NCBI RefSeq assembly: GCF_029542785.1
Contig: NC_083372.1
Coordinates: forward strand, 930,001-994,000
DNA from: Malassezia japonica
Lineage: Eukaryota > Basidiomycota > Malasseziomycetes > Malasseziales > Malasseziaceae
Direction of reading: 5' to 3'
DNA: 64,000 nt
Shown: positions 1 through 64,000 of the stretch, piece by piece
Position numbering within the stretch: the stretch's first letter is position 1
How the letters are laid out: each line of letters starts with the position of its first letter
The notes under the pieces: model-generated
Told to the model about the DNA's origin: nothing
The model's input: only the letters and a program-made list of their open reading frames with translations
Database searches by the model: none
Position numbers and translations under genes: made by a program

Positions 1-903
1 CATCGGTTAGTTTTTGTACACGGGGCGGGCGATACGTACCTAGCCAGCCACGGCCGCCCCATTCCACCCATTGGCCGAGTTTGTGGGTGGCTTCGCGAGT
101 ACTTTCGTAGGCACAAGGGGTATCAGCCATCCGCCGCAGCAGAGCTGTGCTCTGCTCCAGGCTCATATGGGGTTGTGTGGCCAGTGCGAGCTCTGAGGTC
201 AGCAGGCTATGCATGCGAACGTACCTGCAGCGCCGTAGGCTGTGGCGAGACGCGCACGGAGCGAGTACCATTCCGGCTGTGTCGTAGTTAGTGGATAATT
301 GCAACGTACTCCGTGGTGGCCGGTCATGCCTGCCGCGAAGCATGCCTGGTTAGCAAGCGCTGCATAGCGCTGCAGCAGGGGTCCGGGGTTCGGCAGCGAG
401 CCGGTGAAGGGAACGGTTCGTGGGCTGAGGCCGAGGCGCTGGACGAGGCTCGGGAGCGGCAGCAACGGCTCGCTCGAGAGGAGAGTAAAAGCCTGTGATG
501 AGAGGTGGGAACGTACCGGAAGCAAATGCGGCTGCACCACGGCACTCGCGCAAAGGCGGTCGCTCAGCAGCTCGACCGAGCCTTGGAACGCGTCGTGGTT
601 ATTTTTCGGGTCGGCGCCAAAAGCGGTCTTGGCATCAGAGACCATCTGTGTGCCTGCCTCTTGGTCCCATGCAGCAAACAGCCGGCGCGGGCCCGAGGTC
701 GGGGCCGTGTCGGGGCCGGGAAAGAGACGTTCCAACGCACGGTCGACGTTGGTAGGCGTCGCGGTCTCTTCGCCCGCTTTCTGCTTGAGAAGCACACTCT
801 CTTCAACAGCTACGCGAATCGCAGCGAGGCTAAAGCCCTTGCTCGGAACGTGCGGGAGCGCCGACCGCAGCAAGGCGTGCACCGCGGCAGGTCCGCCGGT
901 CAT
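1..903 (-). CDS. COQ9: Ubiquinone biosynthesis protein COQ9 (partial, runs off the left edge)
   Basis: Mitochondrial lipid-binding protein that assists COQ7 in coenzyme Q synthesis. The N-terminal part has the family's 'LLRSALPHVPSKGFS' type opening. The later part reads EWYSLRARLATAYGAAE, which matches the family's W-Y-x-x-R-A-x-L-A-x-x-Y stretch. Exon 1 is 903-225. An intron with a GTACGT donor and CTGAC branch site occupies 224-193. Exon 2 is 192-40. A second GTACGT donor at 39 and a CTAAC near base 6 show that another intron continues past the window, so the C-terminus is missing. An in-frame stop lies just upstream of the ATG, so no transit peptide can be read unless an unseen exon supplies it. 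The start is only 35 bases below the stop of CIA1. Confidence 0.82.
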
Positions 904-938
904 GGGGACGATTCACGAATGTGGAGAAAAGGAGACTG

Positions 939-2125
939 CTATGTCCAAATATGGATTTCGCCATCGTCGCCTGCGCTGGCAAGCATTGTAGGTGCCTGCT
1001 GGGGCGTAGTGTCGTCCTCCGATTTTTGTGGGATAGGCGCCCAAGAGATGCAGTTAATGTCAGACACGCCATGCGCGTTTTCGACACTTGCACCGAGCAC
1101 AACACTCGGCTTGAACTTCTCCGCACTCTCGCCCATGTAAAAGACGAGGATCTTGCCGTCGGCGCCGGCAGCAGCCAGCTTTCCGTAGGACTGCGATGCG
1201 TCTCCCGGCTCGCCAATCGTCCAGCTCAAACTGTAGATCGTCCGGGAAAAGTGACCGTCGATGCGCTGCACCTCGACCCACTTGTCGCCAGCGCGCCCCG
1301 GGATCTTGCCTTCGGGCGCCAGGCCGTTTGCTTCGCACTCTTGGGCGGTAAAGCGGCGCCAGATGCGCACCGTGTTGTCGTCCGATGCCGAAGCGAGGAA
1401 ACGTCCGCACGGTGAAAAAGCCATCGACCACACGGTCGACGAGTGCCCGTTGAGGGTCGAGTAGCAGAACCAATCTTCCGACGGGTCGTCCACATAGAGC
1501 TTAATGGTATCATCGTACGAGGCCGAAGCGAGGATCTCTTCTTTTGGGTGCCAGGCCACCATCTTGACGTCCTGCGTGTGCTCCATCATCACGCTAAGGC
1601 ACTCAAACTCCGAGTCGGGCTGGACCTCCCAAATCCATACGCTCTTGTCGCGGCTGCAGCTGGCAAGCAGACTACCGTTGTGGCTGAATGCGACGCTCTT
1701 GCATTCGCTATCGTGCCCTTCGAGCGTTCCCGAGCAGTCCCACTCCGGCTCGTTCGGGTCTTCGCCGCGCACCTCGGGTGGCGTGCGCTCCCAGATGCCC
1801 ACGGTGCAGTCGAACGACGCCGTGGCCATGATATCGCCCGACGGCGCCCAAGCAACCTGGCGCACGGTGCGCTTGTGCCCGGTCGGGATCACTTCACGCA
1901 GCGAGAAGACCACCTGCTTCTCACCCGTGACGCCCGACGGTAGCGAGGTATAGGCGTGCAGACGCACATCGCGATCTGTGGAGCACGACGCGAGCAAGGG
2001 GTATTTTGGGTTCCAGGCGAGGTGCCACGCCGCCTCTGCGTGTCCTATGCAGTCAGTATGGCGTCGCCGTCTAACTTACCCTGCAGTGAAGTCAGCCGCT
2101 GCAGCGGTCGCACGTCCGTCATCAT
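939..2125 (-). CDS. CIA1: Cytosolic iron-sulfur assembly WD40 protein CIA1
   Basis: Beta-propeller scaffold of the CIA targeting complex, which passes Fe-S clusters to cytosolic and nuclear proteins. The product is 383 aa. Exon 1 (2125-2080) encodes MMTDVRPLQRLTSLQG. A 35-nt GTAAGT...CTGAC...TAG intron spans 2079-2045. Exon 2 (2044-939) continues with HAEAAWHLAWNP. WD repeats follow through the protein, with blade endings such as SVWIWE, TIKLYV, TVRIWR and a final EIHIWT. The wording LASCSTDRDVR and TASFDCTVGIWE is typical of CIA1/CIAO1 rather than a generic WD40 protein. Length agrees with the family. Confidence 0.93.
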
Positions 2126-2217
2126 GCGCGCACGAGATGGTCGCGTAAAAAAGCCTCGAATTTGATATGACGTAATGCTATGCCCACGAGGCACAGCAGG
2201 GTATACGGGAGGGTATG

Positions 2218-3115
2218 CTACGATGTAGGTGTCATAGTTTTAGTTTGTGTTCCAGGTGAAGTGGCGGTGCTGCTCGTCTCTGCACCATTTCCCCACCAAT
2301 GCACAGTTTCTTCCCGCATATAGTCCAGATCGTCCTCATTTAGGTCGCTGGTCGTTTCCCAGTGCTGGTCAAATTCAAGGGCCACGGCATCCACGGGCGC
2401 GCTGGGGGCCAGCGTCGCTGTAGGCACGTCCACGTTACCCTGGCTGTGGGAGCGCGGTGGATCAAACGCGTGCAGATAGGACATAGGGGGCAGCTTCCAG
2501 CTGTTTTCACGGAGGCGTTTGTGCTGGGTTAGAAAGTATACGTACGCGTTCGCGGTCCTCCTCGACGCGGCGTAGGACGTCGGCGCGCGACACACGCGCG
2601 ATGTCGGCCATGTCGCCATGTTGTGCACGTTCACGCACGCTGCGATGAGTATGGCTACCTACCTTGCGGCGCGCTGTTCAATCGTCTCCTGGAGCGAGTT
2701 GAGCAGACGGGGGTCAAAAATGCGTTTCGACTCCCAAGATGCGAGGATCTGCCGGGTGCTCGTAATGTTCAGCACGGCATCCCAACTATCTGGCGGCACG
2801 ACCATGTTGATGATCGCAGGGAGGTCGCGCACAGCAAGCGTGCGGTACACGCCGACCTCTTCGGGGCTCGTCTCGAAATCGTCCGCCAGGAAGGCATCGA
2901 GCATGAACAGCACATTGATGCGCGTGTTGGACGGCGCCTGCGTCAGCCATGCTACTTACTTTGGCACACTCTGTCATGACACAGTCCCAGATATCGTCCG
3001 AACACCGCGTCGCGTAGCGCAGGGCAAAAGCCACCGTTTTTCGGATTGACTGTTCGCTAGCATTGAGGCGCTTCAGCAGCGCCAGGAATTCCATGCGGAC
3101 CTGGAATGGGTCCAT
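2218..3115 (-). CDS. CTK3: CTD kinase subunit gamma (CTK3)
   Basis: Subunit of the CTDK-I kinase that phosphorylates the RNA polymerase II C-terminal domain. The product is 276 aa from four exons: 3115-2960, 2937-2663, 2639-2546 and 2523-2218. The three introns are 22, 23 and 22 nt. The N-terminal MDPFQVRMEFLALLKRLNAS and SDDIWDCVMTECAK are the CID-like domain that marks Ctk3. Exon 2 adds NTRINVLFMLDAF. The C-terminus contains HKRLRENSW. Removing each 22-nt intron is needed to keep the frame. It is divergent from EAF6 across about 80-140 bases. The last, acidic 60 residues are not recognised as a domain. Confidence 0.88.
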
Positions 3116-3259
3116 GGTTACTCTTTTCTCGTCTCGGTAGCGCTAGACGAGGTCGTATGACGCGCCGCCCACTTTGCGAATCGGGCGCGTCGAGGCGTGG
3201 AGAAAGTCGTCGCGATCGCCGCCGCCGGTTTCTATTTGCCTCCACGACCACCCGTGCTG

Positions 3260-3703
3260 ATGCCGGCCCCTGCTTCGGAACCTGCGCTGCGTGGTTCGCT
3301 CGACGAGGCGAATGAGCGGTACGATACAATCAAGACGCAGCTAAAGGATGGCCTTGCTCGCAAGCGCCAGACCGACCAGGATCTTACCGACTTGGAATCG
3401 CAGATTTACCTATATGAAGGCTCTTACTTGAACACCACGGCACTGAGCGGCGGCAATGTGATCCGTGGCTTTGACTCATATATGAAGGCGGGTGCAACGT
3501 CGGGAGGCAATCCCCGTTCGGCGCCCTCATCGGCTACGGCGTCCAACGAGGACCGTATGTTTAGCACAAGCAGCGCTACCTACCAGCGCAGCCTTGCGCT
3601 CAAGATGAACGAGGCCACAGAAGATGCCTCGCGTTCTGACGATGCCAAGAACAGCGGCACCGGTACGCAGTCTTCTGGCTATAAACTGAAGCGCAAGGCG
3701 TAA
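3260..3703 (+). CDS. EAF6: NuA4 histone acetyltransferase subunit EAF6
   Basis: Small subunit of the NuA4 and related MYST acetyltransferase complexes. The 147-aa reading has an N-terminal coiled coil (about residues 10-45) ending in LESQIYLYEGSYL, then GGNVIRGFDSYMK. Both are hallmarks of EAF6/MEAF6. The rest is Ser-rich and low complexity and ends in a basic YKLKRKA. I chose the ATG at 3260 (MPAPAS). An in-frame ATG at 3197 would add 21 residues of poor quality. No intron is seen. It shares a short divergent promoter with CTK3 and converges on the hydrolase gene downstream. Confidence 0.87.
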   Translation: MPAPASEPALRGSLDEANERYDTIKTQLKDGLARKRQTDQDLTDLESQIYLYEGSYLNTTALSGGNVIRGFDSYMKAGATSGGNPRSAPSSATASNEDRMFSTSSATYQRSLALKMNEATEDASRSDDAKNSGTGTQSSGYKLKRKA

Positions 3704-3860
3704 CGCCACGCTGACGCGGTGTTTGCCTCGCTACCTTCTAGCGTGTTTGTGTCGTTTGTATACTAGTAAAAATTTATGATAGTGATTGTCCATCGTACAT
3801 TAATGGTCTCTACGGCGTCGCGGCCTTTATCATCGCAATCAACTGTATTTACAAGGTGAT

Positions 3861-5444
3861 TCACCACAGGTTGCCAGCAGCAACCAAAAGAGCGACACCA
3901 GAAATGAGAGCAAAGCCAGGAGTGTACAGGCCAGCTGCCGAGCCCATCGACTTCGGCACATCAGCATCAGGTTCGATGACAGGGTTGCGACCAATGTCAC
4001 CACCATCCTTGATGACGCTAGGGGCGCCTGAGACGGTGGTGTTGCGACCATTGTAGTCGTCCAGGAACAGCGTCTGCATACCGGCCGACGACAGAATCAC
4101 GGCTGACGCCAAGTGGGGTACACCGTCAATTTGGCCATAACCGATGGTGTTCGGCACCTTACCCGGCGTCGGGTTGTTGGGCATGTACGGCATCACCTTG
4201 TTAACCCAGTTGTCCATACGGTCGATGTGGTTTTCACCCTGGGTCTTGGCCGAGCACGAGGGGTCACCAGTGTTCGTGTCCTCGGTACCCACAAAGTAGT
4301 ACACCTTGCGCGACAGGTAGCGGTTGCGAATAGCCTCGGGTGTGTTGGACTTGGCCGTACGGTTGACGTAGCCAGGCATCACACCATCCAGACCGTACTT
4401 GTACTTGTTAAAGTCGGAGCAGTTGGACGACGGCGCAGGGCGCGAATCGTTCAGGTACAGGAACGAAGCAGGGCTTGAGATCCAGAAGTTGACCATACCG
4501 TCCTGCTCGTTGTCAGGACGGAACGTCACATAGCGGTTCACCGTCTGGCCACCCATACTGAAGCCAGCAATAACGACCGTCTTCATGTTGGGGAAACGGT
4601 TCTTATCCGTAAAGAAGTTCACGTAGGCATCCAGGGCATCCAGACTGGCAAGATGGGGTCCCTTCTCCTGAGCCTGCTTGTTGGAAACACCAATCACGTT
4701 ACGCTTACTGTTCGAGCCAGACGACGAACTCTTGGAGCTCTTGCTCTTGCTCTTGCTCTTGCTCTTGCTCTTGGAGCTTTTGCTGCTGCCCTTGGACGTG
4801 GTCTGCGAAACAGGCGTGTACTTGGGGTTCGCAAGATTGCCCTTAGCGTCAAACACAGGGTAGTACGCGTCATCCGTGTCACCCCAGCCGTTCCTGTCCC
4901 AAACCAGCGTCTTGGTGTTACTGATGTTGTTCGAGTCCACAGGGTAGGCACCAATGTCTTCAATGGAGAAGAACATCGGTGCAGCAACCACGATCTCGTC
5001 CAAGGACACCTCCTTGCTGAACTTGGTAGCGTTCTTAGCGGAGAGACTCGCGTACGTGAACTGGTTCCAGGCATCACGGTACTCGCCGTGGATTTGGATT
5101 ACCGCACGCTTGATCTTCTGGGGATCATAGTTCTCGGTCACATAGGTGGTGATCGTAGCACCCTCCTTGCCGACCGTGAAGGTCTCGTTATCAATTTTGG
5201 CGCCATCAACCTTAGGGAGTTCAGGCCAACCCTTCTTGTACGTATGCTTACCATCCGGACCAGGATAAATACCGGGGTCCGGGATCAAGGTCTTGGAGTC
5301 CTTGAAGGTGGACTTGCGCTTGGCCAAGTCAACAGGCACGTCGTGCACGTCCAGGGCACCGTTTACATCAACCGCAGCACCGCTTACGGCAGTCGCGACG
5401 GAAAACGCCGCCAATAGTTTCAGCAGCGCTCCTTGTCCCAGCAT
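3861..5444 (-). CDS. Secreted, probably GPI-anchored alpha/beta hydrolase
   Basis: The 527-aa reading begins with a signal peptide (MLGQGALLKLLAAFSVATAVSG) and ends with a hydrophobic tail (about the last 20 residues). This fits a GPI-anchored or membrane-tethered wall protein. The nucleophile elbow GFSMGG places the likely catalytic serine at residue 296. IQIHGEYRDAW is a possible oxyanion strand, and GTEDTNTGD and GVPHLAS are candidate Asp and His loops. About residues 220-245 form a Lys-Ser repeat that looks like a linker inserted in the catalytic domain. Several N-x-S/T sites agree with secretion. An in-frame ATG at 5477 would spoil the signal peptide, so 5444 was preferred. The substrate is unknown. 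Confidence 0.8.
   Translation of the reverse strand: MLGQGALLKLLAAFSVATAVSGAAVDVNGALDVHDVPVDLAKRKSTFKDSKTLIPDPGIYPGPDGKHTYKKGWPELPKVDGAKIDNETFTVGKEGATITTYVTENYDPQKIKRAVIQIHGEYRDAWNQFTYASLSAKNATKFSKEVSLDEIVVAAPMFFSIEDIGAYPVDSNNISNTKTLVWDRNGWGDTDDAYYPVFDAKGNLANPKYTPVSQTTSKGSSKSSKSKSKSKSKSKSSKSSSSGSNSKRNVIGVSNKQAQEKGPHLASLDALDAYVNFFTDKNRFPNMKTVVIAGFSMGGQTVNRYVTFRPDNEQDGMVNFWISSPASFLYLNDSRPAPSSNCSDFNKYKYGLDGVMPGYVNRTAKSNTPEAIRNRYLSRKVYYFVGTEDTNTGDPSCSAKTQGENHIDRMDNWVNKVMPYMPNNPTPGKVPNTIGYGQIDGVPHLASAVILSSAGMQTLFLDDYNGRNTTVSGAPSVIKDGGDIGRNPVIEPDADVPKSMGSAAGLYTPGFALISGVALLVAAGNLW
4741..4772. repeat. Hexanucleotide microsatellite coding for Lys-Ser repeats
   Basis: Tandem copies of a 6-base unit (ttgctc as read on the plus strand) lie inside the secreted hydrolase gene and encode alternating Lys and Ser on the minus strand. 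Such a tract can change length by slippage without breaking the frame. Confidence 0.9.
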
Positions 5445-5809
5445 TTTACAACGTAGCGAGAGGCAAGCCGAATACAACCGTGTGGGTACTTAAGTAGAGT
5501 GCGTAACCACCCAGGCACCGGTGGCCCATACGCGAAATCGCCGGCGCACACAGCCCGTTGCTGTAGGGCGATCAACTATGACGGGCAAAATATGTAGATA
5601 ATGCGTTATCACTCTACTGATTGGTCGGATTTTTGTAAAGGGCTCGTAAAAGGACGTTCGTCCGATCAACTCGCGCCGAAGCTACATAGCTACTCCACGG
5701 GCCTGCAGGGGCAGGGTAAACGCATAAGCTGCGCCAAAGCGTTTACTAATCACCTTGCCCTACGTTCAACTTTTTCGTTCTTGGCAGCGCTAGTTGGCTG
5801 ACGTGCGCG
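5445..5809. other. Divergent intergenic region, hydrolase / NOP4
   Basis: 365 bases between two divergent starts. I see no open frame worth calling and no RNA gene. One ATTGG (inverted CCAAT) lies near 5622. It presumably holds both promoters. Confidence 0.6.
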
Positions 5810-7158
5810 ATGGAACAACGCGACGCACACGCGCAAAGCGACGAGAGCATTCACACTGCTGCGCTCGAGGCGTACAAGGGGGAGAAGGAAAAGGCGCAAC
5901 ATGGTAACACGTTGTTCGTAACGCGCCTGCCTTACAGTGCGACGAATACCGATCTGAGCACTTTTTTCAGCGATATTGGTCCCCTCCGCCGCGCATTTAT
6001 CGTGACTGACCGCGAGTCGCGCCAGTCGAAGGGCGTGGGCTACGTTACTTATGCAGACACGGCAGATGCAGAGCGTGCTTTTGAAAAGCTTCAAGGGGCA
6101 AGCATCGACGGGGGGCGTCGCCATATTCAGCTACAGTGGGCCGACCGCAAGGCGCCGAACCAAGAGGGCCGCCCTGAAAAGCGCAGCACTGACGGCGCAC
6201 CGAAGAAGGCCGAGTCTTCTCGCTCGAATCTTCCTCAACGCGATCCGGATGCTGTGCGCACCATTGTGGTGTCGGGCCTCTCTGGCTGCTCGCCACCAGC
6301 GGATACCGAAACGCTCTATAAGCGCGCGCGGAAAATTGGCGATGTGGAGCACGTTGAATTTTTGGTCGAGAACGGCACGTCGTCCACGGATGTTGCTCAC
6401 ATCCGCTTCCGTACGCCGAACCATGCAATGGAGGCGGTGTCGAAACTGCACGCGCACCAGTTCAAAGGTACCCAACTCAGCGTGGGCCTCAAGAAGCGTT
6501 TGGATGGCGCGATGCGTCTCGAGCAGCACATGCGCCCTGATACCCTCGAAAAGCACAAGTCAATGATGAAAAAGATTGAGAAGATGAACGGGGATGCCTG
6601 GTCGCTGAACAAGGGCGGTCATGGATTGAGCCGCGAGAGCCGTGTGATTGTGCGCAACCTTCCGTTCGATGTGACCTTGGAAGACTTGCGTGCGATCTTC
6701 TTGCCTTACGGAGCCATCTACGATGTCACGGTGCCTACCAAGAGTGCCGAGGGAGAGGAGTCGAAGAAGCCGACCAAGGGCCGTGGCTTTGCATTCGTCT
6801 GGTTCGTATCTCGTAACGACGCGGCGCGCGCAATGGAGGCGGTGAATGGCGTGCCGCTCCGTCACGGCGCTGCTGAGCAGGCGGCACTCAAGAAGGCCCA
6901 AGGAAAGAAGGGGCGCACGACTGCCAAGGAAGCGCTAGAGAAAGTGCACGCTACTGCGCAGCCTGCACGCCCCGTGGCCGTCGACTGGTCGCTTTCTCAA
7001 AAGGATTGGCTTGCGCGTGGCGAGGAAGCGCCCGAGGCCGAGGAAGAGGCCGAGGAAGAGGCCGATGCGCCGACGTCTACGAAGCGTACTCGTGAAGATG
7101 AAGATGAAGATGAAGACGAGGACGAGGACGAGGATGACGAGGATGACGAGGAAAATGA

Positions 7159-7191
<33 letters not shown>

Positions 7192-8691
7192 TGGGGATGA
7201 GGATGAGGATGAGGATGAGGACAATGTCGAAGACGAGGACGAAGATGCTCCCGAAAAGGCTCGGCCGACCATGGCCACTACTGAAACGGGCACCATCCTT
7301 TTCATTCGCAACCTTCCTTACCAGGCGACTGAGCAGGAGCTCAAGGACCTCTTCCGCTCGTTCGGCCCCATGCGTTACGCCAAGATCACGATGGATCCTG
7401 CGACGAAACGCAGCCGCGGTACTGGCTTTGTGTGCTTCTGGAAGCGCGAATCTGCCGATGCAGCGCTGCGTGATGCTGAACTCGTTCAGCGTGAAACGGC
7501 GGCTTCCTCGCTTACGGACTCCAAGCTTCCGAAAGTCAACCCCTTCTCTGTCCCCTCGGTAATCACGGCTGACCCCTCTGCTCCTCTCGTTGCGCGTTTC
7601 ACGCTGCATGGCCGCGTCCTGCACGTTGTGCGTGCAGTGACACGTGAGAATGCATCGCACCTCGAAACCGCTGCCCGCAAGTCGCGCGAAAAGAAGGACA
7701 CCCGCAACACATGGCTCCTCCGCGAAGGTGTGCCCCTTCCCAACACGCCCCTGTCCAAGACGCTGTCGGAGAAAGAAGCGGACAAGCGCATGCAGAGTTT
7801 CTCGATCCGCCGTGCTCAGCTCGGTGCAAACCCCTCGCTGCACGTGTCCAAGACGCGTCTGGCGGTACACCAGCTCCCGCTCTTTGTCTCGGACAAGATG
7901 CTGAAGCGTATGGCCCTGTACGCGCTGCGTGCATTTACGGATGAAGTTAAATCAGGCAACCGCGACGACTTGGATGCGGATGAAAAGGCCGACACGACGG
8001 TCAGTGCAAATGTGAAGCAGAGCGAGTCCGATGGCGACAAGAAACGTCCGCCTCCTTCGCTTGTCATTCAGAGCAAGATTGTGCGCCAGAACGAGCGTGT
8101 CGACCCGCTCACTGGCAAGGGGCGTTCGCGTGGCTATGGCTTTTTGGAGATGCGCACCTTCCCGCACGCACTCAAAGTGCTGCGCTGGGCCAATGGCAAT
8201 AAGGCCCTCGGCGACCTCTTTGCCAAGTGGTGGCAGGAAGAACTCGAGACCCATATCGCCAAGCTCAAGGGCACGAAGGATATTTCTACTGAAGATCGGA
8301 CGCGCATCAAGCGTCTCGAGAGTACGCTACAGGATCTGAAGGACGAAGGTCAGAAGGCCATCAAGTCAGAGTTCCGTGGCATGCTCCGTATCGAGTTCTC
8401 TATTGAGAACATCACGACCGTGCGTAAGCGTGTCTTGCGTCAGAGCCAGTCACGCGAGAAGCTTGCCAAGCGAGCGAAGGTATGTAATCATCTTACTAAC
8501 GCCTACAGATCGAAGAATCCGAGCGCGCTGCACCGCCTGCGGCGGTTCGCGGTAAGGCACGCGGTGCAGATGACCGTGGGAAAGTCCGAGCGGCACATAA
8601 GATCGAACAAGACGTCAAGAAACGTAATCCACTCGGTTCCTTGATCGGCAAGAAGCGCAAGGAAAGGAAGCGCAAGCACAGCGCGGCGTGA
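5810..8691 (+). CDS. NOP4: Nucleolar RNA-binding protein NOP4 (RBM28 type)
   Basis: Assembly factor for 60S pre-ribosomes. The 950-aa product has several RRMs: about residues 33-115 (TLFVTRLPYSA, GVGYVTY), 150-225 (degenerate), 282-355 (VIVRNLPFDV, GFAFVWF) and 497-560 on (ILFIRNLPYQA, GTGFVCF). A long Asp/Glu tract separates the third and fourth. A 29-nt intron (8480-8508, GTATGT...CTAAC...CAG) must be removed. Exon 2 then gives a basic tail ending NPLGSLIGKKRKERKRKHSAA, the expected nucleolar signal of Nop4. Unspliced reading would end at 8644 with no such tail. Exons are 5810-8479 and 8509-8691. Confidence 0.93.
7096..7250. repeat. GAC/GAG/GAT codon repeat encoding an acidic tract
   Basis: Near-perfect short tandem codons inside NOP4 encode about 50 almost uninterrupted Asp and Glu residues between the third and fourth RRMs. 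Acidic tracts are common in nucleolar factors. The DNA is slippage-prone. Confidence 0.85.
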
Positions 8692-8795
8692 CCTGGTTGT
8701 TCATTCTCCACTTGTACTCGTAGCACAGGGTAGTTGCGCAATTCTCTGCATCCCCCACGCTGCGGAGCACCCCATCGCAGGTTTTCCCCGCTTTT

Positions 8796-8902
8796 ATTGG
8801 CTATGACCCTGGCCTTTGATTGGCTGGTGCAGGGACCAAAAATTATGGGCAAGTCAGATGGCCCGTGTGTCATACGGGAATCGTGTTGTGCGGTTGCATT
8901 GG
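8796..8902. promoter_or_regulatory. Three inverted CCAAT boxes upstream of GDH2
   Basis: ATTGG (CCAAT on the minus strand) occurs at 8796, 8819 and 8898, in the 294-base gap before the GDH2 start. CCAAT is the known binding site of the fungal HAP complex, which controls respiratory genes. That it acts here is inference. Confidence 0.5.
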
Positions 8903-8985
8903 CCTAGTCGCCCCAGTTTCTTCTCAAGCTGGTGTTTTCCTTGAAGGCACTGTGCTGAATTCTTCGGGATTTGTCTCTAATTACC

Positions 8986-11900
8986 ATGTCGATTGACAAG
9001 GATTCTGAACATCTTACGGCGCTACTGAAGCATATGGGCGACAAGCGCCATTTGCTGATGGGCCAGCCTGGCTCTGGCACGGAGACGCCGGAGGATCATA
9101 AGCTGGAGAACACGGCGTACGTTTGAGTGACTAACCATAGCGGCTACACGGACACTGTGTACCCCGACAAGCAAAGCCAGGCAATCAAGGTGCAAGAGAT
9201 TCTCGAGGCTAACGGTTTCATTCCGCAAGAGCTCGTGCCGTCGGAAGTCGCTTGGTTCTACGAGAATCTCGGCATCGACGACACCTACTTTGCTATGGAG
9301 AATGCGGAGACGATCGCCGATCATATCCTGTCCTTGTACGGTGCCAAGATTGCCGAGTTCACCAAGCACACTGGCTATCTCAACGTCGATCTGCAGAAGA
9401 AGTCGGAGAACAGCGCGGTCTTCATCCACTCAAGTCCTGCGGGTGTGAGCCGTCGCGCGGGTCCCCAGTGGGAACGCATCATCGACGAGCAGTACCTCAA
9501 CCAGTCCACGGTGGACCGTGCCTTCCGTCTGGAGACCTACCGTTCGAAGGGCACTGCATCGAGCCACTTCCCGGAGCAGCTGCGTTGCTACTTCCTGCAC
9601 CGCTGCGATTTTGTGCAGCCCCGCCCTGAGCGCAACTCACCCGAGTACCGCAACATCCGCGCGGTCTCGGACAAGACCTTCTTGAGCAAGGTCAGCGAGC
9701 ACACACTCGAGATCTACCAGGCCGTGATGGACGAGGCGCTGCGCCGCCAAGGTCCCGTGATGGAGATGTACGAGGTGGTCGGTACGCAGGAGCGCCGGAT
9801 CGTGATTGCCTACCGCATGGGTACCACGTCCAACTTTTTTAGCGCGCTCTCGGACCTCTACCACTTCTACGGCCTGTACTCGTCGCGCAAGTATGTCGAG
9901 CAGTTCAGCAACGACATCAGCATCATCTCGATCTACCTCAAGCCTGTGCCTAACTCTCAGGCGCCCCCAATCGAGCTCAGTATTTTCCAGGTGCTCAAGG
10001 AGGTGTCGCTCATCTACGTGCTGCCCGACAACCCCTTCTTCATGACGGGTGCCGAGGCCACGCACGCCGTGCAGGAGGCCACCTACGCCTATGTCGGCTG
10101 GCTCTTTGCGCAGCACTTCTGTAACCGTCTGGGCCCGGCATACGAGGCGCTGCGCAAGATTCTGGACGAGTCGGACTCGCACCAGGCTGCTGTTCTGAAC
10201 GACATCAAGCTGCGTCTGCGTGAGGAGACTTTCACGCGTCAATCGATCTACGAGGTGATCCAGAACTTCCCCAACATTGTGCGCCTGCTCTATGTGCACT
10301 TTGCCAACATCCACTACCCTGGCCAGCAAGACCAGGACCTGGCGCCGACGCTCAGCCACCAGCGTCTCACGCGCGAGACATTGCTCTCGGATGACCAGAT
10401 GCGTGACTTTATCATCAAGACGGCCAACAACTCTCACGAGCGCCAGGTGTTCCTTGCGCTCCTCTCGTTCAACAAGTCCGTGCGCAAGACCAACTTTTAC
10501 ACTTCGACCAAGGTTGCCCTGAGCTTCCGCTTGGACTGTACGTATTGTTACTGACCCAGCCTCGTTCCTCCCCGAGTCGGAATACCCGATCAAGCCCTAT
10601 GGCATCATCTTTGTCGTCGGCTCCGAGTTCCGTGGTTTCCATGTGCGTTTCGCCGACGTGGCCCGCGGCGGTATCCGCATTATCCGCAGCCGGAACCGCG
10701 AGAACTACTCGATCAACCAGCGTACTCTCTTTGACGAGAACTACGGTCTGGCACACACGCAGCACCTCAAGAACAAGGACATTCCTGAGGGCGGTGCCAA
10801 GGGTACGATCCTGCCCAACATGGATGCGAACCCTCAGCTGGTGTTTGAGAAGTACGTCGATGCGATCCTCGACCTCTTGATCAAGGGCAACACGCCTGGT
10901 GTCAAGGAGGAGATCGTGGACCTGATCGGAAAGCAAGAGATCCTCTTCTTTGGCCCCGACGAAGGCACGGCGCACTACATGGACTGGGGTGCGGAGCACG
11001 CGCGTGCGCGTGGCGCGAGCTGGTGGAAGTCGTTCACCACCGGCAAGTCGGCCGCGACCCTCGGTGGTATCCCTCACGACAAGTTTGGTATGACCACGCG
11101 CTCCATCCGTCAGTACGTGCTGGGCATCTACCGCAAGCACAACCTCAAGGAGGAGGAGATTACCAAGGTCCAGACCGGTGGTCCTGACGGTGACCTCGGC
11201 TCGAACGAGATCCTCCTTTCCAATGATAAGACGATTGCGGTGATTGACGGTTCTGGTGTGCTGTACGACCCCAAGGGTCTGCACCGCGAGGAGCTGCGCC
11301 GCCTTGCGCGCGAGCGCAAGATGATCTCGCACTTTAACGCCGAGTACCTCTCGAAAGGTGGTTACCGCGTGCTGGTGGAGGACCGCAACCTCACGCTGCC
11401 CTCGGGTGAGCTGGTGGCGGACGGTGTGGCGTTCCGCAACAAGGCGCACCTGATCTACGAGGCGGACCTCTTTGTGCCCTGCGGTGGCCGTCCCGACTCG
11501 ATCCAGATCGGTAATGTGAAGGAGATGTGCACGCAGGACGGCAAGTGCAACTACAAGTATATTGTGGAAGGCGCGAACCTCTTCCTTTCTCGCCAGGCGC
11601 GTCTGGAGCTCGAGAAGCGTGGCGTGATTCTGTATCCCGACGCGTCTGCCAACAAGGGCGGTGTGACGTCGAGCAGTCTCGAGGTCCTGGTCGGTCTGGG
11701 TCTTACGGACCGCGAGTACATCGACAACATGCTCTTCCACAACGATGAGCCGACCAAGTTCTACATGGACTACGTGCACGACATTGAGAAGATCATTGCG
11801 CGCAATGCCCAGGCCGAGTTCGAGGCCATCTGGCGCGAGCACGGGGAGACGGGCAAGTTCCGCTCGGTCATCTCCACTGAGCTGTCCACGACCCTGAACA

Positions 11901-12154
11901 CGATCTCGGAGGAGATTGCGTCGACTGGTCTGTACAAGCAGGAGAACCTGCGCAAGGTTGTTCTGCTGCACGTCTTCCCCGAGTCGCTCGTCACCAAGGT
12001 CGGCTTGGCGGAACTGATCAACCACGTCCCCGAGTCGTACCTGCGCAGTGCGTTTGCCGCGCAGGTCGCCGCCAGCTTCATCTACGCCAAGGGACCGCGC
12101 GCGAGCCACGTCGACTTTTACAACCACATCGAGACCCTCCTCCACTCGTCGTAG
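8986..12154 (+). CDS. GDH2: NAD-specific glutamate dehydrogenase (large type)
   Basis: Oxidises glutamate to 2-oxoglutarate plus ammonia. The product is 1040 aa from three exons: 8986-9116, 9141-10537 and 10560-12154. The introns are 24 nt and 22 nt, both with GTACGT donors. Removing them joins NTA to GYTDTVYPDKQ and RLDS to SFLPESEYP. Characteristic blocks are SEFRGFHVRFADVARGG, PEGGAKGTILPNM and VPCGGRPDSI with VEGANLFLS in the catalytic C-terminal half. Length is close to the roughly 1090 aa of yeast Gdh2. The start gives MSIDKDSEHLTALLK; no transit peptide is evident. KGD1, the next enzyme in 2-oxoglutarate use, follows in the same direction. Confidence 0.95.
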
Positions 12155-12218
12155 AAGGGGCTTGTGCCCTGGCCCGATGTGCCCGATCGGACTTAGCTGG
12201 CAATACACGTTACCGTTC

Positions 12219-12328
12219 ATTGGTGGACATTTTTCCCGCCACTGTGCATAGTTCCTCGATTTGGGGCAAACAAACGGTAGGGCCCCCTACACCGTGCTTT
12301 ACTCGTTTCCAGTGTGTGGAAGCATTGG
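12219..12328. promoter_or_regulatory. Two inverted CCAAT boxes upstream of KGD1
   Basis: ATTGG is present at 12219 and 12324 in the 264-base gap between GDH2 and KGD1. KGD1 is a classic HAP target in budding yeast. Function here is inferred from position only. Confidence 0.5.
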
Positions 12329-12418
12329 TGTGGCTAGTCTTTGCTAGTTACTGCACGAACTTATCCACCAACTCGCGTGGTTGATACGGTTGTGTGCATT
12401 TCCCGTTCACCCCTCACA

Positions 12419-15400
12419 ATGTTACGCCCTATTGTCAAAGCGCCGCTCCGTGCGGCCACGCTGGCCCGCGCTTCCGTGCGTTGCTCGCCGCTTGCCGCCT
12501 CGGTGCGTGGCACGCGTGTCCTGCACAGCACGGCGTCCGTAGTGCAGCAGGCGAAGCCTTCGCAGCCCTCGCCGAATGACTCGTTCGCCAACACGACGAA
12601 CGCGCACTATGCCGACGTCATGTACCGCCACTGGAAGGAGGACCCTACTTCGGTGCACGCTAGCTGGGATGCCTACTTCTCGGGCCTCGAGAAAGGATAC
12701 CCCAGTGAGTCGTCCTTCACGCCTCCCCCGACTACCCTGAACATGCCCAGCAGCACGGCGATCCTGGAGGGCAACAACCACCCCGCTGACGACTACCTGA
12801 AGCTCCAACTGCTCGTCCGTGCGTACCAGGTCCAGGGCCACACCATGGCCAGGATCGATCCCCTGCGCATTATCGAGCAGGCCGAGGACAAGACGCCGCG
12901 CGAGCTGAAGCCCTCGTACTACGGCTGGACGGACAAGGACCTCGACAAGGAGATGCTCCTCGGTCCCGGTCTTCTTCCCAACTTTGTCAAGCAAGGTGTG
13001 AAGAAGATGACGATCCGTGAGATTATCGACACCTGTGAGCGCCTCTACTGTGGCTCGATTGGCTGGCAGTACGTTCACGTCCTCGACCGCGAGACCTGTG
13101 ACTGGCTGCGTGAGCGCATCGAGGTCCCGGAGCCCTACAAGTATACCGCGGACCAGAAGCGCAAGATTCTCGACCGCCTGACCTGGTCGGACTCGTTTGA
13201 GCGCTTCATCTCGTCCAAGTACCCCAACGAGAAGCGCTTTGGTCTCGAGGGTGGCGAGTCGCTCATCCCCGGTGTCAAGGCGCTGATCGACCGCTCGGTC
13301 GAGTACGGTGTGCGCAACATCACCATCGGTATGCCCCACCGTGGCCGTCTGAACGTGCTCGGTAACGTCATTCGCCGCCCGATCGAGGGTATCCTTCACC
13401 AGTTCGCCGACAACACCAACGAGGAGGGTGGCGGCGACGTCAAGTACCACCTGGGTGCCAACTACGTGCGCCCCACGCCGTCCGGCCACAAGGTCGCTCT
13501 CTCGCTTGTCGCCAACCCCTCGCATCTGGAGGCCGAGGACCCCGTCGTGCTCGGCAAGACGCGTGCGCTCCAAGAGTTCGGCAACGACACGGACGACCAC
13601 GTCGGCTCCATGGCGCTGCTCATGCACGGAGATGCCGCGTTCGCTGGCCAGGGTGTCGTGTACGAGACGATGGGCATGTACAACCTGCCCAATTTTGCCA
13701 CCGGTGGCACGATCCACATCATTGTGAACAACCAGATCGGTTTCACGACCGACCCTCGCTTCTCGCGCTCGACGCCCTACCCCTCGGACATTGCCAAGTC
13801 CATCGACGCCCCCATCTTCCACGTGAACGGTGACGACGTCGAGGCGGTCAACTTTGTGTGCAACCTCGCGGCTGACTGGCGCGCCAAGTTCAAGAAGGAC
13901 GTCGTGATCGACCTCGTGTGCTACCGTCGCCACGGTCACAACGAGACCGACCAGCCTTCGTTCACCCAGCCCCGCATGTACGAGGCGATCGCTCAGCAGG
14001 AGACCACCCTCAACCAGTACGCCGACCAGCTCGTCAAGGAGGGCACCTTCCCCAAGGAGGAGGTCGACGAACACGAGAAGTGGGTCTGGAGCGAGCTCGA
14101 GAGCGCCTACGAGAAGAGCAAGTCGTACGAGCCCGAGGAGCGCCAGTGGCTCTCGAGCGCCTGGGAGGGCTTCCCTTCGCCCAAGGAGCTCGCGGAGAAA
14201 GTCCTGGAGCAGCACGACACGGGTGTGGAGCTCGACACGCTCAAGCACATTGGTACCGTCGCCTCGACCTACCCCGAGGACTTTACTGTGCACCGCAACC
14301 TCGCCCGTATTCTCAAGAACCGTCTGAAGACGATCGAGAGCGGCGAGAACCTCGACATGAGCACCGCCGAGGCGCTTGCCTTTGGTTCGCTTGCCCTCGA
14401 GAACTTCATGGTGCGTGTCTCGGGTCAGGACGTTGAGCGTGGTACCTTCTCGCAGCGCCACGCTGTCCTCCACGACCAGGAGAACGAGAACGTGTACGTC
14501 CCCCTGATGCACGTGGGCAAGGACCAGGCCACCTTCCAGATCTGCAATTCGTCGCTCTCTGAGTTTGGTGCGCTCGGCTTCGAGCTTGGTTTCTCGCTGG
14601 TCGACCCCAAGAACCTGACCATGTGGGAGGCGCAGTTTGGTGACTTTGCCAACAACGCCCAATGCACCATCGACCAGTTCATCGTCTCGGGTGAGCGCAA
14701 GTGGGTGCAGCGCACCGGTCTCGTGATGAACCTGCCCCACGGTTACGACGGCCAGGGTCCCGAACACTCGAGCGCCCGTATCGAGCGTTTCCTGGACCTC
14801 TGTGACGACCACCCCTACCGCTTCCCGACCAAGGAGCAGCTCGCTCGCCAGCACCAGGACGCCAACATGGCTGTCGTCTACTGCACTACGCCCGCGAACG
14901 TCTTCCACGTTCTGCGTCGCCAGGTGCACCGCGAATTCCGTAAGCCGCTGATCCACATGTTCAGCAAGTCGCTCCTTCGTCACCCCGAGGCGCGCTCGCC
15001 GCTGAAGGACTTCCTGCCCGGCACTGGGTTCCAGCGCTACATCCCTGAGCCCCACAACACCGAGGGCAAGGATGAGCTCGTGGCGCCTGAGAACATCCGC
15101 CGTCACATTGTGACGGTCGGCCAGGCCTACTACGCGCTGCTCAACTACCGCCGTGAGCACAAGATCAACGATGTGGCGATCTCGCGTATTGAGCAGCTCT
15201 CGCCGCTCGACTACGAGTCGATCGTTGCGTCGCTGGACAAGTACCCCAACGCCGACCTCATGTTCGCACAGGAGGAGCCGCTCAACAACGGTGGCTGGCC
15301 CTACCTCGCTCCCCGTCTGCGCATGACGTGCAACCAGACTGAGCACCACAAGGGCAAGGAGTTCCTGGTCTCCTCGCGCCCCCCGTCGTGCTCTGTCGCG

Positions 15401-15481
15401 ACCGGTCACAAGGCCGCCCACATTGCTGAGCTGAACGCTTACCTGGAGGGCGCCTTTGACCCGGAGCACACTATGCTCTGA
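12419..15481 (+). CDS. KGD1: 2-oxoglutarate dehydrogenase E1 component, mitochondrial
   Basis: Thiamine-diphosphate enzyme of the TCA cycle that decarboxylates 2-oxoglutarate. The product is 1020 aa and has no intron. The chosen ATG starts an Arg/Ala/Ser-rich mitochondrial presequence ([20 protein letters not shown]). An in-frame ATG at 12341 would put a non-presequence stretch in front. The N-terminal [20 protein letters not shown], the [14 protein letters not shown] block, the thiamine-binding region [17 protein letters not shown]...NNQIGFTT and the transketolase-like C-terminal half are all present. Codon use is strongly biased to C/G at third positions, which suggests high expression and explains a long antisense open frame. 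Confidence 0.96.
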
Positions 15482-15623
15482 GCGTTTCTTGCTAGTCTAT
15501 AGCGCGCATTGAATCGGGATTGAATCTGGTCTAGTCGATAGTCGGAAACGCTGCGAAGAACAGTACGCCACTCTGTTGCAAAGCCAACACCCAATATTAC
15601 ATGTACAAAATCTAAACTACGCA

Positions 15624-16046
15624 TTACGCCTGCGTGCTCGACGCAGCAGGGCTCGACGAGGAGGTGTTGTCGTTCGAGCTCTTGTGCTCCGTTCCCTTGA
15701 CCGCTGCAGGAATAATAATGATACAGAGCAGAGCGATGATGCCCACCACGATGAGCATGCGCATCTTCATGTCCTTCCACCACATTTGCTTGCGTACGCG
15801 GTTCGCACCGCGGCGGAATCCTTGCGCAGACACCGAGAGGTTGTCCGTCTTGTCCTGGAGGCTGTTTAGGTTCTCGCCTCGCTCGTTCACCTTGTTGATG
15901 TTGTCGCGCATCACACCGACCGTCTCGTCGATCTGGGCCTGGATCTGCGCGGTACGCGAGTTGCCCGCACCGGTACCACCGGTCGGGTTGGACGAGGCGC
16001 CGCCAGACGGAATGTAAGGGTCGTAGTGGCTGTTGTTCTCGGACAT
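15624..16046 (-). CDS. SNC1: R-SNARE synaptobrevin (Snc1/2 type)
   Basis: Exocytic vesicle v-SNARE, 140 aa. After a short polar N-terminus comes the SNARE helix beginning [19 protein letters not shown] and containing the zero-layer arginine in NERGENL. It ends at [14 protein letters not shown] single C-terminal transmembrane anchor ([17 protein letters not shown]) and a short Ser-rich lumenal tail follow. The in-frame ATG at 16112 would add 22 residues that look non-native, so [11 protein letters not shown] at 16046 was chosen. It is divergent from RPL17. Confidence 0.93.
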
Positions 16047-16120
16047 CGTTGTCGGACGCCCGGACCGCGGCGTTCGGTCGCACGGCCACACCGCCGCTGT
16101 GGCGTGATGCACCCATGCAT

Positions 16121-16175
16121 GACCACGTGGTCACACGTGGGACGGCGGACAGCGAAGAACTGTATATTGCACGTG
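16121..16175. promoter_or_regulatory. Cluster of three CACGTG E-boxes in the SNC1/RPL17 promoter
   Basis: CACGTG occurs at 16124-16129 (inside a 12-bp palindrome, 16121-16132), 16134-16139 and 16170-16175, about 95-145 bases before the RPL17 start codon. CACGTG is the site for Cbf1-type bHLH factors, which serve at ribosomal protein genes in some fungi. Confidence 0.5.
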
Positions 16176-16268
16176 ACATTTTTGGGTTTGCAGCGTCTTC
16201 GCTCGCGCCTAGCCGCCGGCTGCGAGCAGTGTTTCCTATCGTTACGACATCTTCGTCAGACATCCAGG

Positions 16269-17055
16269 ATGGTGAGTGTTGATATTCCATGGCCTCCGTG
16301 CTAGCAGCATGCGTGTGCAATAGGAGAGGACTACTGTGCATATGTTGTGCACACTATGGGATGCGCCGCGCGTCGTATACGACGTGCAAGCGACCCAAGG
16401 ACCTTGACTGTTGATGTCCGCCTGCCTGCTAGCACTCGGCCTGTTGCGCGCGAATAGTATACTAACACAAACACAGGCCCGTTACGCGTTTGACGATACC
16501 AACCTGACGGAGAAGACGGCCCGCTCGCGCGGTGCCTACCTCCGCGTGCACTTCAAGAACACGCGCGAGACTGCTGCCGCTGTCAGCGGCATGAACCTCC
16601 AGAAGGCGCTTGTCTACCTCGACAACGTCGCGGAGAAGAGGCAGATCATTCCCTTCCGCCGCTTCAACGGTGGTGTCGGCCGCCACGCCCAGGCGAAGGA
16701 GTTCAAGACCACCCAGGGTCGCTGGCCCGTCAAGTCGGTCAAGTTCCTCCGCACCCTGCTGAAGAACGCTGAGGCGAACGCTGACGCCAAGGGTCTCGAC
16801 ACCGAGGCCGTTGTCATCCGCAACATTGTGGTGCAGCAGGCCCCCAAGACCTACCGCCGCACCTACCGGGCGCACGGTCGCATTAACCCCTACAAGGGCC
16901 ACCCGTGCCACATCGAGATCCACCTTTCGGAGCCTGCCGAGCAGGTCCCCAAGGCGGTCTCGGCTGCTGGTCCTCGCCTGAACTCGCGCCAGCTCGCCAA
17001 GAAGCGCGTTGCCAACCAGCGCGCCATTCGTGCTGCCCCGGCGCAGTCGGCCTAA
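16269..17055 (+). CDS. RPL17: 60S ribosomal protein L17 (uL22)
   Basis: The 193-aa product lines the polypeptide exit tunnel. Exon 2 (16477-17055) starts [19 protein letters not shown] and carries the family landmarks [38 protein letters not shown] and [10 protein letters not shown]. The open frame has no native start of its own. An ATG at 16269-16271 followed at once by GTGAGT, plus CTAAC and CAG before 16477, gives a first exon consisting only of the start codon and a 205-nt intron. The result MARYA fits the family's M-x-R-Y-A. Exon 1 and the intron are inferred; exon 2 is certain. Confidence 0.9.
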
Positions 17056-17212
17056 GTGTGTGATACGCACTTTTGTGCATGACATATGACTTGCTTGCTA
17101 TGCCCCGGTGTGTTGCGCTTCATGGAGTGGCGACACATACTGAAGTGCTTGGGGAGCCTTCACTTTTGCGGTCTCGGTTGGACGCCGTAGTACTGTAGCG
17201 CTAGGCGCAGTA

Positions 17213-17233
17213 GAGATGCACTCTCTGCATCTC
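17213..17233. repeat. Perfect 8-bp inverted repeat between RPL17 and the DUF1749 gene
   Basis: GAGATGCA, a 5-base loop, then TGCATCTC. It lies in the 289-base gap after RPL17 and could form a hairpin in the 3' end of its transcript or be a regulator site. No other feature is seen in that gap. Confidence 0.5.
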
Positions 17234-17344
17234 GTCTAAAATGATCACACATCACCTTGTTTCTTGTTTGCGCCTGCTCTACCACGCCACGGGGTGGGCG
17301 AAAAGGTCCTGTAGCCACGTGATAGGTGGTCCGTTCCCAACACC

Positions 17345-18332
17345 ATGAGCGGCTGTACGAATGCGCCGCCGCCGCTGCAAGGCACGCTGGCCCTGTACCA
17401 GACCGAGCCGGTCTCGCTTCCGTACTTTGAGACGAATGGACACCACGCGAATAAGCTCGTCTTTCTTGCGGGGCTGACCGACACGATCGGCGTCGTGCCC
17501 TACCTCCCCCGCCTGGCCAGTGCGCTGGACAAGATCGGCTACGCGCTGGTCCAGCCTGTCAAGGGCTCGGACCTCGGTGGATTCGGTACGGCATCGCTTG
17601 AGGGTGACGCGCAAGAGGCGGCGCAGCTGATCGAGCATCTCACGACGCGCGCGACGCACCCGGCCTCGGGCAAGGTGGTCGTGATGGGCCACTCCACTGG
17701 GTGCCAAGACGTCGTCCAGCTCCTCTCGACCGACCGCCGCGCGGCTAAGGGAGGAGATGTGAACCTCCGTGTGCACGGCGGCATCCTCCAGGCGCCTGCG
17801 TCCGACTATGACTACTTTGAGGCGCACAAGACCGAGGAAGAAGCCCAGCTGCTCAAGAAGAGCGAAGAGCTGATCCAGACCGACCAGGCACAAGCACTGC
17901 TTCCCCGCGACGGCATCCCCCCGAAGCCGTCTGCGACGCACGGCCGTGGCCCGGGCAATGCGGACACGATTACCAAGCCGGCCTTTACGGCGTACCGCTT
18001 CCAGAGCCTTAACGGATCCGGGGGAGACGACGACTTCTTCAGCAAGGACCTGAGCGACGAGCAGATCCGCAAGGCGCTGCACCCGGCGCTCTCGCGTGCG
18101 CCTCTGCTCATGCTGATCGGCGAAAAAGAGTACGTTGCGCGACTGACCTAGCGAATATGTGCCCCCATCCGTGGACAAGGTCGAGCAGATCAAGCGGTAC
18201 ACAGCCGTGCTGGAAGGCGACCCCCTCCGTGCGCTGCTCGTCCCTAATGCGAATCACAAGGTGGACGATTCCGAGGCACAAGATAAGGTGTGCGAGGCGG
18301 TGATCGACTTCCTGAGCAACCTAAGCGAGTAA
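17345..18332 (+). CDS. DUF1749 / UPF0613 alpha/beta hydrolase
   Basis: The product is 321 aa. Exon 1 is 17345-18129, then a 22-nt intron (GTACGT donor, CTGAC branch site), then exon 2 at 18152-18332. The nucleophile elbow is GHSTG, in VVVMGHSTGCQD, near residue 120. The C-terminus NANHKVDD provides a likely catalytic His. This family includes SidJ-like siderophore ester hydrolases of moulds, but I see no siderophore genes nearby, so the substrate is open. A CACGTG lies 24 bases before the start. It converges on the kinase gene with a 54-base gap. Confidence 0.8.
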
Positions 18333-18386
18333 TACACTACATAATGCGAAACGTACATACAATCCGTGTCCTAAAATACAGTGGTG

Positions 18387-20225
18387 TTAATAAAGTTCAA
18401 GCCATGCCGATTGGCACAAGTCATCAATGTCCCAGCGCAGGCGGGGATCGGGTTCCAACAGGCTCACGAGCACCTGGTGCGCCTGTTGCCGGCACTCGTC
18501 CGTGTCCAGTTCGGGGTCCGCACGGAAACCGAGTGTCTCGCTCGGCAAATCCGACGCAATGTCGAGCGCGACGCGCTCCTTGCCCGTGAGCAAACGCACC
18601 GGCATTTCGTACTCGCCCGCGAGAATCTTGCGTTGCAGCCGGACGTGCAATCCATCGACAAATGGGAGGTTGCCGGTGAGAAGGGCATAGAGAATACAGC
18701 CCAGCGACCACATGTCGCGAGCAAACGGTGTGTGGAATGCCTCGCGCGAAGGAGGCGCGTGCGATGGGATATTATCGGGTATGTTCATGTCCAGGTCAAT
18801 GTAGCGCACCACCTCGGGCGGTGCGTAGGCGAGCGTGCCGCCCAACGGCGCGCCGCGCCCACGGAGTTCGGCGGGGACTTCGCTCGAGGCATGCTCGGCA
18901 AGCCCAAAGTCAGCAATCTTCCACGCTAGCGCCGAGCCCGTGCCCTCCCCTTGAATGTCCTCGGGCAAGAACGCAAGAATGTTTTCCAGCTTCAGATCGC
19001 AGTGGACCACCGACGCAACCTTGTGCAGACAGTACAGTCCCGAGGCGAGCTGGCGCAGAATGTCGCGTGCGACGTCGATCGGGACGCCCCGCGAGCGACG
19101 CTGGCTCGACAAGGAGCGCAGCGGGCGCAGCGAAGAGGCCGCATCCATCTTGGGCGACGCGGACGATGCAAGGATGCTGCTGATCGATCCGGACATGGCG
19201 CCCGAGGCACCGCGCGCCGACGCCGAGAAACTCGAGGTTTCCGAGTGCGAGTTGCGCATGTCTGCCGAGCCGAGCGGCGTGCCACGGATGTGACGCGAGT
19301 ACGACGACTGCATTGCGCGCTCAGAAATGGCACCTTCGCGCCGCAAAAACTCGAGGAGGTTTCCAAACGGACTGTAGTCCATCACCAGGTAGTCGAGGAT
19401 ACGACCCGCGCCGCCGGATGAAGCCGGCTCGCTGATGCGCTCATAGTGGGTGAGGGCCAAGAGGTGGGGATGCCGTGGCAAGGAGGACCACACGTTCAGC
19501 TCCGAGAGGTGGGGCACTTCTCCATCGCACTGCCGGTGGCGCACAATCTTGATGGCGACGTGCGGGAGGGGATCGGCATCCATACTCGCGTCCGAACCGC
19601 TTTCATTGTCGGACTCAACGACAAAGCCCTGGTGTACCACCGAGCTCTCGCCAAACCCAATGGCGCGGCCCACGCGGTACTTGGTCTCTTTGCCAAACAC
19701 GTACCCCTCCTCGTCCGCCCGCGGGGGCCCGGAGCGCCCCAGCGACGACTTACGATCGAGCGAGGCGCCCGTGAAGCTGGGCGTCAGCGAGGGCCGTCGC
19801 GGTGGCATGCGCGGCCTGTTGGAAGCCGAGCGGCGCAGGTGGTGCACCATGCTATTCGACGCCTGCCCGGGGTCCTCTGGTGAGCCGACGCTGCTGTTGA
19901 GTGACCCCAACCATTGTGCGGCGGGCGACGTGAGCGTCGACGGGGTGTGCGACGCGTTGGAGCGCAGTCCCTCGCTCGAAAGAGACTCGATACTCGTTTC
20001 GAGTGGATTAGGAAGCGATGGACGCCGCCGCTCCGGCGAGCGGGGCGCGCCGGGCGCGTAGCGCGCCTGGAACGAGTCGCCACCCGTGTGCCAGGCGTGT
20101 GCACTGCTGAATTCACCGACATCGTCGAGCCCCATAAGCTCCATCGGTGCTTCTACTTCCGTCCCGCCCCGCACGCCCGAGGGCGAGTCGCGATGCGGGA
20201 TGTCGAGCGGCTTTCCATTTGTCAT
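18387..20225 (-). CDS. Serine/threonine protein kinase with long N-terminal extension
   Basis: The product is 612 aa. About 185 residues of Ser/Pro-rich sequence precede the kinase domain. The domain starts with YRVGRAIGFGESSVV (a variant glycine loop), then VAIKIV (catalytic Lys). A Ser-rich insert of about 80 residues splits the lobes. HCDLKLENIL is the catalytic loop (Cys in place of the usual Arg after His), with ADFGLAEH, the LAYAPPEVV activation-segment end and DMWSLGCILYALLTG. The first ATG of the open frame (20384) would overlap the divergent small gene, so MTNGKPLDIP at 20225 was chosen. Membership of a named fungal kinase family is not certain. Confidence 0.85.
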   Translation of the reverse strand: MTNGKPLDIPHRDSPSGVRGGTEVEAPMELMGLDDVGEFSSAHAWHTGGDSFQARYAPGAPRSPERRRPSLPNPLETSIESLSSEGLRSNASHTPSTLTSPAAQWLGSLNSSVGSPEDPGQASNSMVHHLRRSASNRPRMPPRRPSLTPSFTGASLDRKSSLGRSGPPRADEEGYVFGKETKYRVGRAIGFGESSVVHQGFVVESDNESGSDASMDADPLPHVAIKIVRHRQCDGEVPHLSELNVWSSLPRHPHLLALTHYERISEPASSGGAGRILDYLVMDYSPFGNLLEFLRREGAISERAMQSSYSRHIRGTPLGSADMRNSHSETSSFSASARGASGAMSGSISSILASSASPKMDAASSLRPLRSLSSQRRSRGVPIDVARDILRQLASGLYCLHKVASVVHCDLKLENILAFLPEDIQGEGTGSALAWKIADFGLAEHASSEVPAELRGRGAPLGGTLAYAPPEVVRYIDLDMNIPDNIPSHAPPSREAFHTPFARDMWSLGCILYALLTGNLPFVDGLHVRLQRKILAGEYEMPVRLLTGKERVALDIASDLPSETLGFRADPELDTDECRQQAHQVLVSLLEPDPRLRWDIDDLCQSAWLELY

Positions 20226-20301
20226 GCAAGGTTGGTGGGGCAACCTGCGGTCCCAGCTTAATTTCGCTCCACGTGCGCTTTGGCACTCCACACGCGACGC
20301 G

Positions 20302-20478
20302 ATGCCTGCCAAGAAGGCCTCTGGGAAGAAGCCCAAGATTAGCCCGTTCCAGGTGTATATGAAGCGCGAGCTCGCCAAGATCAAGGAGGAGCATCCTGAT
20401 ATGGAGCATCGCGAGCGCTACAAGGTGGCATCGCTGCGCTGGCAACAGTCGCCCCAGAATCCGAAAAACCGCGTGTAA
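20302..20478 (+). CDS. Small HMG-box / YABBY-like protein
   Basis: A 58-aa basic protein starting MPAKKASGKKPKISPFQVYM and continuing KRELAKIKEEHPDMEHRERY, VASLRW, then SPQNPKN. This matches the HMG-box-like YABBY helix pair (S-P-F/Y-x-x-F/Y-M-K-x-E-L, then HRE/HKE, then a W) found as stand-alone small proteins in many fungi. These are presumed DNA-binding, but no function is established here. The frame opens further upstream, but that part overlaps the kinase 5' end and looks non-coding. Its stop codon ends at 20478, directly against the stop of the convergent paladin gene at 20479. Confidence 0.72.
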   Translation: MPAKKASGKKPKISPFQVYMKRELAKIKEEHPDMEHRERYKVASLRWQQSPQNPKNRV

Positions 20479-23400
20479 CTATTCGAGGATCTGGCGCTCG
20501 AGAATGGCGCCGATCTCGCGGCGCTTTTCGAGCCATTCGCGGAAGGTGGGATACGTGCGGTCTCCACGGTCGCTGATCCATGACATGGAGAGGTCTGCAT
20601 CTGCGGACGAGAGCGAGTGGCGGTGGCGCGGTGTGCGCGCACCGCTCGACGCGCCGTCGTCGTCGTCGTGCAGGTTCTTGCTGCGTGCGTTGAGCTTGTC
20701 GAGCAGGTAGCTCGCAAAAGCAATAAGGTATCCCTGGTGTTAGAGAAATCACGTACATAGCGTCCCAGATAATTGTGAAATGCGACTTGCAGCTGCTGCT
20801 GCTTGGGCGAGTTGGGCTCCGCACTGTCCGCGCGCAGCTTGATGAGGCTGATGGCTTTGCGCAGGTTCTGGATGGTCTCCATGCGGTCGATGACGCGGTC
20901 CGTGAGCGACTTGGCGATCTTGCCGTTGCTGAGCACGCCGACGAGCTGTAGGATGCAGCGGTACTCGCCTTGCATCAGCAGCTCGTCTTCACGCAGCTCG
21001 CGTGCATTATCCGGCGCCGAGTCGCCCTGCGCAAAGCGCAGCTGCACCTCGCTTGTAAGCAACTCATGGCCGTACTGGTTGATGCTCACAATCAGCGCCG
21101 CAATGATCATGCCGCTCGTCGTACGACCACGGCCCATCTGGCAGTTGAAGACGGTCATCGCACGCGTATCGATCGCGTGCTGCACGCGGTCCTCGAGCTG
21201 CGAAAAGACCTGGGGGACAGGCGCTTGCTCGTCGGTGATGGCGACGCGTGCATACTCGACGCGGAAGCCTTCGCGGCGCACGAGATCGTAGACCTCGCGG
21301 GGGGTAAGCACGTCTTCGTCGCGTACCGTCTCCCAGAGGGGAATAATCTCAAAGTCACCTTCCTCGGTCTTGACCTCATCGTGGAGCAGGACACGGCCAT
21401 TGCGCTGGTGCGCCTCCTCGATTAGCTCGCGCTTGAGCGAGCGCTCGATGCGCTCCACGACATCGGTCGTGACACCCGTCGCCTCGACGTTGGTCAGCGG
21501 CTGGTCGGCGAGACGCAGGACGTGAGGGCGGCCGTTGACGTAGAGCACCGGCTCCTCGCGCAGGTTTGTCCAGACAACGCTCGCCTCGTCGCCGGCGCCG
21601 GCGCCCATGCGCGTGAGACCGCGGCGCAGACCGTCGACGGTCGGCATGCCGCAGCCCCACGTCTCGCGCGCGGTCGGCACATCGCTGGGGCCCAGCGGCG
21701 AGGTGGCGGCGCCGAGGTGCACTAACGGGCAGACGCCCCGTAGGTTCGGCATGCCTTCCACACGCAGCGGCAGACCCGCCTTGAGAATCCCGCTGAAAAA
21801 GTCCGACTTGAGCATGGTCTGTGCGCTGAGCACGTTGCCGCTGCGGTTTTGCACGACCTCTTCGACCTCGTCGCTGAGCGCCATGCCGTCGCCGACATCC
21901 ATCTTGCGCAGCGGCGTGATGGTCGTCATGTCCACCTTGTCGAGGTCCTTGCTGATGGTGGCCAGCACAGGCTGCCGCTTGAGGAAGCGCTCAAAGGTCT
22001 GCTTGACCATCGTCTCGGGGTTCACCGAGTTGAGGTAGGCTTGGAAGAGGAGCAAGTGGAAGTAGCGGCGCAGGCCCTGCACACCGTCGGCAATGTGCTG
22101 CAGCTTCTCCTCGTCGCTCGACGCTTCTTGGGCCGCGACACGCGCGTCTTCAATAGTGCGGCGCAGGTTGATGATCGAGCTGCACTGGTCGATGCAGTCG
22201 TCCACGACGCGCTTCACCTCTTGGCCGTGGGGAATGACACGCAAAAGACTGTTGGTGACGTGGTATGACTGGCGCTGCTGCGGCTCCTCGCCGTTCGGCG
22301 CCGAGTCTGGCACTGGGAGCAGCAGGCGCCGGTTGCTCTCGGGGCGCACGATCTGGATCCAGCGCTCGATGAGCAGAATAAAGACAGAAACGAGCGTTGT
22401 GCGGCCCCGGCCAAGCTGGCAGTTGACAATGATCGGCGACGCGTCCTGGTACAGCGCCAGCACCGTGCTCAGCAGGTCCATTACGTCGGAGACGTCCAGC
22501 GACTTTTCGGCCGTGATCGGTACGCGGCGGAAGACGAGCTGGATGTTGCCGGGGAGCGAGTCGGCCACGTCGTCCATCACGTTCTGGACCGTGGCAATCT
22601 CGTCGGGCTTGGCATCCTCCCAGAGCGGCACCACCGTTCCGTCCTCGGTCTCGGCGTGGAGCAGGAGTTTTCCATCGCTGTTGTCGAGCTCGGCAATGAC
22701 GTCTTTGCGCAGGCGGTCCTCGAGCTGCATGAGGCGGTCGGGGGTGATGCCGCTATAGTCCTTGATGTTGCGTAGCGACAGCTCGCGCTGGCGCAGGCAG
22801 TACGGCCGTCCGCTCACGTACACCAGTGGCTCCTCACGCAGGTTGATCCAAGTCACTACCTGCGGCGCAGTGCTCGTCGGCGACGGCATCTGCTGCAGGA
22901 CCGTGTCGAGGAGGCGGTGAATGCCCTGCACTGACGGCTGGCCCGTGCCAAAAACGTTGGTTTCGGGCACGCGGCGGAAGTTGATCGCGCCGCCGACCGC
23001 CGTGTCCGGCCCCAGCTCAACAAACTCGCGCCAGACGTCGCGTTTGAGCAAGAGGCCCGAGTGGAGCACGGTGCCGGAGCGGTTGTGCACGACAAACTCG
23101 GAGAACTCGTCGCCAGTGACCTGTGCACCCTGCCCCGCAACCTCGCCAAAACGCGCCGAGACTGCGGCGGAAGGCGGAGCGAGGCGCCCCGCCCCTCCGC
23201 TGCTGATCAGCGACAAATCAGACACGGGCTCAAAGAGCGACAGGTGCTGGTGCAGCGTTCGAATGCGCTGAATCCCCCGCCAGATTTCGGCGTGCTGCTT
23301 GAGCCAGTCGACAAAGCTGTGCTGGAAGACGGCGGTGCGGCTCTCTTGCACATAGGACGCAAACGCGATCAGGAAATAGTACACTTCGAGCGACTTGCCT

Positions 23401-24678
23401 GCGCGCTTCAGCAGTGCTTGCGCCTGGTGCTCGTCCATTGCGACCGTCGAGTAGCACACGCGGTTTTCGAGGATCGACTCACGGATATTTATCATGTCCT
23501 GGCACGCGTCGATCGCCATATCAACCGTCGACTTGCACTCGCGCCCATTGTCCAGGAGGCCACACAGCTGCAAAATGATGGAATAGTCACCCATATTCGC
23601 CTGGCGCAGCGATTCCAAAAGCACCGGCTGGGCGACAAGCTGCGCAATGGCGGTGCGCGTGTCGCGCATCGACAGGCTCACGGTGAGCACGTTGACGAGC
23701 CGCAAGAGCGACTGGTTCTGTGCCATGCTATCGTGCATACGGCGCAGCGAGTGGGCAAGACGCCCGTGCGGCGCCTTTTCGTTCTTGGCGCTTGCCTCGC
23801 TCGGCGTGCCCGACGGCGTGCTGGATGGCGACGGGCGCTCCGGCGACTCGTCGAACGGATCCTGCTGCGTCAGCAGCATCAGCTGGCGGCGGCGCACAAT
23901 CACCGCCGCAATCATCGCAAAGGTCGTGCGCGAGACACCCGCACCGCAGTTAGCGACAAAGCACGTCCGCCGCGGGTCCACCTCCTTGATCACCTGCGTA
24001 TAGGCGTCGAGATAGTTGTGCTCCAGCGGCTGGTCGCGTGCGATCGGCAGGCGGCGGTACTGCACGCGCCACCCGTCGTCCTGGATACGCTTCCACACCT
24101 CGCGCACGGTGCGCACGTCGTCTTTCTGCACGGCGACCCACGTCGGAATGAGCTCGGGGCTCCCGATTTGCTCCTCGTGCACGAGCAGCAGGCCGTTGCA
24201 GCGGCTCGCCTCGTCCAGGATATCCTGCTTAAGACGCTTTTCAATCGCCTCGAGGTTCTCTGCGCGGTCGCTAAGACTCAGCGAGTCGATCGGCTTGTGC
24301 GCCTCGCGCAAGACAAACGGGCGATCGCCGACATAGATCACCGGCTCTTCCCGAGTGCATACCCAGATACAGCGCATCGCATCCTCGGACTCGGACGCGT
24401 CTGGCTGGCACTGCAGCAGTGTGAGCACCGTCTGCACACCGAGGATCGTCGGCTGCGCGAGACCGTACACGCCGAGCGCGTGATCCGCCGCCCGAAAACA
24501 CGGCGCGCCTTGCAAGCGGAGGCCGGGTGCGACGCCATCTTTGGCTGGGTTAGCAAAGCGACGTACGATTGGGGCGCTGGTCCACTTTCAGCACGAGACC
24601 ACGCGAAAGCACACTGCCGTGGCGCTCGCGCACCACATTCCGCTCATTCTCGTAGCAGAACGAGCTAGGGACCGACAT
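20479..24678 (-). CDS. Paladin-like protein with three PTP-like phosphatase repeats
   Basis: The product is 1384 aa from three exons: 24678-24567, 24544-20757 and 20733-20479. The introns are 22 and 23 nt. Exon 1 reads MSVPSSFCYENERNVV then HGSVLSRGLVLK, and joins to PKDGVAPGLRLQGAPCFR. The protein is three tandem copies of a unit containing 'WxxxREEPVxYVxGRPxVLR' and a Cys-x5-Arg loop: CGAGVSR (about residue 236), CQLGRGR (746) and CQMGRGR (1172). This is the paladin/inositol-phosphatase-like family. Animal paladin is described as a phosphoinositide phosphatase or pseudophosphatase, so activity here is uncertain, though all three P-loops keep Cys and Arg. Confidence 0.87.
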
Positions 24679-24758
24679 GGGCCCCTCGGCGGTCATGACG
24701 AACCTCCACCGACCCGATCAGTGCAACATCGGGCAGTGTTGATTTCGCTCTGGCCGCG

Positions 24759-27533
24759 ATGCCGGCACGACCGCTGTTTTCGGCGACGCGCGAGTTTGTC
24801 CCGACGCCGGTCGTGAACTACGAGCCTGAGTTTGCGCCACAAGTCCAGGAGGATGACAATCCTGCGCTCATGAACCCATACGATGCCGTGGACGCGCACC
24901 TCCAGCACCAGGCACTGCCTTCGTACGACGAGTCCATGACAGGACAGGGCGTGTACGCGAGCGACGATGGTGGGCACAGCATGTACGGGGCCAACTACAA
25001 TGCGTACGAGATGTACCATGCGGGCACGAGCGACGACCAGCCGTACGCGTCGTCGTCCGACCACCTCCAGCTCGCCCCCGTGCAGGTGCCGTGGATCGAC
25101 CGCGGGCACTCGCCGTACCTCGTACCGTACGAGGCGCACTCCAAGGATGCTATCAGCTCGACGCACTCGGACGAGGATCCGAACCAGACGCTGCTTGGCC
25201 TGCTGAACGAGTACAGCACGTCGGAGGTGCACATGCCCGAGGACGCACCGCCCCTGAGCGACGTCGTGCCAGGCGTACCGCCGGAAGTGGACCAGCGGAG
25301 CGAGGAGGCGATGCTCGTGCACTATGGCCGCATTCCGCAGCGCCAGCCGCGGCGGCACCACACAGTGCGGCGCGTCACGCTGCACGGCGGCCACCTCGTG
25401 CTCGACTGCCCGATTCCCCCAAAGCTCTTGGAGCGCCTGCCGATCAAGGACGGCGCCGAGTTTACGCACATGCGCTACACGGCCGTGACGTGTGACCCCG
25501 ACAACTTTGCGCGCGAAGGCTTCTCGCTGCGTTCGGTGCAGTATCAGCCGCCCCGCGCCACCGAGCTGGTGATTGTCTTGACGATGTACAATGAGGACGA
25601 GCTGCTCTTTACGCGGACGATGCACGGGGTGATGCAAAACATTGCCTACCTCTGCAAGCTGCGCAACTCACGGGTGTGGGGCCCGAACGGCTGGAAGCAC
25701 ATTGTCGTGTGCATCGTCGCCGACGGTCGCCACAAGATGAGCAGCCGCACGCTCAGTGTGCTGGCGACCATGGGCGTGTACCAGGAAGGCGTCGCGAAGA
25801 GCTCGGTGCAAGGCAAGCGTGTCGAGGCGCACCTGTACGAGTACACCGCGCAGATCTCGGTCGACAGTTCGCTGCGTTTCCGCAGCAAGGAGCGCGGGCT
25901 TGTGCCGGTCCAGATCGTGCTGTGCATCAAGGAGCGCAACCAGAAAAAGATCAACTCGCACCGGTGGTGCTTTAATGCTTTTGGCCCGGTGCTCCAGCCG
26001 CACATTTACCTGCTCCTCGACGTGGGCACGAAGCCGCGCAACCGCAGCATCTACCGCCTCTGGGAGGCGTTTGAGCGCGACGCGAACGTCGGCGGTGCGT
26101 GCGGCGAGATTGTGGCGCTGAAAGGCAAGCTCTGGCACGCGCTCTTGAATCCGCTGGTCGGTGCGCAAAACTTTGAGTACAAGCTGAGCAATGTGTTGGA
26201 CAAGCCGATGGAGAGCGCATTCGGGTACATCGGTGTGCTGCCCGGCGCCTTTAGCGCGTACCGCTACGAGGCGCTGAAGAACGACGAGATGGGCAACGGG
26301 CCGCTGTGCTCCTACTTTAAAGGCGAGACGCTGCACGGCGGCACGGAGCACTCGGACATCTTTACGAGCAACATGTACCTTGCCGAGGACCGTATCCTCT
26401 GCTGGGAGCTCGTCACGAAGCGCTCCAGTGCGTGGCTCCTGCGCTACGTCAAGCGTGCCCAGGCCGAGACAGACGTGCCCAGCACGGTCCCCGAGCTGAT
26501 CTCGCAGCGCCGTCGCTGGCTGAACGGCTCCTTCTTTGCCGCGATTCACTCCGTGATCAAGTTTTCGTACATCTACCGCTCGACGCACACGGCCGGGCGC
26601 AAGTTTGCGCTGCACGTCGAGATGCTTTACCAGCTCGTCCAGCTCCTCTTTTCGTGGTTCTCGCTGGCGAACTACTACATCGCGTTCCGCATCCTCACCG
26701 AGGCGGTCGTCACCGACCTGCCCTGGGCGCATATCCCCGTGGTGATTTGCTCCTACATCTACATTATTTTTCTCCTCTTTTGCTACCTGCTCGCGATGGG
26801 CAATCGACCGGCCGGCAACACGATCGGCTACCTGCTCAGCATGATTGTCTTTGCGTTCCTGATGGTCGTGATGATGGCGTCGATCGTGTACTTGACGTAC
26901 GCCGGCATTATGCACGCGCTCGCGACGAATCATGGCGACAGTTTCCTGCACGATCCCCAGTTCGTGCATGTGTTTATCGCGGTGCTGAGCACCTACGGCG
27001 TATGGCTCCTCGGCTCGCTCCTCTTTTTGGATCCATGGCATATGTTTACGAGCGTTCTTCAGTACCTCCTTCTTTCCCCCAGCTTCATCAATGTGATCAA
27101 TATCTACGCTTTCTGCAACACACACGACGTGTCGTGGGGCACGAAAGGCGACGACAACCCTAACGCCGACCTCGGTGCGGCAGCGAACGGGCCCCTGACG
27201 GATTCGGTCGACGTCGCGATGCCGACCGAGGCGCAGGACATGAACGCAGCATACGAAGACGCGTGCCATGTCCTCTCCACTAAACCTGTGCGCGTCAAGA
27301 AGCGCCGCGACCCAGATACCTACCAGAAAGACTACTATGCCACGGTCCGCACCAACGTCGTGCTCGCCTGGACGCTGACCAACGGCGCGCTGGCGATCGC
27401 GATCACGTCGCTGCCCAAGTCCGTGCATGGCATCTACATGAGCGTCTTGTTCTACTCGGTCGCGGTACTAGCCGCTTTCCGGCTCCTCGGATCCATCGTC
27501 TACCAGCTCGGGGCCATTTGGCCGCGGCACTAA
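24759..27533 (+). CDS. Chitin synthase (division 1, class I-III)
   Basis: The 924-aa membrane enzyme polymerises UDP-GlcNAc into wall chitin. A variable N-terminus of about 200 residues precedes the chitin synthase N-domain (RRVTLHGGHLVLDCPIP). The catalytic region has VIVLTMYNEDELLFTRTMHG, LLLDVGTKP, the ..EDRILCWEL motif and QRRRWLNGSFF. At least six hydrophobic segments fill the C-terminal third, with a final one near the end. No intron is needed. There is no myosin-motor or cytochrome-b5-like extension, which excludes classes V and VII. The exact class needs a tree. It is divergent from the paladin gene, 80 bases apart. Confidence 0.93.
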   Translation: MPARPLFSATREFVPTPVVNYEPEFAPQVQEDDNPALMNPYDAVDAHLQHQALPSYDESMTGQGVYASDDGGHSMYGANYNAYEMYHAGTSDDQPYASSSDHLQLAPVQVPWIDRGHSPYLVPYEAHSKDAISSTHSDEDPNQTLLGLLNEYSTSEVHMPEDAPPLSDVVPGVPPEVDQRSEEAMLVHYGRIPQRQPRRHHTVRRVTLHGGHLVLDCPIPPKLLERLPIKDGAEFTHMRYTAVTCDPDNFAREGFSLRSVQYQPPRATELVIVLTMYNEDELLFTRTMHGVMQNIAYLCKLRNSRVWGPNGWKHIVVCIVADGRHKMSSRTLSVLATMGVYQEGVAKSSVQGKRVEAHLYEYTAQISVDSSLRFRSKERGLVPVQIVLCIKERNQKKINSHRWCFNAFGPVLQPHIYLLLDVGTKPRNRSIYRLWEAFERDANVGGACGEIVALKGKLWHALLNPLVGAQNFEYKLSNVLDKPMESAFGYIGVLPGAFSAYRYEALKNDEMGNGPLCSYFKGETLHGGTEHSDIFTSNMYLAEDRILCWELVTKRSSAWLLRYVKRAQAETDVPSTVPELISQRRRWLNGSFFAAIHSVIKFSYIYRSTHTAGRKFALHVEMLYQLVQLLFSWFSLANYYIAFRILTEAVVTDLPWAHIPVVICSYIYIIFLLFCYLLAMGNRPAGNTIGYLLSMIVFAFLMVVMMASIVYLTYAGIMHALATNHGDSFLHDPQFVHVFIAVLSTYGVWLLGSLLFLDPWHMFTSVLQYLLLSPSFINVINIYAFCNTHDVSWGTKGDDNPNADLGAAANGPLTDSVDVAMPTEAQDMNAAYEDACHVLSTKPVRVKKRRDPDTYQKDYYATVRTNVVLAWTLTNGALAIAITSLPKSVHGIYMSVLFYSVAVLAAFRLLGSIVYQLGAIWPRH

Positions 27534-27550
27534 CGTGTACATAGTGATGA

Positions 27551-28022
27551 CTAGATAAGACGCCTCTGCGCAGACAGATCCGCAGCCTCTTGCTTGACCT
27601 CCTTCTTGGCCGTGGTAAAGGTGCTCTGGAGACTGGACAGGAGGCCCTTAGCCTCGCCTTTCGCGTCCGCATATGCGCCCTGCGCCTCGCCTTGGGCGCT
27701 CGAAGCAGCACTCTGGGCCTCGGAAAAGGCATCCTTGGCCTCCTTCTTAGCCTCGGAAAGGGCACCTTTGGCCTCACCCTTGGCCTCAGACAGCGTCGGG
27801 AGCGAGAGATCCTGGGCGATCGCCGGGACGCGCACGGGCGTGGCATAGCCGAGCTTGCGTCCGATCAGGTCGACCAGGCGGTTGCCGGGGCCATGGTCGT
27901 GAGCATTCCGCGGATCATTCTCCCAGATGAGGTAGGCAGCCACGCCGGTCACCACACCAAACACCGGGTCGGCCACACTGCGTCAGCCATGCCACTTACC
28001 GCCCGATCAAATACTGCACCAT
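27551..28022 (-). CDS. NCE101: NCE101-like protein with amphipathic repeat tail
   Basis: The product is 149 aa. Exon 1 (28022-28000) encodes MVQYLIGR. A 22-nt intron (27999-27978) follows, then exon 2 (27977-27551). The first 50 residues, MVQYLIGRVADPVFGVVTGV then AAYLIWENDP..., match the short one-membrane-span NCE101 family (implicated in non-classical export in yeast). Normal members stop near 55-65 aa. Here about 80 further residues form Ala/Lys/Glu-rich 11-residue repeats (SEAKGEAKGAL, SEAKKEAKDAF, ADAKGEAKGLL). The tail resembles LEA or lipid-droplet-type amphipathic helices. It ends 17 bases from the chitin synthase stop (convergent). Its start is 70 bases from the Pan1-like start. Confidence 0.82.
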
Positions 28023-28092
28023 GGAGGACGACGGGGCTCCCGAATGCTTACGTGAGCATCGGGCCTCGTCGTCGTGCCTCGACGCTCCCACC

Positions 28093-31000
28093 ATGTATCC
28101 GATGAACCAATGGCCGGGGGGCGCGCCGCCGAGCTACGGGGGCTTCCAGAACCCTCAGTACACGGGCGGGTTTATGCAGCCCCAGCCGACATCGATGAAC
28201 GGGATGGCGCCTGGCTTTAGCAGTGGCGCACAGCCCCAGGCCTCGTTTGTAGCACGGCCGCCGGCGCCGCCGCCCCCCCCGATGGGCGCGATGCCGCAAA
28301 TGACGGGCATGCCGCCGCAGATGACCGGAATGCCGCCGCAGATGACGGGCATGCCGCGCCCGATGCCCCCGCAGATGACCGGCATGTCGCCCATGATGCC
28401 GCAAGGCACGGGCATGTCGCCCATGATGCCTCAGGGCACCGGAATGTCGCCCATGATGCCCCAGGGCACCGGCATGATGCCGCAGATGACCGGTGTCCTG
28501 AGCGATCCCCGCATGCGCCTCATGTACCAGCAGTTCCTTCCGGCGCCGCAGCCATTCAGCGGCGCGCCGGCGCCGAGCAGCATGAACTTCCACCAGGCGA
28601 GTCTGCAGCCCGCCCAATTCCAGTCCAAGCTGCAGACGCTCAGCGCGCAGCAGCCTACCGGTGCACCGGCGGGCGCGCCCAAGCCCAAGATCCCGTGGAC
28701 ACTGACCAAGGAGGAAAAGAAGTCGTACGACAACATCTTCCGCGCCTGGGACGCGAAGCGCACCGGTTTCATCTCGGGTGACGTCGCACGCGAGCTCTTT
28801 GGCCAGAGCGGCCTCGACCGTGAGAAGCTCCTGCAGGTATGGCACCTCGCCGACACGGAAAACCGCGGCAAGCTCAACCTCGCCGAGTTCCACGTCGCGA
28901 TGGCGCTCATCTACCGCGCACTGAACGGCAACGAGGTCCCGAACGAGCTGCCGAGCGAGCTCATTCCCACCTCGTCGCGCGACCTGAGCGAGTCGGTGGA
29001 CTTTTTGAAGGACCTCTTGAAGCAGGACACGAGCGTGCGCTCGGCCACCGCACTCAACCTGCCGGACCCGGGCTCGAACAAGGACACCAAGTACGCAGAG
29101 GCCCGCTCCTTCTACCGCAACCCGGTGGAGCGCGAGCCAGAGCGCAAGAACAGCGACGCGGTTGCGTACAAGCACTCGGACTCGGACTCGGCCGGCTACC
29201 GCTCGCGCTCGCGCTACTTGGACCGCCGCGAAGTGCGCTTCGACGGCCAGAGTGCGTCGGAGGACCTCGGCGAGATGAAGCGCCAGCTCGAGCGTACACA
29301 GCGCATGCTCGAAAAGGTGGACTTGGACGACGAAGAGGACCACGAACTCGACCGTGAAATGGAGGACGTGCGGTACTCGATCCGCCGCCTCCAGGACGAC
29401 ATCGAGTACTACAACCGCCGCGAGGGCGTACACGCGGGCGAGCAGCGCCGCCGCGCAGAGCGCACGCTCATGCAACTTCTGCATGAGCGCCTGCCGCAGC
29501 TCGAAAAGCGCCTCGAGCGGCGCCAGTCGAGCAAGGACCAGCGCCGCGTCGAAGAGGGACGCCGCCGCGACGAGCGCAACAACGACACGCACGCGCACCT
29601 CCGCGAAGAGCCCAAGGCCGAGAGACCCGAGCAGCCGACACCCCCTGCCGCGCCGGCGACTCCGTCCGCTCCGGCGACCCCTGCTGCCTCGTCCCCGGCG
29701 CAGTCCCCGGCGCCTGCTCGTGCGCCGCCGCCCAAGCTGACGGGCGCGGAACGTGATGCGTGGATTCGGTCCGAGGCTCAGCGCCGTGTCCAGGAGCGTA
29801 TGCGCATGCTCGGCGTCGGTGGCCCGATCAGCTCGGGCACCTCGACGCCGACCGTCGATACTTCTGTCGAGGAGCGTCTCCAGGCCGAGAAGCGCGAAGC
29901 GGAGCAGCGCGCTGCACAAGCCGATCGCGAGGCTGCCGAGCGCGAAGAAGCGCGTCGCGCACGTATGCGCGAGCAAAAGTCGAGCCGTGGTGCGCCGCCG
30001 CCGCCGCCGGCACGCTCGGCCGCCAAGAAGGAGACGGAAGTGCCCAAGGCCTCGGAGCCCAAGGCGCCCGAGCCCAAGGATGAGTTTGACGACGCGTTCG
30101 AGCCGCCAGCTCCGCCCGCGCCGCGGGCCGCGCCGCCGCCGCGCGTTCCGCAGCCCCGCGATCCGCCTGCTCCTACGCCGCCCGTGGCAACGCCGCCGGC
30201 CCCCACGCCGCCCGCTGCGACGCCGGCCGAGGAGCCCAAGGCAAGCACGAACCCCTTTTTCCGGAAGCAGAGCACCGAGCCTGCGCCGGAGCCGGTCGAG
30301 GAGCCGGTCGAGGAGCCTGTACAGGCCCCGCCTCCTGCGCCCCCGCCTGCTCCCCCGCCTGCGCCCCCGCCTGCGCCCCAGCCGGCCAGCTCGCTGCCCG
30401 CTGCAAACCGTGGCACCCCATCGGCTGTGCCGCCGCCCAGCCGCGGCGTCCATCTTCCGCCTTCCCACGACGAGGACTGGGAGGACGAGGACGAGGACGA
30501 GGACGATGGCCCTGGCCTGAGTTCGCGTGCCACGCGGCAGCACCTCGCTCAGCAGCTTTTTAGCGGTGTTGTTCCCAGCAGTGCGACGCCTCCGCCCGCG
30601 CCTGCTGCGCCGAAGGCGCCGCCCGCCGTACCTCTTGGCGGCAATGCCGGTCCTAGTGACCGCAACGCGCTGCTGTCGCAGATCCGGGGCGGCCAAGCGC
30701 TGCGCAAGTCTGCGACCAACGACCGGTCAGGTGCGTCGAGTGCCGGTGCCGTGCTCGGCTCCGCGTCGCCGCCCAAAGGCTTGTCTACCGCCTCGCTGCC
30801 CGAGCCCGATTCGAGCGACGACGAGGTGCCGCCGGAGAGTGCCGAGGCCGCGTATACCCACGGCGTGCCTGCAGAAGACGACGCCTATACTGTCCCTGGC
30901 GGCTTTGCGGAAGAAGTGCCAGAGGCTCGCGAGGCGCCCGCTGCTGCACTCTCTGACGCGCCTGCCGATGCGCCAGCCGCCGCCGCGGAGCAGGCCGACG

Positions 31001-31395
31001 CCGATCTCGGGTTTGACATGACGCGCACGTTCCGTGTGCGCAGTGTGTACCCCTTCGAGGGTGATGGCATCGAGACGCTCACGTTCGATGCAAACCAGGT
31101 GCTTGTGGCGCACCCCGCGCTCAACGGTGCCAAGATCGAAGGCGACTGGACGTTTGGCAGCCTGGCCGCGAATCCCCAGCAAAAGGCCCTGATTCCCGTC
31201 GCGTACGTCGTCGAGATGGATCAGGCGATCGCTGCCAAGGCCTTGTACGACTACGAAGCTACGTCCGCCGAGGAGGCGACGATCGAGGAAGGCGAAATCC
31301 TTCAGATTGTCGACCAGTCCGACCCTGACTGGTGGTTGATCGCGCAAGGAGCGCACTGCCTGTTGGTTCCGGCCAACTATGTGGAGCTTTGCTAA
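28093..31395 (+). CDS. PAN1: Pan1-like EH- and SH3-domain endocytic scaffold
   Basis: The product is 1100 aa. About residues 65-140 hold eight Q-x-T-G repeats like Prk1/Ark1 kinase targets. One EH domain (about 200-300) contains FRAWDAKRTGFISGDVA and VWHLADTENRGKLNL, and is followed by a Pan1-type stretch (LPSELIPTSSRDLSESVDFL). A coiled coil covers about 393-483. The block LTGAERDAWIRSEAQRRVQ is also Pan1-like. A long Pro/Ala/Glu-rich region leads to a degenerate SH3-like unit (VRSVYPFEGDG) and a clear C-terminal SH3 (ALYDYEA, DWW, VPANYVEL). Classical Pan1 has two EH domains and no SH3, so this is an intersectin-like variant. I chose MYPMNQWPGG as the start. The open frame also has an ATG at 28021, overlapping the NCE101 start. 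Confidence 0.82.
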   Translation: MYPMNQWPGGAPPSYGGFQNPQYTGGFMQPQPTSMNGMAPGFSSGAQPQASFVARPPAPPPPPMGAMPQMTGMPPQMTGMPPQMTGMPRPMPPQMTGMSPMMPQGTGMSPMMPQGTGMSPMMPQGTGMMPQMTGVLSDPRMRLMYQQFLPAPQPFSGAPAPSSMNFHQASLQPAQFQSKLQTLSAQQPTGAPAGAPKPKIPWTLTKEEKKSYDNIFRAWDAKRTGFISGDVARELFGQSGLDREKLLQVWHLADTENRGKLNLAEFHVAMALIYRALNGNEVPNELPSELIPTSSRDLSESVDFLKDLLKQDTSVRSATALNLPDPGSNKDTKYAEARSFYRNPVEREPERKNSDAVAYKHSDSDSAGYRSRSRYLDRREVRFDGQSASEDLGEMKRQLERTQRMLEKVDLDDEEDHELDREMEDVRYSIRRLQDDIEYYNRREGVHAGEQRRRAERTLMQLLHERLPQLEKRLERRQSSKDQRRVEEGRRRDERNNDTHAHLREEPKAERPEQPTPPAAPATPSAPATPAASSPAQSPAPARAPPPKLTGAERDAWIRSEAQRRVQERMRMLGVGGPISSGTSTPTVDTSVEERLQAEKREAEQRAAQADREAAEREEARRARMREQKSSRGAPPPPPARSAAKKETEVPKASEPKAPEPKDEFDDAFEPPAPPAPRAAPPPRVPQPRDPPAPTPPVATPPAPTPPAATPAEEPKASTNPFFRKQSTEPAPEPVEEPVEEPVQAPPPAPPPAPPPAPPPAPQPASSLPAANRGTPSAVPPPSRGVHLPPSHDEDWEDEDEDEDDGPGLSSRATRQHLAQQLFSGVVPSSATPPPAPAAPKAPPAVPLGGNAGPSDRNALLSQIRGGQALRKSATNDRSGASSAGAVLGSASPPKGLSTASLPEPDSSDDEVPPESAEAAYTHGVPAEDDAYTVPGGFAEEVPEAREAPAAALSDAPADAPAAAAEQADADLGFDMTRTFRVRSVYPFEGDGIETLTFDANQVLVAHPALNGAKIEGDWTFGSLAANPQQKALIPVAYVVEMDQAIAAKALYDYEATSAEEATIEEGEILQIVDQSDPDWWLIAQGAHCLLVPANYVELC
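28291..28497. repeat. Tandem repeat encoding PQMTGMP / PMMPQGTGMS units
   Basis: Imperfect tandem units of about 18-27 bases in the Pan1-like gene give eight Q-x-T-G motifs, most with Met three residues before the Gln. That fits the [LIVM]-x-x-Q-x-T-G target of Prk1-family kinases, which regulate yeast endocytic coats. Confidence 0.75.
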
Positions 31396-31415
31396 ATAGA
31401 GGAAAAAGATAAATC

Positions 31416-31499
31416 AGAGCACAATGGGGATCGAACCCATGACCTTCGGGAAACAGCAGAACCGAAAACCGATGCGGTAAACCACTCCGCTATGCGCCC
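31416..31499 (-). tRNA. tRNA-Arg (anticodon TCG, probable 10-nt intron)
   Basis: The acceptor stem (5' GGGCGCA, 3' TGTGCTC), D arm (GCGG/CCGC, loop with GG) and T arm (ATGGG TTCGATC CCCAT) fold cleanly. With a 10-nt intron after position 37, the anticodon loop reads TTTCGG..., giving TCG (Arg). The anticodon stem then has four pairs and one T-C mismatch at its base, so the identity is less certain than the tRNA call. A T-run follows on the minus strand (Pol III terminator). Confidence 0.75.
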
Positions 31500-31530
31500 A
31501 CGTCCATCACAAATCATGCGGGAATTGGCC

Positions 31531-34500
31531 TTATGAAACGGAAGGCGGTGATCGGAGACGGTACTGCAGCGCCATGTCTTGGCTCGACTTCCAATAGTGC
31601 CGCTGGCACTGCGCGAGCGTCGTGTAGGGGTCAAGGAGCATGCCATTGCACAGCAGCTCGATGGGCGACTCGTGTGGCGACGACGCGGGGGGGAGCGTCG
31701 TACCGACGTGCACCAAGAGCCCTTGGATATATGTCGTCACGCGCCCTGCACGGACCATGCGCGCAGACGCCAAGACCCGATCGATGGGGCGCACGGCAGG
31801 CAGCTGGCATGCTGCACCTTGGGGATCATTCGGAGGTGCGGTCCACGGATCCAGCACCACTTTGAAGCGGTGCGGCTCGCGCTCGGGTGCGCGGCCGTTC
31901 AGCAGCAGGTCCATGAGCCAGTACGGCGCCAAGAGCTCCAAGAGAGGGGTATCGCGGGCCATGTGCTCTACACGCCCACGGTATGCGGTCTGCTGATGCT
32001 CTGAGCTGCGTAGATCATGAGAGATTGTGACCAGCGTCGAGGGGGGATAAGGAATGTGGGGGGCTCCTTTGGTCGGCGGAGGGGGACGCAGCGCGCCTTG
32101 CAGCAGCTGGGTGATTTGCTTTACATGCTGTGCTTCAGGGGCGACGGGGGCCACGGCCGCCGGTTGTGCCGCGGCGGCCTTGTCGCCTTTGCGTGGTGCA
32201 TTGGGACGCCACAGGCCGAATAAGCCGGTCGGCGACGCTGCGCCGTCCACAGGACTCGTTCCATTGGTGGTCGCCGAAGTAGTGTCTGTACGGGCTTGCT
32301 CTTGTGTGGCGTGCAGGATGTGCAAGAGGATGCTCGCAAGCGGTCCTGTATTCGCACAGGCAGCCTTGGTTTGCGTCTGCATCGGCACAGCCGGTGCCTG
32401 GGTCGCAAACGCCGTCATCCGTGCCAAGAGAGACTCCAAGGTCTCGTTTGGCGCGGCGCCCTTCCCGAGCTCGGGCGGGAGCACCTCGGTGAGGGGCATC
32501 TGCAGCAACGATTCGGGCGTCGCACGGCCCGAGGTAAGCGCACGAACCAAAAGCGGAACGCCGTCCGAGTGGGCGGAACGCAAAGACGCCTCTGCGGCAT
32601 TCACCTGAGCAAAGAGGTTACGGAGCACGCACACGCCCAGACTCACGCGCTCTTCGGTCCAAGGACCCCGTTGTTGGTTCGGAAAAGGGAGGGCAGCGAT
32701 CTCGTCCAGGTACGCCTCGGCGCCCCATACCTTGTCTTCGTCGAGGTGCACAATAAGCTCGCCGACGGACGTATCCAGCGAGCACCACGGTGGAACGACA
32801 CCGTCGCCCTCGATCAAGCTCTGCACGAGCTCGAGGGTATCGCCTGGCGTGTCCTGGGGCCGCCATGGGTGCTCCGGCGCGCCGACGGTCGGCATCGCCT
32901 GCAAAGAAAAGACGGTCCCTGCGTGCCGGACGCGGTCCACGTCAAACGTGCCCAGGCACGCGGCACGCACGATATTCCACAGTGCGACGACGCCGCCCGT
33001 GTCGATCGAGAGAGCGTGGATGCGGTCGTTGAGCACGACCGCGCGCAGCGCGCCGGGGTGTCCGCCCACTTCGCATTCGGGCTGCGGAAAGAGCGGCTTG
33101 GCATCTTCAGCCACGACGCAGCTTGCGTAGGCAATCTGGCGCATGATCTGCACCTGCTTTTCACGCGGAAGATGCGCAATGTTCTGTTGCACGAGATCCT
33201 CGCTCGGCGCAAAGCGTGTGGCCGTCGGCGAATGCGAGACGCCGCCGATTAGCTCCGCGAGCCCCGAGTCGGACAAGGCCTTCCACGTATCGCCCGGCTT
33301 GAGGTTGATGCAGTGATCGAGCGCGACGCCGTGCAAGTGCTCGAATGTGGGCGGGTGCATCTCCGAGACGCGCATGCGGTTTGTGCGCGAAGGAATGTCG
33401 GACCATCGCCGGATCGACGGCGTGAGCACGTTGGAGGTCCATACGTTTTGGCCGTGGTCAGCGACAATGCTCTGGATGCTGGCAGAACGCATTGTATCTG
33501 TGCCTGCGTCTGCACACTGCTCGTGGGCGAGCAGGATGCAGTCGCCCTCGCTGAGATCCGTCTTGGCGTCCCAGTCGACCTTGCACAAATACCCATCGCG
33601 GTCGCCCGAGTAGAACGTCCCGAGCGTCTCGTCGCTGGTGTACAAGGACCACACACTGCTGTTGTGGTGCGTGAAGGTATGTACACAGCGCTGCTGAGCG
33701 ACGTCCCACAGGCGCAGCGTCGTATCTGCCGAGCCTGACAAGACGTGCCGGCCATCCGCGGCCACGGCCAGCGTGCGCACATTGTCCTGGTGCCCGACGA
33801 GCTCAAAGGTCGAATCGCGCATGCGTGGATCCCAGCCGCGCACGACCTTGTCGACGCCGCCCGTAGTAATGACGCCGCCGCTGCGGCTCGATCCCGCGGC
33901 ATAGATCGCAGCCGGGGCCGTTGCGCGCCACATCGGTGCCTTTCTCCCCTCGCGCAAGTCCCAGAGGCAAGTCTGACGGTCGAGTGATGCGCTGACGATC
34001 CAGTCGGCAGCCGGCGCAAGTGCAAGTGCCTTGACAAAGTCCTTGTGCGTGCCGAGTTCACAGAGATCGCCGCCGCCCTCGTCATGTGGCCGCCACGCCT
34101 TGATCGTGCAATCGGAGGAGCCTGTTACGATCGTCTGACTCTGGTTGCAGAGGAGCATCGCGGCGATCCAGTTATTGTGTGCGCGGATGCTCTGGCGAAA
34201 GTGGGGTCGTGTCGGCGCGCCGCCGAGGCCCAGCTCCCACACACATACCAGCCCGTCGCGGCCACCACTGTACAAAAGGCCTGTCGTGGGCGTGCCGTGC
34301 GGCGAGCTCCGCACGTTCGTCTGCGTGTCCAGGGCCAAGGCGGTGACCGGGCGCATGTGCTGCGGCTGCATCTCGCGTGGGAGCGCGGGACGCACCCCCC
34401 CTCCCTCTTCGAGGATGCGCACCTGCGGCGCCGACCCCAGGCATGCGCCGCCGGCGCGGGAATGCGGCTCGAGGCCGAGGTCCAGCACGGGCAGCGCGCG

Positions 34501-34641
34501 GTGGTTGTGGTCGCCGTCCGCGAGGTACCTGTGCCGCGGATCGTCCTGCAGCGACACAAGAGTAGGTAGCGTATAGGATACTCTTCGCAGCGAGCTCCAT
34601 GGGGTCGCGCTAGGCGGCGCAGCCGGCGCGGCCGTGCTCAT
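31531..34641 (-). CDS. WDR48/UAF1-like WD40 protein (deubiquitinase cofactor)
   Basis: The product is 1036 aa. About residues 20-400 form a WD40 propeller (GRDGLVCVWEL, SSDCTIKAW, SLDRQTCLWDL, SADTTLRLWDV). Further degenerate blades follow (GGVVALWNI), then a low-complexity middle. The C-terminus (RPIDRVLASARMVRAGRVTT onward, HYWKSSQDMALQYR) matches the ubiquitin-like SLD/DUF3337 region of WDR48 and fission yeast Bun107. These proteins activate USP1/12/46-type deubiquitinases. The open frame starts 91 codons earlier, inside the end of CCT6. MSTAAPAAPPSA at 34641 was chosen, 62 bases after the CCT6 stop. No intron is seen. Confidence 0.83.
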   Translation of the reverse strand: MSTAAPAAPPSATPWSSLRRVSYTLPTLVSLQDDPRHRYLADGDHNHRALPVLDLGLEPHSRAGGACLGSAPQVRILEEGGGVRPALPREMQPQHMRPVTALALDTQTNVRSSPHGTPTTGLLYSGGRDGLVCVWELGLGGAPTRPHFRQSIRAHNNWIAAMLLCNQSQTIVTGSSDCTIKAWRPHDEGGGDLCELGTHKDFVKALALAPAADWIVSASLDRQTCLWDLREGRKAPMWRATAPAAIYAAGSSRSGGVITTGGVDKVVRGWDPRMRDSTFELVGHQDNVRTLAVAADGRHVLSGSADTTLRLWDVAQQRCVHTFTHHNSSVWSLYTSDETLGTFYSGDRDGYLCKVDWDAKTDLSEGDCILLAHEQCADAGTDTMRSASIQSIVADHGQNVWTSNVLTPSIRRWSDIPSRTNRMRVSEMHPPTFEHLHGVALDHCINLKPGDTWKALSDSGLAELIGGVSHSPTATRFAPSEDLVQQNIAHLPREKQVQIMRQIAYASCVVAEDAKPLFPQPECEVGGHPGALRAVVLNDRIHALSIDTGGVVALWNIVRAACLGTFDVDRVRHAGTVFSLQAMPTVGAPEHPWRPQDTPGDTLELVQSLIEGDGVVPPWCSLDTSVGELIVHLDEDKVWGAEAYLDEIAALPFPNQQRGPWTEERVSLGVCVLRNLFAQVNAAEASLRSAHSDGVPLLVRALTSGRATPESLLQMPLTEVLPPELGKGAAPNETLESLLARMTAFATQAPAVPMQTQTKAACANTGPLASILLHILHATQEQARTDTTSATTNGTSPVDGAASPTGLFGLWRPNAPRKGDKAAAAQPAAVAPVAPEAQHVKQITQLLQGALRPPPPTKGAPHIPYPPSTLVTISHDLRSSEHQQTAYRGRVEHMARDTPLLELLAPYWLMDLLLNGRAPEREPHRFKVVLDPWTAPPNDPQGAACQLPAVRPIDRVLASARMVRAGRVTTYIQGLLVHVGTTLPPASSPHESPIELLCNGMLLDPYTTLAQCQRHYWKSSQDMALQYRLRSPPSVS

Positions 34642-34703
34642 TGTGGCAGCCCCAAGCTTAATTGAGCAGTTGTTGGCTGTGGAGGTGCAGTCATCCGAGG
34701 CGT

Positions 34704-36413
34704 CTACATCGGCCCCGGCCCTGGCCCGTCGCCCTTGAGCGAGGAGCGTCCGGCGCGGAGGATCTCGTCTACGGAAAGGAGATTCGAGGCGATGACCGCG
34801 CTGGAGTGGATCATGTGCCGCTTCACGCGGTAGTTGTCCCAGACGCCGTTCACCATCGGGTCCATGCATTCGCCCGTCTGCAGGTCGAGGCCGACCGTGT
34901 GGCCGTCCGCGCACTCGTCCTGGAGCGCCACGATCGCGTCCTGGATATCGAGACCTGCGTTGCTTGCGAGGGTCTTGGGCACGATCATGAGCGCGTGCGC
35001 GAACGCCTCGACGCCGAGCTTGGCGCGTCCCTTGGCGCTGCGGCGCACCGTGTCCAGGAGGTAGGCCGAGGCGCTGACCTCGAACGCGCCGCCGCCCGGG
35101 ATGAGCGCCTTGTCCTCGACCGCGTTCTTGACTGCACGCAGACCGTCGCGCACCGCGTCCTGGATCTGGTTGATGGTGTGGGCGTTCGGACCCTTGATGA
35201 GCAGCGTGACGCTCTTCGGGTCCTTGGTGTCCTCAACAAACGTATACTTTTCCTCGCCGAGCGTGTGCTCGTACACGAGGCCGGCCCAGCCGAGGATCTC
35301 GGGCGAGAGGTCGTCGACGCTGTTCTGCGCGACACCGCCGCAGCAGAGCTGCAGGCGCTCCATGTTGCGGCGCTTGGCGCGGCGCAGCGCCAGAATGCCG
35401 TTCTTGGCGAGGATGTCGAGCGACATGGGATCAATGCCCTTTTGGTTGAAGATGACAAACGACTTGCGTTCGTTCTCTGGCGTGCCCGCCGGCGCGTCGC
35501 ACACCTCGTTCTTCAGCTCGATGATCTTCTTGAGCTTGGCATCGACAAAGCGGCGCTCGGATTCGACGAGCTTCTCGCGCTGCTCGGCGGACGAGTAAAA
35601 GAAGCCGGAGTTGATCTCGGTCTTTTCGTACTCGAGGCTCACGTTGAGGGTGAGCACAAACGCGTTCTTGACGCGCTTCGGCATGTCGGCGTGGCGCGCG
35701 CCATGGTCCATCACCAGGCCACGCACAAGCTGCGTGTCCGTGTCGGACTTGTGCTGCATCTTCATGATCTCGACCATGTGCAGGTCAATGGGGTCGCGGA
35801 TGTTCCACTGGCCCACGTCCTCGGTCGAGCCGTCGGTCGCGGGTGCGGGCGCCTCTGTCGCGGGGTCGCGCGGTTTGATCGCAAGCACAGCATCCACAAT
35901 GCTGTCGGCAAGCTGCGTGGCGAGCTTGCCCGAGAGCTTGGTGGCCAGCGCGGTATGCGCCACCGAGATCAGCGTCGAGCGGTCCATAGGCAGCGTGCGC
36001 TTGAACTCGTCGAGGAACTTGAGCACACCCGCCTTGGCCACGTCAAAGCCCTCCGAGATGACGCGCGAGTGCACGCCTTCCTGGATGTAGCGCTCGGCCT
36101 GCTTGAGGAGCTCGCCGACGAGGATCACGACCGACGTCGTGCCGTCGCCGCACTGCTCGTCCTGCGCCACCGCCGTGCGGGCAATCATCGCCGCCGTAGG
36201 GTTCTGGATCTGCATCTCGGTCAGAAGCACCTTGCCATCCTTGGTCATCTTCAGGTTGCCCGAGCCATCGACGAGCATCTTGAGCGTGCCGCGCGGCCCG
36301 AGGTTCGAGCGCACGACCTGCGCAAGGCCGATGGCGCCGGCGATATTCACCTGCAGCGCCTGGATCCGCCGTACGGACTCGGCACGGGGGTTGATCAGCT
36401 CAATTGCCGACAT
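34704..36413 (-). CDS. CCT6: T-complex chaperonin subunit zeta (CCT6)
   Basis: Subunit of the cytosolic group II chaperonin that folds actin and tubulin, 569 aa. The N-terminal [49 protein letters not shown] and [15 protein letters not shown] are the ATP-binding equatorial signatures. The opening 'LINPRAES' and '[12 protein letters not shown]' point to zeta rather than other subunits. The C-terminal half includes [13 protein letters not shown] and the closing ATP-pocket region (GLDLQTGE). No intron. The upstream neighbour KIN1 is 84 bases away on the same strand. Confidence 0.95.
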
Positions 36414-36497
36414 GGTCCTTCGAGAGCACCGCGGGCTGCGGCGAAAAAGGCGACGCGTCTGTGTAATTCCACACTATTTTCTTACATAGTTCCCATA

Positions 36498-39400
36498 CTA
36501 CAATTTGAGCTCGTGGAGAATGCGCTTCGCCAGCATCTGGTACTGCCAGGGGTTGCCCGACATGCGCCGGAACTGCAGACCGTTGATACCGAGGAGAAGT
36601 GGAACTTTCACGACAAACACCTCGAAAAAGACCGCAGAAAGGTCCGCCTCGCCGCCCGGCGCGTCCGCGCGGGGGCCTCGGGCGCCCGCGGCGGCTGCGG
36701 CGCCGCGGGCGAACGGTCGATGCCGACCTCGCCAATGCCCGTCGCCACAAGCGACACGTCGCGGGACCCACCGGGGATCGCCATCTCTCCCACATCCACG
36801 CTCCCAGTATCGCCACCGGGCGTCGAGACGGTCGAGCGCGTGGCCTCGGCAGTGTGCGCGAGGGCCGTCGTGGTGCGCGACGTCGTCGCAGAGAGCGACT
36901 CGCCTTCGCCGTCGACATTCACGCTCGGCTGATAGACGCACTCAAATCCGCCGCGGATCTCGCGGTGGGGAATGCCCATCTCCTCGAGCACACGGATCAG
37001 GTCGCGCCGGATCACTGCACGCGAACGGCGGCTGGTCGTGTGCACACTAAAGAGACCCTTGAGGAAGACGGGCTTGGACATGGCTTCTTCGGGCGACATG
37101 GGCATGTCGCCAGACGCGTAGCCGACACCTTCTTCGCCTTGCGCGGCCTCGCTCGGCGTCGGAGGAAGCGGCGCCTCGTTCTGCGGCGTCCGCGGACTCG
37201 GCAGCGACGCCGCATCGGACGGCGCCACGCGCTGCTGCGCGGGGAAGCGCCCAAGCATCGAGCCAAAGCGGCGGGACAGGCCGGGCTCAGGCATCGACGC
37301 GGGCGCTGTGTGTGCAGAGAGCGCCGAGTTAGCCGACGTCGAGTTCGGCGTCATGCGCCCAGGCGCCGTGCCGTCCTCGGCCGCGATCGTGCTCAGCGAC
37401 GGGAGCGCACGCTGCATGCCACCGAGGCCAAGGGGCGAGGCGATCGGCGAATGCCGCCCGGCATAAGCCGACTGCGACGGCGAGTTGCTGCGCACCGATC
37501 CGCTCAGGCTCATGCTGCGCCTCGGCACGGCACGCCCGGAGCCGTCGTTGGGCGGCTGCGGCAGGTGCTTGTTGTGCCACGCAGGCACGTCGCCTTGCGC
37601 GAGGTTCGCGCGCAGACTCGACTCGAGCTCGTCGGCGTGCGCGCGGGCCCGGGGCATACCGAGCATCACGCCCCGCGGCTGCGACTTTTGGCGCGATTCA
37701 AAGACGGGCGTAGGCAGCTCGCTTGTGGTCGCCGACGGGGTCTGCGGCCCGGCGGCGCGCGGCGGGGGGGCCGGGCCCATGAACGAGCTCGGGAGATCGG
37801 TCGTGCGATGCGACGAGTGCGTCATTTCCGGGACCTTGACCGGCTCATGGGGTATATCAGCAGAGGTCGGCATCGGTTGGATCGAAGCGATCGGTGAGGC
37901 GGTCTTGGGCGAGGCGCTCGGCGGGGAGACGGCGTTGCCGAGCGCTACGTGTGCCGTGCTGCTTGTCTCGAGCGCAATGTCGCTCGAGGCAAACGAAATC
38001 TGCCCATAGACCTTTTCGCGATGCATCTTCTCTTGGACCAAGAAGTAGATCGAGATGAGGGGGTGGAAGCCGAGCGTCGGATCGAGCGGCCCCTTGATCC
38101 CGGGCGGCTGGTCGGCGCGCGACGACTCGTCCTCGTCGCGCGACTTGAGCGAGAGGCGGCGCTTGTAAAAGTTGATGCCGCCCGTCAGCTGGCGCGACAA
38201 ACGGCTGCGGCTCGAGTCGCTCGACGCACTCTCGTCCGAGTTCTGGCGCATGGGCAGCTCGAGGCCGAGGCTGCTGCCATGGCCGTGCTGCCGGTCCCAG
38301 TTCGCAAGCACCGGGGCGTAGGCGTCGCTGCGCAGCACCTCGTTCAGCCGCGTCTCGATCTCGAACGCGGAGCCAAACTCGAAGCCCGTCATGCCTTCCA
38401 CGACTCTCATGTCCAGCATGCCAGGCCGCAGAGGCACGCGCGCAGGAAGGTGCGGGGACTCGACGTGGTCGTACCCCTTCATCATCCACGGGTGGGTCAT
38501 GACTTCGCTCAGCGTCGCACGCTGCTGGGGGTTAGTGACCAGCATCCGGGACAGGAGCTGCTTGCACTCGGCACTGAGCCATACGGGGTATTCGACAATC
38601 CCGCGCTTGATCTTGGCATGCAGCGCAGGCATGTTTTGGTCGTCAAACGGCACTTTGCCACAGACCAGCACGTAGAGCACCACGCCAAAGCTCCATACGT
38701 CCACCTCAGGGCCGGTATAGACGCGTGCGTTGAGCAGCTCAGGCGCCGCAAAGTACAGCGAGCCACAAAAGGTGTTGAGATGCGAGTTGGGCGAGTACAA
38801 ATTCGACAGGCCAAAGTCGATGATCTTGATGTTGCCAGACTTGGAGATCAGGATGTTTTCGATTTTCAGGTCGCGGTGCACCACATTGTTCGCGTGGCAG
38901 TACTGCAGCGCACTGCCAATCTGGCGCGCAAAGTTGCGTGCACTGCGCTCACGCAGGCGGCCATGTGAGATGATATAGTCCAGCATCTGGCCTCCGTTGA
39001 TGTACTCAAAGACCATGTAGTAGTGGTTGTTGTGCACAATCATCTCCCGCATCCCGCAGATGTGAGGGTGCCGCAAAAGGAGCTGCAGGCTGCCTTCACG
39101 CATAATGCGCACCTCTTTCGACTTGTCCTTGGCCGCAGCACGCTGCAGCGCAGACTGCAGCTCGGGGTCGTCGGACAGGTCGCGGGGGAGGGGCGTGCCG
39201 TTGCGCTTCGCCTTCTCGCGCGCCTGGTGCTGCACGGCATTCACCGAGGTGTTGCGGGGGATAATCTTTACAGCAACCTTCTCGCCCGTGGTCTTGTGGC
39301 AACCGTACTTGACCTTGCCCATACTGCCCGCACCAATCGTTTTGCCGAGCATGTAGTCGCCCAGCGACCACCGGAAGCGGTGCTCCTCGCGCGAAGGGGA

Positions 39401-40225
39401 CGCAGAACTCTCTTTGCGCTCCAGCGCCGCGGGGGGGCGGTGCGACGCAGACGCATGCCGCGCCAGGTCAGTATGCTGCGTATTCCGGTCCGCACCAGCA
39501 GGCGGCGCGCCATGGTGGGCGTGCACGCTCGGCGGGCGCTGGCTCGGCAGCGTATTAGCGCGCGCCAGCGACGAGGGACTCGCGGCACGCTGTGCAGCAG
39601 TGACCTGGTCGCGCACCGCACGCGAGGCATGAGGGGTGGTACGGAACTCGGACGGCGAAGGCGCCATGCCCATGAGCTCAGGGTCGACCAGGCCGCCATC
39701 GCGCGCCGGGTCCGGCGCACTCGCAGGCACCGCGACCGGACGCAGGGGAGAGACGGGGCGCGGCTGCGTGTCAATCGACGAAGGCGCCAGCGGCGGCGTA
39801 AAGGGCACAGTACTCGCTGCATCGCCGGGCACGGGGAGGTGCATATCGGTCTGTGCCTTGTCGTCGCGTGGCGCCATCATGGGCGACAGATAACCGAGGT
39901 CCAGCTCCTGTGGCGACAGGGGCGGAATATCGGCTCCCGCGCCAGGCGGGCGCATGAGCGCTGCGCGGGGCGGCGCCGCCGAGTTCGAGGCTGTGCCCAT
40001 CGGTGGCGGGATCTCGGAAATAGGCCGCAGCGACGGGCTCCGTGCCTCGGCACCAGCGGCAAGTACACCGGTCGAGTGCACGTCGTGGAGAGCGTCGAGA
40101 GCGTCGCTCGACAGCGGCATCGCCAAAGTCGGAGGGTTTGTGTGCTCTGCCTGCTGCGGTGTCGAAAGATGGTTTTGCACTTGTGCGTGCTCGTCACCGG
40201 GGACGATGGGTATAGTATCAGCCAT
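36498..40225 (-). CDS. KIN1: KIN1/MARK-family polarity kinase, reading frame broken near the C-terminus
   Basis: The N-terminal regulatory part is about 285 residues. The kinase domain (about 288-578) shows [39 protein letters not shown] and [12 protein letters not shown], with the long N-lobe insert typical of fungal Kin1. The main frame runs to 36608 and includes the first half of the KA1 domain ([15 protein letters not shown]...[14 protein letters not shown]). The expected KA1 end ([40 protein letters not shown]) is in a different frame, closing at 36498. So the gene needs a net +1 base (or removal of 2 mod 3 bases) somewhere in about 36620-36900. No CTNAY branch site is present there. A missing base in the CCCCC run (36671-36675) is one explanation. 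Confidence 0.88.
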
Positions 40226-40954
40226 GATCTATATTACCGGTCCACTTTGACTCCTGTTACACAAAGTTAGTATGCCCTCGCACGCAGCAGAGGGCTGAAA
40301 GAGAAAAGTGTCGACTGCTTGCTCAAGCGTAGCGCAGGGGGATGCGTCTCGTAGCCTGTACTACTCTTGACAGCCAAACAGTCACGCAGGCAACAGCACG
40401 CCTGCCGCGTTTGCGCAGTTCACCAAAGACTGGTTGGTCTATGCGAAAGTCGCGATGAGCCGCCGCGAGCAGAGTTTGCGACAATTAAATTTCTTACACC
40501 CTTCCCAAATTACGCCTGGCCACCCACGTTCCCCGGGCCTGCGGGGCTCGCCGGGCGAAAAAATGCGACTGGGTGCTGACTCATCCGCACCGTGGCACCG
40601 GCTCGTGCGGAACTAGGATCGGGCCGGTTCGGACGAACCCCGCAACAGGGTCTGTGGAGTGCGCAAGGTCCGGTCAGGGTCCTGTTGCAAACGTCGCCGC
40701 TACGCACAAGCAGGACAGGGAGGAGCATAGACTGCGGTAGATAGTGCATCACTTTGCGAATAGCACGCATTTATAATAGGCAGAACACCCCTGGTTGGGA
40801 CTGTGGTATGCTACGGTGCTGTGCCCTGCACTGGCTTAGGGTTGCCACCCGTCTCGTGCAGCGAGGCAAGCGATCGGACACGCTATATTTTGCAAAAAGA
40901 AATACCGTGCTCGCCATCACCTAACAAGACGGTGTGTGAAGTGCATGGACGACC
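40226..40954. other. 729-base gene-poor interval between KIN1 and cytochrome b5
   Basis: Only short open frames with no recognisable product are present. The middle (40558-40745) holds the candidate structured RNA listed separately. The rest should contain the KIN1 promoter and the cytochrome b5 3' region. Confidence 0.6.
40558..40745 (-). ncRNA. Candidate structured, possibly Pol III-transcribed RNA
   Basis: On the minus strand a TATA-like element lies near 40771-40779 and a T6 run at 40563-40558. Between them are a perfect 8-bp stem (40642-40649 with 40681-40688), a 6-bp hairpin (40626-40631 with 40634-40639) and a 6-bp stem (40585-40590 with 40605-40610). A 5-bp pairing (40565-40569 with 40693-40697) could close all three. 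I could not match it to U6, SRP RNA, RNase P/MRP RNA, U3 or a tRNA. The 5' end is a guess. Confidence 0.3.
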
Positions 40955-41265
40955 TTAGAGCTTCGCTCCGTCAGCGAGCGAGCCGATCTTGAACTTGGGC
41001 GCGACCTCCTTGAGAACGTAGTCAGGGTGGTAGTTCACGAACTTCGAGGTGGCGTCGGAGCCAATGTTCTTGAGCAGGATCTTGCGACCACCGGGGTGCT
41101 CGTCAATGAACTCGGTCACGTCGTAGACGTTGCCCTGGACGGCAACCCAGGCCGACTCCTCTGTTTTTTTGTTAGCTTCTTGACTTGGATATAATAGCGC
41201 TTTCGGGCGCAATACGTACCGGTGTTGTGCTGCTTCAGTTCGTCAAGAGTAATGGACTTCGACAT
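40955..41265 (-). CDS. Small soluble cytochrome b5-domain protein
   Basis: The 83-aa haem protein comes from two exons: 41265-41220 ([15 protein letters not shown]) and 41160-40955. They are separated by a 59-nt intron with a GTACGT donor, a GCTAAC branch site and an unusual A-rich run before CAG. The haem ligands are in EFIDEHPGG (first His) and NYHPDYV (second His). The domain fills the whole protein. There is no C-terminal membrane anchor as in microsomal cytochrome b5, nor any fused reductase. It could be a cytosolic electron carrier or b5-like regulator. It is divergent from GTP cyclohydrolase I. Confidence 0.88.
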
Positions 41266-41464
41266 GGCAAGAGGTAACGTTCAGGCTCGCCAAGACGGAA
41301 CCGCTAATCCCGCCGGGCTGCTCAGACCAATCACGCTTGCTGAATTTGTCATCTGTACTGACCCTATCTCGCGTGCAAGTGAGGTAATGCTTGGTCATCT
41401 TGAGCACGAGTGCGCTTGGCCGCGTGGAGGGCGTGCGAAGGTTGCACAGGACACTTGGGGCGAT

Positions 41465-42337
41465 ATGGCGTCGGAAAGCGTTCGGCCTGAGCGCGGTACA
41501 AAGCGCCAGCTTGAGGTATGGATTTGTGTATATATGTTCTAACTAGCAGGATGAAGTTTACCCCGAGGACGGCTACGACTCGGACCCTCCGGCAACGGCC
41601 GTGCCGCCGGCCATGTCCATGTCGGAATCGCAAGTATCGCTGCACCAGCACGGCGGCGGACTCGGCACGCCGACCGGCGCAAAGACAAACATCAGCGGAT
41701 TTTCAGAGCTGTCGGACAAGATCCAGTCGGTCATGAACAAGGATGGTCTGGGCTGGCCAGGTATGTTTTCAGCGCAAGAAATTAACCTATTAGCCAAGTC
41801 GACCCTGAACCGGTTGCGTCAAACGCCCGAAGAGGCGGCCAAAAATGAGGAGCGTCTTGCGGGCGCCGTCAAGACGATTCTCGAGTGCCTTGGCGAAGAC
41901 CCGGAGCGCGATGGACTTCGTGATACCCCCAAACGCTACGCACGTGCCTTGCTGTGGATGACACGGGGCTACGAGGAGCAGCTGTGTGGTATGTATACGA
42001 TAGGAGGGCCATGCTTACACGCCAGATGTGATCTCCAACGCAATTTTCGACGAGGACCACGACGAAATGGTGATTGTGCGCGATATTCCCGTGTACAGCC
42101 TCTGTGAGCACCACCTCGTCCCCTTCACAGGCAAGGTACGTTGGCTAGACTAACCCAAGATCCACATCGGCTACATCCCCAACCGCATGGTCATCGGCCT
42201 TTCGAAGCTGGCCCGCATTGCTGAGACGTTTGCTCGGCGGTTGTCTGTGCAGGAGCGCCTTACGCGCCAGGTCGCCCTCGCTCTGGACGAAGCGCTCAAA
42301 CCCCGTGGCGTTGCTGTCGTTATGGAGTGCGAGCACA

Positions 42338-42368
<31 letters not shown>

Positions 42369-42459
42369 AGGCGCAAGCACCGTGACGAGTTGCATGCTCG
42401 GTGTGTTCCGCAACCGCCAAAAGACGCGTGAAGAATTTTTGAGCCTCATCCGTCACTAA
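41465..42459 (+). CDS. FOL2: GTP cyclohydrolase I
   Basis: First enzyme of folate/pterin synthesis: GTP to 7,8-dihydroneopterin triphosphate. The product is 288 aa. Five exons: 41465-41515, 41550-41760, 41794-41988, 42026-42135 and 42160-42459. The introns are 34, 33, 37 and 24 nt. Catalytic and zinc-binding landmarks are [37 protein letters not shown] (Cys-His-His), [27 protein letters not shown] and TSCMLGVFR (second Cys). The N-terminal about 90 residues are variable, as in other fungi. The start [11 protein letters not shown] was chosen because earlier in-frame ATGs run into the divergent cytochrome b5 gene. Their use is not excluded. Confidence 0.93.
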
Positions 42460-42613
42460 ATCATATCATTTTTAGGACCTTGGCGTCAACCGCCTCGGAT
42501 CTGCTCATGTAACCCCTATGTATTCATCTACGTTCCTCGCGGTGCGCACGACCCTCCTCGTATCGGGATAGATGTGGAGGTGTCTGGGTATTATGTCATC
42601 ATTGATATTAAGT

Positions 42614-42626
42614 CACGTGTTATATA
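42614..42626 (+). promoter_or_regulatory. CACGTG and TATA-like element before RPL23
   Basis: CACGTG at 42614-42619 is followed directly by a TATATA-like stretch, about 75-87 bases before the RPL23 ATG. It parallels the E-boxes before RPL17. Confidence 0.45.
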
Positions 42627-42700
42627 GTACCAAGAGGGGGGCCACGCCTTGGGTGAGAAGCCCAGCGGTTTGATCCTCAACCAACCGTTGTGAAGGCACC

Positions 42701-43146
42701 ATGCCGAAGGTTTCTGTGGGTAACAAGTTCCGTATGACGCTCGGTCTCCCGGTCGGTGCAGTGATCAACTGCGCCGACAACTCGGGTGCGAAGAACCTGT
42801 ACGTTATTGCCGTCGTCGGTGTGGGTGCCGCTCTCAACCGTCTGCCCGCCGCGGCTGCCGGTGACATGTTCGTGGCTTCCGTCAAGAAGGGTAAGCCCGA
42901 GCTCCGTAAGAAGGTCCTTGCCGCTGTTATTATCCGCCAGCGCAAGCCGTGGCGCCGTCGTGACGGTGTCTTCCTCTACTTTGAGGACAACGCTGGTGTT
43001 ATTGTCAACCCCAAGGGTGAGATGAAGGGCTCGGCCATCACTGGCCCTGTTGCCAAGGAATGCGTATGTATTATTTGCGAGAGACGTGCTAACAACAGGC
43101 TGACCTCTGGCCGCGTATTGCCTCCAACGCCGGTACCGTGGTTTAA
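42701..43146 (+). CDS. RPL23: 60S ribosomal protein L23 (uL14)
   Basis: The 136-aa product sits at the subunit interface. Exon 1 (42701-43063) reads [20 protein letters not shown], then [16 protein letters not shown], and on to [13 protein letters not shown] 35-nt intron (43064-43098, GTATGT donor, GCTAAC) is followed by exon 2 (43099-43146) encoding [15 protein letters not shown]. That is the conserved uL14 C-terminus. Without splicing, this ending is lost. The length matches the family. Third-position bias indicates high expression. Confidence 0.96.
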
Positions 43147-43212
43147 ATTTTCCATGGCTGGTGTCCCAAAATATCTTGCGTTTATTTGCTGCGCTTGCAC
43201 AGCTCGCACTAC

Positions 43213-43242
43213 CTCCTCAGCGCCGCGACGGCGCCTGAGGAG
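43213..43242. terminator. Strong hairpin between convergent RPL23 and NUP85
   Basis: CTCCTCAG-CGCCG pairs with CGGCG-C-CTGAGGAG across a 3-base loop. This gives 13 pairs with a single bulged C. It sits in the 178-base gap between two convergent genes, so it may shape the 3' ends of both. No fungal hairpin terminator is established, so the role is a guess. Confidence 0.4.
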
Positions 43243-43324
43243 TGTCCAAGAGAGTAGTTAGACAAGCTGTGCTCATACCATGCAAATGCACATTCTACGA
43301 CAGGCTTACGTTTGGCAGATAGTA

Positions 43325-45464
43325 TCACCAGCCCTCGCTGCCCTCGACGAGGATGCGCGAAAGGTACTGGGACAAGGCGAGGCGCACGACCATCATGCGC
43401 TCCTGGACGAGCTTGCGGCGCACTGCCGAGCTGCTCGCCTCTGCGCCCGCCTTGCGGCTGAGCAGCAGCTCGAGCCAGTAAAAGTAGTAGTCAGCCACCT
43501 CGTCCGTGCCGTTCGACTCGGCCACGGAGCCGACCTTTTCGACGACGCGCAGCAGCTCGTACGTTTCCGGCATCGAGAAGTAGAGCTCTGGCGCCTGCAC
43601 CAGCGGCAGCGCGTCGACGAGCAGCACCGTCAGAAAAGACTCGGGCGTCACGTCGCTCGTGAGCAGGCCGACGAGGATCTGCGCCGCCTCCGACCAGGTC
43701 GCCTTGTTCGCGTACAGCTCGTGGAAGTCGCGGTACTTGACGTGGAACACGAGCGGGGCAAAGGTCTCGGTCGAAAAGATGCTCGAGGTGGTTGCAAACG
43801 GCGTCGCAAGCTGTGCATTCTCGGCGGTAAGCCCCGCCTCGGTCGCGATCGCCTCGGCATTGTCGAGGAGCATGCGGGGAATCGTGTCGACGCTGCGGAT
43901 AAACGCCTCGGGGCCGTGCTCGACATAGTCGTGGAGCATCTGGTCGGCGATCATGCGCACCTGCCGCGCATCGCGCGCACGCACGCTGTAGGCAATGGCG
44001 AGGCCGTACTTTTTGTGCTCCATGAGCTCGTGGCCGAGGCGCTTGCAAATGATGCGGACCTCGTCGTCCATGCCGTACTCGATGCACGCGCCAAGCACCT
44101 CTTCGACGCGCTTAAACTGCGCGTCGGCGTCGAGGCCCTCGTCCATGAGCGGCACGCTAAAGAGCACGCCCCGCATCTTGGAGCGCGCAGCCGGCGTATG
44201 AATCACGGCGAGGTACGAGAGGGCCATGCGCCACAGGCGCTCCTCGTTCAGCAGCAGATCCGCCCAGGTAAAGAGAATCGAGTCGCAGAGCGGCTCGCCG
44301 TCCTCGCCCTTGGCCTCGTTATTATCGAGCAGCTGCGCCTTGTGGCAAAAGTCGCTCAGGTGCGTCGCGAGCCACTCGTCGTAAGGAATGCACTGCTTGA
44401 TGGCCTTGGTCACCTCGCCGCGCATGAGCGACACGAGCACCATCTCGCTGCCGAGCGTGCCGTCGACCGGGAGTTGGTCGGTGATGAGCTGCACGACGTC
44501 TCTGAATTAGCAATGGTACGTACGGAAGATCGTCGCGCTTCATGGCGGGCTGCACGAGCGTTCCCCACGCACACACGGCCTCGGTCCAGTTCTCGGAAAA
44601 CTCCAGCACACGGTCCTGCACACCGCACAGGAGCTCGAGGAGGCAGCGGAACTGCGCCTCGAGCTCGAGGCGCTCTTCCTCGGGGTGCGGTGCGCCGTTC
44701 GCCTCGAGCTCTTTCTGCACGCTGTCCATCTTGCGCTGCATGCCCGAGAGAAAGACGCGTACCGAGGTGTGCCAATTCCGGTGCGCCGAGAAGAAGGCGT
44801 GCTCGGTGGGGTAGCCGGTCGAGCGGGGCAGCGTCTTGAGGATCTGCGCGGTCTCGCTCGCGATTTCATAGAGCGTGCTGGGCGTGCCGGGCGCGCTATA
44901 GCTCTGCAGCACGGTCGCCGCCGTGCCGTAGAATCCACGCAGCACGCAGCGGAAGAGGTAGTCCCAAAATTCGGGATGGTCGTGCGACGGCGAGGTCTGC
45001 GCGATCTGCTGGCCCTGTTCGGTGGTCGGCGCTGCGTAAGAAAGAGTACATACCGACGTCGTGCGCGTTCAGCCAGTGCAAGAGCTCCTCGCCAATGACG
45101 CCCATCCCACGGCCGTCCTCTGGAAAGTAGAGCACCTGGGCGAGGTGGAAGATGGTCTGCAGCGACTGGACGTGCGCGAGATACTCGGACTCGTCGAGAT
45201 GTTCCGCATCCAGGTCGTTCAGATAGGTATGTATCGCGTCACAGTACAGCGTGCCGATGCGGTGGTAGTACTGCATCGTCTGCACCGACGGGCCGGCGTC
45301 CATCCACCCCGCATCGCCACGCTCCTCGCGCTGCTGCGACGCGGCAATGGACTGCAGGGAGGTGAATATGGTAAATGACTGGGTATAGAACTGGGTAAGC
45401 GCTAGATACACGCCTTGGTCCGCGCCGACGCGTCGCCGCCGGCCTCCCCTTCAGACTGGGCCAT
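43325..45464 (-). CDS. NUP85: Nucleoporin NUP85, 5' reading frame uncertain
   Basis: Scaffold subunit of the Y (Nup84) complex of the nuclear pore, about 680-700 aa and mostly helical. Exons: about 45464-45054, 45031-44524 and 44501-43325, with two 22-nt introns. Family-like stretches are TQFYTQSFTIFTSLQSIAAS near the N-terminus, the helical middle, and LLVDALPLVQAPELYFSMPE with TYELLRVVEKV near the end. That matches 'LLTDALPLLE...TYELMRCLE' of the human protein. The frame of the conserved N-terminus has no usable ATG: it reads back to a TGA. The only sensible ATG (45464, MAQSEGEAGGDAS) is in another frame. No local-type intron repairs this, so one base may be missing in about 45412-45455. 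Confidence 0.83.
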
Positions 45465-45523
45465 GGTCGCAACACGGGGAATTGGGAATTATTTTTTGCA
45501 CAGGCATACGCCGGGGTATCAAG

Positions 45524-47419
45524 CTATGTGTCGCGCCTGCGCCGCGCCTCGGCAAAGATGCCGCCGGCACCGTAGTCCTCAACACGCCCGGCATAGCAGC
45601 CAGACGACAGGGGGAGCATGCGCGCGCCAGAGCCCGTCCATAGGAACTCGTCACGCAGCACACGCTGGATGGTATCAAAGGCTTCCTGCGTCGCGTACGC
45701 AATGCCAGTGCGGGGATCGCGGTAGCGCGCAGGAAGCCCGGTGATGACGCAGGTGCTCTGCCGGGGGCGAAAGGGGCGGTTGCGCGAAGGGACGATCGGG
45801 AGCCGGTCCCACTCACAGTGGTCGCCCAGCAGCATCCGGAACTCGTCCGCCCATGTCGCGCTGGGGTCCAGGTTGCAGAGCGAAAGGATCGTGCGGGCAG
45901 TGATCGTCGTATCAATCGGCTCGGACGGAGTCTCCGGGGGAGGCTCGGGCGTGTCGTGCGACTTTTCCGGCTCGTCCTCAGCCTTGATGGGGCCCGCGGG
46001 GGGCGGGGCGGTGGGTGGGGAGCGGGCAGGTGCAGAGGGTTGGGCAGGCTGCGAGGGCTGAGGAGTAGGCGTCGTAGGTGTAGGAGTAGCAGAAGGTGTA
46101 GGAGTAGTCGATGGCGCAGGAGCTGCAGAGGGCACCGGGGGCGCCGAGGGCGCCGAGGGTGCTGAGGATGCAATAGGTGCAGGAGTCGCCGACGGCGCCG
46201 AGGTCTGTACAGGCGTGTCGCTGCGCTCAGAAGGCGACAGGGTGTCGGGCGCCGCATCCGGGGGCCGTTGCGCAGCTTGCGCAGCAGACGAGCTAGCCTC
46301 GCCCTCCGCGCCGTCCTTGGCCTCGGCTTGCTCGGCGCTGGGCACCTGTTCGGCGCCTCGCCCCGGCTCCTCGGCGCTGGGCGCGTGCTCGTCGTTGCTT
46401 GACCGCACTCTATCCTCCTCGCCGTCTCTGGGCGCCTCGGCGTCCTTCTTCTGTGCCTCTTCTTGCTCGGCGCCTGCGCCAGCATCGCTTTCCTTGGCTT
46501 CCTCGACCTCCATCTCTCCGTTTTCGGCGCGGATGCGCGCGCGCTCTTCCTGTGCCGCGCGCTCCTCTTCTGCCGCGCGTTCCTCGCGCTCGCGCTGCTC
46601 CTTTGCCGCGCGTTCCGCGGCGGCCGCGCGCTCTGCGGCAGCCGCCCGTGCCTCGGCCTCCTTCTGCTCGGCGCGAATCGCAAACACGCTCTGCGAGAGG
46701 CCGGTGCTAATCCAGCGCACGTACGGACCCTTGATATCGCGTTTGCCCGATGCCCGCTGCCGCGCCTTGCGATCTTCTTCCTGCTGCAGGAAGCGCTGGA
46801 GGCTCTGAATATTCTCCTCTTCCGTCTCGAGTGCCTCTGAGATGAGCGCGTCCTGCGTCAGCATCTTGGCGCGCTTGCGGACCGGGCGCGCGCGCACTGA
46901 TGCGCGGCGCTCCTCGGCCTCCTTGAGCTTGGTCTGTGTCTCGAGCTTGGACTGGACCGTCGAGTGGCGCGAGCTGCTGCGCAGCCCCCCCGAGCTCGGC
47001 GCAGGAATAGGATGCGAGGGCCGGCGGGGCTTGCGCTCGACAGGCCGCGGCGCCGCCGCCGTCGCGGGCCCCATCGCCGGGCGCATCGCGTGCAGCGGCA
47101 CGGCGCGTGGCCGCGCCGCCTTGCGCTCGCGCTTCTCTTCGCGCTCGAGCGTCTGCTCCGCCTCGACATCCTCCCCGCTCCCCTCTTCCTCGCTGTTTCC
47201 GTCAAAGTCAGAGTCGACAATGTCCGGCTCATCTGCGTCAGCACAGCAAACGTACCGTCGCCGCCCTCGAACTCGATGTCGTCCTCGACCTCGGCAAACA
47301 TTTCGTCGCCTTCGACTTCCTGTTGCTCCAGCAGTTCGCGCATGCTACATGAGCTAGAATACATACCGGTTGCCCGCCGTCGCACGCCGCGCGCGCTGCT
47401 GGATCATCATCTCGGCCAT
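45524..47419 (-). CDS. SWC2: SWR1 complex subunit SWC2/VPS72 (YL1 family)
   Basis: Histone H2A.Z-H2B chaperone and DNA-binding subunit of the SWR1 remodeller, 616 aa. Exons: 47419-47367, 47344-47256 and 47232-45524. The introns are 22 and 23 nt. Splicing restores RRATAGNRMRELLEQQEVEG and then an acidic EDDIEFEGGDDEPDIVDSDF, the YL1 N-terminal H2A.Z-binding region. A basic stretch and long Ala/Glu helix (about 210-260) and a Pro/Ser/Thr-rich linker follow. The YL1 C-terminal domain is RPRQSTCVITGLPARYRDPR then TGIAYATQEAFDTI. The C-terminus ends ARRRRDT. Confidence 0.92.
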
Positions 47420-47465
47420 CGTCGCAAGAGGATGTGGAGAAGCACGTGTCAGAGCGCTAGAAGAT

Positions 47466-48411
47466 CTACAAGTCGACGACGCCGAGGGCGCCCCACGGCG
47501 GGAGAATCACGCTATCTTCTTCGCCATCCATGCGCGGAGTGCGCAGGACCGCGTCTTCGCCGTTGGTGCGCTGCGGACTCGGCGTCGACGTGGCGTCGTC
47601 CCACACTTCGTTCCGCGCCTCGGTGTCGGTCAACGCGACGATCGGGTGGGTGCGCGGCACCTGGACGTTTTCGTCGTGCAGTGCGTCCAGGACGCAGGCA
47701 GTGTGCCGCGTAATGTAGGAGAGGACCGAGTCCGGCGGGAGGCCCGCGTGCGCGAGCATCGCCGAGTTGATCTGCGCCGCGAGCGCCGTGCGCCGCGCGG
47801 GGTCGAGTATGGCGGGCGACGGCGTGTCGCTCGCAGTTGTATAGGCCAGTAGCGCGACCATCGCATCGATCTGGGCGACGTACACGTCGCTCTCCTCCTG
47901 CGGCAGCGTGCGGACGCGCGCATTCAAGAGCTGGATCTCGGCGAGGGCCGCCTGGAGCGTCGCATTGTCCTCGCCTGCGGCCTGTGTCTGCGCCTCATAC
48001 TCGGCATAGAGCTTACGCACAAGCTCAACAAACTGCTGCATGTGCAGGTTGAGCCAGAGGTGGAACGGATTCAGCGACACGGGGTGCGGCGGAAACGAGC
48101 GCTGCCGCGCAGGGTTGTCCGGCGTCGGGCGGGCCAGGAGCACGCCCGGGAAGTGCGTGTCGCACAGCGCAAGCGCCGCGTCAATGTGCCCGTCGTGTAT
48201 CGCGCTGCAGACGCCTAGGTGAGTTGGGGGACGTACGTTGGCGCGCCGCCGCATGCTCGCGCTGCGCGGTCGACAGCTGCATGTCGCCGTCACAGCCGGC
48301 CTCGTTCATAAACGCCACTGCTGCGTTCAGGTGTCCATGGTGCACAAGGTAGTCGAGCACGACACGCTGCACGACCCTGGGCGGCACCCGCCCCGCATCG
48401 GCAGACGCCAT
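47466..48411 (-). CDS. LisH-CTLH-CRA domain protein (GID/CTLH E3 ligase type)
   Basis: The product is 307 aa. Exon 1 is 48411-48237, then a 22-nt intron, then exon 2 at 48214-47466. LisH is VVQRVVLDYLVHHGHLNAAV with AFMNEAG (about residues 13-40). CTLH follows (REHAAARQRVCSAIHDGHID, ALALCDTHFPGVL), then NLHMQQFVELVRKLYAEYEA and a CRA-like helical region to about 235. The C-terminal about 70 residues are unmatched. This order is shared by Gid8/TWA1 and the C-terminal half of RanBP9/Vid30. The protein is longer than Gid8 and has no SPRY domain, so the exact orthologue is undecided. Confidence 0.82.
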
Positions 48412-48454
48412 GGCCTAAGCGTACCCTACACGCCTCCATTCCCTCCACCCCTTC

Positions 48455-50054
48455 ATGAGCACGAATCGGCTGCAGCGGACGCACCGCTCGACCAAGATCC
48501 CCAATGTCAAGCTGCGCCCGGTGCCTGTGTCGACCGCGTCGCGCGAGCGGCAGCGTGCGGATGCCGAGGACGACGCGCACTTCCAGGCGACACGCGACCA
48601 CGGCACAACGCGCGGCGCGCATACCGCGCAGGACTTTCTCGCGTCCAAGCCGCTCCAGGGCGTCGTACTGAGCTTTACCGGGATCACAGACGAAAAGGTA
48701 CGCGTCATTTCTCATGCAGCGTGAGCTTGTCGACATTGCCGAGCAGCTCGGAGCGCGCGTGCACAAAAATCTCACGAGCGAAGTCACGCACCTCGTCGCG
48801 CGTCAGCCGGGCTCAGAAAAGTACAAGTGCGCGGTGCGCTTTCATATGCACGTTGTGCGGCCCGAGTGGCTGTACCTCGTTCGCGAGGCATGGCTCGCTG
48901 GGGAGGACGCGGTCGATATCGCGCAGCTCGCAGACGAGTCGCGCCTCGGCGCGCTCGAAGGCATGCACATTGCGCTCAGCGGCGTAGACGGTACGTGGCC
49001 AACCTCACCCAGAATCCACACGCGCGCGCCTCGCAGAGCGCATCCACGAGCAGGGCGGCACGCTCGCGCCGCGCCTCTCGCTCGACGGATCGCTTACCCA
49101 CCTCGCGTGCGGCCCGGATGACGGCCGCATCCGCAAGAGCTATACACGCGTCGTCGAGCAGCAGGCGCTCGCGCGGCACTATACCACAGACGCCCTCCCG
49201 GCGCCGATCCGCGCCGCAGCCGCTATCAAGCTCGTGCACGTCGAGTGGATCGACGAGTGCTGCGACACGGGAACGATGCTGCCCGAGGACGAGTACGACG
49301 CGCGCGCGCCACTTGCGCCACGGCCGCCACGGCCGCAGCCACCGCCGCGCATCCCGATGGCCGAGCGGACGATCTCGGCGCCGGCGCCGGCAGCTCCGCC
49401 ACAAAAGGACCTCGCGCGCCTCGTCCACCGCATCCACAGCCAGACCGAGCCGGGCCTGGGGCAGGCACCGAAACGCACAGGACTCCTCGCGCTGACGCGT
49501 GCGGAGCGCTTTGGCCAGGAGGCGCCGAAACTCTTTGCACAGCGCACCTTTCACGTCGCGATGGCCGACGACGCCCGCACGCGGCGCGTCGCCAGCGCAA
49601 TCCGCGGCGCAGGCGGCGTGCTCGTCGCAGAGCAGGACGCCATGTACACCGTGCGCCCGCTCGTGGGGGGCCGGGGGGCGGGCCAATGCGTCACGCACCA
49701 CTGGGTCGAGCTGTGCCTGCACTACGACCGCCTCGTCGATCCCAAGGCGTACGTGGCGAGCGAGCCGACACGGGCGCCGATGCCGGTGCCGGGCGCCGAC
49801 GCGGTGCGCTTCAGCTTCACTGGCGTCGACCGCGAGGGGCCCGAGTACCACCACGCGCTCGCGGCGATCCACGCGATCGGCGCCTCGGTCGAAGACGCGA
49901 TGAGCAGGGCACGTACGACGCACCTCGTCGCAGAAGGCGACGCGAGGCACGGCGTCAAAGCCCAAAAGGCGGCTGCATGGGGTGTACCGGTCGTGGGGTA
50001 TGAATTTCTGCAAAAGGTCCTACGTACAGGGCGGCTCCGCGAAACGAGCGACGT

Positions 50055-50086
<32 letters not shown>

Positions 50087-50274
50087 ATGCGAGCGACACG
50101 CCGGACGCGGAGCCGACGCCCGAGCCGGAACAAGACGTCCCGTCGTCGCAGTCGTGGTGGACCGAGCCCAACGAGCAGCCACATGTGATGTACGACGACC
50201 CCGCCGCGCGCAAAGAACGGACGCGCCTCTTGGCGCTGGTAGACGGCCATCCCGCCAAGAAGGCGCGCCGCTAG
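48455..50274 (+). CDS. DPB11: Replication initiation/checkpoint BRCT protein DPB11 (Rad4/Cut5/TopBP1)
   Basis: Scaffold that links Sld3, Sld2 and the 9-1-1 clamp at origins and damage sites. The product is 591 aa. Exons: 48455-48697, 48720-48990 and 49013-50274, with two 22-nt introns. Four BRCT units: about 62-150 (LQGVVLSFTGI...VVRPEWLYL), 155-270 (LEGMHIALSGV...VHVEWIDECC), 345-430 (FAQRTFHVAM...THHWVELCL) and 440-525 (VRFSFTGVD...VVGYEFLQKV). A Pro10 run and a basic KKARR tail close the protein. The paired BRCT1-2 and BRCT3-4 layout is that of Dpb11/Rad4. The TAG stop overlaps the stop of convergent EFM7. Confidence 0.9.
50056..50086. repeat. CCG trinucleotide repeat (Pro10)
   Basis: About ten tandem CCG codons near the 3' end of DPB11 give a polyproline run just after BRCT4. 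Confidence 0.9.
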
Positions 50275-51101
50275 GCCCACCGGAAGCTCGCGACCGCGAT
50301 CCACTGCCCCCGCTCCTGGATATCGCCCATGTCCTCCTCGCCGTGCTCATCCCGCACGCTGTGCGTGTACGGCTGGATCTGGCCAAAGATGCTGCGCTCG
50401 TACACGCCGCCGTGCGGCGCATCCTCGTCGAACGCGAGGCCCCGCGCCTGGGCCGCGTCCAGGAAGCGCGCAATCGCCGGGCGCCCAGTGTGGAAGCCGG
50501 CCGCGAGCAAAAATCGCGCGTCTTTCGTACGTGCAAGCAGCGCACATACCGTGTCGAGAAGCGCGGCATGCTGCGAAGATACCCATAGCACATCGGCCGC
50601 AATGACGCAGTCCATGGTGCCGTACATGTCGAGAAACACGTCGAGGCCCTCGCCCCACGCGAGGCCGCGCACGTCGAGCGGGAGCGCGTGCGGCGCGCGC
50701 CCCTTGAGCCACGCGGCGTTCTGCTCGAGATTCGCGACAATATCCTTGTCGGGGTAGTCGGTCACCACCGTGCGCTTCGCTCCGATGGCGGCTGCGACGA
50801 GCGCAGGAAGCCCGGTGCCCGCACCGAGCTCCACGACGGTTCGCCCGCGCGCATCCGCCCACGCTGGCGCCTCCGCGAGCAGGTCGGCGAGGTACACGCC
50901 CGCGTCCCACTGGTGGTGCGCAAAGAGCTTGGTGTTGGCGCTGCTGAGATCCGCGATGCGGTACGCAATGCCTTTTTCACCCACCCATCCCGGGAGCGCC
51001 GCGTGGGGATAGTGCGCCACCGAGCCGGGGTCGCCACGTGCGGGCTGGTGATGCGCAAAGACGGTAAAGAGCGCGTCCTCAAAGATATCGACTTCGTCCA
51101 T
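50271..51101 (-). CDS. EFM7: Protein N-terminal/lysine methyltransferase EFM7 (Nnt1 type)
   Basis: The 276-aa class I SAM-dependent methyltransferase belongs to the family that methylates elongation factor 1A N-terminally in yeast. The SAM motif is VVELGAGTGLPALVAAAIGA, followed by VVTDYPD (acidic loop). The family-like opening is DIFEDALFTVF then AHHQP, with LFAHHQWDAGVYLADLL ahead of motif I, and ADVLWVSSQHAALL later. The C-terminal GQWIAVASFRWA is typical. No intron. Length agrees with the family. The start is 37 bases below the PWP1 stop. Confidence 0.88.
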   Translation of the reverse strand: MDEVDIFEDALFTVFAHHQPARGDPGSVAHYPHAALPGWVGEKGIAYRIADLSSANTKLFAHHQWDAGVYLADLLAEAPAWADARGRTVVELGAGTGLPALVAAAIGAKRTVVTDYPDKDIVANLEQNAAWLKGRAPHALPLDVRGLAWGEGLDVFLDMYGTMDCVIAADVLWVSSQHAALLDTVCALLARTKDARFLLAAGFHTGRPAIARFLDAAQARGLAFDEDAPHGGVYERSIFGQIQPYTHSVRDEHGEEDMGDIQERGQWIAVASFRWA

Positions 51102-51138
51102 AAAATGGGCGGATTGGAAGAATTACGTATGTGGAGGT

Positions 51139-52806
51139 CTATGCATCCATGTCCTCGTCCTCGTCCTCCGACGCGTCGTCCTCTAGCTGGATCACGTCGG
51201 GGCGCTCGCCCTCGTCCAGACGCGCCGGAGCGGCCTGCGCAGGGTGACGGTCGGCATACTGGTCCATGCGGCGCAGACGGTCGCCAAAGGTACGGCGCAT
51301 ACCGGGGTTCGAGAGCGTGTCCCAAATCTGGAGCTTGCCGTTAGAGCCCGCGACGGCGACCGTGAGGGGGTCGTTCGGCGAGAAGCTCGCGGTGAAGACC
51401 TTACCGACGTCCATGTCGCGCGAGGTGACCAGGTTGATGCTACGCGGCTTGTCCGCGTCCTCGTCGTCGATGCTCCAGAGCTTCACCTGGCGGTCGGTGC
51501 CACCAGTGAGGATACAGCCGGGGATATGCGGCGAAACGTCGAGCGTCGTGCACGCCGCATCGTGCGCCACGAGCGTAAACTGCGCACTGTCCGACGTGAG
51601 CGTCGACGAAAGCTTGCGTGCGTCAAATCCTTGCACAATGCCCGTCTCGAGCGCGACCAAAAAGCTCTGGTCCTTCCAGCCGTTCCAGCGCACCGCCTCG
51701 ACGTCCGCAGGGATACCGGCGACGAGCGCCTGGTCGGGCATGCGCGTGTCGAACACACGCACCGTCTTGTCATAGCCAGCACTCAGCAGCACAGCAGGGT
51801 TCTCGCTGCCGGTCGCCAGACCGGGCGCCGTGACCTGCCACGCGACGCTCTGCACCTTGTCGGTATGGCCGTCGAAGGAGCGCAGCGCCGCAGACGACTC
51901 GCCCACCATCGGGCGCGAGAGATCCCAAATCTTGACCGTGGTATCTGCCGAGGCCGACGCAAGCAAGTTGCGCGCACGCTTATTCCACGACAGACTCAGC
52001 ACAGCGTCGACGTGGTGCGTCGGGTTCGGCACGCGCGCCTTGGGCGCACGGCGCTTCTTCTTGCCAGTGCCAGCGGGGGCATTGAGCTGTTCGGTGAGGT
52101 CCTTGCGGCCCAGCACCGCATCGGGATACACGCCTTCGATCGTGTCCATGTCCCAGATCTCAATCTCGGGGTCCATCGTGCCGACCGCGACAAAGTTGCC
52201 CATCGTACCAGCGGGGCGGCGCTCGGCGCTAGCCTCCAGCACAGGCGCAGGCGCATAATCAAGCCACTCGAGGTGCAAGGGGAAGGCAGGGAGCAGCAGG
52301 TCGTGGTGCACGTAGAGATTCTGGTCGTCGGCATTGTACAGGTACGCCTCAATCATCGACACATCGTCCTCCGTCTTGGCGGCGTACACAAGGTTATCCG
52401 TCGGGAGGACCTCGAGCTGCTCGCGCTCTTCCTCCTCGTCCGCAGGGTCGTCTTTCAGGGTGATGTAGGGATCGTCGTCGTTGCTGCGAAAGGCCTGCAC
52501 GCCACGGATGTTGCTCAACGCACCCATGGCAATGCTCTGGCTCGGCTCCTCGTCGTACTCGTCCAGGCGGTACCGACTCAGGTCTTCAGGGTCGTCATTC
52601 TGGTCCTCTTCCATCTCCTCGTCGCTGCCGACATCTTCCCAGCCATCGCCATCAGCTTTTTTCGCAGCAGCAAGTTGCTGGTTCGCATCGTTCAGCTCAA
52701 TATTCGTGAGACGGCTGACGCGCTCCAGCTCTGCTTCGTCTAGCTCATGTTTCTGAGGGTGCCGCGCGGCAAAACCGCGCGCAACCCACGCCGCCGACGA
52801 AATCAT
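51139..52806 (-). CDS. PWP1: Periodic tryptophan WD40 protein PWP1
   Basis: Nucleolar 60S assembly factor, 555 aa. The N-terminus MISSAAWVARGFAARHPQKH and 'DPEDLSRYRLDEYD' with 'AMGALSNIRGVQAF' are diagnostic. The following TLKDDPADEEEEREQLEVLP then DNLVYAAKTEDD precedes the propeller. WD repeats include AVGTMDPEIEIWD, SASADTTVKIWDL, SAGYDKTVRVFDT, GGTDRQVKLW and AGSNGKLQIWDT. A short acidic tail ends the protein. No intron. It is head to head with RPF2, another 60S factor. Confidence 0.95.
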   Translation of the reverse strand: MISSAAWVARGFAARHPQKHELDEAELERVSRLTNIELNDANQQLAAAKKADGDGWEDVGSDEEMEEDQNDDPEDLSRYRLDEYDEEPSQSIAMGALSNIRGVQAFRSNDDDPYITLKDDPADEEEEREQLEVLPTDNLVYAAKTEDDVSMIEAYLYNADDQNLYVHHDLLLPAFPLHLEWLDYAPAPVLEASAERRPAGTMGNFVAVGTMDPEIEIWDMDTIEGVYPDAVLGRKDLTEQLNAPAGTGKKKRRAPKARVPNPTHHVDAVLSLSWNKRARNLLASASADTTVKIWDLSRPMVGESSAALRSFDGHTDKVQSVAWQVTAPGLATGSENPAVLLSAGYDKTVRVFDTRMPDQALVAGIPADVEAVRWNGWKDQSFLVALETGIVQGFDARKLSSTLTSDSAQFTLVAHDAACTTLDVSPHIPGCILTGGTDRQVKLWSIDDEDADKPRSINLVTSRDMDVGKVFTASFSPNDPLTVAVAGSNGKLQIWDTLSNPGMRRTFGDRLRRMDQYADRHPAQAAPARLDEGERPDVIQLEDDASEDEDEDMDA

Positions 52807-52892
52807 CGCGTTTCGACAAGTGGAGAGCGCCCCGCTTTTTTTTGCCGGCCGAGAAAAAATCTTCCAGCGGCGTTGCTTCTTTGCCGATTGCC

Positions 52893-54032
52893 ATGCTGCG
52901 TACTGTCAAGCCGAAAAACGCGCGCTCGAAGCGCGCGCTCGCCCAGCGTGAATCGAAGGACTACGAGAATGCGAAAACGGCTGTCTTTGTCAAGGGCCAC
53001 CGCACGTCGGAAAAGGTGAACCTCGCGCTCGCCGAGCTGAGCTCGCTCAAGAAACCTGATGCGATTCCGTTCAACAAGCACAACGACGTGCTTCCGTTCG
53101 AGGACGCATCGAGCATCGAGTTCTGGGGACAGAAGAACGATGCAAGCCTGTTTGTCGTCGGCAGCAGCCAAAAGAAGCGCCCGGATAACCTGTGCTGGAT
53201 CCGCCTGTTTGAAGGCGAGGTGCTCGACATTCTCGAGATGGGTATTCTGGATTCCAAGAGCATGAAGGAGTTCAAGACGTCGAAGCCGAGCGTCGGAATG
53301 CGCCCGCTCTTCCACTTCTCTGGTCCGGAGTTTGCGGCGGATGCCGAGGGCGACCGCCTGACGGCGGCAGGCGCGGGCCTTGCGCCGTCGGGTGCGTTCC
53401 TTCACCTCAAGTCGCTCCTCCTCGACTTTTACCGCGGCGAGGAGCTGAACCCGAACAACATTGCGCTCAGCGGTCTGGAATACGTGATCTCGGTGAGCGT
53501 CGCTCCATCTTCGACCAAGCCATCGGAGGAAAAGAACGAGAACGACCTCGCCAGTCTCTACCGTGCCGCTGGAATTTCGGAAAAAATCACGGGTGGCAGT
53601 GCCGTGCATCGCTGCCCTCCGTGCGTGATCAACTTCCGTGTGTACACGGCCAAGATGATTGCTTCGGGCACCAAGACGCCGCGCATGGAGCTGGAGCTGA
53701 GCGGACCGTCGTTCGATTTTGAGCTCCGCCGCAGGCTGCCGGCTAACGACCGCATGACCCAGGCGCTGCGCAGGCCCAAGACCGTCGCGCAGAAGAACAC
53801 CCAGGGCAAGGGCAAGCGCAAGAACATCGACACGGACGAGATGGGTGACATGGTTGGCCGTGTGCACCTTGGCAAGCAGGATCTGTCCCAGCTCAACGTC
53901 AAGAAGGTCAAGGGTCTTCGTGGTCCCCAGTTTGACGCGGAGGACGACAACCCTGCGTTCGACGACGAGGTGGAGTTTGACGACGACGACGAGGAGGACC
54001 TCGAGGAGTTCGACGAGGATGACGAAGAGTAG
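52893..54032 (+). CDS. RPF2: Ribosome production factor RPF2 (Brix domain)
   Basis: With Rrs1 it recruits the 5S RNP to pre-60S particles. The product is 379 aa. The chosen start gives MLRTVKPKNARSKRALAQRE, which matches the yeast Rpf2 opening. The ATG at 52842 would add 17 poor residues. The Brix fold follows (LSSLKKPDAIPFNKHNDVLP, FEDASSIEFWGQKNDASLF, WIRLFEGEVLDILEM). The conserved end is MELELSGPSFDFELRRRLPA with KKVKGLRG, then a long acidic tail (FDDEVEFDDDDEEDLEEFDE). No intron. Confidence 0.95.
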   Translation: MLRTVKPKNARSKRALAQRESKDYENAKTAVFVKGHRTSEKVNLALAELSSLKKPDAIPFNKHNDVLPFEDASSIEFWGQKNDASLFVVGSSQKKRPDNLCWIRLFEGEVLDILEMGILDSKSMKEFKTSKPSVGMRPLFHFSGPEFAADAEGDRLTAAGAGLAPSGAFLHLKSLLLDFYRGEELNPNNIALSGLEYVISVSVAPSSTKPSEEKNENDLASLYRAAGISEKITGGSAVHRCPPCVINFRVYTAKMIASGTKTPRMELELSGPSFDFELRRRLPANDRMTQALRRPKTVAQKNTQGKGKRKNIDTDEMGDMVGRVHLGKQDLSQLNVKKVKGLRGPQFDAEDDNPAFDDEVEFDDDDEEDLEEFDEDDEE

Positions 54033-54188
54033 TCCTTTTCTACACATCTATACCCGCTTGTCCCATAGCAACAAGGCACATTGCTCGAACTACCATGTGT
54101 GGGGTACCAAGGACCCTCTACGCGTCTTTGTCCATTCCGATTCTCCACACAATCAAGTAAGAATATGGGGCGTCCTTTTCATCAGGAT

Positions 54189-54292
54189 GACTTTATAACT
54201 CAGTTGGTTAGAGTACCACGTTAACAATCGTTAACAAATCGTGGAAACGGATAATACCGTGGAAGTCCCCGGTTCGAGCCCGGGTAAAGTCA
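54189..54292 (+). tRNA. tRNA-Val (anticodon AAC) with 30-nt intron
   Basis: Acceptor GACTTTA/TAAAGTC, D arm ACTC/GAGT, anticodon stem CCACG/CGTGG and T arm CCCGG TTCGAGC CCGGG all pair perfectly. The loop TTAACA + C is the standard Val(AAC) loop, split after position 37 by a 30-nt intron that itself contains another GTTAAC. Discriminator A. A TTTT run follows at once. Confidence 0.93.
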
Positions 54293-54841
54293 CTCTTTTG
54301 CTGCGCGCCCCTGTCACGACAGGGACTGTCGGCGCGCTGCTTTTTTTACTGCCGGATCGATAAAAATAATTCCACCTATCTCCTAAACTGAGCTCCCGTC
54401 GCAGGGTGCCCGAAATACCCTATATGCAGTATTGCCGTAGAATTCTGCGTATGCAGCTCGCGTGCATATATTTTGCGCGAAAGCCCACGCGCACTTACTT
54501 GTTTTGGAAAGAACACGCGTATTGCACGGTGCAACTCAGAAGTGTGCGGGAAAGCTGGGTGGCCGGCGTTAGCGGTCAACATGCCGTATGCGGCGTAAAC
54601 AACACATTGGACGGAACAGGTCATAGTTGCGCATTGGGTCATTGGGGGTATGAATCCGGTGGGAGCGATGTATCTGGCCAGGGCTACATTCCCGGAAACG
54701 TATCGGGTACTTGTTTGTTTCTGACTACTTGCCACTGTGCAGCTGGACAAGAAGTGATTTTCCTACTTCAAGACACGTATCTGTCCACCACCACCGTATC
54801 TACCACCACCGTTACTCAAGTAACCTTTGCATACCTATACC
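54293..54841. other. 549-base interval between tRNA-Val and the MARVEL-like gene
   Basis: Contains the hairpin at 54303-54347. The rest is probably promoter and leader of the downstream gene: AT-rich patches and CCACCACC repeats around 54785-54815. A 149-codon open frame here has no recognisable content and was not called. Confidence 0.6.
54303..54347 (+). terminator. Extended hairpin followed by T7, 10 bases after tRNA-Val
   Basis: CCCTGTC (54309-54315) pairs with GACAGGG (54318-54324). An outer GCGCGC/GCGCGC pairing (54303-54308 with 54332-54337) extends the stem across a bulge, and T7 follows at 54341-54347. It could be a back-up Pol III terminator or the 3' end of a small RNA read through from the tRNA. 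Confidence 0.35.
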
Positions 54842-55429
54842 ATGGTCGATCTTAGCTCTACAGTCCGCCGCGGTCACCCGATCGCCTTCGGTATCTTCGC
54901 CCTCCTGGCCTTCATCGTTGCCGTGATCTCCTCGGCCGTTGTCGCCAGCTTCAACTCGAACGAGCAGCCCAAGGACAACCTTGTCCGCGACAGCACCCGT
55001 TTCCTCATCTTCGCCGGCTGGTGGGGCTTCCTCTTCTCGATTGTCTACGTACGTATTTCCGTGTTTTGGGAGCAGTATACTAACTTGTTTAGATCGGTCT
55101 TTTCCTGTCCGGTATTGGTGGTTTCCTCTCGTCTATTGCTTCGCACGCCGTCTTTATCATCCTCACCTGGATCTTCTGGCTCGCTGGTTCCGCTGCTCTC
55201 TCGTCTGCCGTTGGCAACGCCGACTGCAGCAACCCCGCCTCGGGCATTCCCCAGTGCTCGGCTCTCCGTGCCATTTGCGCCTTTGGCTGGATTGGCTGGT
55301 ACGTATTTTACGCAATGTGCAGCAAGCTAACACTTTAGGCTTGAGCTCACCTTCATGCTTGCCGTCATTGGCTACCTGGCCTTCAAGGCCTTCAACGGTG
55401 GCCGTGGCATGAACGACGGTTTCGCGTAA
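54842..55429 (+). CDS. MARVEL-like four-span membrane protein
   Basis: The product is 167 aa. Exons: 54842-55048, 55093-55298 and 55339-55429. The introns are 44 nt and 40 nt, both with GTACGT donors and CTAAC branch sites. Four hydrophobic segments are seen: AFGIFALLAFIVAVISSAVV, FLIFAGWWGFLFSIVYIGLF, AVFIILTWIFWLAGSAALSS and LELTFMLAVIGYLAFKAF. A cysteine-containing loop (NADCSNPASGIPQCSA) lies between spans 3 and 4. This is the layout of fungal MARVEL proteins related to eisosome-associated Nce102. No finer assignment is possible here. Confidence 0.8.
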
Positions 55430-56395
55430 ATGTTCTGTGGCACTTTTGTACTACTCGTTGATGTCTAGCCTGCAACACGGTTTCGACACCTATGAGCCTT
55501 GCTAATTGATTAATTTCCCCACCCCCTGCCTGCCCACTCCTTTTCTCCCCATACGACTGTGCCCGCACATCCTTTGGGTCCAACGTTGAAACATACCCTC
55601 GAGACCCAAGGTGATTTCTTCATACGGGCCTCTCTCTGGGGTGGCAAGGTCTTCTTGCACTCGTTTCCTTGCGCATAGCACCACGCGTAGTGGCAATGGG
55701 AGCTAGTCCGGTCTTTGTCACGCTAGGGAGTCATAAAGGGTTCTATTTAGACGTCATTTGGCGAGCTCATCGTAGTTCTAAAGTTTCCTGGTAGCCCCAC
55801 AGTCTTTTCCTATCCGCTGACTTTGCGCAATGTAAACTACGCCCTGCGAGACACGCGGATCGCCCCGCTCGGCCCATCGCACGTCCCGCGCCGTGTTTGG
55901 ACGTGTCTCGCGTGACTTGGGAGCAGACGCGTCGCTCATCGCGTCGCGTACCGGATCACGGGCCCGCATCACGGCTTTACGGAAGCGTCCGATTGGACCG
56001 CAAGGGAATGCAGGATTTGCGCGGGGTGGGTACCCACAGTAGAGATATCCCATCGGATGGATCGCCTCCGGCTGCAGCTGGGTCCGCGTCTTTGGAATCG
56101 GTACGCAATACATTATTGCCCCTCTACCCCCTCGACGCGGTTTCGTTTGTTGGACGCGCAGCGGCCAAGTCGGCCGAGAGCCTACTCGCAGCTGAGTAGG
56201 GCCGACGCGCCAGGAGATCAACGCGCCACTTAAGTCCGCGCAGGTAGACGCGTAGGACGCGCTGTTTGTGACGCGCACCGCGACTGATCGATCTCCTTGG
56301 GCGCGTTTCTTGGATAGGTTTTTAAACGCGCGCCTCTTTTCCTTCGTACCGTGTCCTCTACCCTCCTCTGTTGGTTTGGGTATTGATTCACTACA
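55430..56395 (+). promoter_or_regulatory. RNR1 upstream region with a dense MCB (ACGCG) cluster
   Basis: This 966-base interval has no convincing gene. Its distal part holds at least nine ACGCG pentamers on the plus strand (55927, 56135, 56154, 56206, 56221, 56248, 56257, 56271, 56326) and four CGCGT in the other orientation (55909, 55940, 55945, 56302). Two are the full palindrome ACGCGT (55927, 56248). ACGCGT is the MBF site that drives S-phase genes, RNR1 above all, in yeasts. Confidence 0.7.
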
Positions 56396-59146
56396 ATGAT
56401 TTTCGTCTACAAACGAGGTACGTACACCTTCTATGCTCATAATAGACGGACGTAAAGAGGAGGTCCGCTTCGACAAGGTCACGGCCCGTGTCTCGAAGCT
56501 TTGCTATGGCCTGGACATGAACTATGTGGACCCGATCGAGATCACCCGCAAGGTATGTCGTGTGGCGTAACACTAATACAGGTTATCGACGGTATCTACG
56601 AGGGTGTGACTACGGTTGAGCTCGACAACCTCGCCGCCGAGACGGCCGCGTACAAGACGACGACGCACCCTGACTACGCTGTGCTCGCTGCGCGCATTGC
56701 GATCAGCAACCTGCACAAGGAGACCAAGAAGTCGTTCAGCCAGGTCGTTCAGGACCTTTACGAGTATGGTATGTTGCCAAGTTTAACATGTAGTCAACCC
56801 CCGCACCAGCAAGCACAGCCCCATGATCTCGGATGAGACCTACAAGGCGGTGATGGACAATAAGACGACGCTCGATTCGGCGATCATCTACGAGCGCGAC
56901 TTCCACTATGTACGTTTTTGCTACTTACCCAGAACTTCTTCGGTTTCAAGACGCTGGAGCGTTCGTACCTGCTGCGCATCAACGGCAAGGTGGCGGAGCG
57001 CCCCCAGCACATGCTCATGCGTGTTGCTGTCGGTATCCACGGCACCGACGTTGCGAGCGCGATCGAGACCTACAACATGATGTCGGAGAAGGCCTTTACG
57101 CACGCCTCGCCGACTCTCTTCAACGCCGGTACACCGAACCCCCAGATGTCGTCGTGCTTCCTGGTGTGCATGAAGGACGACTCGATTGAGGGCATTTACG
57201 ACACGCTCAAGTCGTGCGCGATGATTAGCAAGACGGCCGGTGGTATCGGTCTCAACATCCACTGCATCCGTGGTACCGGTTCGTACATTGCCGGCACGAA
57301 CGGTGTTAGCAACGGTATCATTCCCATGCTCCGTGTGTACAACAACACGGCCCGCTATGTCGACCAGGGTGGCAACAAGCGCCCTGGTGCGTTTGCCATT
57401 TACCTTGAGCCGTGGCACTCGGACGTCTTTGAGTTCATTGACCTCCGCAAGAACCACGGTAAGGAGGAGGTTCGTGCGCGCGACCTTTTCTACGCCCTAT
57501 GGGTCCCTGATCTGTTCATGAAGCGTGTCGAGCAGGGTGGTGACTGGACGCTGATGTGCCCTGCCGAGTGCCCTGGCCTCGCGGACTGCTACGGCGAGGA
57601 GTTCGAGGAGCTCTACGAGCGCTACGAGCGCGAGGGCCGCGGCCGTCGTACGGTCAAGGCGCAGAAGCTCTGGTACGCGGTCCTTGAGGCGCAGATCGAG
57701 ACGGGTACCCCCTTTATTCTCTACAAGGATGCTGCCAACCGCAAGAGCAACCAGAAGAACGTGGGTGTGATCAAGTCGTCGAACCTGTGCACGGAGATTA
57801 TCGAGTACAGCTCGCCGGATGAGACCGCCGTGTGCAACCTGGCCTCGATTGCCCTGCCTACCTTTATTGAGGGCACTGGCTCGTCGAAGAAGTACAACTT
57901 TGCCCGCCTGCACGAGACGGCCAAGGTGGTGTGCAAGAACCTGAACCGCATTATTGACATCAACTACTACCCCGTCGAGAGCGCGCGCCGTTCCAACATG
58001 CGCCACCGCCCGATTGGTATCGGTGTTCAGGGCCTGGCGGACGCCTTTATGATTATGGGCTATCCCTTTGACAGCTCCGAGGCGCGCATGCTCAACCTGC
58101 AGATCTTCGAGACGATCTACCACGCTGCCCTGGAGCGCTCGTGCGAGCTTGCCAAGGAGCAGGGTGTGTACGAGACCTACGAGGGCAGCCCTGCCTCGCA
58201 GGGCATCCTGCAGTACGACCTGTGGAACAAGACCCCCACGGACCTCTGGGACTGGGCTGAGCTCAAGGCCAAGATTGCCCAGCACGGTCTGCGCAACTCG
58301 CTGCTCCTCGCGCCGATGCCGACTGCGTCGACGAGTCAGATCCTCGGCTTCAACGAGTGCTTCGAGCCTTACACGAACAACATTTACATGCGCCGCGTGC
58401 TTGCCGGTGAGTTCCAGGTGGTGAACCCCTGGCTGCTCCGCGAGCTTGTCGAGCAGGGCCTCTGGAACGAGGCGATGAAGCAGCGCATCATTGCCCACGG
58501 TGGTTCGATCCAGAACGTCCCCGGTATCCCCGACCGTATCAAGGCGCTCTACAAGACGGTGTGGGAGATTAGCCAAAAGGTGATTATCGACATGGCTGCG
58601 GACCGTGGCGCGTTCATCTGTCAGAGCCAGAGTCTCAACATTCACCTCAGTGCGCCGACCTTTGGCCAGCTTACTTCGATGCACTTCTACGGCTGGAAGA
58701 AGGGTCTCAAGACCGGCACGTACTACCTGCGCACTCGCCCTGCTGCCAACGCCATTCAGTTCACGGTGAGCAAGGAGGACATTGTCGCTGCCAAGGAGTC
58801 CAAGAAGAACGCCTCGGCTGCTGCCGCGCAGGCCAAGGCCGCACCGCAGCCCAAGGTGCACGCTGCTACGGACGCCAAGGCTGCTCCCCCGGCGCCGGCG
58901 CCGGCGCCGGAGCAGGAGGGCAAAGCATACAACGAGGTCGTGAACGGCGTCGGCCGTCTGGGCGTCGACGGCACCATCACCCAGGATGGCCCCGGCTCGC
59001 AGCGCCCAGAGGAGGGCGCGCCGGAGGACTCGGAAGACGCCGGTTTCCAGGCGGCCCTCGAGCGCCAGCGGCGCCGTCAAGAGGAGGCCGACAGGCTTGC
59101 GTGCTCTTTGGAGAACAAGGAGGCGTGCCTGATGTGCTCTGGATAG
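56396..59146 (+). CDS. RNR1: Ribonucleoside-diphosphate reductase large subunit
   Basis: Class Ia enzyme making dNDPs for DNA synthesis, 881 aa. Exons: 56396-56417, 56446-56552, 56582-56768, 56794-56909 and 56933-59146. The introns are 28, 29, 25 and 23 nt and all lie in the first 540 bases. The N-terminal ATP-cone opens [19 protein letters not shown]. Active-site blocks: MSSCFLVC (redox Cys), NLCTEI (catalytic Asn-Cys-Glu), [11 protein letters not shown] (second redox Cys) and [20 protein letters not shown]. The C-terminus ends ACLMCSG with the CxxC shuttle pair. An Ala/Pro-rich linker (about residues 765-820) precedes it. Confidence 0.96.
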
Positions 59147-59300
59147 TTGCCTGCTCGTAGCCTGTATTCCCGTTTGAGTTGTGCCCCTGTGTCCCTGGCG
59201 CCCTGTCATTGGCCGATTGCGGCTGTGCCAAGTGGAGTGCATCGGGGATACGTCGCGCTTTAGCTCCCAAGGGCCTCTGTACTGCGACGACTGTTGGATC

Positions 59301-61770
59301 ATGTCCCCACCTAAACTGTGCGTATTTTATGCTCACATAGCGTCCTGCGCCCCCCACCAAATCGGGACTTTTTGCAGGGCTATCCCGGCATCCCTTCGTC
59401 CGAGACGCGGCCGCCCGCGCACTTATCCGGCACCATCGAAATTCAGGGGTCCTCCAAGCCCCTCGAGGCTGCCTGGCTGCGCGTCGAGATGGCCAAGACG
59501 GAGACCTTGCCATCCGGAGAGTCATGGACTGAGCTAATCGGACAGGGCCCCATCGACGTGTGGGTGGCTCCTCAGGGTGTGCGCACGGATGGCGAGTCAT
59601 GGGCGCAGCTGCCATCGGTACGTGCGCATTACTCACCCAGCGGAGTTTTCCGTTTCGCGTGAATATCCCGGAGAAACTTCCGGCTACGCTGCGCTTGGAG
59701 AAGAATGGCGGGATCAGCTATGCGCTCATCGCGACGCTTTGTGCTCGAGTGAAGCGGTACGTTGTGTGCGTGTCTAATACAGTGGCCTGCTGAAGCGTTC
59801 TTCGATCAAGACTGTTGTGCACGATCGCCGCACGATTGTCCTCGAGAAACACGAGCTGCACTCGACGTGGCCGGCGTACAAGTATGTATCGATGCTGACG
59901 CAGTGTCCCGGAAGAGCACGAAGACACTGTGGGTCCGTTCCGTGTGCGTTTGTACAGGAACAAACAGGCATACGCTGCGCTGGATACCTTGGACGTACGA
60001 GTGGTGGTGTATAGCAAGTCACCCGAGACGGTCAAGCTCAAGACGGTCGGCGCATCTGTGCGCCAAACCGTAACCTATCTTCCGTTCGCGAAAGGCGACA
60101 CGGCAGCCGATGGCACACCGAGCACGGCACAGCAGCGCTCCGAGATTCTCGTCCACAAGAACCGCAACGTCCGGAAGAAGATCCACAAGGACGAGTTCTT
60201 GATGTACGACCTTTCGATGACGATCCCCAAGTCGCGCACGCTCATGTCGGTGCACACGGCCAAACATATCGAAATCTCGCACCAGCTGCGCGTCGGTGTC
60301 GAAGTCGGCAAGGAGCGCATCGTGTTTGAGCATCTGAAGCTCCAGATTTCGGCCTTCCCATCGAGTGTGAGCACGGCAACGATGGCACGTATCGGTAAGG
60401 TGCCCTCGCTCTGTCTCGAGGAGGGAGCGGAGCAAGCCGCACCGGTACAGCAACAGCAGCAAGTGTATGCGGAGAACGAGCCGCTGGAGTATCCCCAGCC
60501 GGGCCGCTTTGATCAGTACGAGCGCATGCTCTCCGACGAGACGTCCTCGATCCCTGCTCTGGAGAACGACGCGGCGTTCCTTGGCACGGCTACGCCACGG
60601 GGGCCGCTGGTGTTCCAATCCGATCCCAACTCTCCGACGCAGAACTCGTTCGACGCGGATGCACGCCGCCCAGTCTCTGCAGCGAACCACACTGCGCTGA
60701 TGCAGATGCCCAGCAACGCGCTACGCCCGGGTGACGTCCTCCCTTTCCAGGGCGGATCGCCTCTGGATAGTCCCCGCCGCGTGACACAGGCCTACCCGAG
60801 CTCGCCGCTGGCCACTCGGCACAACTATGGCGCAGAGTCGCCGACGTTTGCCGAGCCGGTGCGGCAGAGCCGAGTGCCGACGACGGCCCAGCTCATTGCA
60901 GAGGACTACAACCGGAGATATTCGCAGATGCCTCCGGCGGCTTCGTCGGCCGCCCAGCCGGTCGCTTCGTCTACCGCGGAGCCTTCTACCCACCCGGCTG
61001 CTCAGAAGGGATTCATGTCGGCAGAGAGCGAAAAGGTGCGCCTCTTTGAGCGCGCCCGTGCCGAAGCCCAAAATTTCCAGAGCGGCTATCAGAATGGCGT
61101 CGAGTTCCCTGAGCAACGAGGCGCAGACGAAGAGAGCGCTGCACCCGCTGCGGCGCCGATTACCGCAGCCGCAACTGCTCCGGTGGCCGCGTCTGGCGCT
61201 TCCAATGCACCTCGCGCCTCCTTCAACTACCCTTCTGCCGCGGACGAGAAGGCGGCTCTGTACGAGCGCGCACGCAACGAGGTTGCCGATTTCCACAAGG
61301 ATGATCCCACTATTGTGCTACAGGACGAGGCGCCTGCACCTTCGCTGATTGCCCAGTCGGTTCCGTCCGCCAAAGCTGCCGCGCCGATCGCGATGCCGTC
61401 GGCAGAGGACGAGAAACAGCAGATGCGTCGGTATTACGAGGCACAGGACGCTGTTGCTCAACACCATGCCGAGCCCGCACCCACGGTCGCACCGCCTGTG
61501 GTCACGACGCCGACTGCAGAAGCGACCTCGCCGCCTGCTACCTCGCCGTACCTGACCAAGTCGGAGGCGCGCGCCGTGGAGGAAAAGACCAAGTTGAATA
61601 ACCACTATGCACAGCAGGAGTCGGGCTCGTCTGCTGCATCCGCATCCAGTACGCAGCAGTTCGGGCTCAAGATGCTCGGCAACGCGGCATCGGCCACCAC
61701 CGACTCCAGCCTGTCGCAGCGTCTCTCCACAGCGCCGCCCCCCCGCCCGCCGAAATTGCCGCTTTCGTAG
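59301..61770 (+). CDS. LDB19: Alpha-arrestin LDB19/ART1
   Basis: Rsp5 adaptor that directs plasma-membrane transporters to endocytosis, 791 aa. Exons: 59301-59317, 59341-59617, 59641-59756, 59783-59881 and 59904-61770. The introns are 23, 23, 26 and 22 nt. The family landmarks are FLQGYPGIPSSETRPPAHLS, ETLPSGESWTELIGQGPIDV, FPFRVNIPEKLP, GGISYALIATLC and LEKHELHSTWPAYN. The first exon (MSPPKL) rests on an unusual GTGCGT donor and is less secure. The C-terminal half is low complexity with four related repeats. The orthologue call rests on the N-terminal arrestin part. Confidence 0.85.
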
Positions 61771-61811
61771 TTTGTCGCGCTTGGACCACCCCACGTGCCA
61801 AAACCATAACA

Positions 61812-62699
61812 ATGCGACTGAGATGGATCGTGTGGTTGAGTAGCGCGCTCGCGGTTAGCGCACACGTCTCGAGTCCCGACATACCAAAGGTTCATGCTGG
61901 CGAGGCCCACCGTATTGCGAAGGACGACCCTTCCAAGGTGACCAAGTACGAGCCTGATCAAGTATACCACAAGGTATCGCTCGATCCCAAGCCTCGGCCC
62001 GGCGATAACACGTCGCTGGGCTGGGCCAACCCAAGTGACAGGAACGGAAGCATGTTGGATGTATGTAACCTATTCTCACACAGCTCGTTGGCAATGGGTA
62101 TCGTGAACCTATTAATGCCATCATTTCGGGTCAATCCGACCCAAGCGTTTTGAGCGAGCAGGGTCTTTTGGACTATGTGCGGTACGCAGCGAGTCTTACG
62201 CAGTTCAATTGGGTTCTCGTTTGAATGCCTACACATCCATCTTGGTGGTCTGCAACATGCGAACTTGGGCGACGGCAATGGTTGGGTGCCGCAACTGTTT
62301 GAGTACCGCAGCTTGCTCTTCCCTGGCTCGCCGGGTGTGTGGGTGGGCTCGTGCTGGGAGAGCTTGGCTGGAGGCAACCACTTTCGCGTATGGAAGCAGA
62401 ATGGCACGGAGGCGAACACAGGTGCCTGGTTCCTGGCCGTGTCGAAGGAGGAATCGGTGGCCGAGCAGCACACCATCATCCCGAATGGATACGACGTGGG
62501 ACGCGATTTGCTCGCCGAAGCGGCCACGCGGGGAGGGTCGTTTGGTGGGCACGCTTGGCGTGCCACCGTCGAATGGAAGACGGGGCTGTTGCCAGAGGGC
62601 AAACGCAGTACGTATTCCCAACTTATGCCAGGTATCAACCACAACATTTCCATCGATGGCCGCGTCGCTGTTCTTACTGTTAAACGTACTTCTATCTAG
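61812..62699 (+). CDS. Conserved secreted protein of unknown function
   Basis: 280 aa as annotated here with the last possible intron retained. Exons: 61812-62060, 62084-62181 and 62204-62699, with introns of 23 and 22 nt. A signal peptide (MRLRWIVWLSSALAVSA) is followed by a mature part with VGNGYREPINAIISGQSDPS, VLSEQGLLDYVRSIGFSFEC, HIHLGGLQHANLGDGNGW and LAGGNHFRVWKQNGTEANTG. It has the feel of a basidiomycete/ascomycete secreted family without assigned function. A further 24-nt segment (62608-62631) has perfect intron signals. Removing it keeps the frame and gives 272 aa. The stop is 4 bases from the convergent TANGO2 stop. Confidence 0.75.
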
Positions 62700-62703
62700 C
62701 TTC

Positions 62704-63725
62704 CTATAATGTCCATTCATATCGCCGCTGGAACTGCTTGCATGCCATTTCCCCTTCTTGCGGATGGGTAAAATCAATGCGCGTCGGAGGTGCATCACCT
62801 TGCAGACGGTATACATCGCGCTCCACATAAATTGCGCGTCGCGGTGAGGAACGTGTAATGAGCAGAACAGTCGAAGTACGCGTGCCGTACCACCCAACAG
62901 GGGTGGGTTGTTTGTTTGCCTTGTTCTCTTCTTGCTCTTTCAGCGTCGCAAATTGCGACCGATCAGCGCTGCTGGGCATCGGAACGGGGTCGACACAGAT
63001 GGTATTGCGCATATCTTCTTGAACGCGGGGCACCCCCGCAGAATAACTCAATATACCAAAGGTCTCCTCAATCAGATTCTCCATAGACGGTCGTTTCTGG
63101 AGAACGTCGTGCAGCATGGCCTGTGCGCGATGGACCTTTGGCCATGGCGTAGAGAGCGTGCTGTTACTCAAGGCATTTACATGTGGGCCGGCGCCCTGTG
63201 AGGGGGTGAGGATCTTTCCGCTGTACTTGTCGTCGCCCCGGTTCGTGACGTACCCAATGTGCGCACGGCCATCACTGATCGAGCCCAACATCAGGTTGAA
63301 GCCACCAAACTGTGACTTGTTCTCAGAGACATAATCAAGGTATCTTTGGATATCAGACGTCTTTGCAGCTGTTTTAGCATGCTCGCGGAGCCAGGAAAAG
63401 ACCAATTCACCCCGCGAATGCAATGGGCCCTTTTGCGCAGCTTTGACCGCGGCAGGCTCGGTAAAATTGGTCAGGATCGCGACAGAACCAGAGCGCGTCA
63501 TTCCGAACCAGGTACCCCCTGCTTTGGAATCTAATCCGCACATAATATCGCCCGGTTGTTCTGCGGCACTCGGCTCACCATTCGCGTCACGCCATTGCGC
63601 AGGTGAAGCAGGTCGGGCCAAGAACTCGTCACGATTGTCGGCTAGAATCCTAGCATTAGAAGATCCACCTTGCATACATACAAGCTATAATCTGGGTCAT
63701 CTGTAGCCCAAATCAAAATGCACAT
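62704..63725 (-). CDS. TANGO2/NRDE-family protein
   Basis: The product is 329 aa. Exon 1 (63725-63682) encodes MCILIWATDDPDYSL. A 32-nt intron (63681-63650, GTATGT donor, CTAAT branch site) joins it to exon 2 (63649-62704), giving ILADNRDEFLARPASPAQWR. The Cys at position 2 and the N-R-D-E box are the defining features of the Ntn-hydrolase-like NRDE/TANGO2 family. The middle has GGTWFGMTRSGSVAILTNF and GGFNLMLGS. Human TANGO2 is linked to Golgi organisation and mitochondrial lipid/haem handling; the fungal role is unknown. Length is slightly above the usual 270-300 aa. Confidence 0.9.
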
Positions 63726-63776
63726 CGTCCCAGACGATGGCCAAAAAGTTATTCAGAGCACGAAGAAATAAAAAAA

Positions 63777-63885
63777 TGCTCCCAACCTGGTTCGAACAGG
63801 TGACCTCAAGAAGGACTGAGGAATCCTATTGAAGGCAATTTTTGCTTACTTCAGTCTTGCGCTCTGCCAGCTGAGCTATAGGAGC
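63777..63885 (-). tRNA. tRNA-Phe (anticodon GAA) with 36-nt intron
   Basis: Acceptor GCTCCTA/TGGGAGC, D arm GCTC/GAGC, anticodon stem CAAGA/TCTTG, loop CTGAAG..., T arm ACCTG TTCGAAC CAGGT, discriminator A. Anticodon GAA = Phe. An intron of about 36 nt follows position 37. A T7 run follows on the minus strand. Confidence 0.92.
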
Positions 63886-63966
63886 GCACTTGTGCAATTG
63901 GCTGTGCCTTATACGTATACAAATGAGTCAACCTATCACGTGGCTCGTATTAACGATGCAAAAAAG

Positions 63967-64000
63967 TGCTCCCAACCTGGTTCGAACAGGTGACCTCAAG
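63967..64000 (-). tRNA. Second tRNA-Phe, 3' part only (cut by the window end)
   Basis: The 34 bases are identical to the 3' end of the tRNA-Phe at 63777-63885: acceptor 3' strand, T arm, variable loop and start of the anticodon stem. A T6 run follows on the minus strand. The 5' part lies outside the window, so the anticodon is inferred from identity. Confidence 0.8.

What the first reader, a model, noticed from the sequence alone, without database searches (positions are those of the whole stretch)
2524..63681. Rigid 22-nt spliceosomal introns with fixed branch-site spacing
About 40 introns can be placed from frame and protein continuity. Fourteen are exactly 22 nt and seven are 23 nt; none is shorter. 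All fourteen 22-nt introns fit one layout: a 6-base donor (mostly GTACGT, GTAAGT or GTATGT), 7 bases, CTNAY, then 4 bases ending AG. The branch A is thus about 16 bases from the 5' splice site and 6 from the 3' one. The 23-nt class adds one base on either side of CTNAY. Since 22 is not a multiple of 3, failed splicing shifts the frame. This is near the lower limit known for spliceosomal introns and implies tight steric demands on the spliceosome. Examples: 2524-2545, 10538-10559, 18130-18151, 24545-24566, 44502-44523, 48215-48236, 59882-59903. I do not know whether this has been described for this lineage.
Basis: partly seen in the sequence, partly recalled or inferred. Interest (0 to 1): 0.75.

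Follow-up and report, generated by a model that had tools for sequence, protein, structure and literature searches.

The report
Hard-floor 22-base introns in skin yeast
Genes of the skin yeast Malassezia japonica are interrupted by a great many removable segments pressed down to the same shortest length, 22 bases, which shows how little room the RNA-cutting machine seems to need and is hard to fit with the known shape of that machine in people.

Summary
Confirmed and extended. The window is Malassezia japonica. A gene finder blind to length and branch site puts 62 of 179 introns at 22 nt; 61 of the 62 carry CTNAY with its A at +17. Genome-wide the layout GTRHGT-N7-CTNAY-NN-AG occurs 2,745 times, reversed control 13. 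In 264 kb the rigidity resolves into two floors: branch A at +17 or later, and at least 5 nt from it to the last G. Homology crosses tested junctions; one gene has nine 22-nt introns and a 12-nt microexon missing from its public protein. Slu7, Prp18, SF1 and U2AF65-like genes are present. A human-like B complex was estimated to need about 52 nt from 5' splice site to branch site (PMC6692369); here 16 nt precede the branch A. These are not the shortest eukaryotic introns (Stentor 15-16 nt), and no RNA evidence was available. New variant of a known kind.

The parts
2524..2545 (-). 22-nt intron, Ctk3-like gene
   Evidence: junction without gap in 5 of 5 homologues shown
2640..2662 (-). 23-nt intron, Ctk3-like gene (one base added after CTNAY)
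   Evidence: aligned at the junction in 4 of 5 homologues shown, one gapped
2938..2959 (-). 22-nt intron, Ctk3-like gene
   Evidence: junction without gap in 5 of 5 homologues shown
10538..10559 (+). 22-nt intron, NAD-specific glutamate dehydrogenase gene
   Evidence: junction residue 510 inside Pfam match 472-778
18130..18151 (+). 22-nt intron, DUF1749 gene
   Evidence: junction residue 262 inside Pfam match 10-316
20734..20756 (-). 23-nt intron (one base added after CTNAY)
24545..24566 (-). 22-nt intron; the finder had a longer intron here
27978..27999 (-). 22-nt intron, NCE101-like gene
   Evidence: junction residue 8 inside Pfam match 4-50
44502..44523 (-). 22-nt intron, Nup85 gene
   Evidence: junction residue 253 inside Pfam match 11-574
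45032..45053 (-). 22-nt intron, Nup85 gene
   Evidence: junction residue 84 inside Pfam match 11-574
47233..47255 (-). 23-nt intron, YL1 gene (one base added before CTNAY)
   Evidence: junction residue 48 inside Pfam match 9-223
47345..47366 (-). 22-nt intron, YL1 gene
   Evidence: junction residue 18 inside Pfam match 9-223
48215..48236 (-). 22-nt intron, LisH/CTLH gene
   Evidence: junction residue 59, three residues inside Pfam match 56-235
48698..48719 (+). 22-nt intron, Dpb11 gene
   Evidence: of 6 homologues shown, 4 agree, 1 does not cover it, 1 carries 8 extra residues that look like a retained 24-nt intron
48991..49012 (+). 22-nt intron, Dpb11 gene; the finder had 46 nt here
   Evidence: junction without gap in the 5 homologues that cover it
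56910..56932 (+). 23-nt intron (one base added before CTNAY)
59318..59340 (+). 23-nt intron (one base added before CTNAY), inside a longer predicted intron
59618..59640 (+). 23-nt intron (one base added before CTNAY), inside a longer predicted intron
59882..59903 (+). 22-nt intron
62061..62083 (+). 23-nt intron (one base added before CTNAY), inside a longer predicted intron
62182..62203 (+). 22-nt intron, inside a longer predicted intron

Best explanation
These are U2-type GT-AG spliceosomal introns of Malassezia japonica that have shrunk until they rest on two floors set by the splicing machine. Floor 1: the branch-point A does not sit closer than intron position +17 (7 nt between donor hexamer and CTNAY). 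Floor 2: the last G of the intron does not sit closer than 5 nt behind that A. An intron resting on both floors is 22 nt long, the commonest class. Shown from sequence: the two floors in 264 kb, the 22-nt spike, the genome-wide number of the 22-nt layout, and reading frames or conserved proteins restored across the junctions tested. Inferred: that the RNA is removed, that the A at +17 is the branch nucleophile, that the floors are geometric (closest approach of the U6/5'-splice-site duplex and the U2/branch duplex for floor 1; reach from branch A to the exon-ligation site for floor 2). Also inferred: with 5 nt behind the branch A there is no room for a polypyrimidine tract, so the 3' splice site should be chosen by the branch site and the nearest AG rather than by tract binding of U2AF65; an SPF45-type route, as described for human short introns, is one candidate.
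For: Length- and branch-blind finder: 26 of 146 introns at 22 nt with GT..AG only, 62 of 179 with learned donor and acceptor profiles, 61 of the 62 with CTNAY and A at +17. Five nonsense-termini controls, run like: 0, 2, 4, 3, 3 at 22 nt of 136-140. Floors: k=7 row 118 matches (3.0 expected), k=6 row 1 (3.8), all k below 7 26 (23.0); for k of 7 or more, m=0, 1, 2 give 4, 1, 108 (3.9, 4.3, 3.0 expected). Genome-wide 2,745 against 13. Homology across junctions. Microexon between two 22-nt introns restores HFWTNFEI. Canonical U6.
Against: No RNA evidence of any kind. Floors were measured in 264 kb, not genome-wide. The two floors are not independent: introns at one tend to be at the other (61, 7, 23, 24; odds ratio 9.1, p 3e-6). 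Positions +7 to +9 differ between 22-nt and longer introns, which a purely geometric floor does not require. One intron of 32 nt has its only CTNAY at +14 with 18 nt behind it. The finder also called introns of 17, 20 and 20 nt, without CTNAY, which I treat as false.
Confidence: 0.72

Rival explanations
1. Recognition optimum rather than geometric floor: the 22-mer acts as one extended motif bound best at this spacing, and shorter spacings are disfavoured, not impossible.
For: Spacer positions of 147 22-nt matches are non-random (+8 G 54%, +9 C or T 86%, +13 A or G 75%) and differ from 36 longer introns (+8 T 64%, +9 T 56%); branch N is A in 45 of 147 against 18 of 36, p 0.033. The two floors are associated.
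Against: Counts stop abruptly on the short side (k=7 118, k=6 1) but tail off on the long side; an optimum would be expected to tail off on both.
Confidence: 0.2
2. Common birth: the 22-nt introns are recent copies of one or a few elements (introner-like), so the fixed length is inherited, not enforced.
For: Two identical introns occur in one gene, and window introns 2938-2959 and 27978-27999 differ at one base.
Against: Near-identical pairs are not in excess among 146 distinct sequences: distance 1, 5 observed and 4.1 simulated; distance 2, 37 and 32.6; distance 3, 193 and 165.9. The one identical pair had been collapsed before the test; 0.23 such pairs were simulated.
Confidence: 0.06
3. Not spliced: the segments are retained, or the layout is an accident of GC-rich coding sequence or of assembly error.
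For: No RNA data were available here.
Against: 77 matches against 0.3 expected, none antisense; conserved proteins continue across junctions while unspliced reading of the two genes tested stops after 109 and 89 residues. Retention of 61 finder-called 22-nt introns would stop inside the intron in 12, median 23.5 codons to a stop among those with a stop.
Confidence: 0.02

Closest known systems
Stentor coeruleus 15-16-nt introns (PMC9505925: outline and sections 3, 5, 9 read)
   Same: Near-fixed length, branch A at a near-fixed position, 5-nt tail behind it.
   Different: Branch A at 10 or 11 instead of 17; AU-rich with weak branch consensus; here GC-rich with CTNAY and a longer, degenerate tail of lengths above the floor.
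Paramecium, nucleomorph and microsporidian short introns (PMC12862383 and PMC3629993: passages only)
   Same: Introns of roughly 15-30 nt; strict splice and branch motifs in Encephalitozoon.
   Different: Encephalitozoon has 37 introns and a much reduced spliceosome; here the layout alone occurs 2,745 times and the factors sought are present.
Trichomonas vaginalis short (type B) introns, shortest 23 nt (PMC12316389: passages only)
   Same: Branch motif close to the AG; very short.
   Different: Few introns (63 in all) and a 12-nt fused branch/3' motif; here CTNAY with any base at N and no fused 12-mer.
Human short introns that depend on SPF45 (PMC8363638: abstract and outline) or Smu1/RED (PMC6692369: passages and first part of the discussion)
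   Same: Same physical problem: short 5'-splice-site-to-branch distance or truncated polypyrimidine tract.
   Different: Human limit about 50 nt from 5' splice site to branch site in vitro; here 16 nt precede the branch A.
Short introns of other Malassezia (PMC7426719, PMC9241646: passages) and Cryptococcus (PMC11913375: passages)
   Same: Basidiomycete yeasts with short introns.
   Different: Medians of 30 and 40 nt for M. restricta and M. arunalokei and a mean of 56 nt in C. neoformans; no 22-nt class or floor was described in the passages seen.

Membership tests
U2-type spliceosomal introns | GT-AG ends with a donor hexamer able to pair with U1/U6 | tested here: met
   Donors GTACGT, GTATGT and the like; +5 G 95%, +6 T 91% in the learned profile. 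GT..AG was imposed on the finder, and nonsense termini gave no 22-nt spike.
U2-type spliceosomal introns | Branch motif of the CTRAY kind near the 3' end | tested here: met
   61 of 62 blind 22-nt introns; N is any base rather than R.
U2-type spliceosomal introns | Removal restores the conserved protein | tested here: met
   For the junctions tested; Pfam evidence is by matched range only.
U2-type spliceosomal introns | Spliced RNA or lariat observed | not testable with these tools
   No reads available.
U2-type spliceosomal introns | Major snRNAs in the genome | tested here: inconclusive
   U6 found; U1 not found, but the search rang in no control; U2, U4 and U5 not searched genome-wide.
U12-type introns | Donor [AG]TATCCTT and branch TTCCTTRAY (recalled) | tested here: not met
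   Donors and branch sites as listed do not fit.
Stentor-type tiny introns | Near-fixed branch position with a 5-nt tail | tested here: met
   A at +17 with 5 nt behind.
Stentor-type tiny introns | Length 15-16 nt, branch A at 10-11 | tested here: not met
   Spacers of 0-6 nt occur at chance level, 26 against 23.0 expected.
Fused branch/3'-splice-site introns (Trichomonas type) | Near-invariant 12-nt 3' motif in a very intron-poor genome | tested here: not met
   N and the two bases after CTNAY vary; 2,745 layout matches in 8.43 Mb.
Introner elements | Excess of near-identical copies | tested here: not met

The most novel reading that the evidence does not exclude
The M. japonica spliceosome passes through an early assembly state unlike the human B complex. 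There the U6/5'-splice-site helix and the U2/branch helix are 15 nm apart, about 21 nt of extended RNA (PMC6692369). Here the whole 16 nt in front of the branch A, fully stretched on that scale, span about 11 nm with no helix formed at all, and the 7-nt spacer about 5 nm. So either U2 is docked against the tri-snRNP from the start, or the 5' splice site is handed to U6 only after the branch helix has moved in. U1 and U2 could then not sit side by side on these introns in the usual way, and a 12-nt exon between two 22-nt introns would have to be spliced stepwise.
Probability: 0.35. Interest if true: 0.82.

Novelty: new variant of a known kind. Interest (0 to 1): 0.62.

Why it matters
The extreme short introns in the papers seen here are from ciliates, nucleomorphs and reduced parasites. 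A yeast in which a large intron class rests on two sharp floors gives a clean sequence-based measurement of how close 5' splice site, branch site and 3' splice site can come, in a genome that kept the standard splicing factors sought here. The two numbers (+17 and 5) are ready tests for spliceosome structures and for models of early assembly on short introns, an open question in the human field. Practically, gene models for the genus can go wrong: a 12-nt microexon is missing from one public M. japonica protein, and one public M. yamatoensis protein appears to retain a 24-nt intron.

Tried and rejected
Loss of second-step factors as the cause of the short tail: not supported, Slu7 and Prp18 families are present. 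METTL16 or SNRNP27 loss as the cause of the rare A at +4: not supported; the PF05971 family (METTL16 by recall; it also rings in bacterial controls) and SNRNP27 are present. A U1 that compensates the +4 C: unresolved. Rfam U1 rang neither here nor in any control, so absence is not shown; a loop-I pattern gave 7 places (3 for the reversed control), of which I read two and saw no U1; ATACKTACCTG gave 6 places (4 for the reversed control), all ATACGTACCTG, none ATACTTACCTG; by eye these look like donors read on the other strand, and Rfam found no U1 in the six loci. A hairpin joining donor and branch: no pairing signal at +7/+12, +8/+11, +7/+11, +8/+12, +7/+13 or +8/+13 (z from -1.7 to 0.4); neighbouring positions such as +7/+8 and +18/+20 do depend on each other. 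Introner-like copying: no excess. Rfam at gathering scores over window and C1 tiles (264 kb) found three tRNAs and no snRNA. (Cia1 WD40 region) says nothing about 22-nt introns: the finder had fused that gene with the Ctk3-like gene. Treated as false: the finder's introns of 17, 20 and 20 nt, one 22-nt call without CTNAY (50157-50178), and longer calls that begin with a perfect 22-nt intron. Introns in multiples of three are harder for the finder to see, so the gap at 21 nt rests on the frame-free matrix.
Full report
What the window is. The window is G000:C3:930001-994000 of an 8.43-Mb, 9-contig assembly. A protein predicted from C1 matches the public record MJAP1_000050 of Malassezia japonica at full coverage, and that record's contig length, 2,114,519, equals the length of C1.

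Checking the observation. The seven example introns read as described. The four dropped 22-nt matches are one in an exon, one antisense, and two that are 3' parts of a 29-nt and a 26-nt intron.

A test that does not assume the answer. I built a gene finder from 3-periodic coding statistics, with introns allowed at any GT..AG pair of 10-300 nt, a flat length prior and no branch site, and ran it on 264 kb (window plus 200 kb of C1). It placed 26 of 146 introns at 22 nt and none at 18-21; five lay at 10-17 nt. Five runs of the same kind with nonsense termini gave 0, 2, 4, 3 and 3 at 22 nt out of 136-140 introns. After learning donor and acceptor profiles (from introns of 14-120 nt), still without length or branch model, 62 of 179 were 22 nt, 18 were 23, none 21, and three were shorter (17, 20, 20 nt, none with CTNAY). 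Of the 62, 61 carry CTNAY with the A at +17.

The two floors. Counting GTRHGT-N(k)-CTNAY-N(m)-AG over the same 264 kb, both strands, k 0-24 and m 0-13, gives 118 matches at k=7 (3.0 expected from 10 Markov resamplings), 1 at k=6 (3.8) and 26 for all k below 7 (23.0). For k of 7 or more, m=0 and 1 give 4 and 1 (3.9 and 4.3 expected) and m=2 gives 108 (3.0). Above the floors the counts fall away: branch A at +17, +18, +19, +20 = 73, 16, 4, 6 among finder introns up to 60 nt; one lies below, at +14, in a 32-nt intron with 18 nt behind it. So 22 = 17 + 5. The floors are not independent: of 115 introns, 61 are at both, 7 at the first only, 23 at the second only and 24 at neither (odds ratio 9.1, p 3e-6). 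Of the 77 matches in the cell k=7, m=2, 57 are predicted introns, 17 lie in sense inside longer predicted introns, 3 are intergenic, none is antisense and none is in a predicted exon (the exon figure is partly circular, since the finder had learned the donor profile). Genome-wide this cell holds 2,745 matches against 13 for the reversed pattern. I could not count other cells genome-wide.

Protein evidence. For two window genes I compared chosen homologues (5 of 253 found for the Ctk3-like gene, 6 of 27 for Dpb11). In the Ctk3-like gene both 22-nt junctions (2524-2545, 2938-2959) run without a gap in all five, four of them Malassezia; at the 23-nt junction four of five align, one with a gap four residues on, and one is gapped. 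In Dpb11 the second junction (48991-49012) runs without a gap in the five that cover it; at the first (48698-48719) four agree (one with a one-residue gap nearby), one does not cover it, and the M. yamatoensis record has eight extra residues, VCHTKLMQ, whose reverse translation fits a retained 24-nt intron of the same layout (inference; its DNA was not seen). Unspliced, these genes stop after 109 and 89 residues. Further 22-nt junctions fall inside Pfam match ranges: glutamate dehydrogenase, DUF1749, NCE101, Nup85 (two), YL1, CTLH. Outside the window, two of three 22-nt junctions of a Tim14-like gene lie in a match to a solved structure. A Kre2-type mannosyltransferase gene at C1:80693-82036 has nine 22-nt introns. 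Its public protein maps exactly with seven of them plus one 56-nt 'intron'; reading that as 22 + 12-nt exon + 22 restores HFWTNFEI, as in M. furfur, with HFWSNFEI in four other fungi aligned. Seven of these nine introns are thus already implied by a public annotation.

Sequence detail. Among 147 strict matches (77 local and 70 pasted from the listing; 146 distinct) the spacer is biased: +7 C 39%, +8 G 54%, +9 C or T 86%, +13 A or G 75%. In 36 longer introns +7 is A or T, +8 is T (64%) and +9 T (56%). Donor +4 is C in 124 of 147 (the pattern excludes G) and 73% in the learned profile; the branch N is A in 45 of 147 against 18 of 36 (p 0.033). Of 61 finder introns, phases 0, 1, 2 number 23, 18, 20.

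Machinery. U6 is canonical with ACAGAGA. Slu7, Prp18, SNRNP27 and SF1-HH families are present over their cut-offs, as is PF05971, the METTL16 family by recall. A U2AF65-like gene reaches E 3.9e-66, below the NCBIfam cut-off. A G-patch gene on C7, spliced by the finder at a 26-nt and a 22-nt intron, weakly matches SPF45 UHM structures (E 0.0034; best hit another G-patch protein, E 0.0022); its unspliced frame did not match SPF45. U1 was not found. Smu1 and RED were not searched.

How it most likely works. Shown: sequence floors and restored proteins. Inferred: removal by the major spliceosome with branch A at +17, the floors reflecting the closest approach of the two RNA duplexes and of the 3' end. 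Keiper et al. (PMC6692369; passages and first part of the discussion) report about 50 nt as the human minimum from 5' splice site to branch site in vitro, and estimate 52 nt from a 15-nm gap between helices in the B complex. On their scale the 16 nt here span about 11 nm at most, so the human arrangement cannot be carried over unchanged (my arithmetic and inference). With 5 nt behind the branch A there is no polypyrimidine tract; human short introns with truncated tracts use SPF45 in place of U2AF (PMC8363638, abstract), so this is a candidate route, untested.

Comparison. Stentor introns are 15-16 nt with A at 10-11 and a 5-nt tail (PMC9505925, section 5). P. bursaria has a 15-22 nt group (PMC12862383, passage). 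A 23-nt Trichomonas intron was called one of the shortest known in 2025 (PMC12316389, passages). E. cuniculi introns are said to be surpassed in smallness only by Paramecium and nucleomorphs (PMC3629993, passages). C. [quoted passage not shown] For Malassezia 'very short introns' are mentioned (PMC7426719, passage) and medians of 30 and 40 nt tabulated for M. restricta and M. arunalokei (PMC9241646). Eight searches of the open library that named Malassezia listed no paper in which I saw this 22-nt class or its floors described; I read only passages, and subscription papers, among them a M. sympodialis proteogenomics paper that I recall (id not held), could not be checked.

Verdict. The finding is real at sequence level, stronger than stated, and best described as two floors rather than one length: a new variant of a known kind (ultra-short spliceosomal introns), notable for its number and sharpness in a yeast that kept the splicing factors sought.

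Noticed in passing
C1:81146-81201 (L008, outside the window): A 12-nt microexon (ATTTTTGGACAA) between two 22-nt introns in a Kre2-type mannosyltransferase gene; it restores HFWTNFEI and is missing from public protein MJAP1_000050. A 15-nt and a 17-nt exon between 22-nt layout matches lie at C1:63965-63979 and C1:81036-81052.
   Followed up: partly
P0227 (M. yamatoensis Dpb11) against window 48698-48719: Public protein carries VCHTKLMQ exactly at the junction, which reverse-translates to a 24-nt intron with GTNTGY donor and CTNAT branch site: a likely retained intron at a shared position.
   Followed up: partly
donors throughout; G000: Donor +4 is mostly C (73% in the learned profile), which pairs with neither canonical U1 nor U6 ACAGAGA; ATACTTACCTG, the usual U1 5' end, is absent from the assembly. 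U1 remains unidentified.
   Followed up: partly
22-nt against longer introns, 264 kb plus listing: Positions +7 to +9 differ: C-G-C type in 22-nt introns, A/T-T-T type in 36 longer ones. No explanation tested.
   Followed up: no
window 31416-31499, 54189-54292, 63777-63885: Three tRNA genes whose spans (84, 104, 109 nt) exceed the 71-position model, so they probably carry tRNA introns.
   Followed up: no
window 40955-43146: Cytochrome b5, GTP cyclohydrolase I and ribosomal protein L14p/L23e genes carry mostly longer introns (59; 72, 37, 24; 35 nt), in contrast to their neighbours.
   Followed up: partly
literature against G000: M. sympodialis is treated as intron-poor in PMC8476143 (passages), yet the 22-nt layout alone occurs 2,745 times here; annotation with a larger minimum intron might undercount Malassezia introns.
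   Followed up: no
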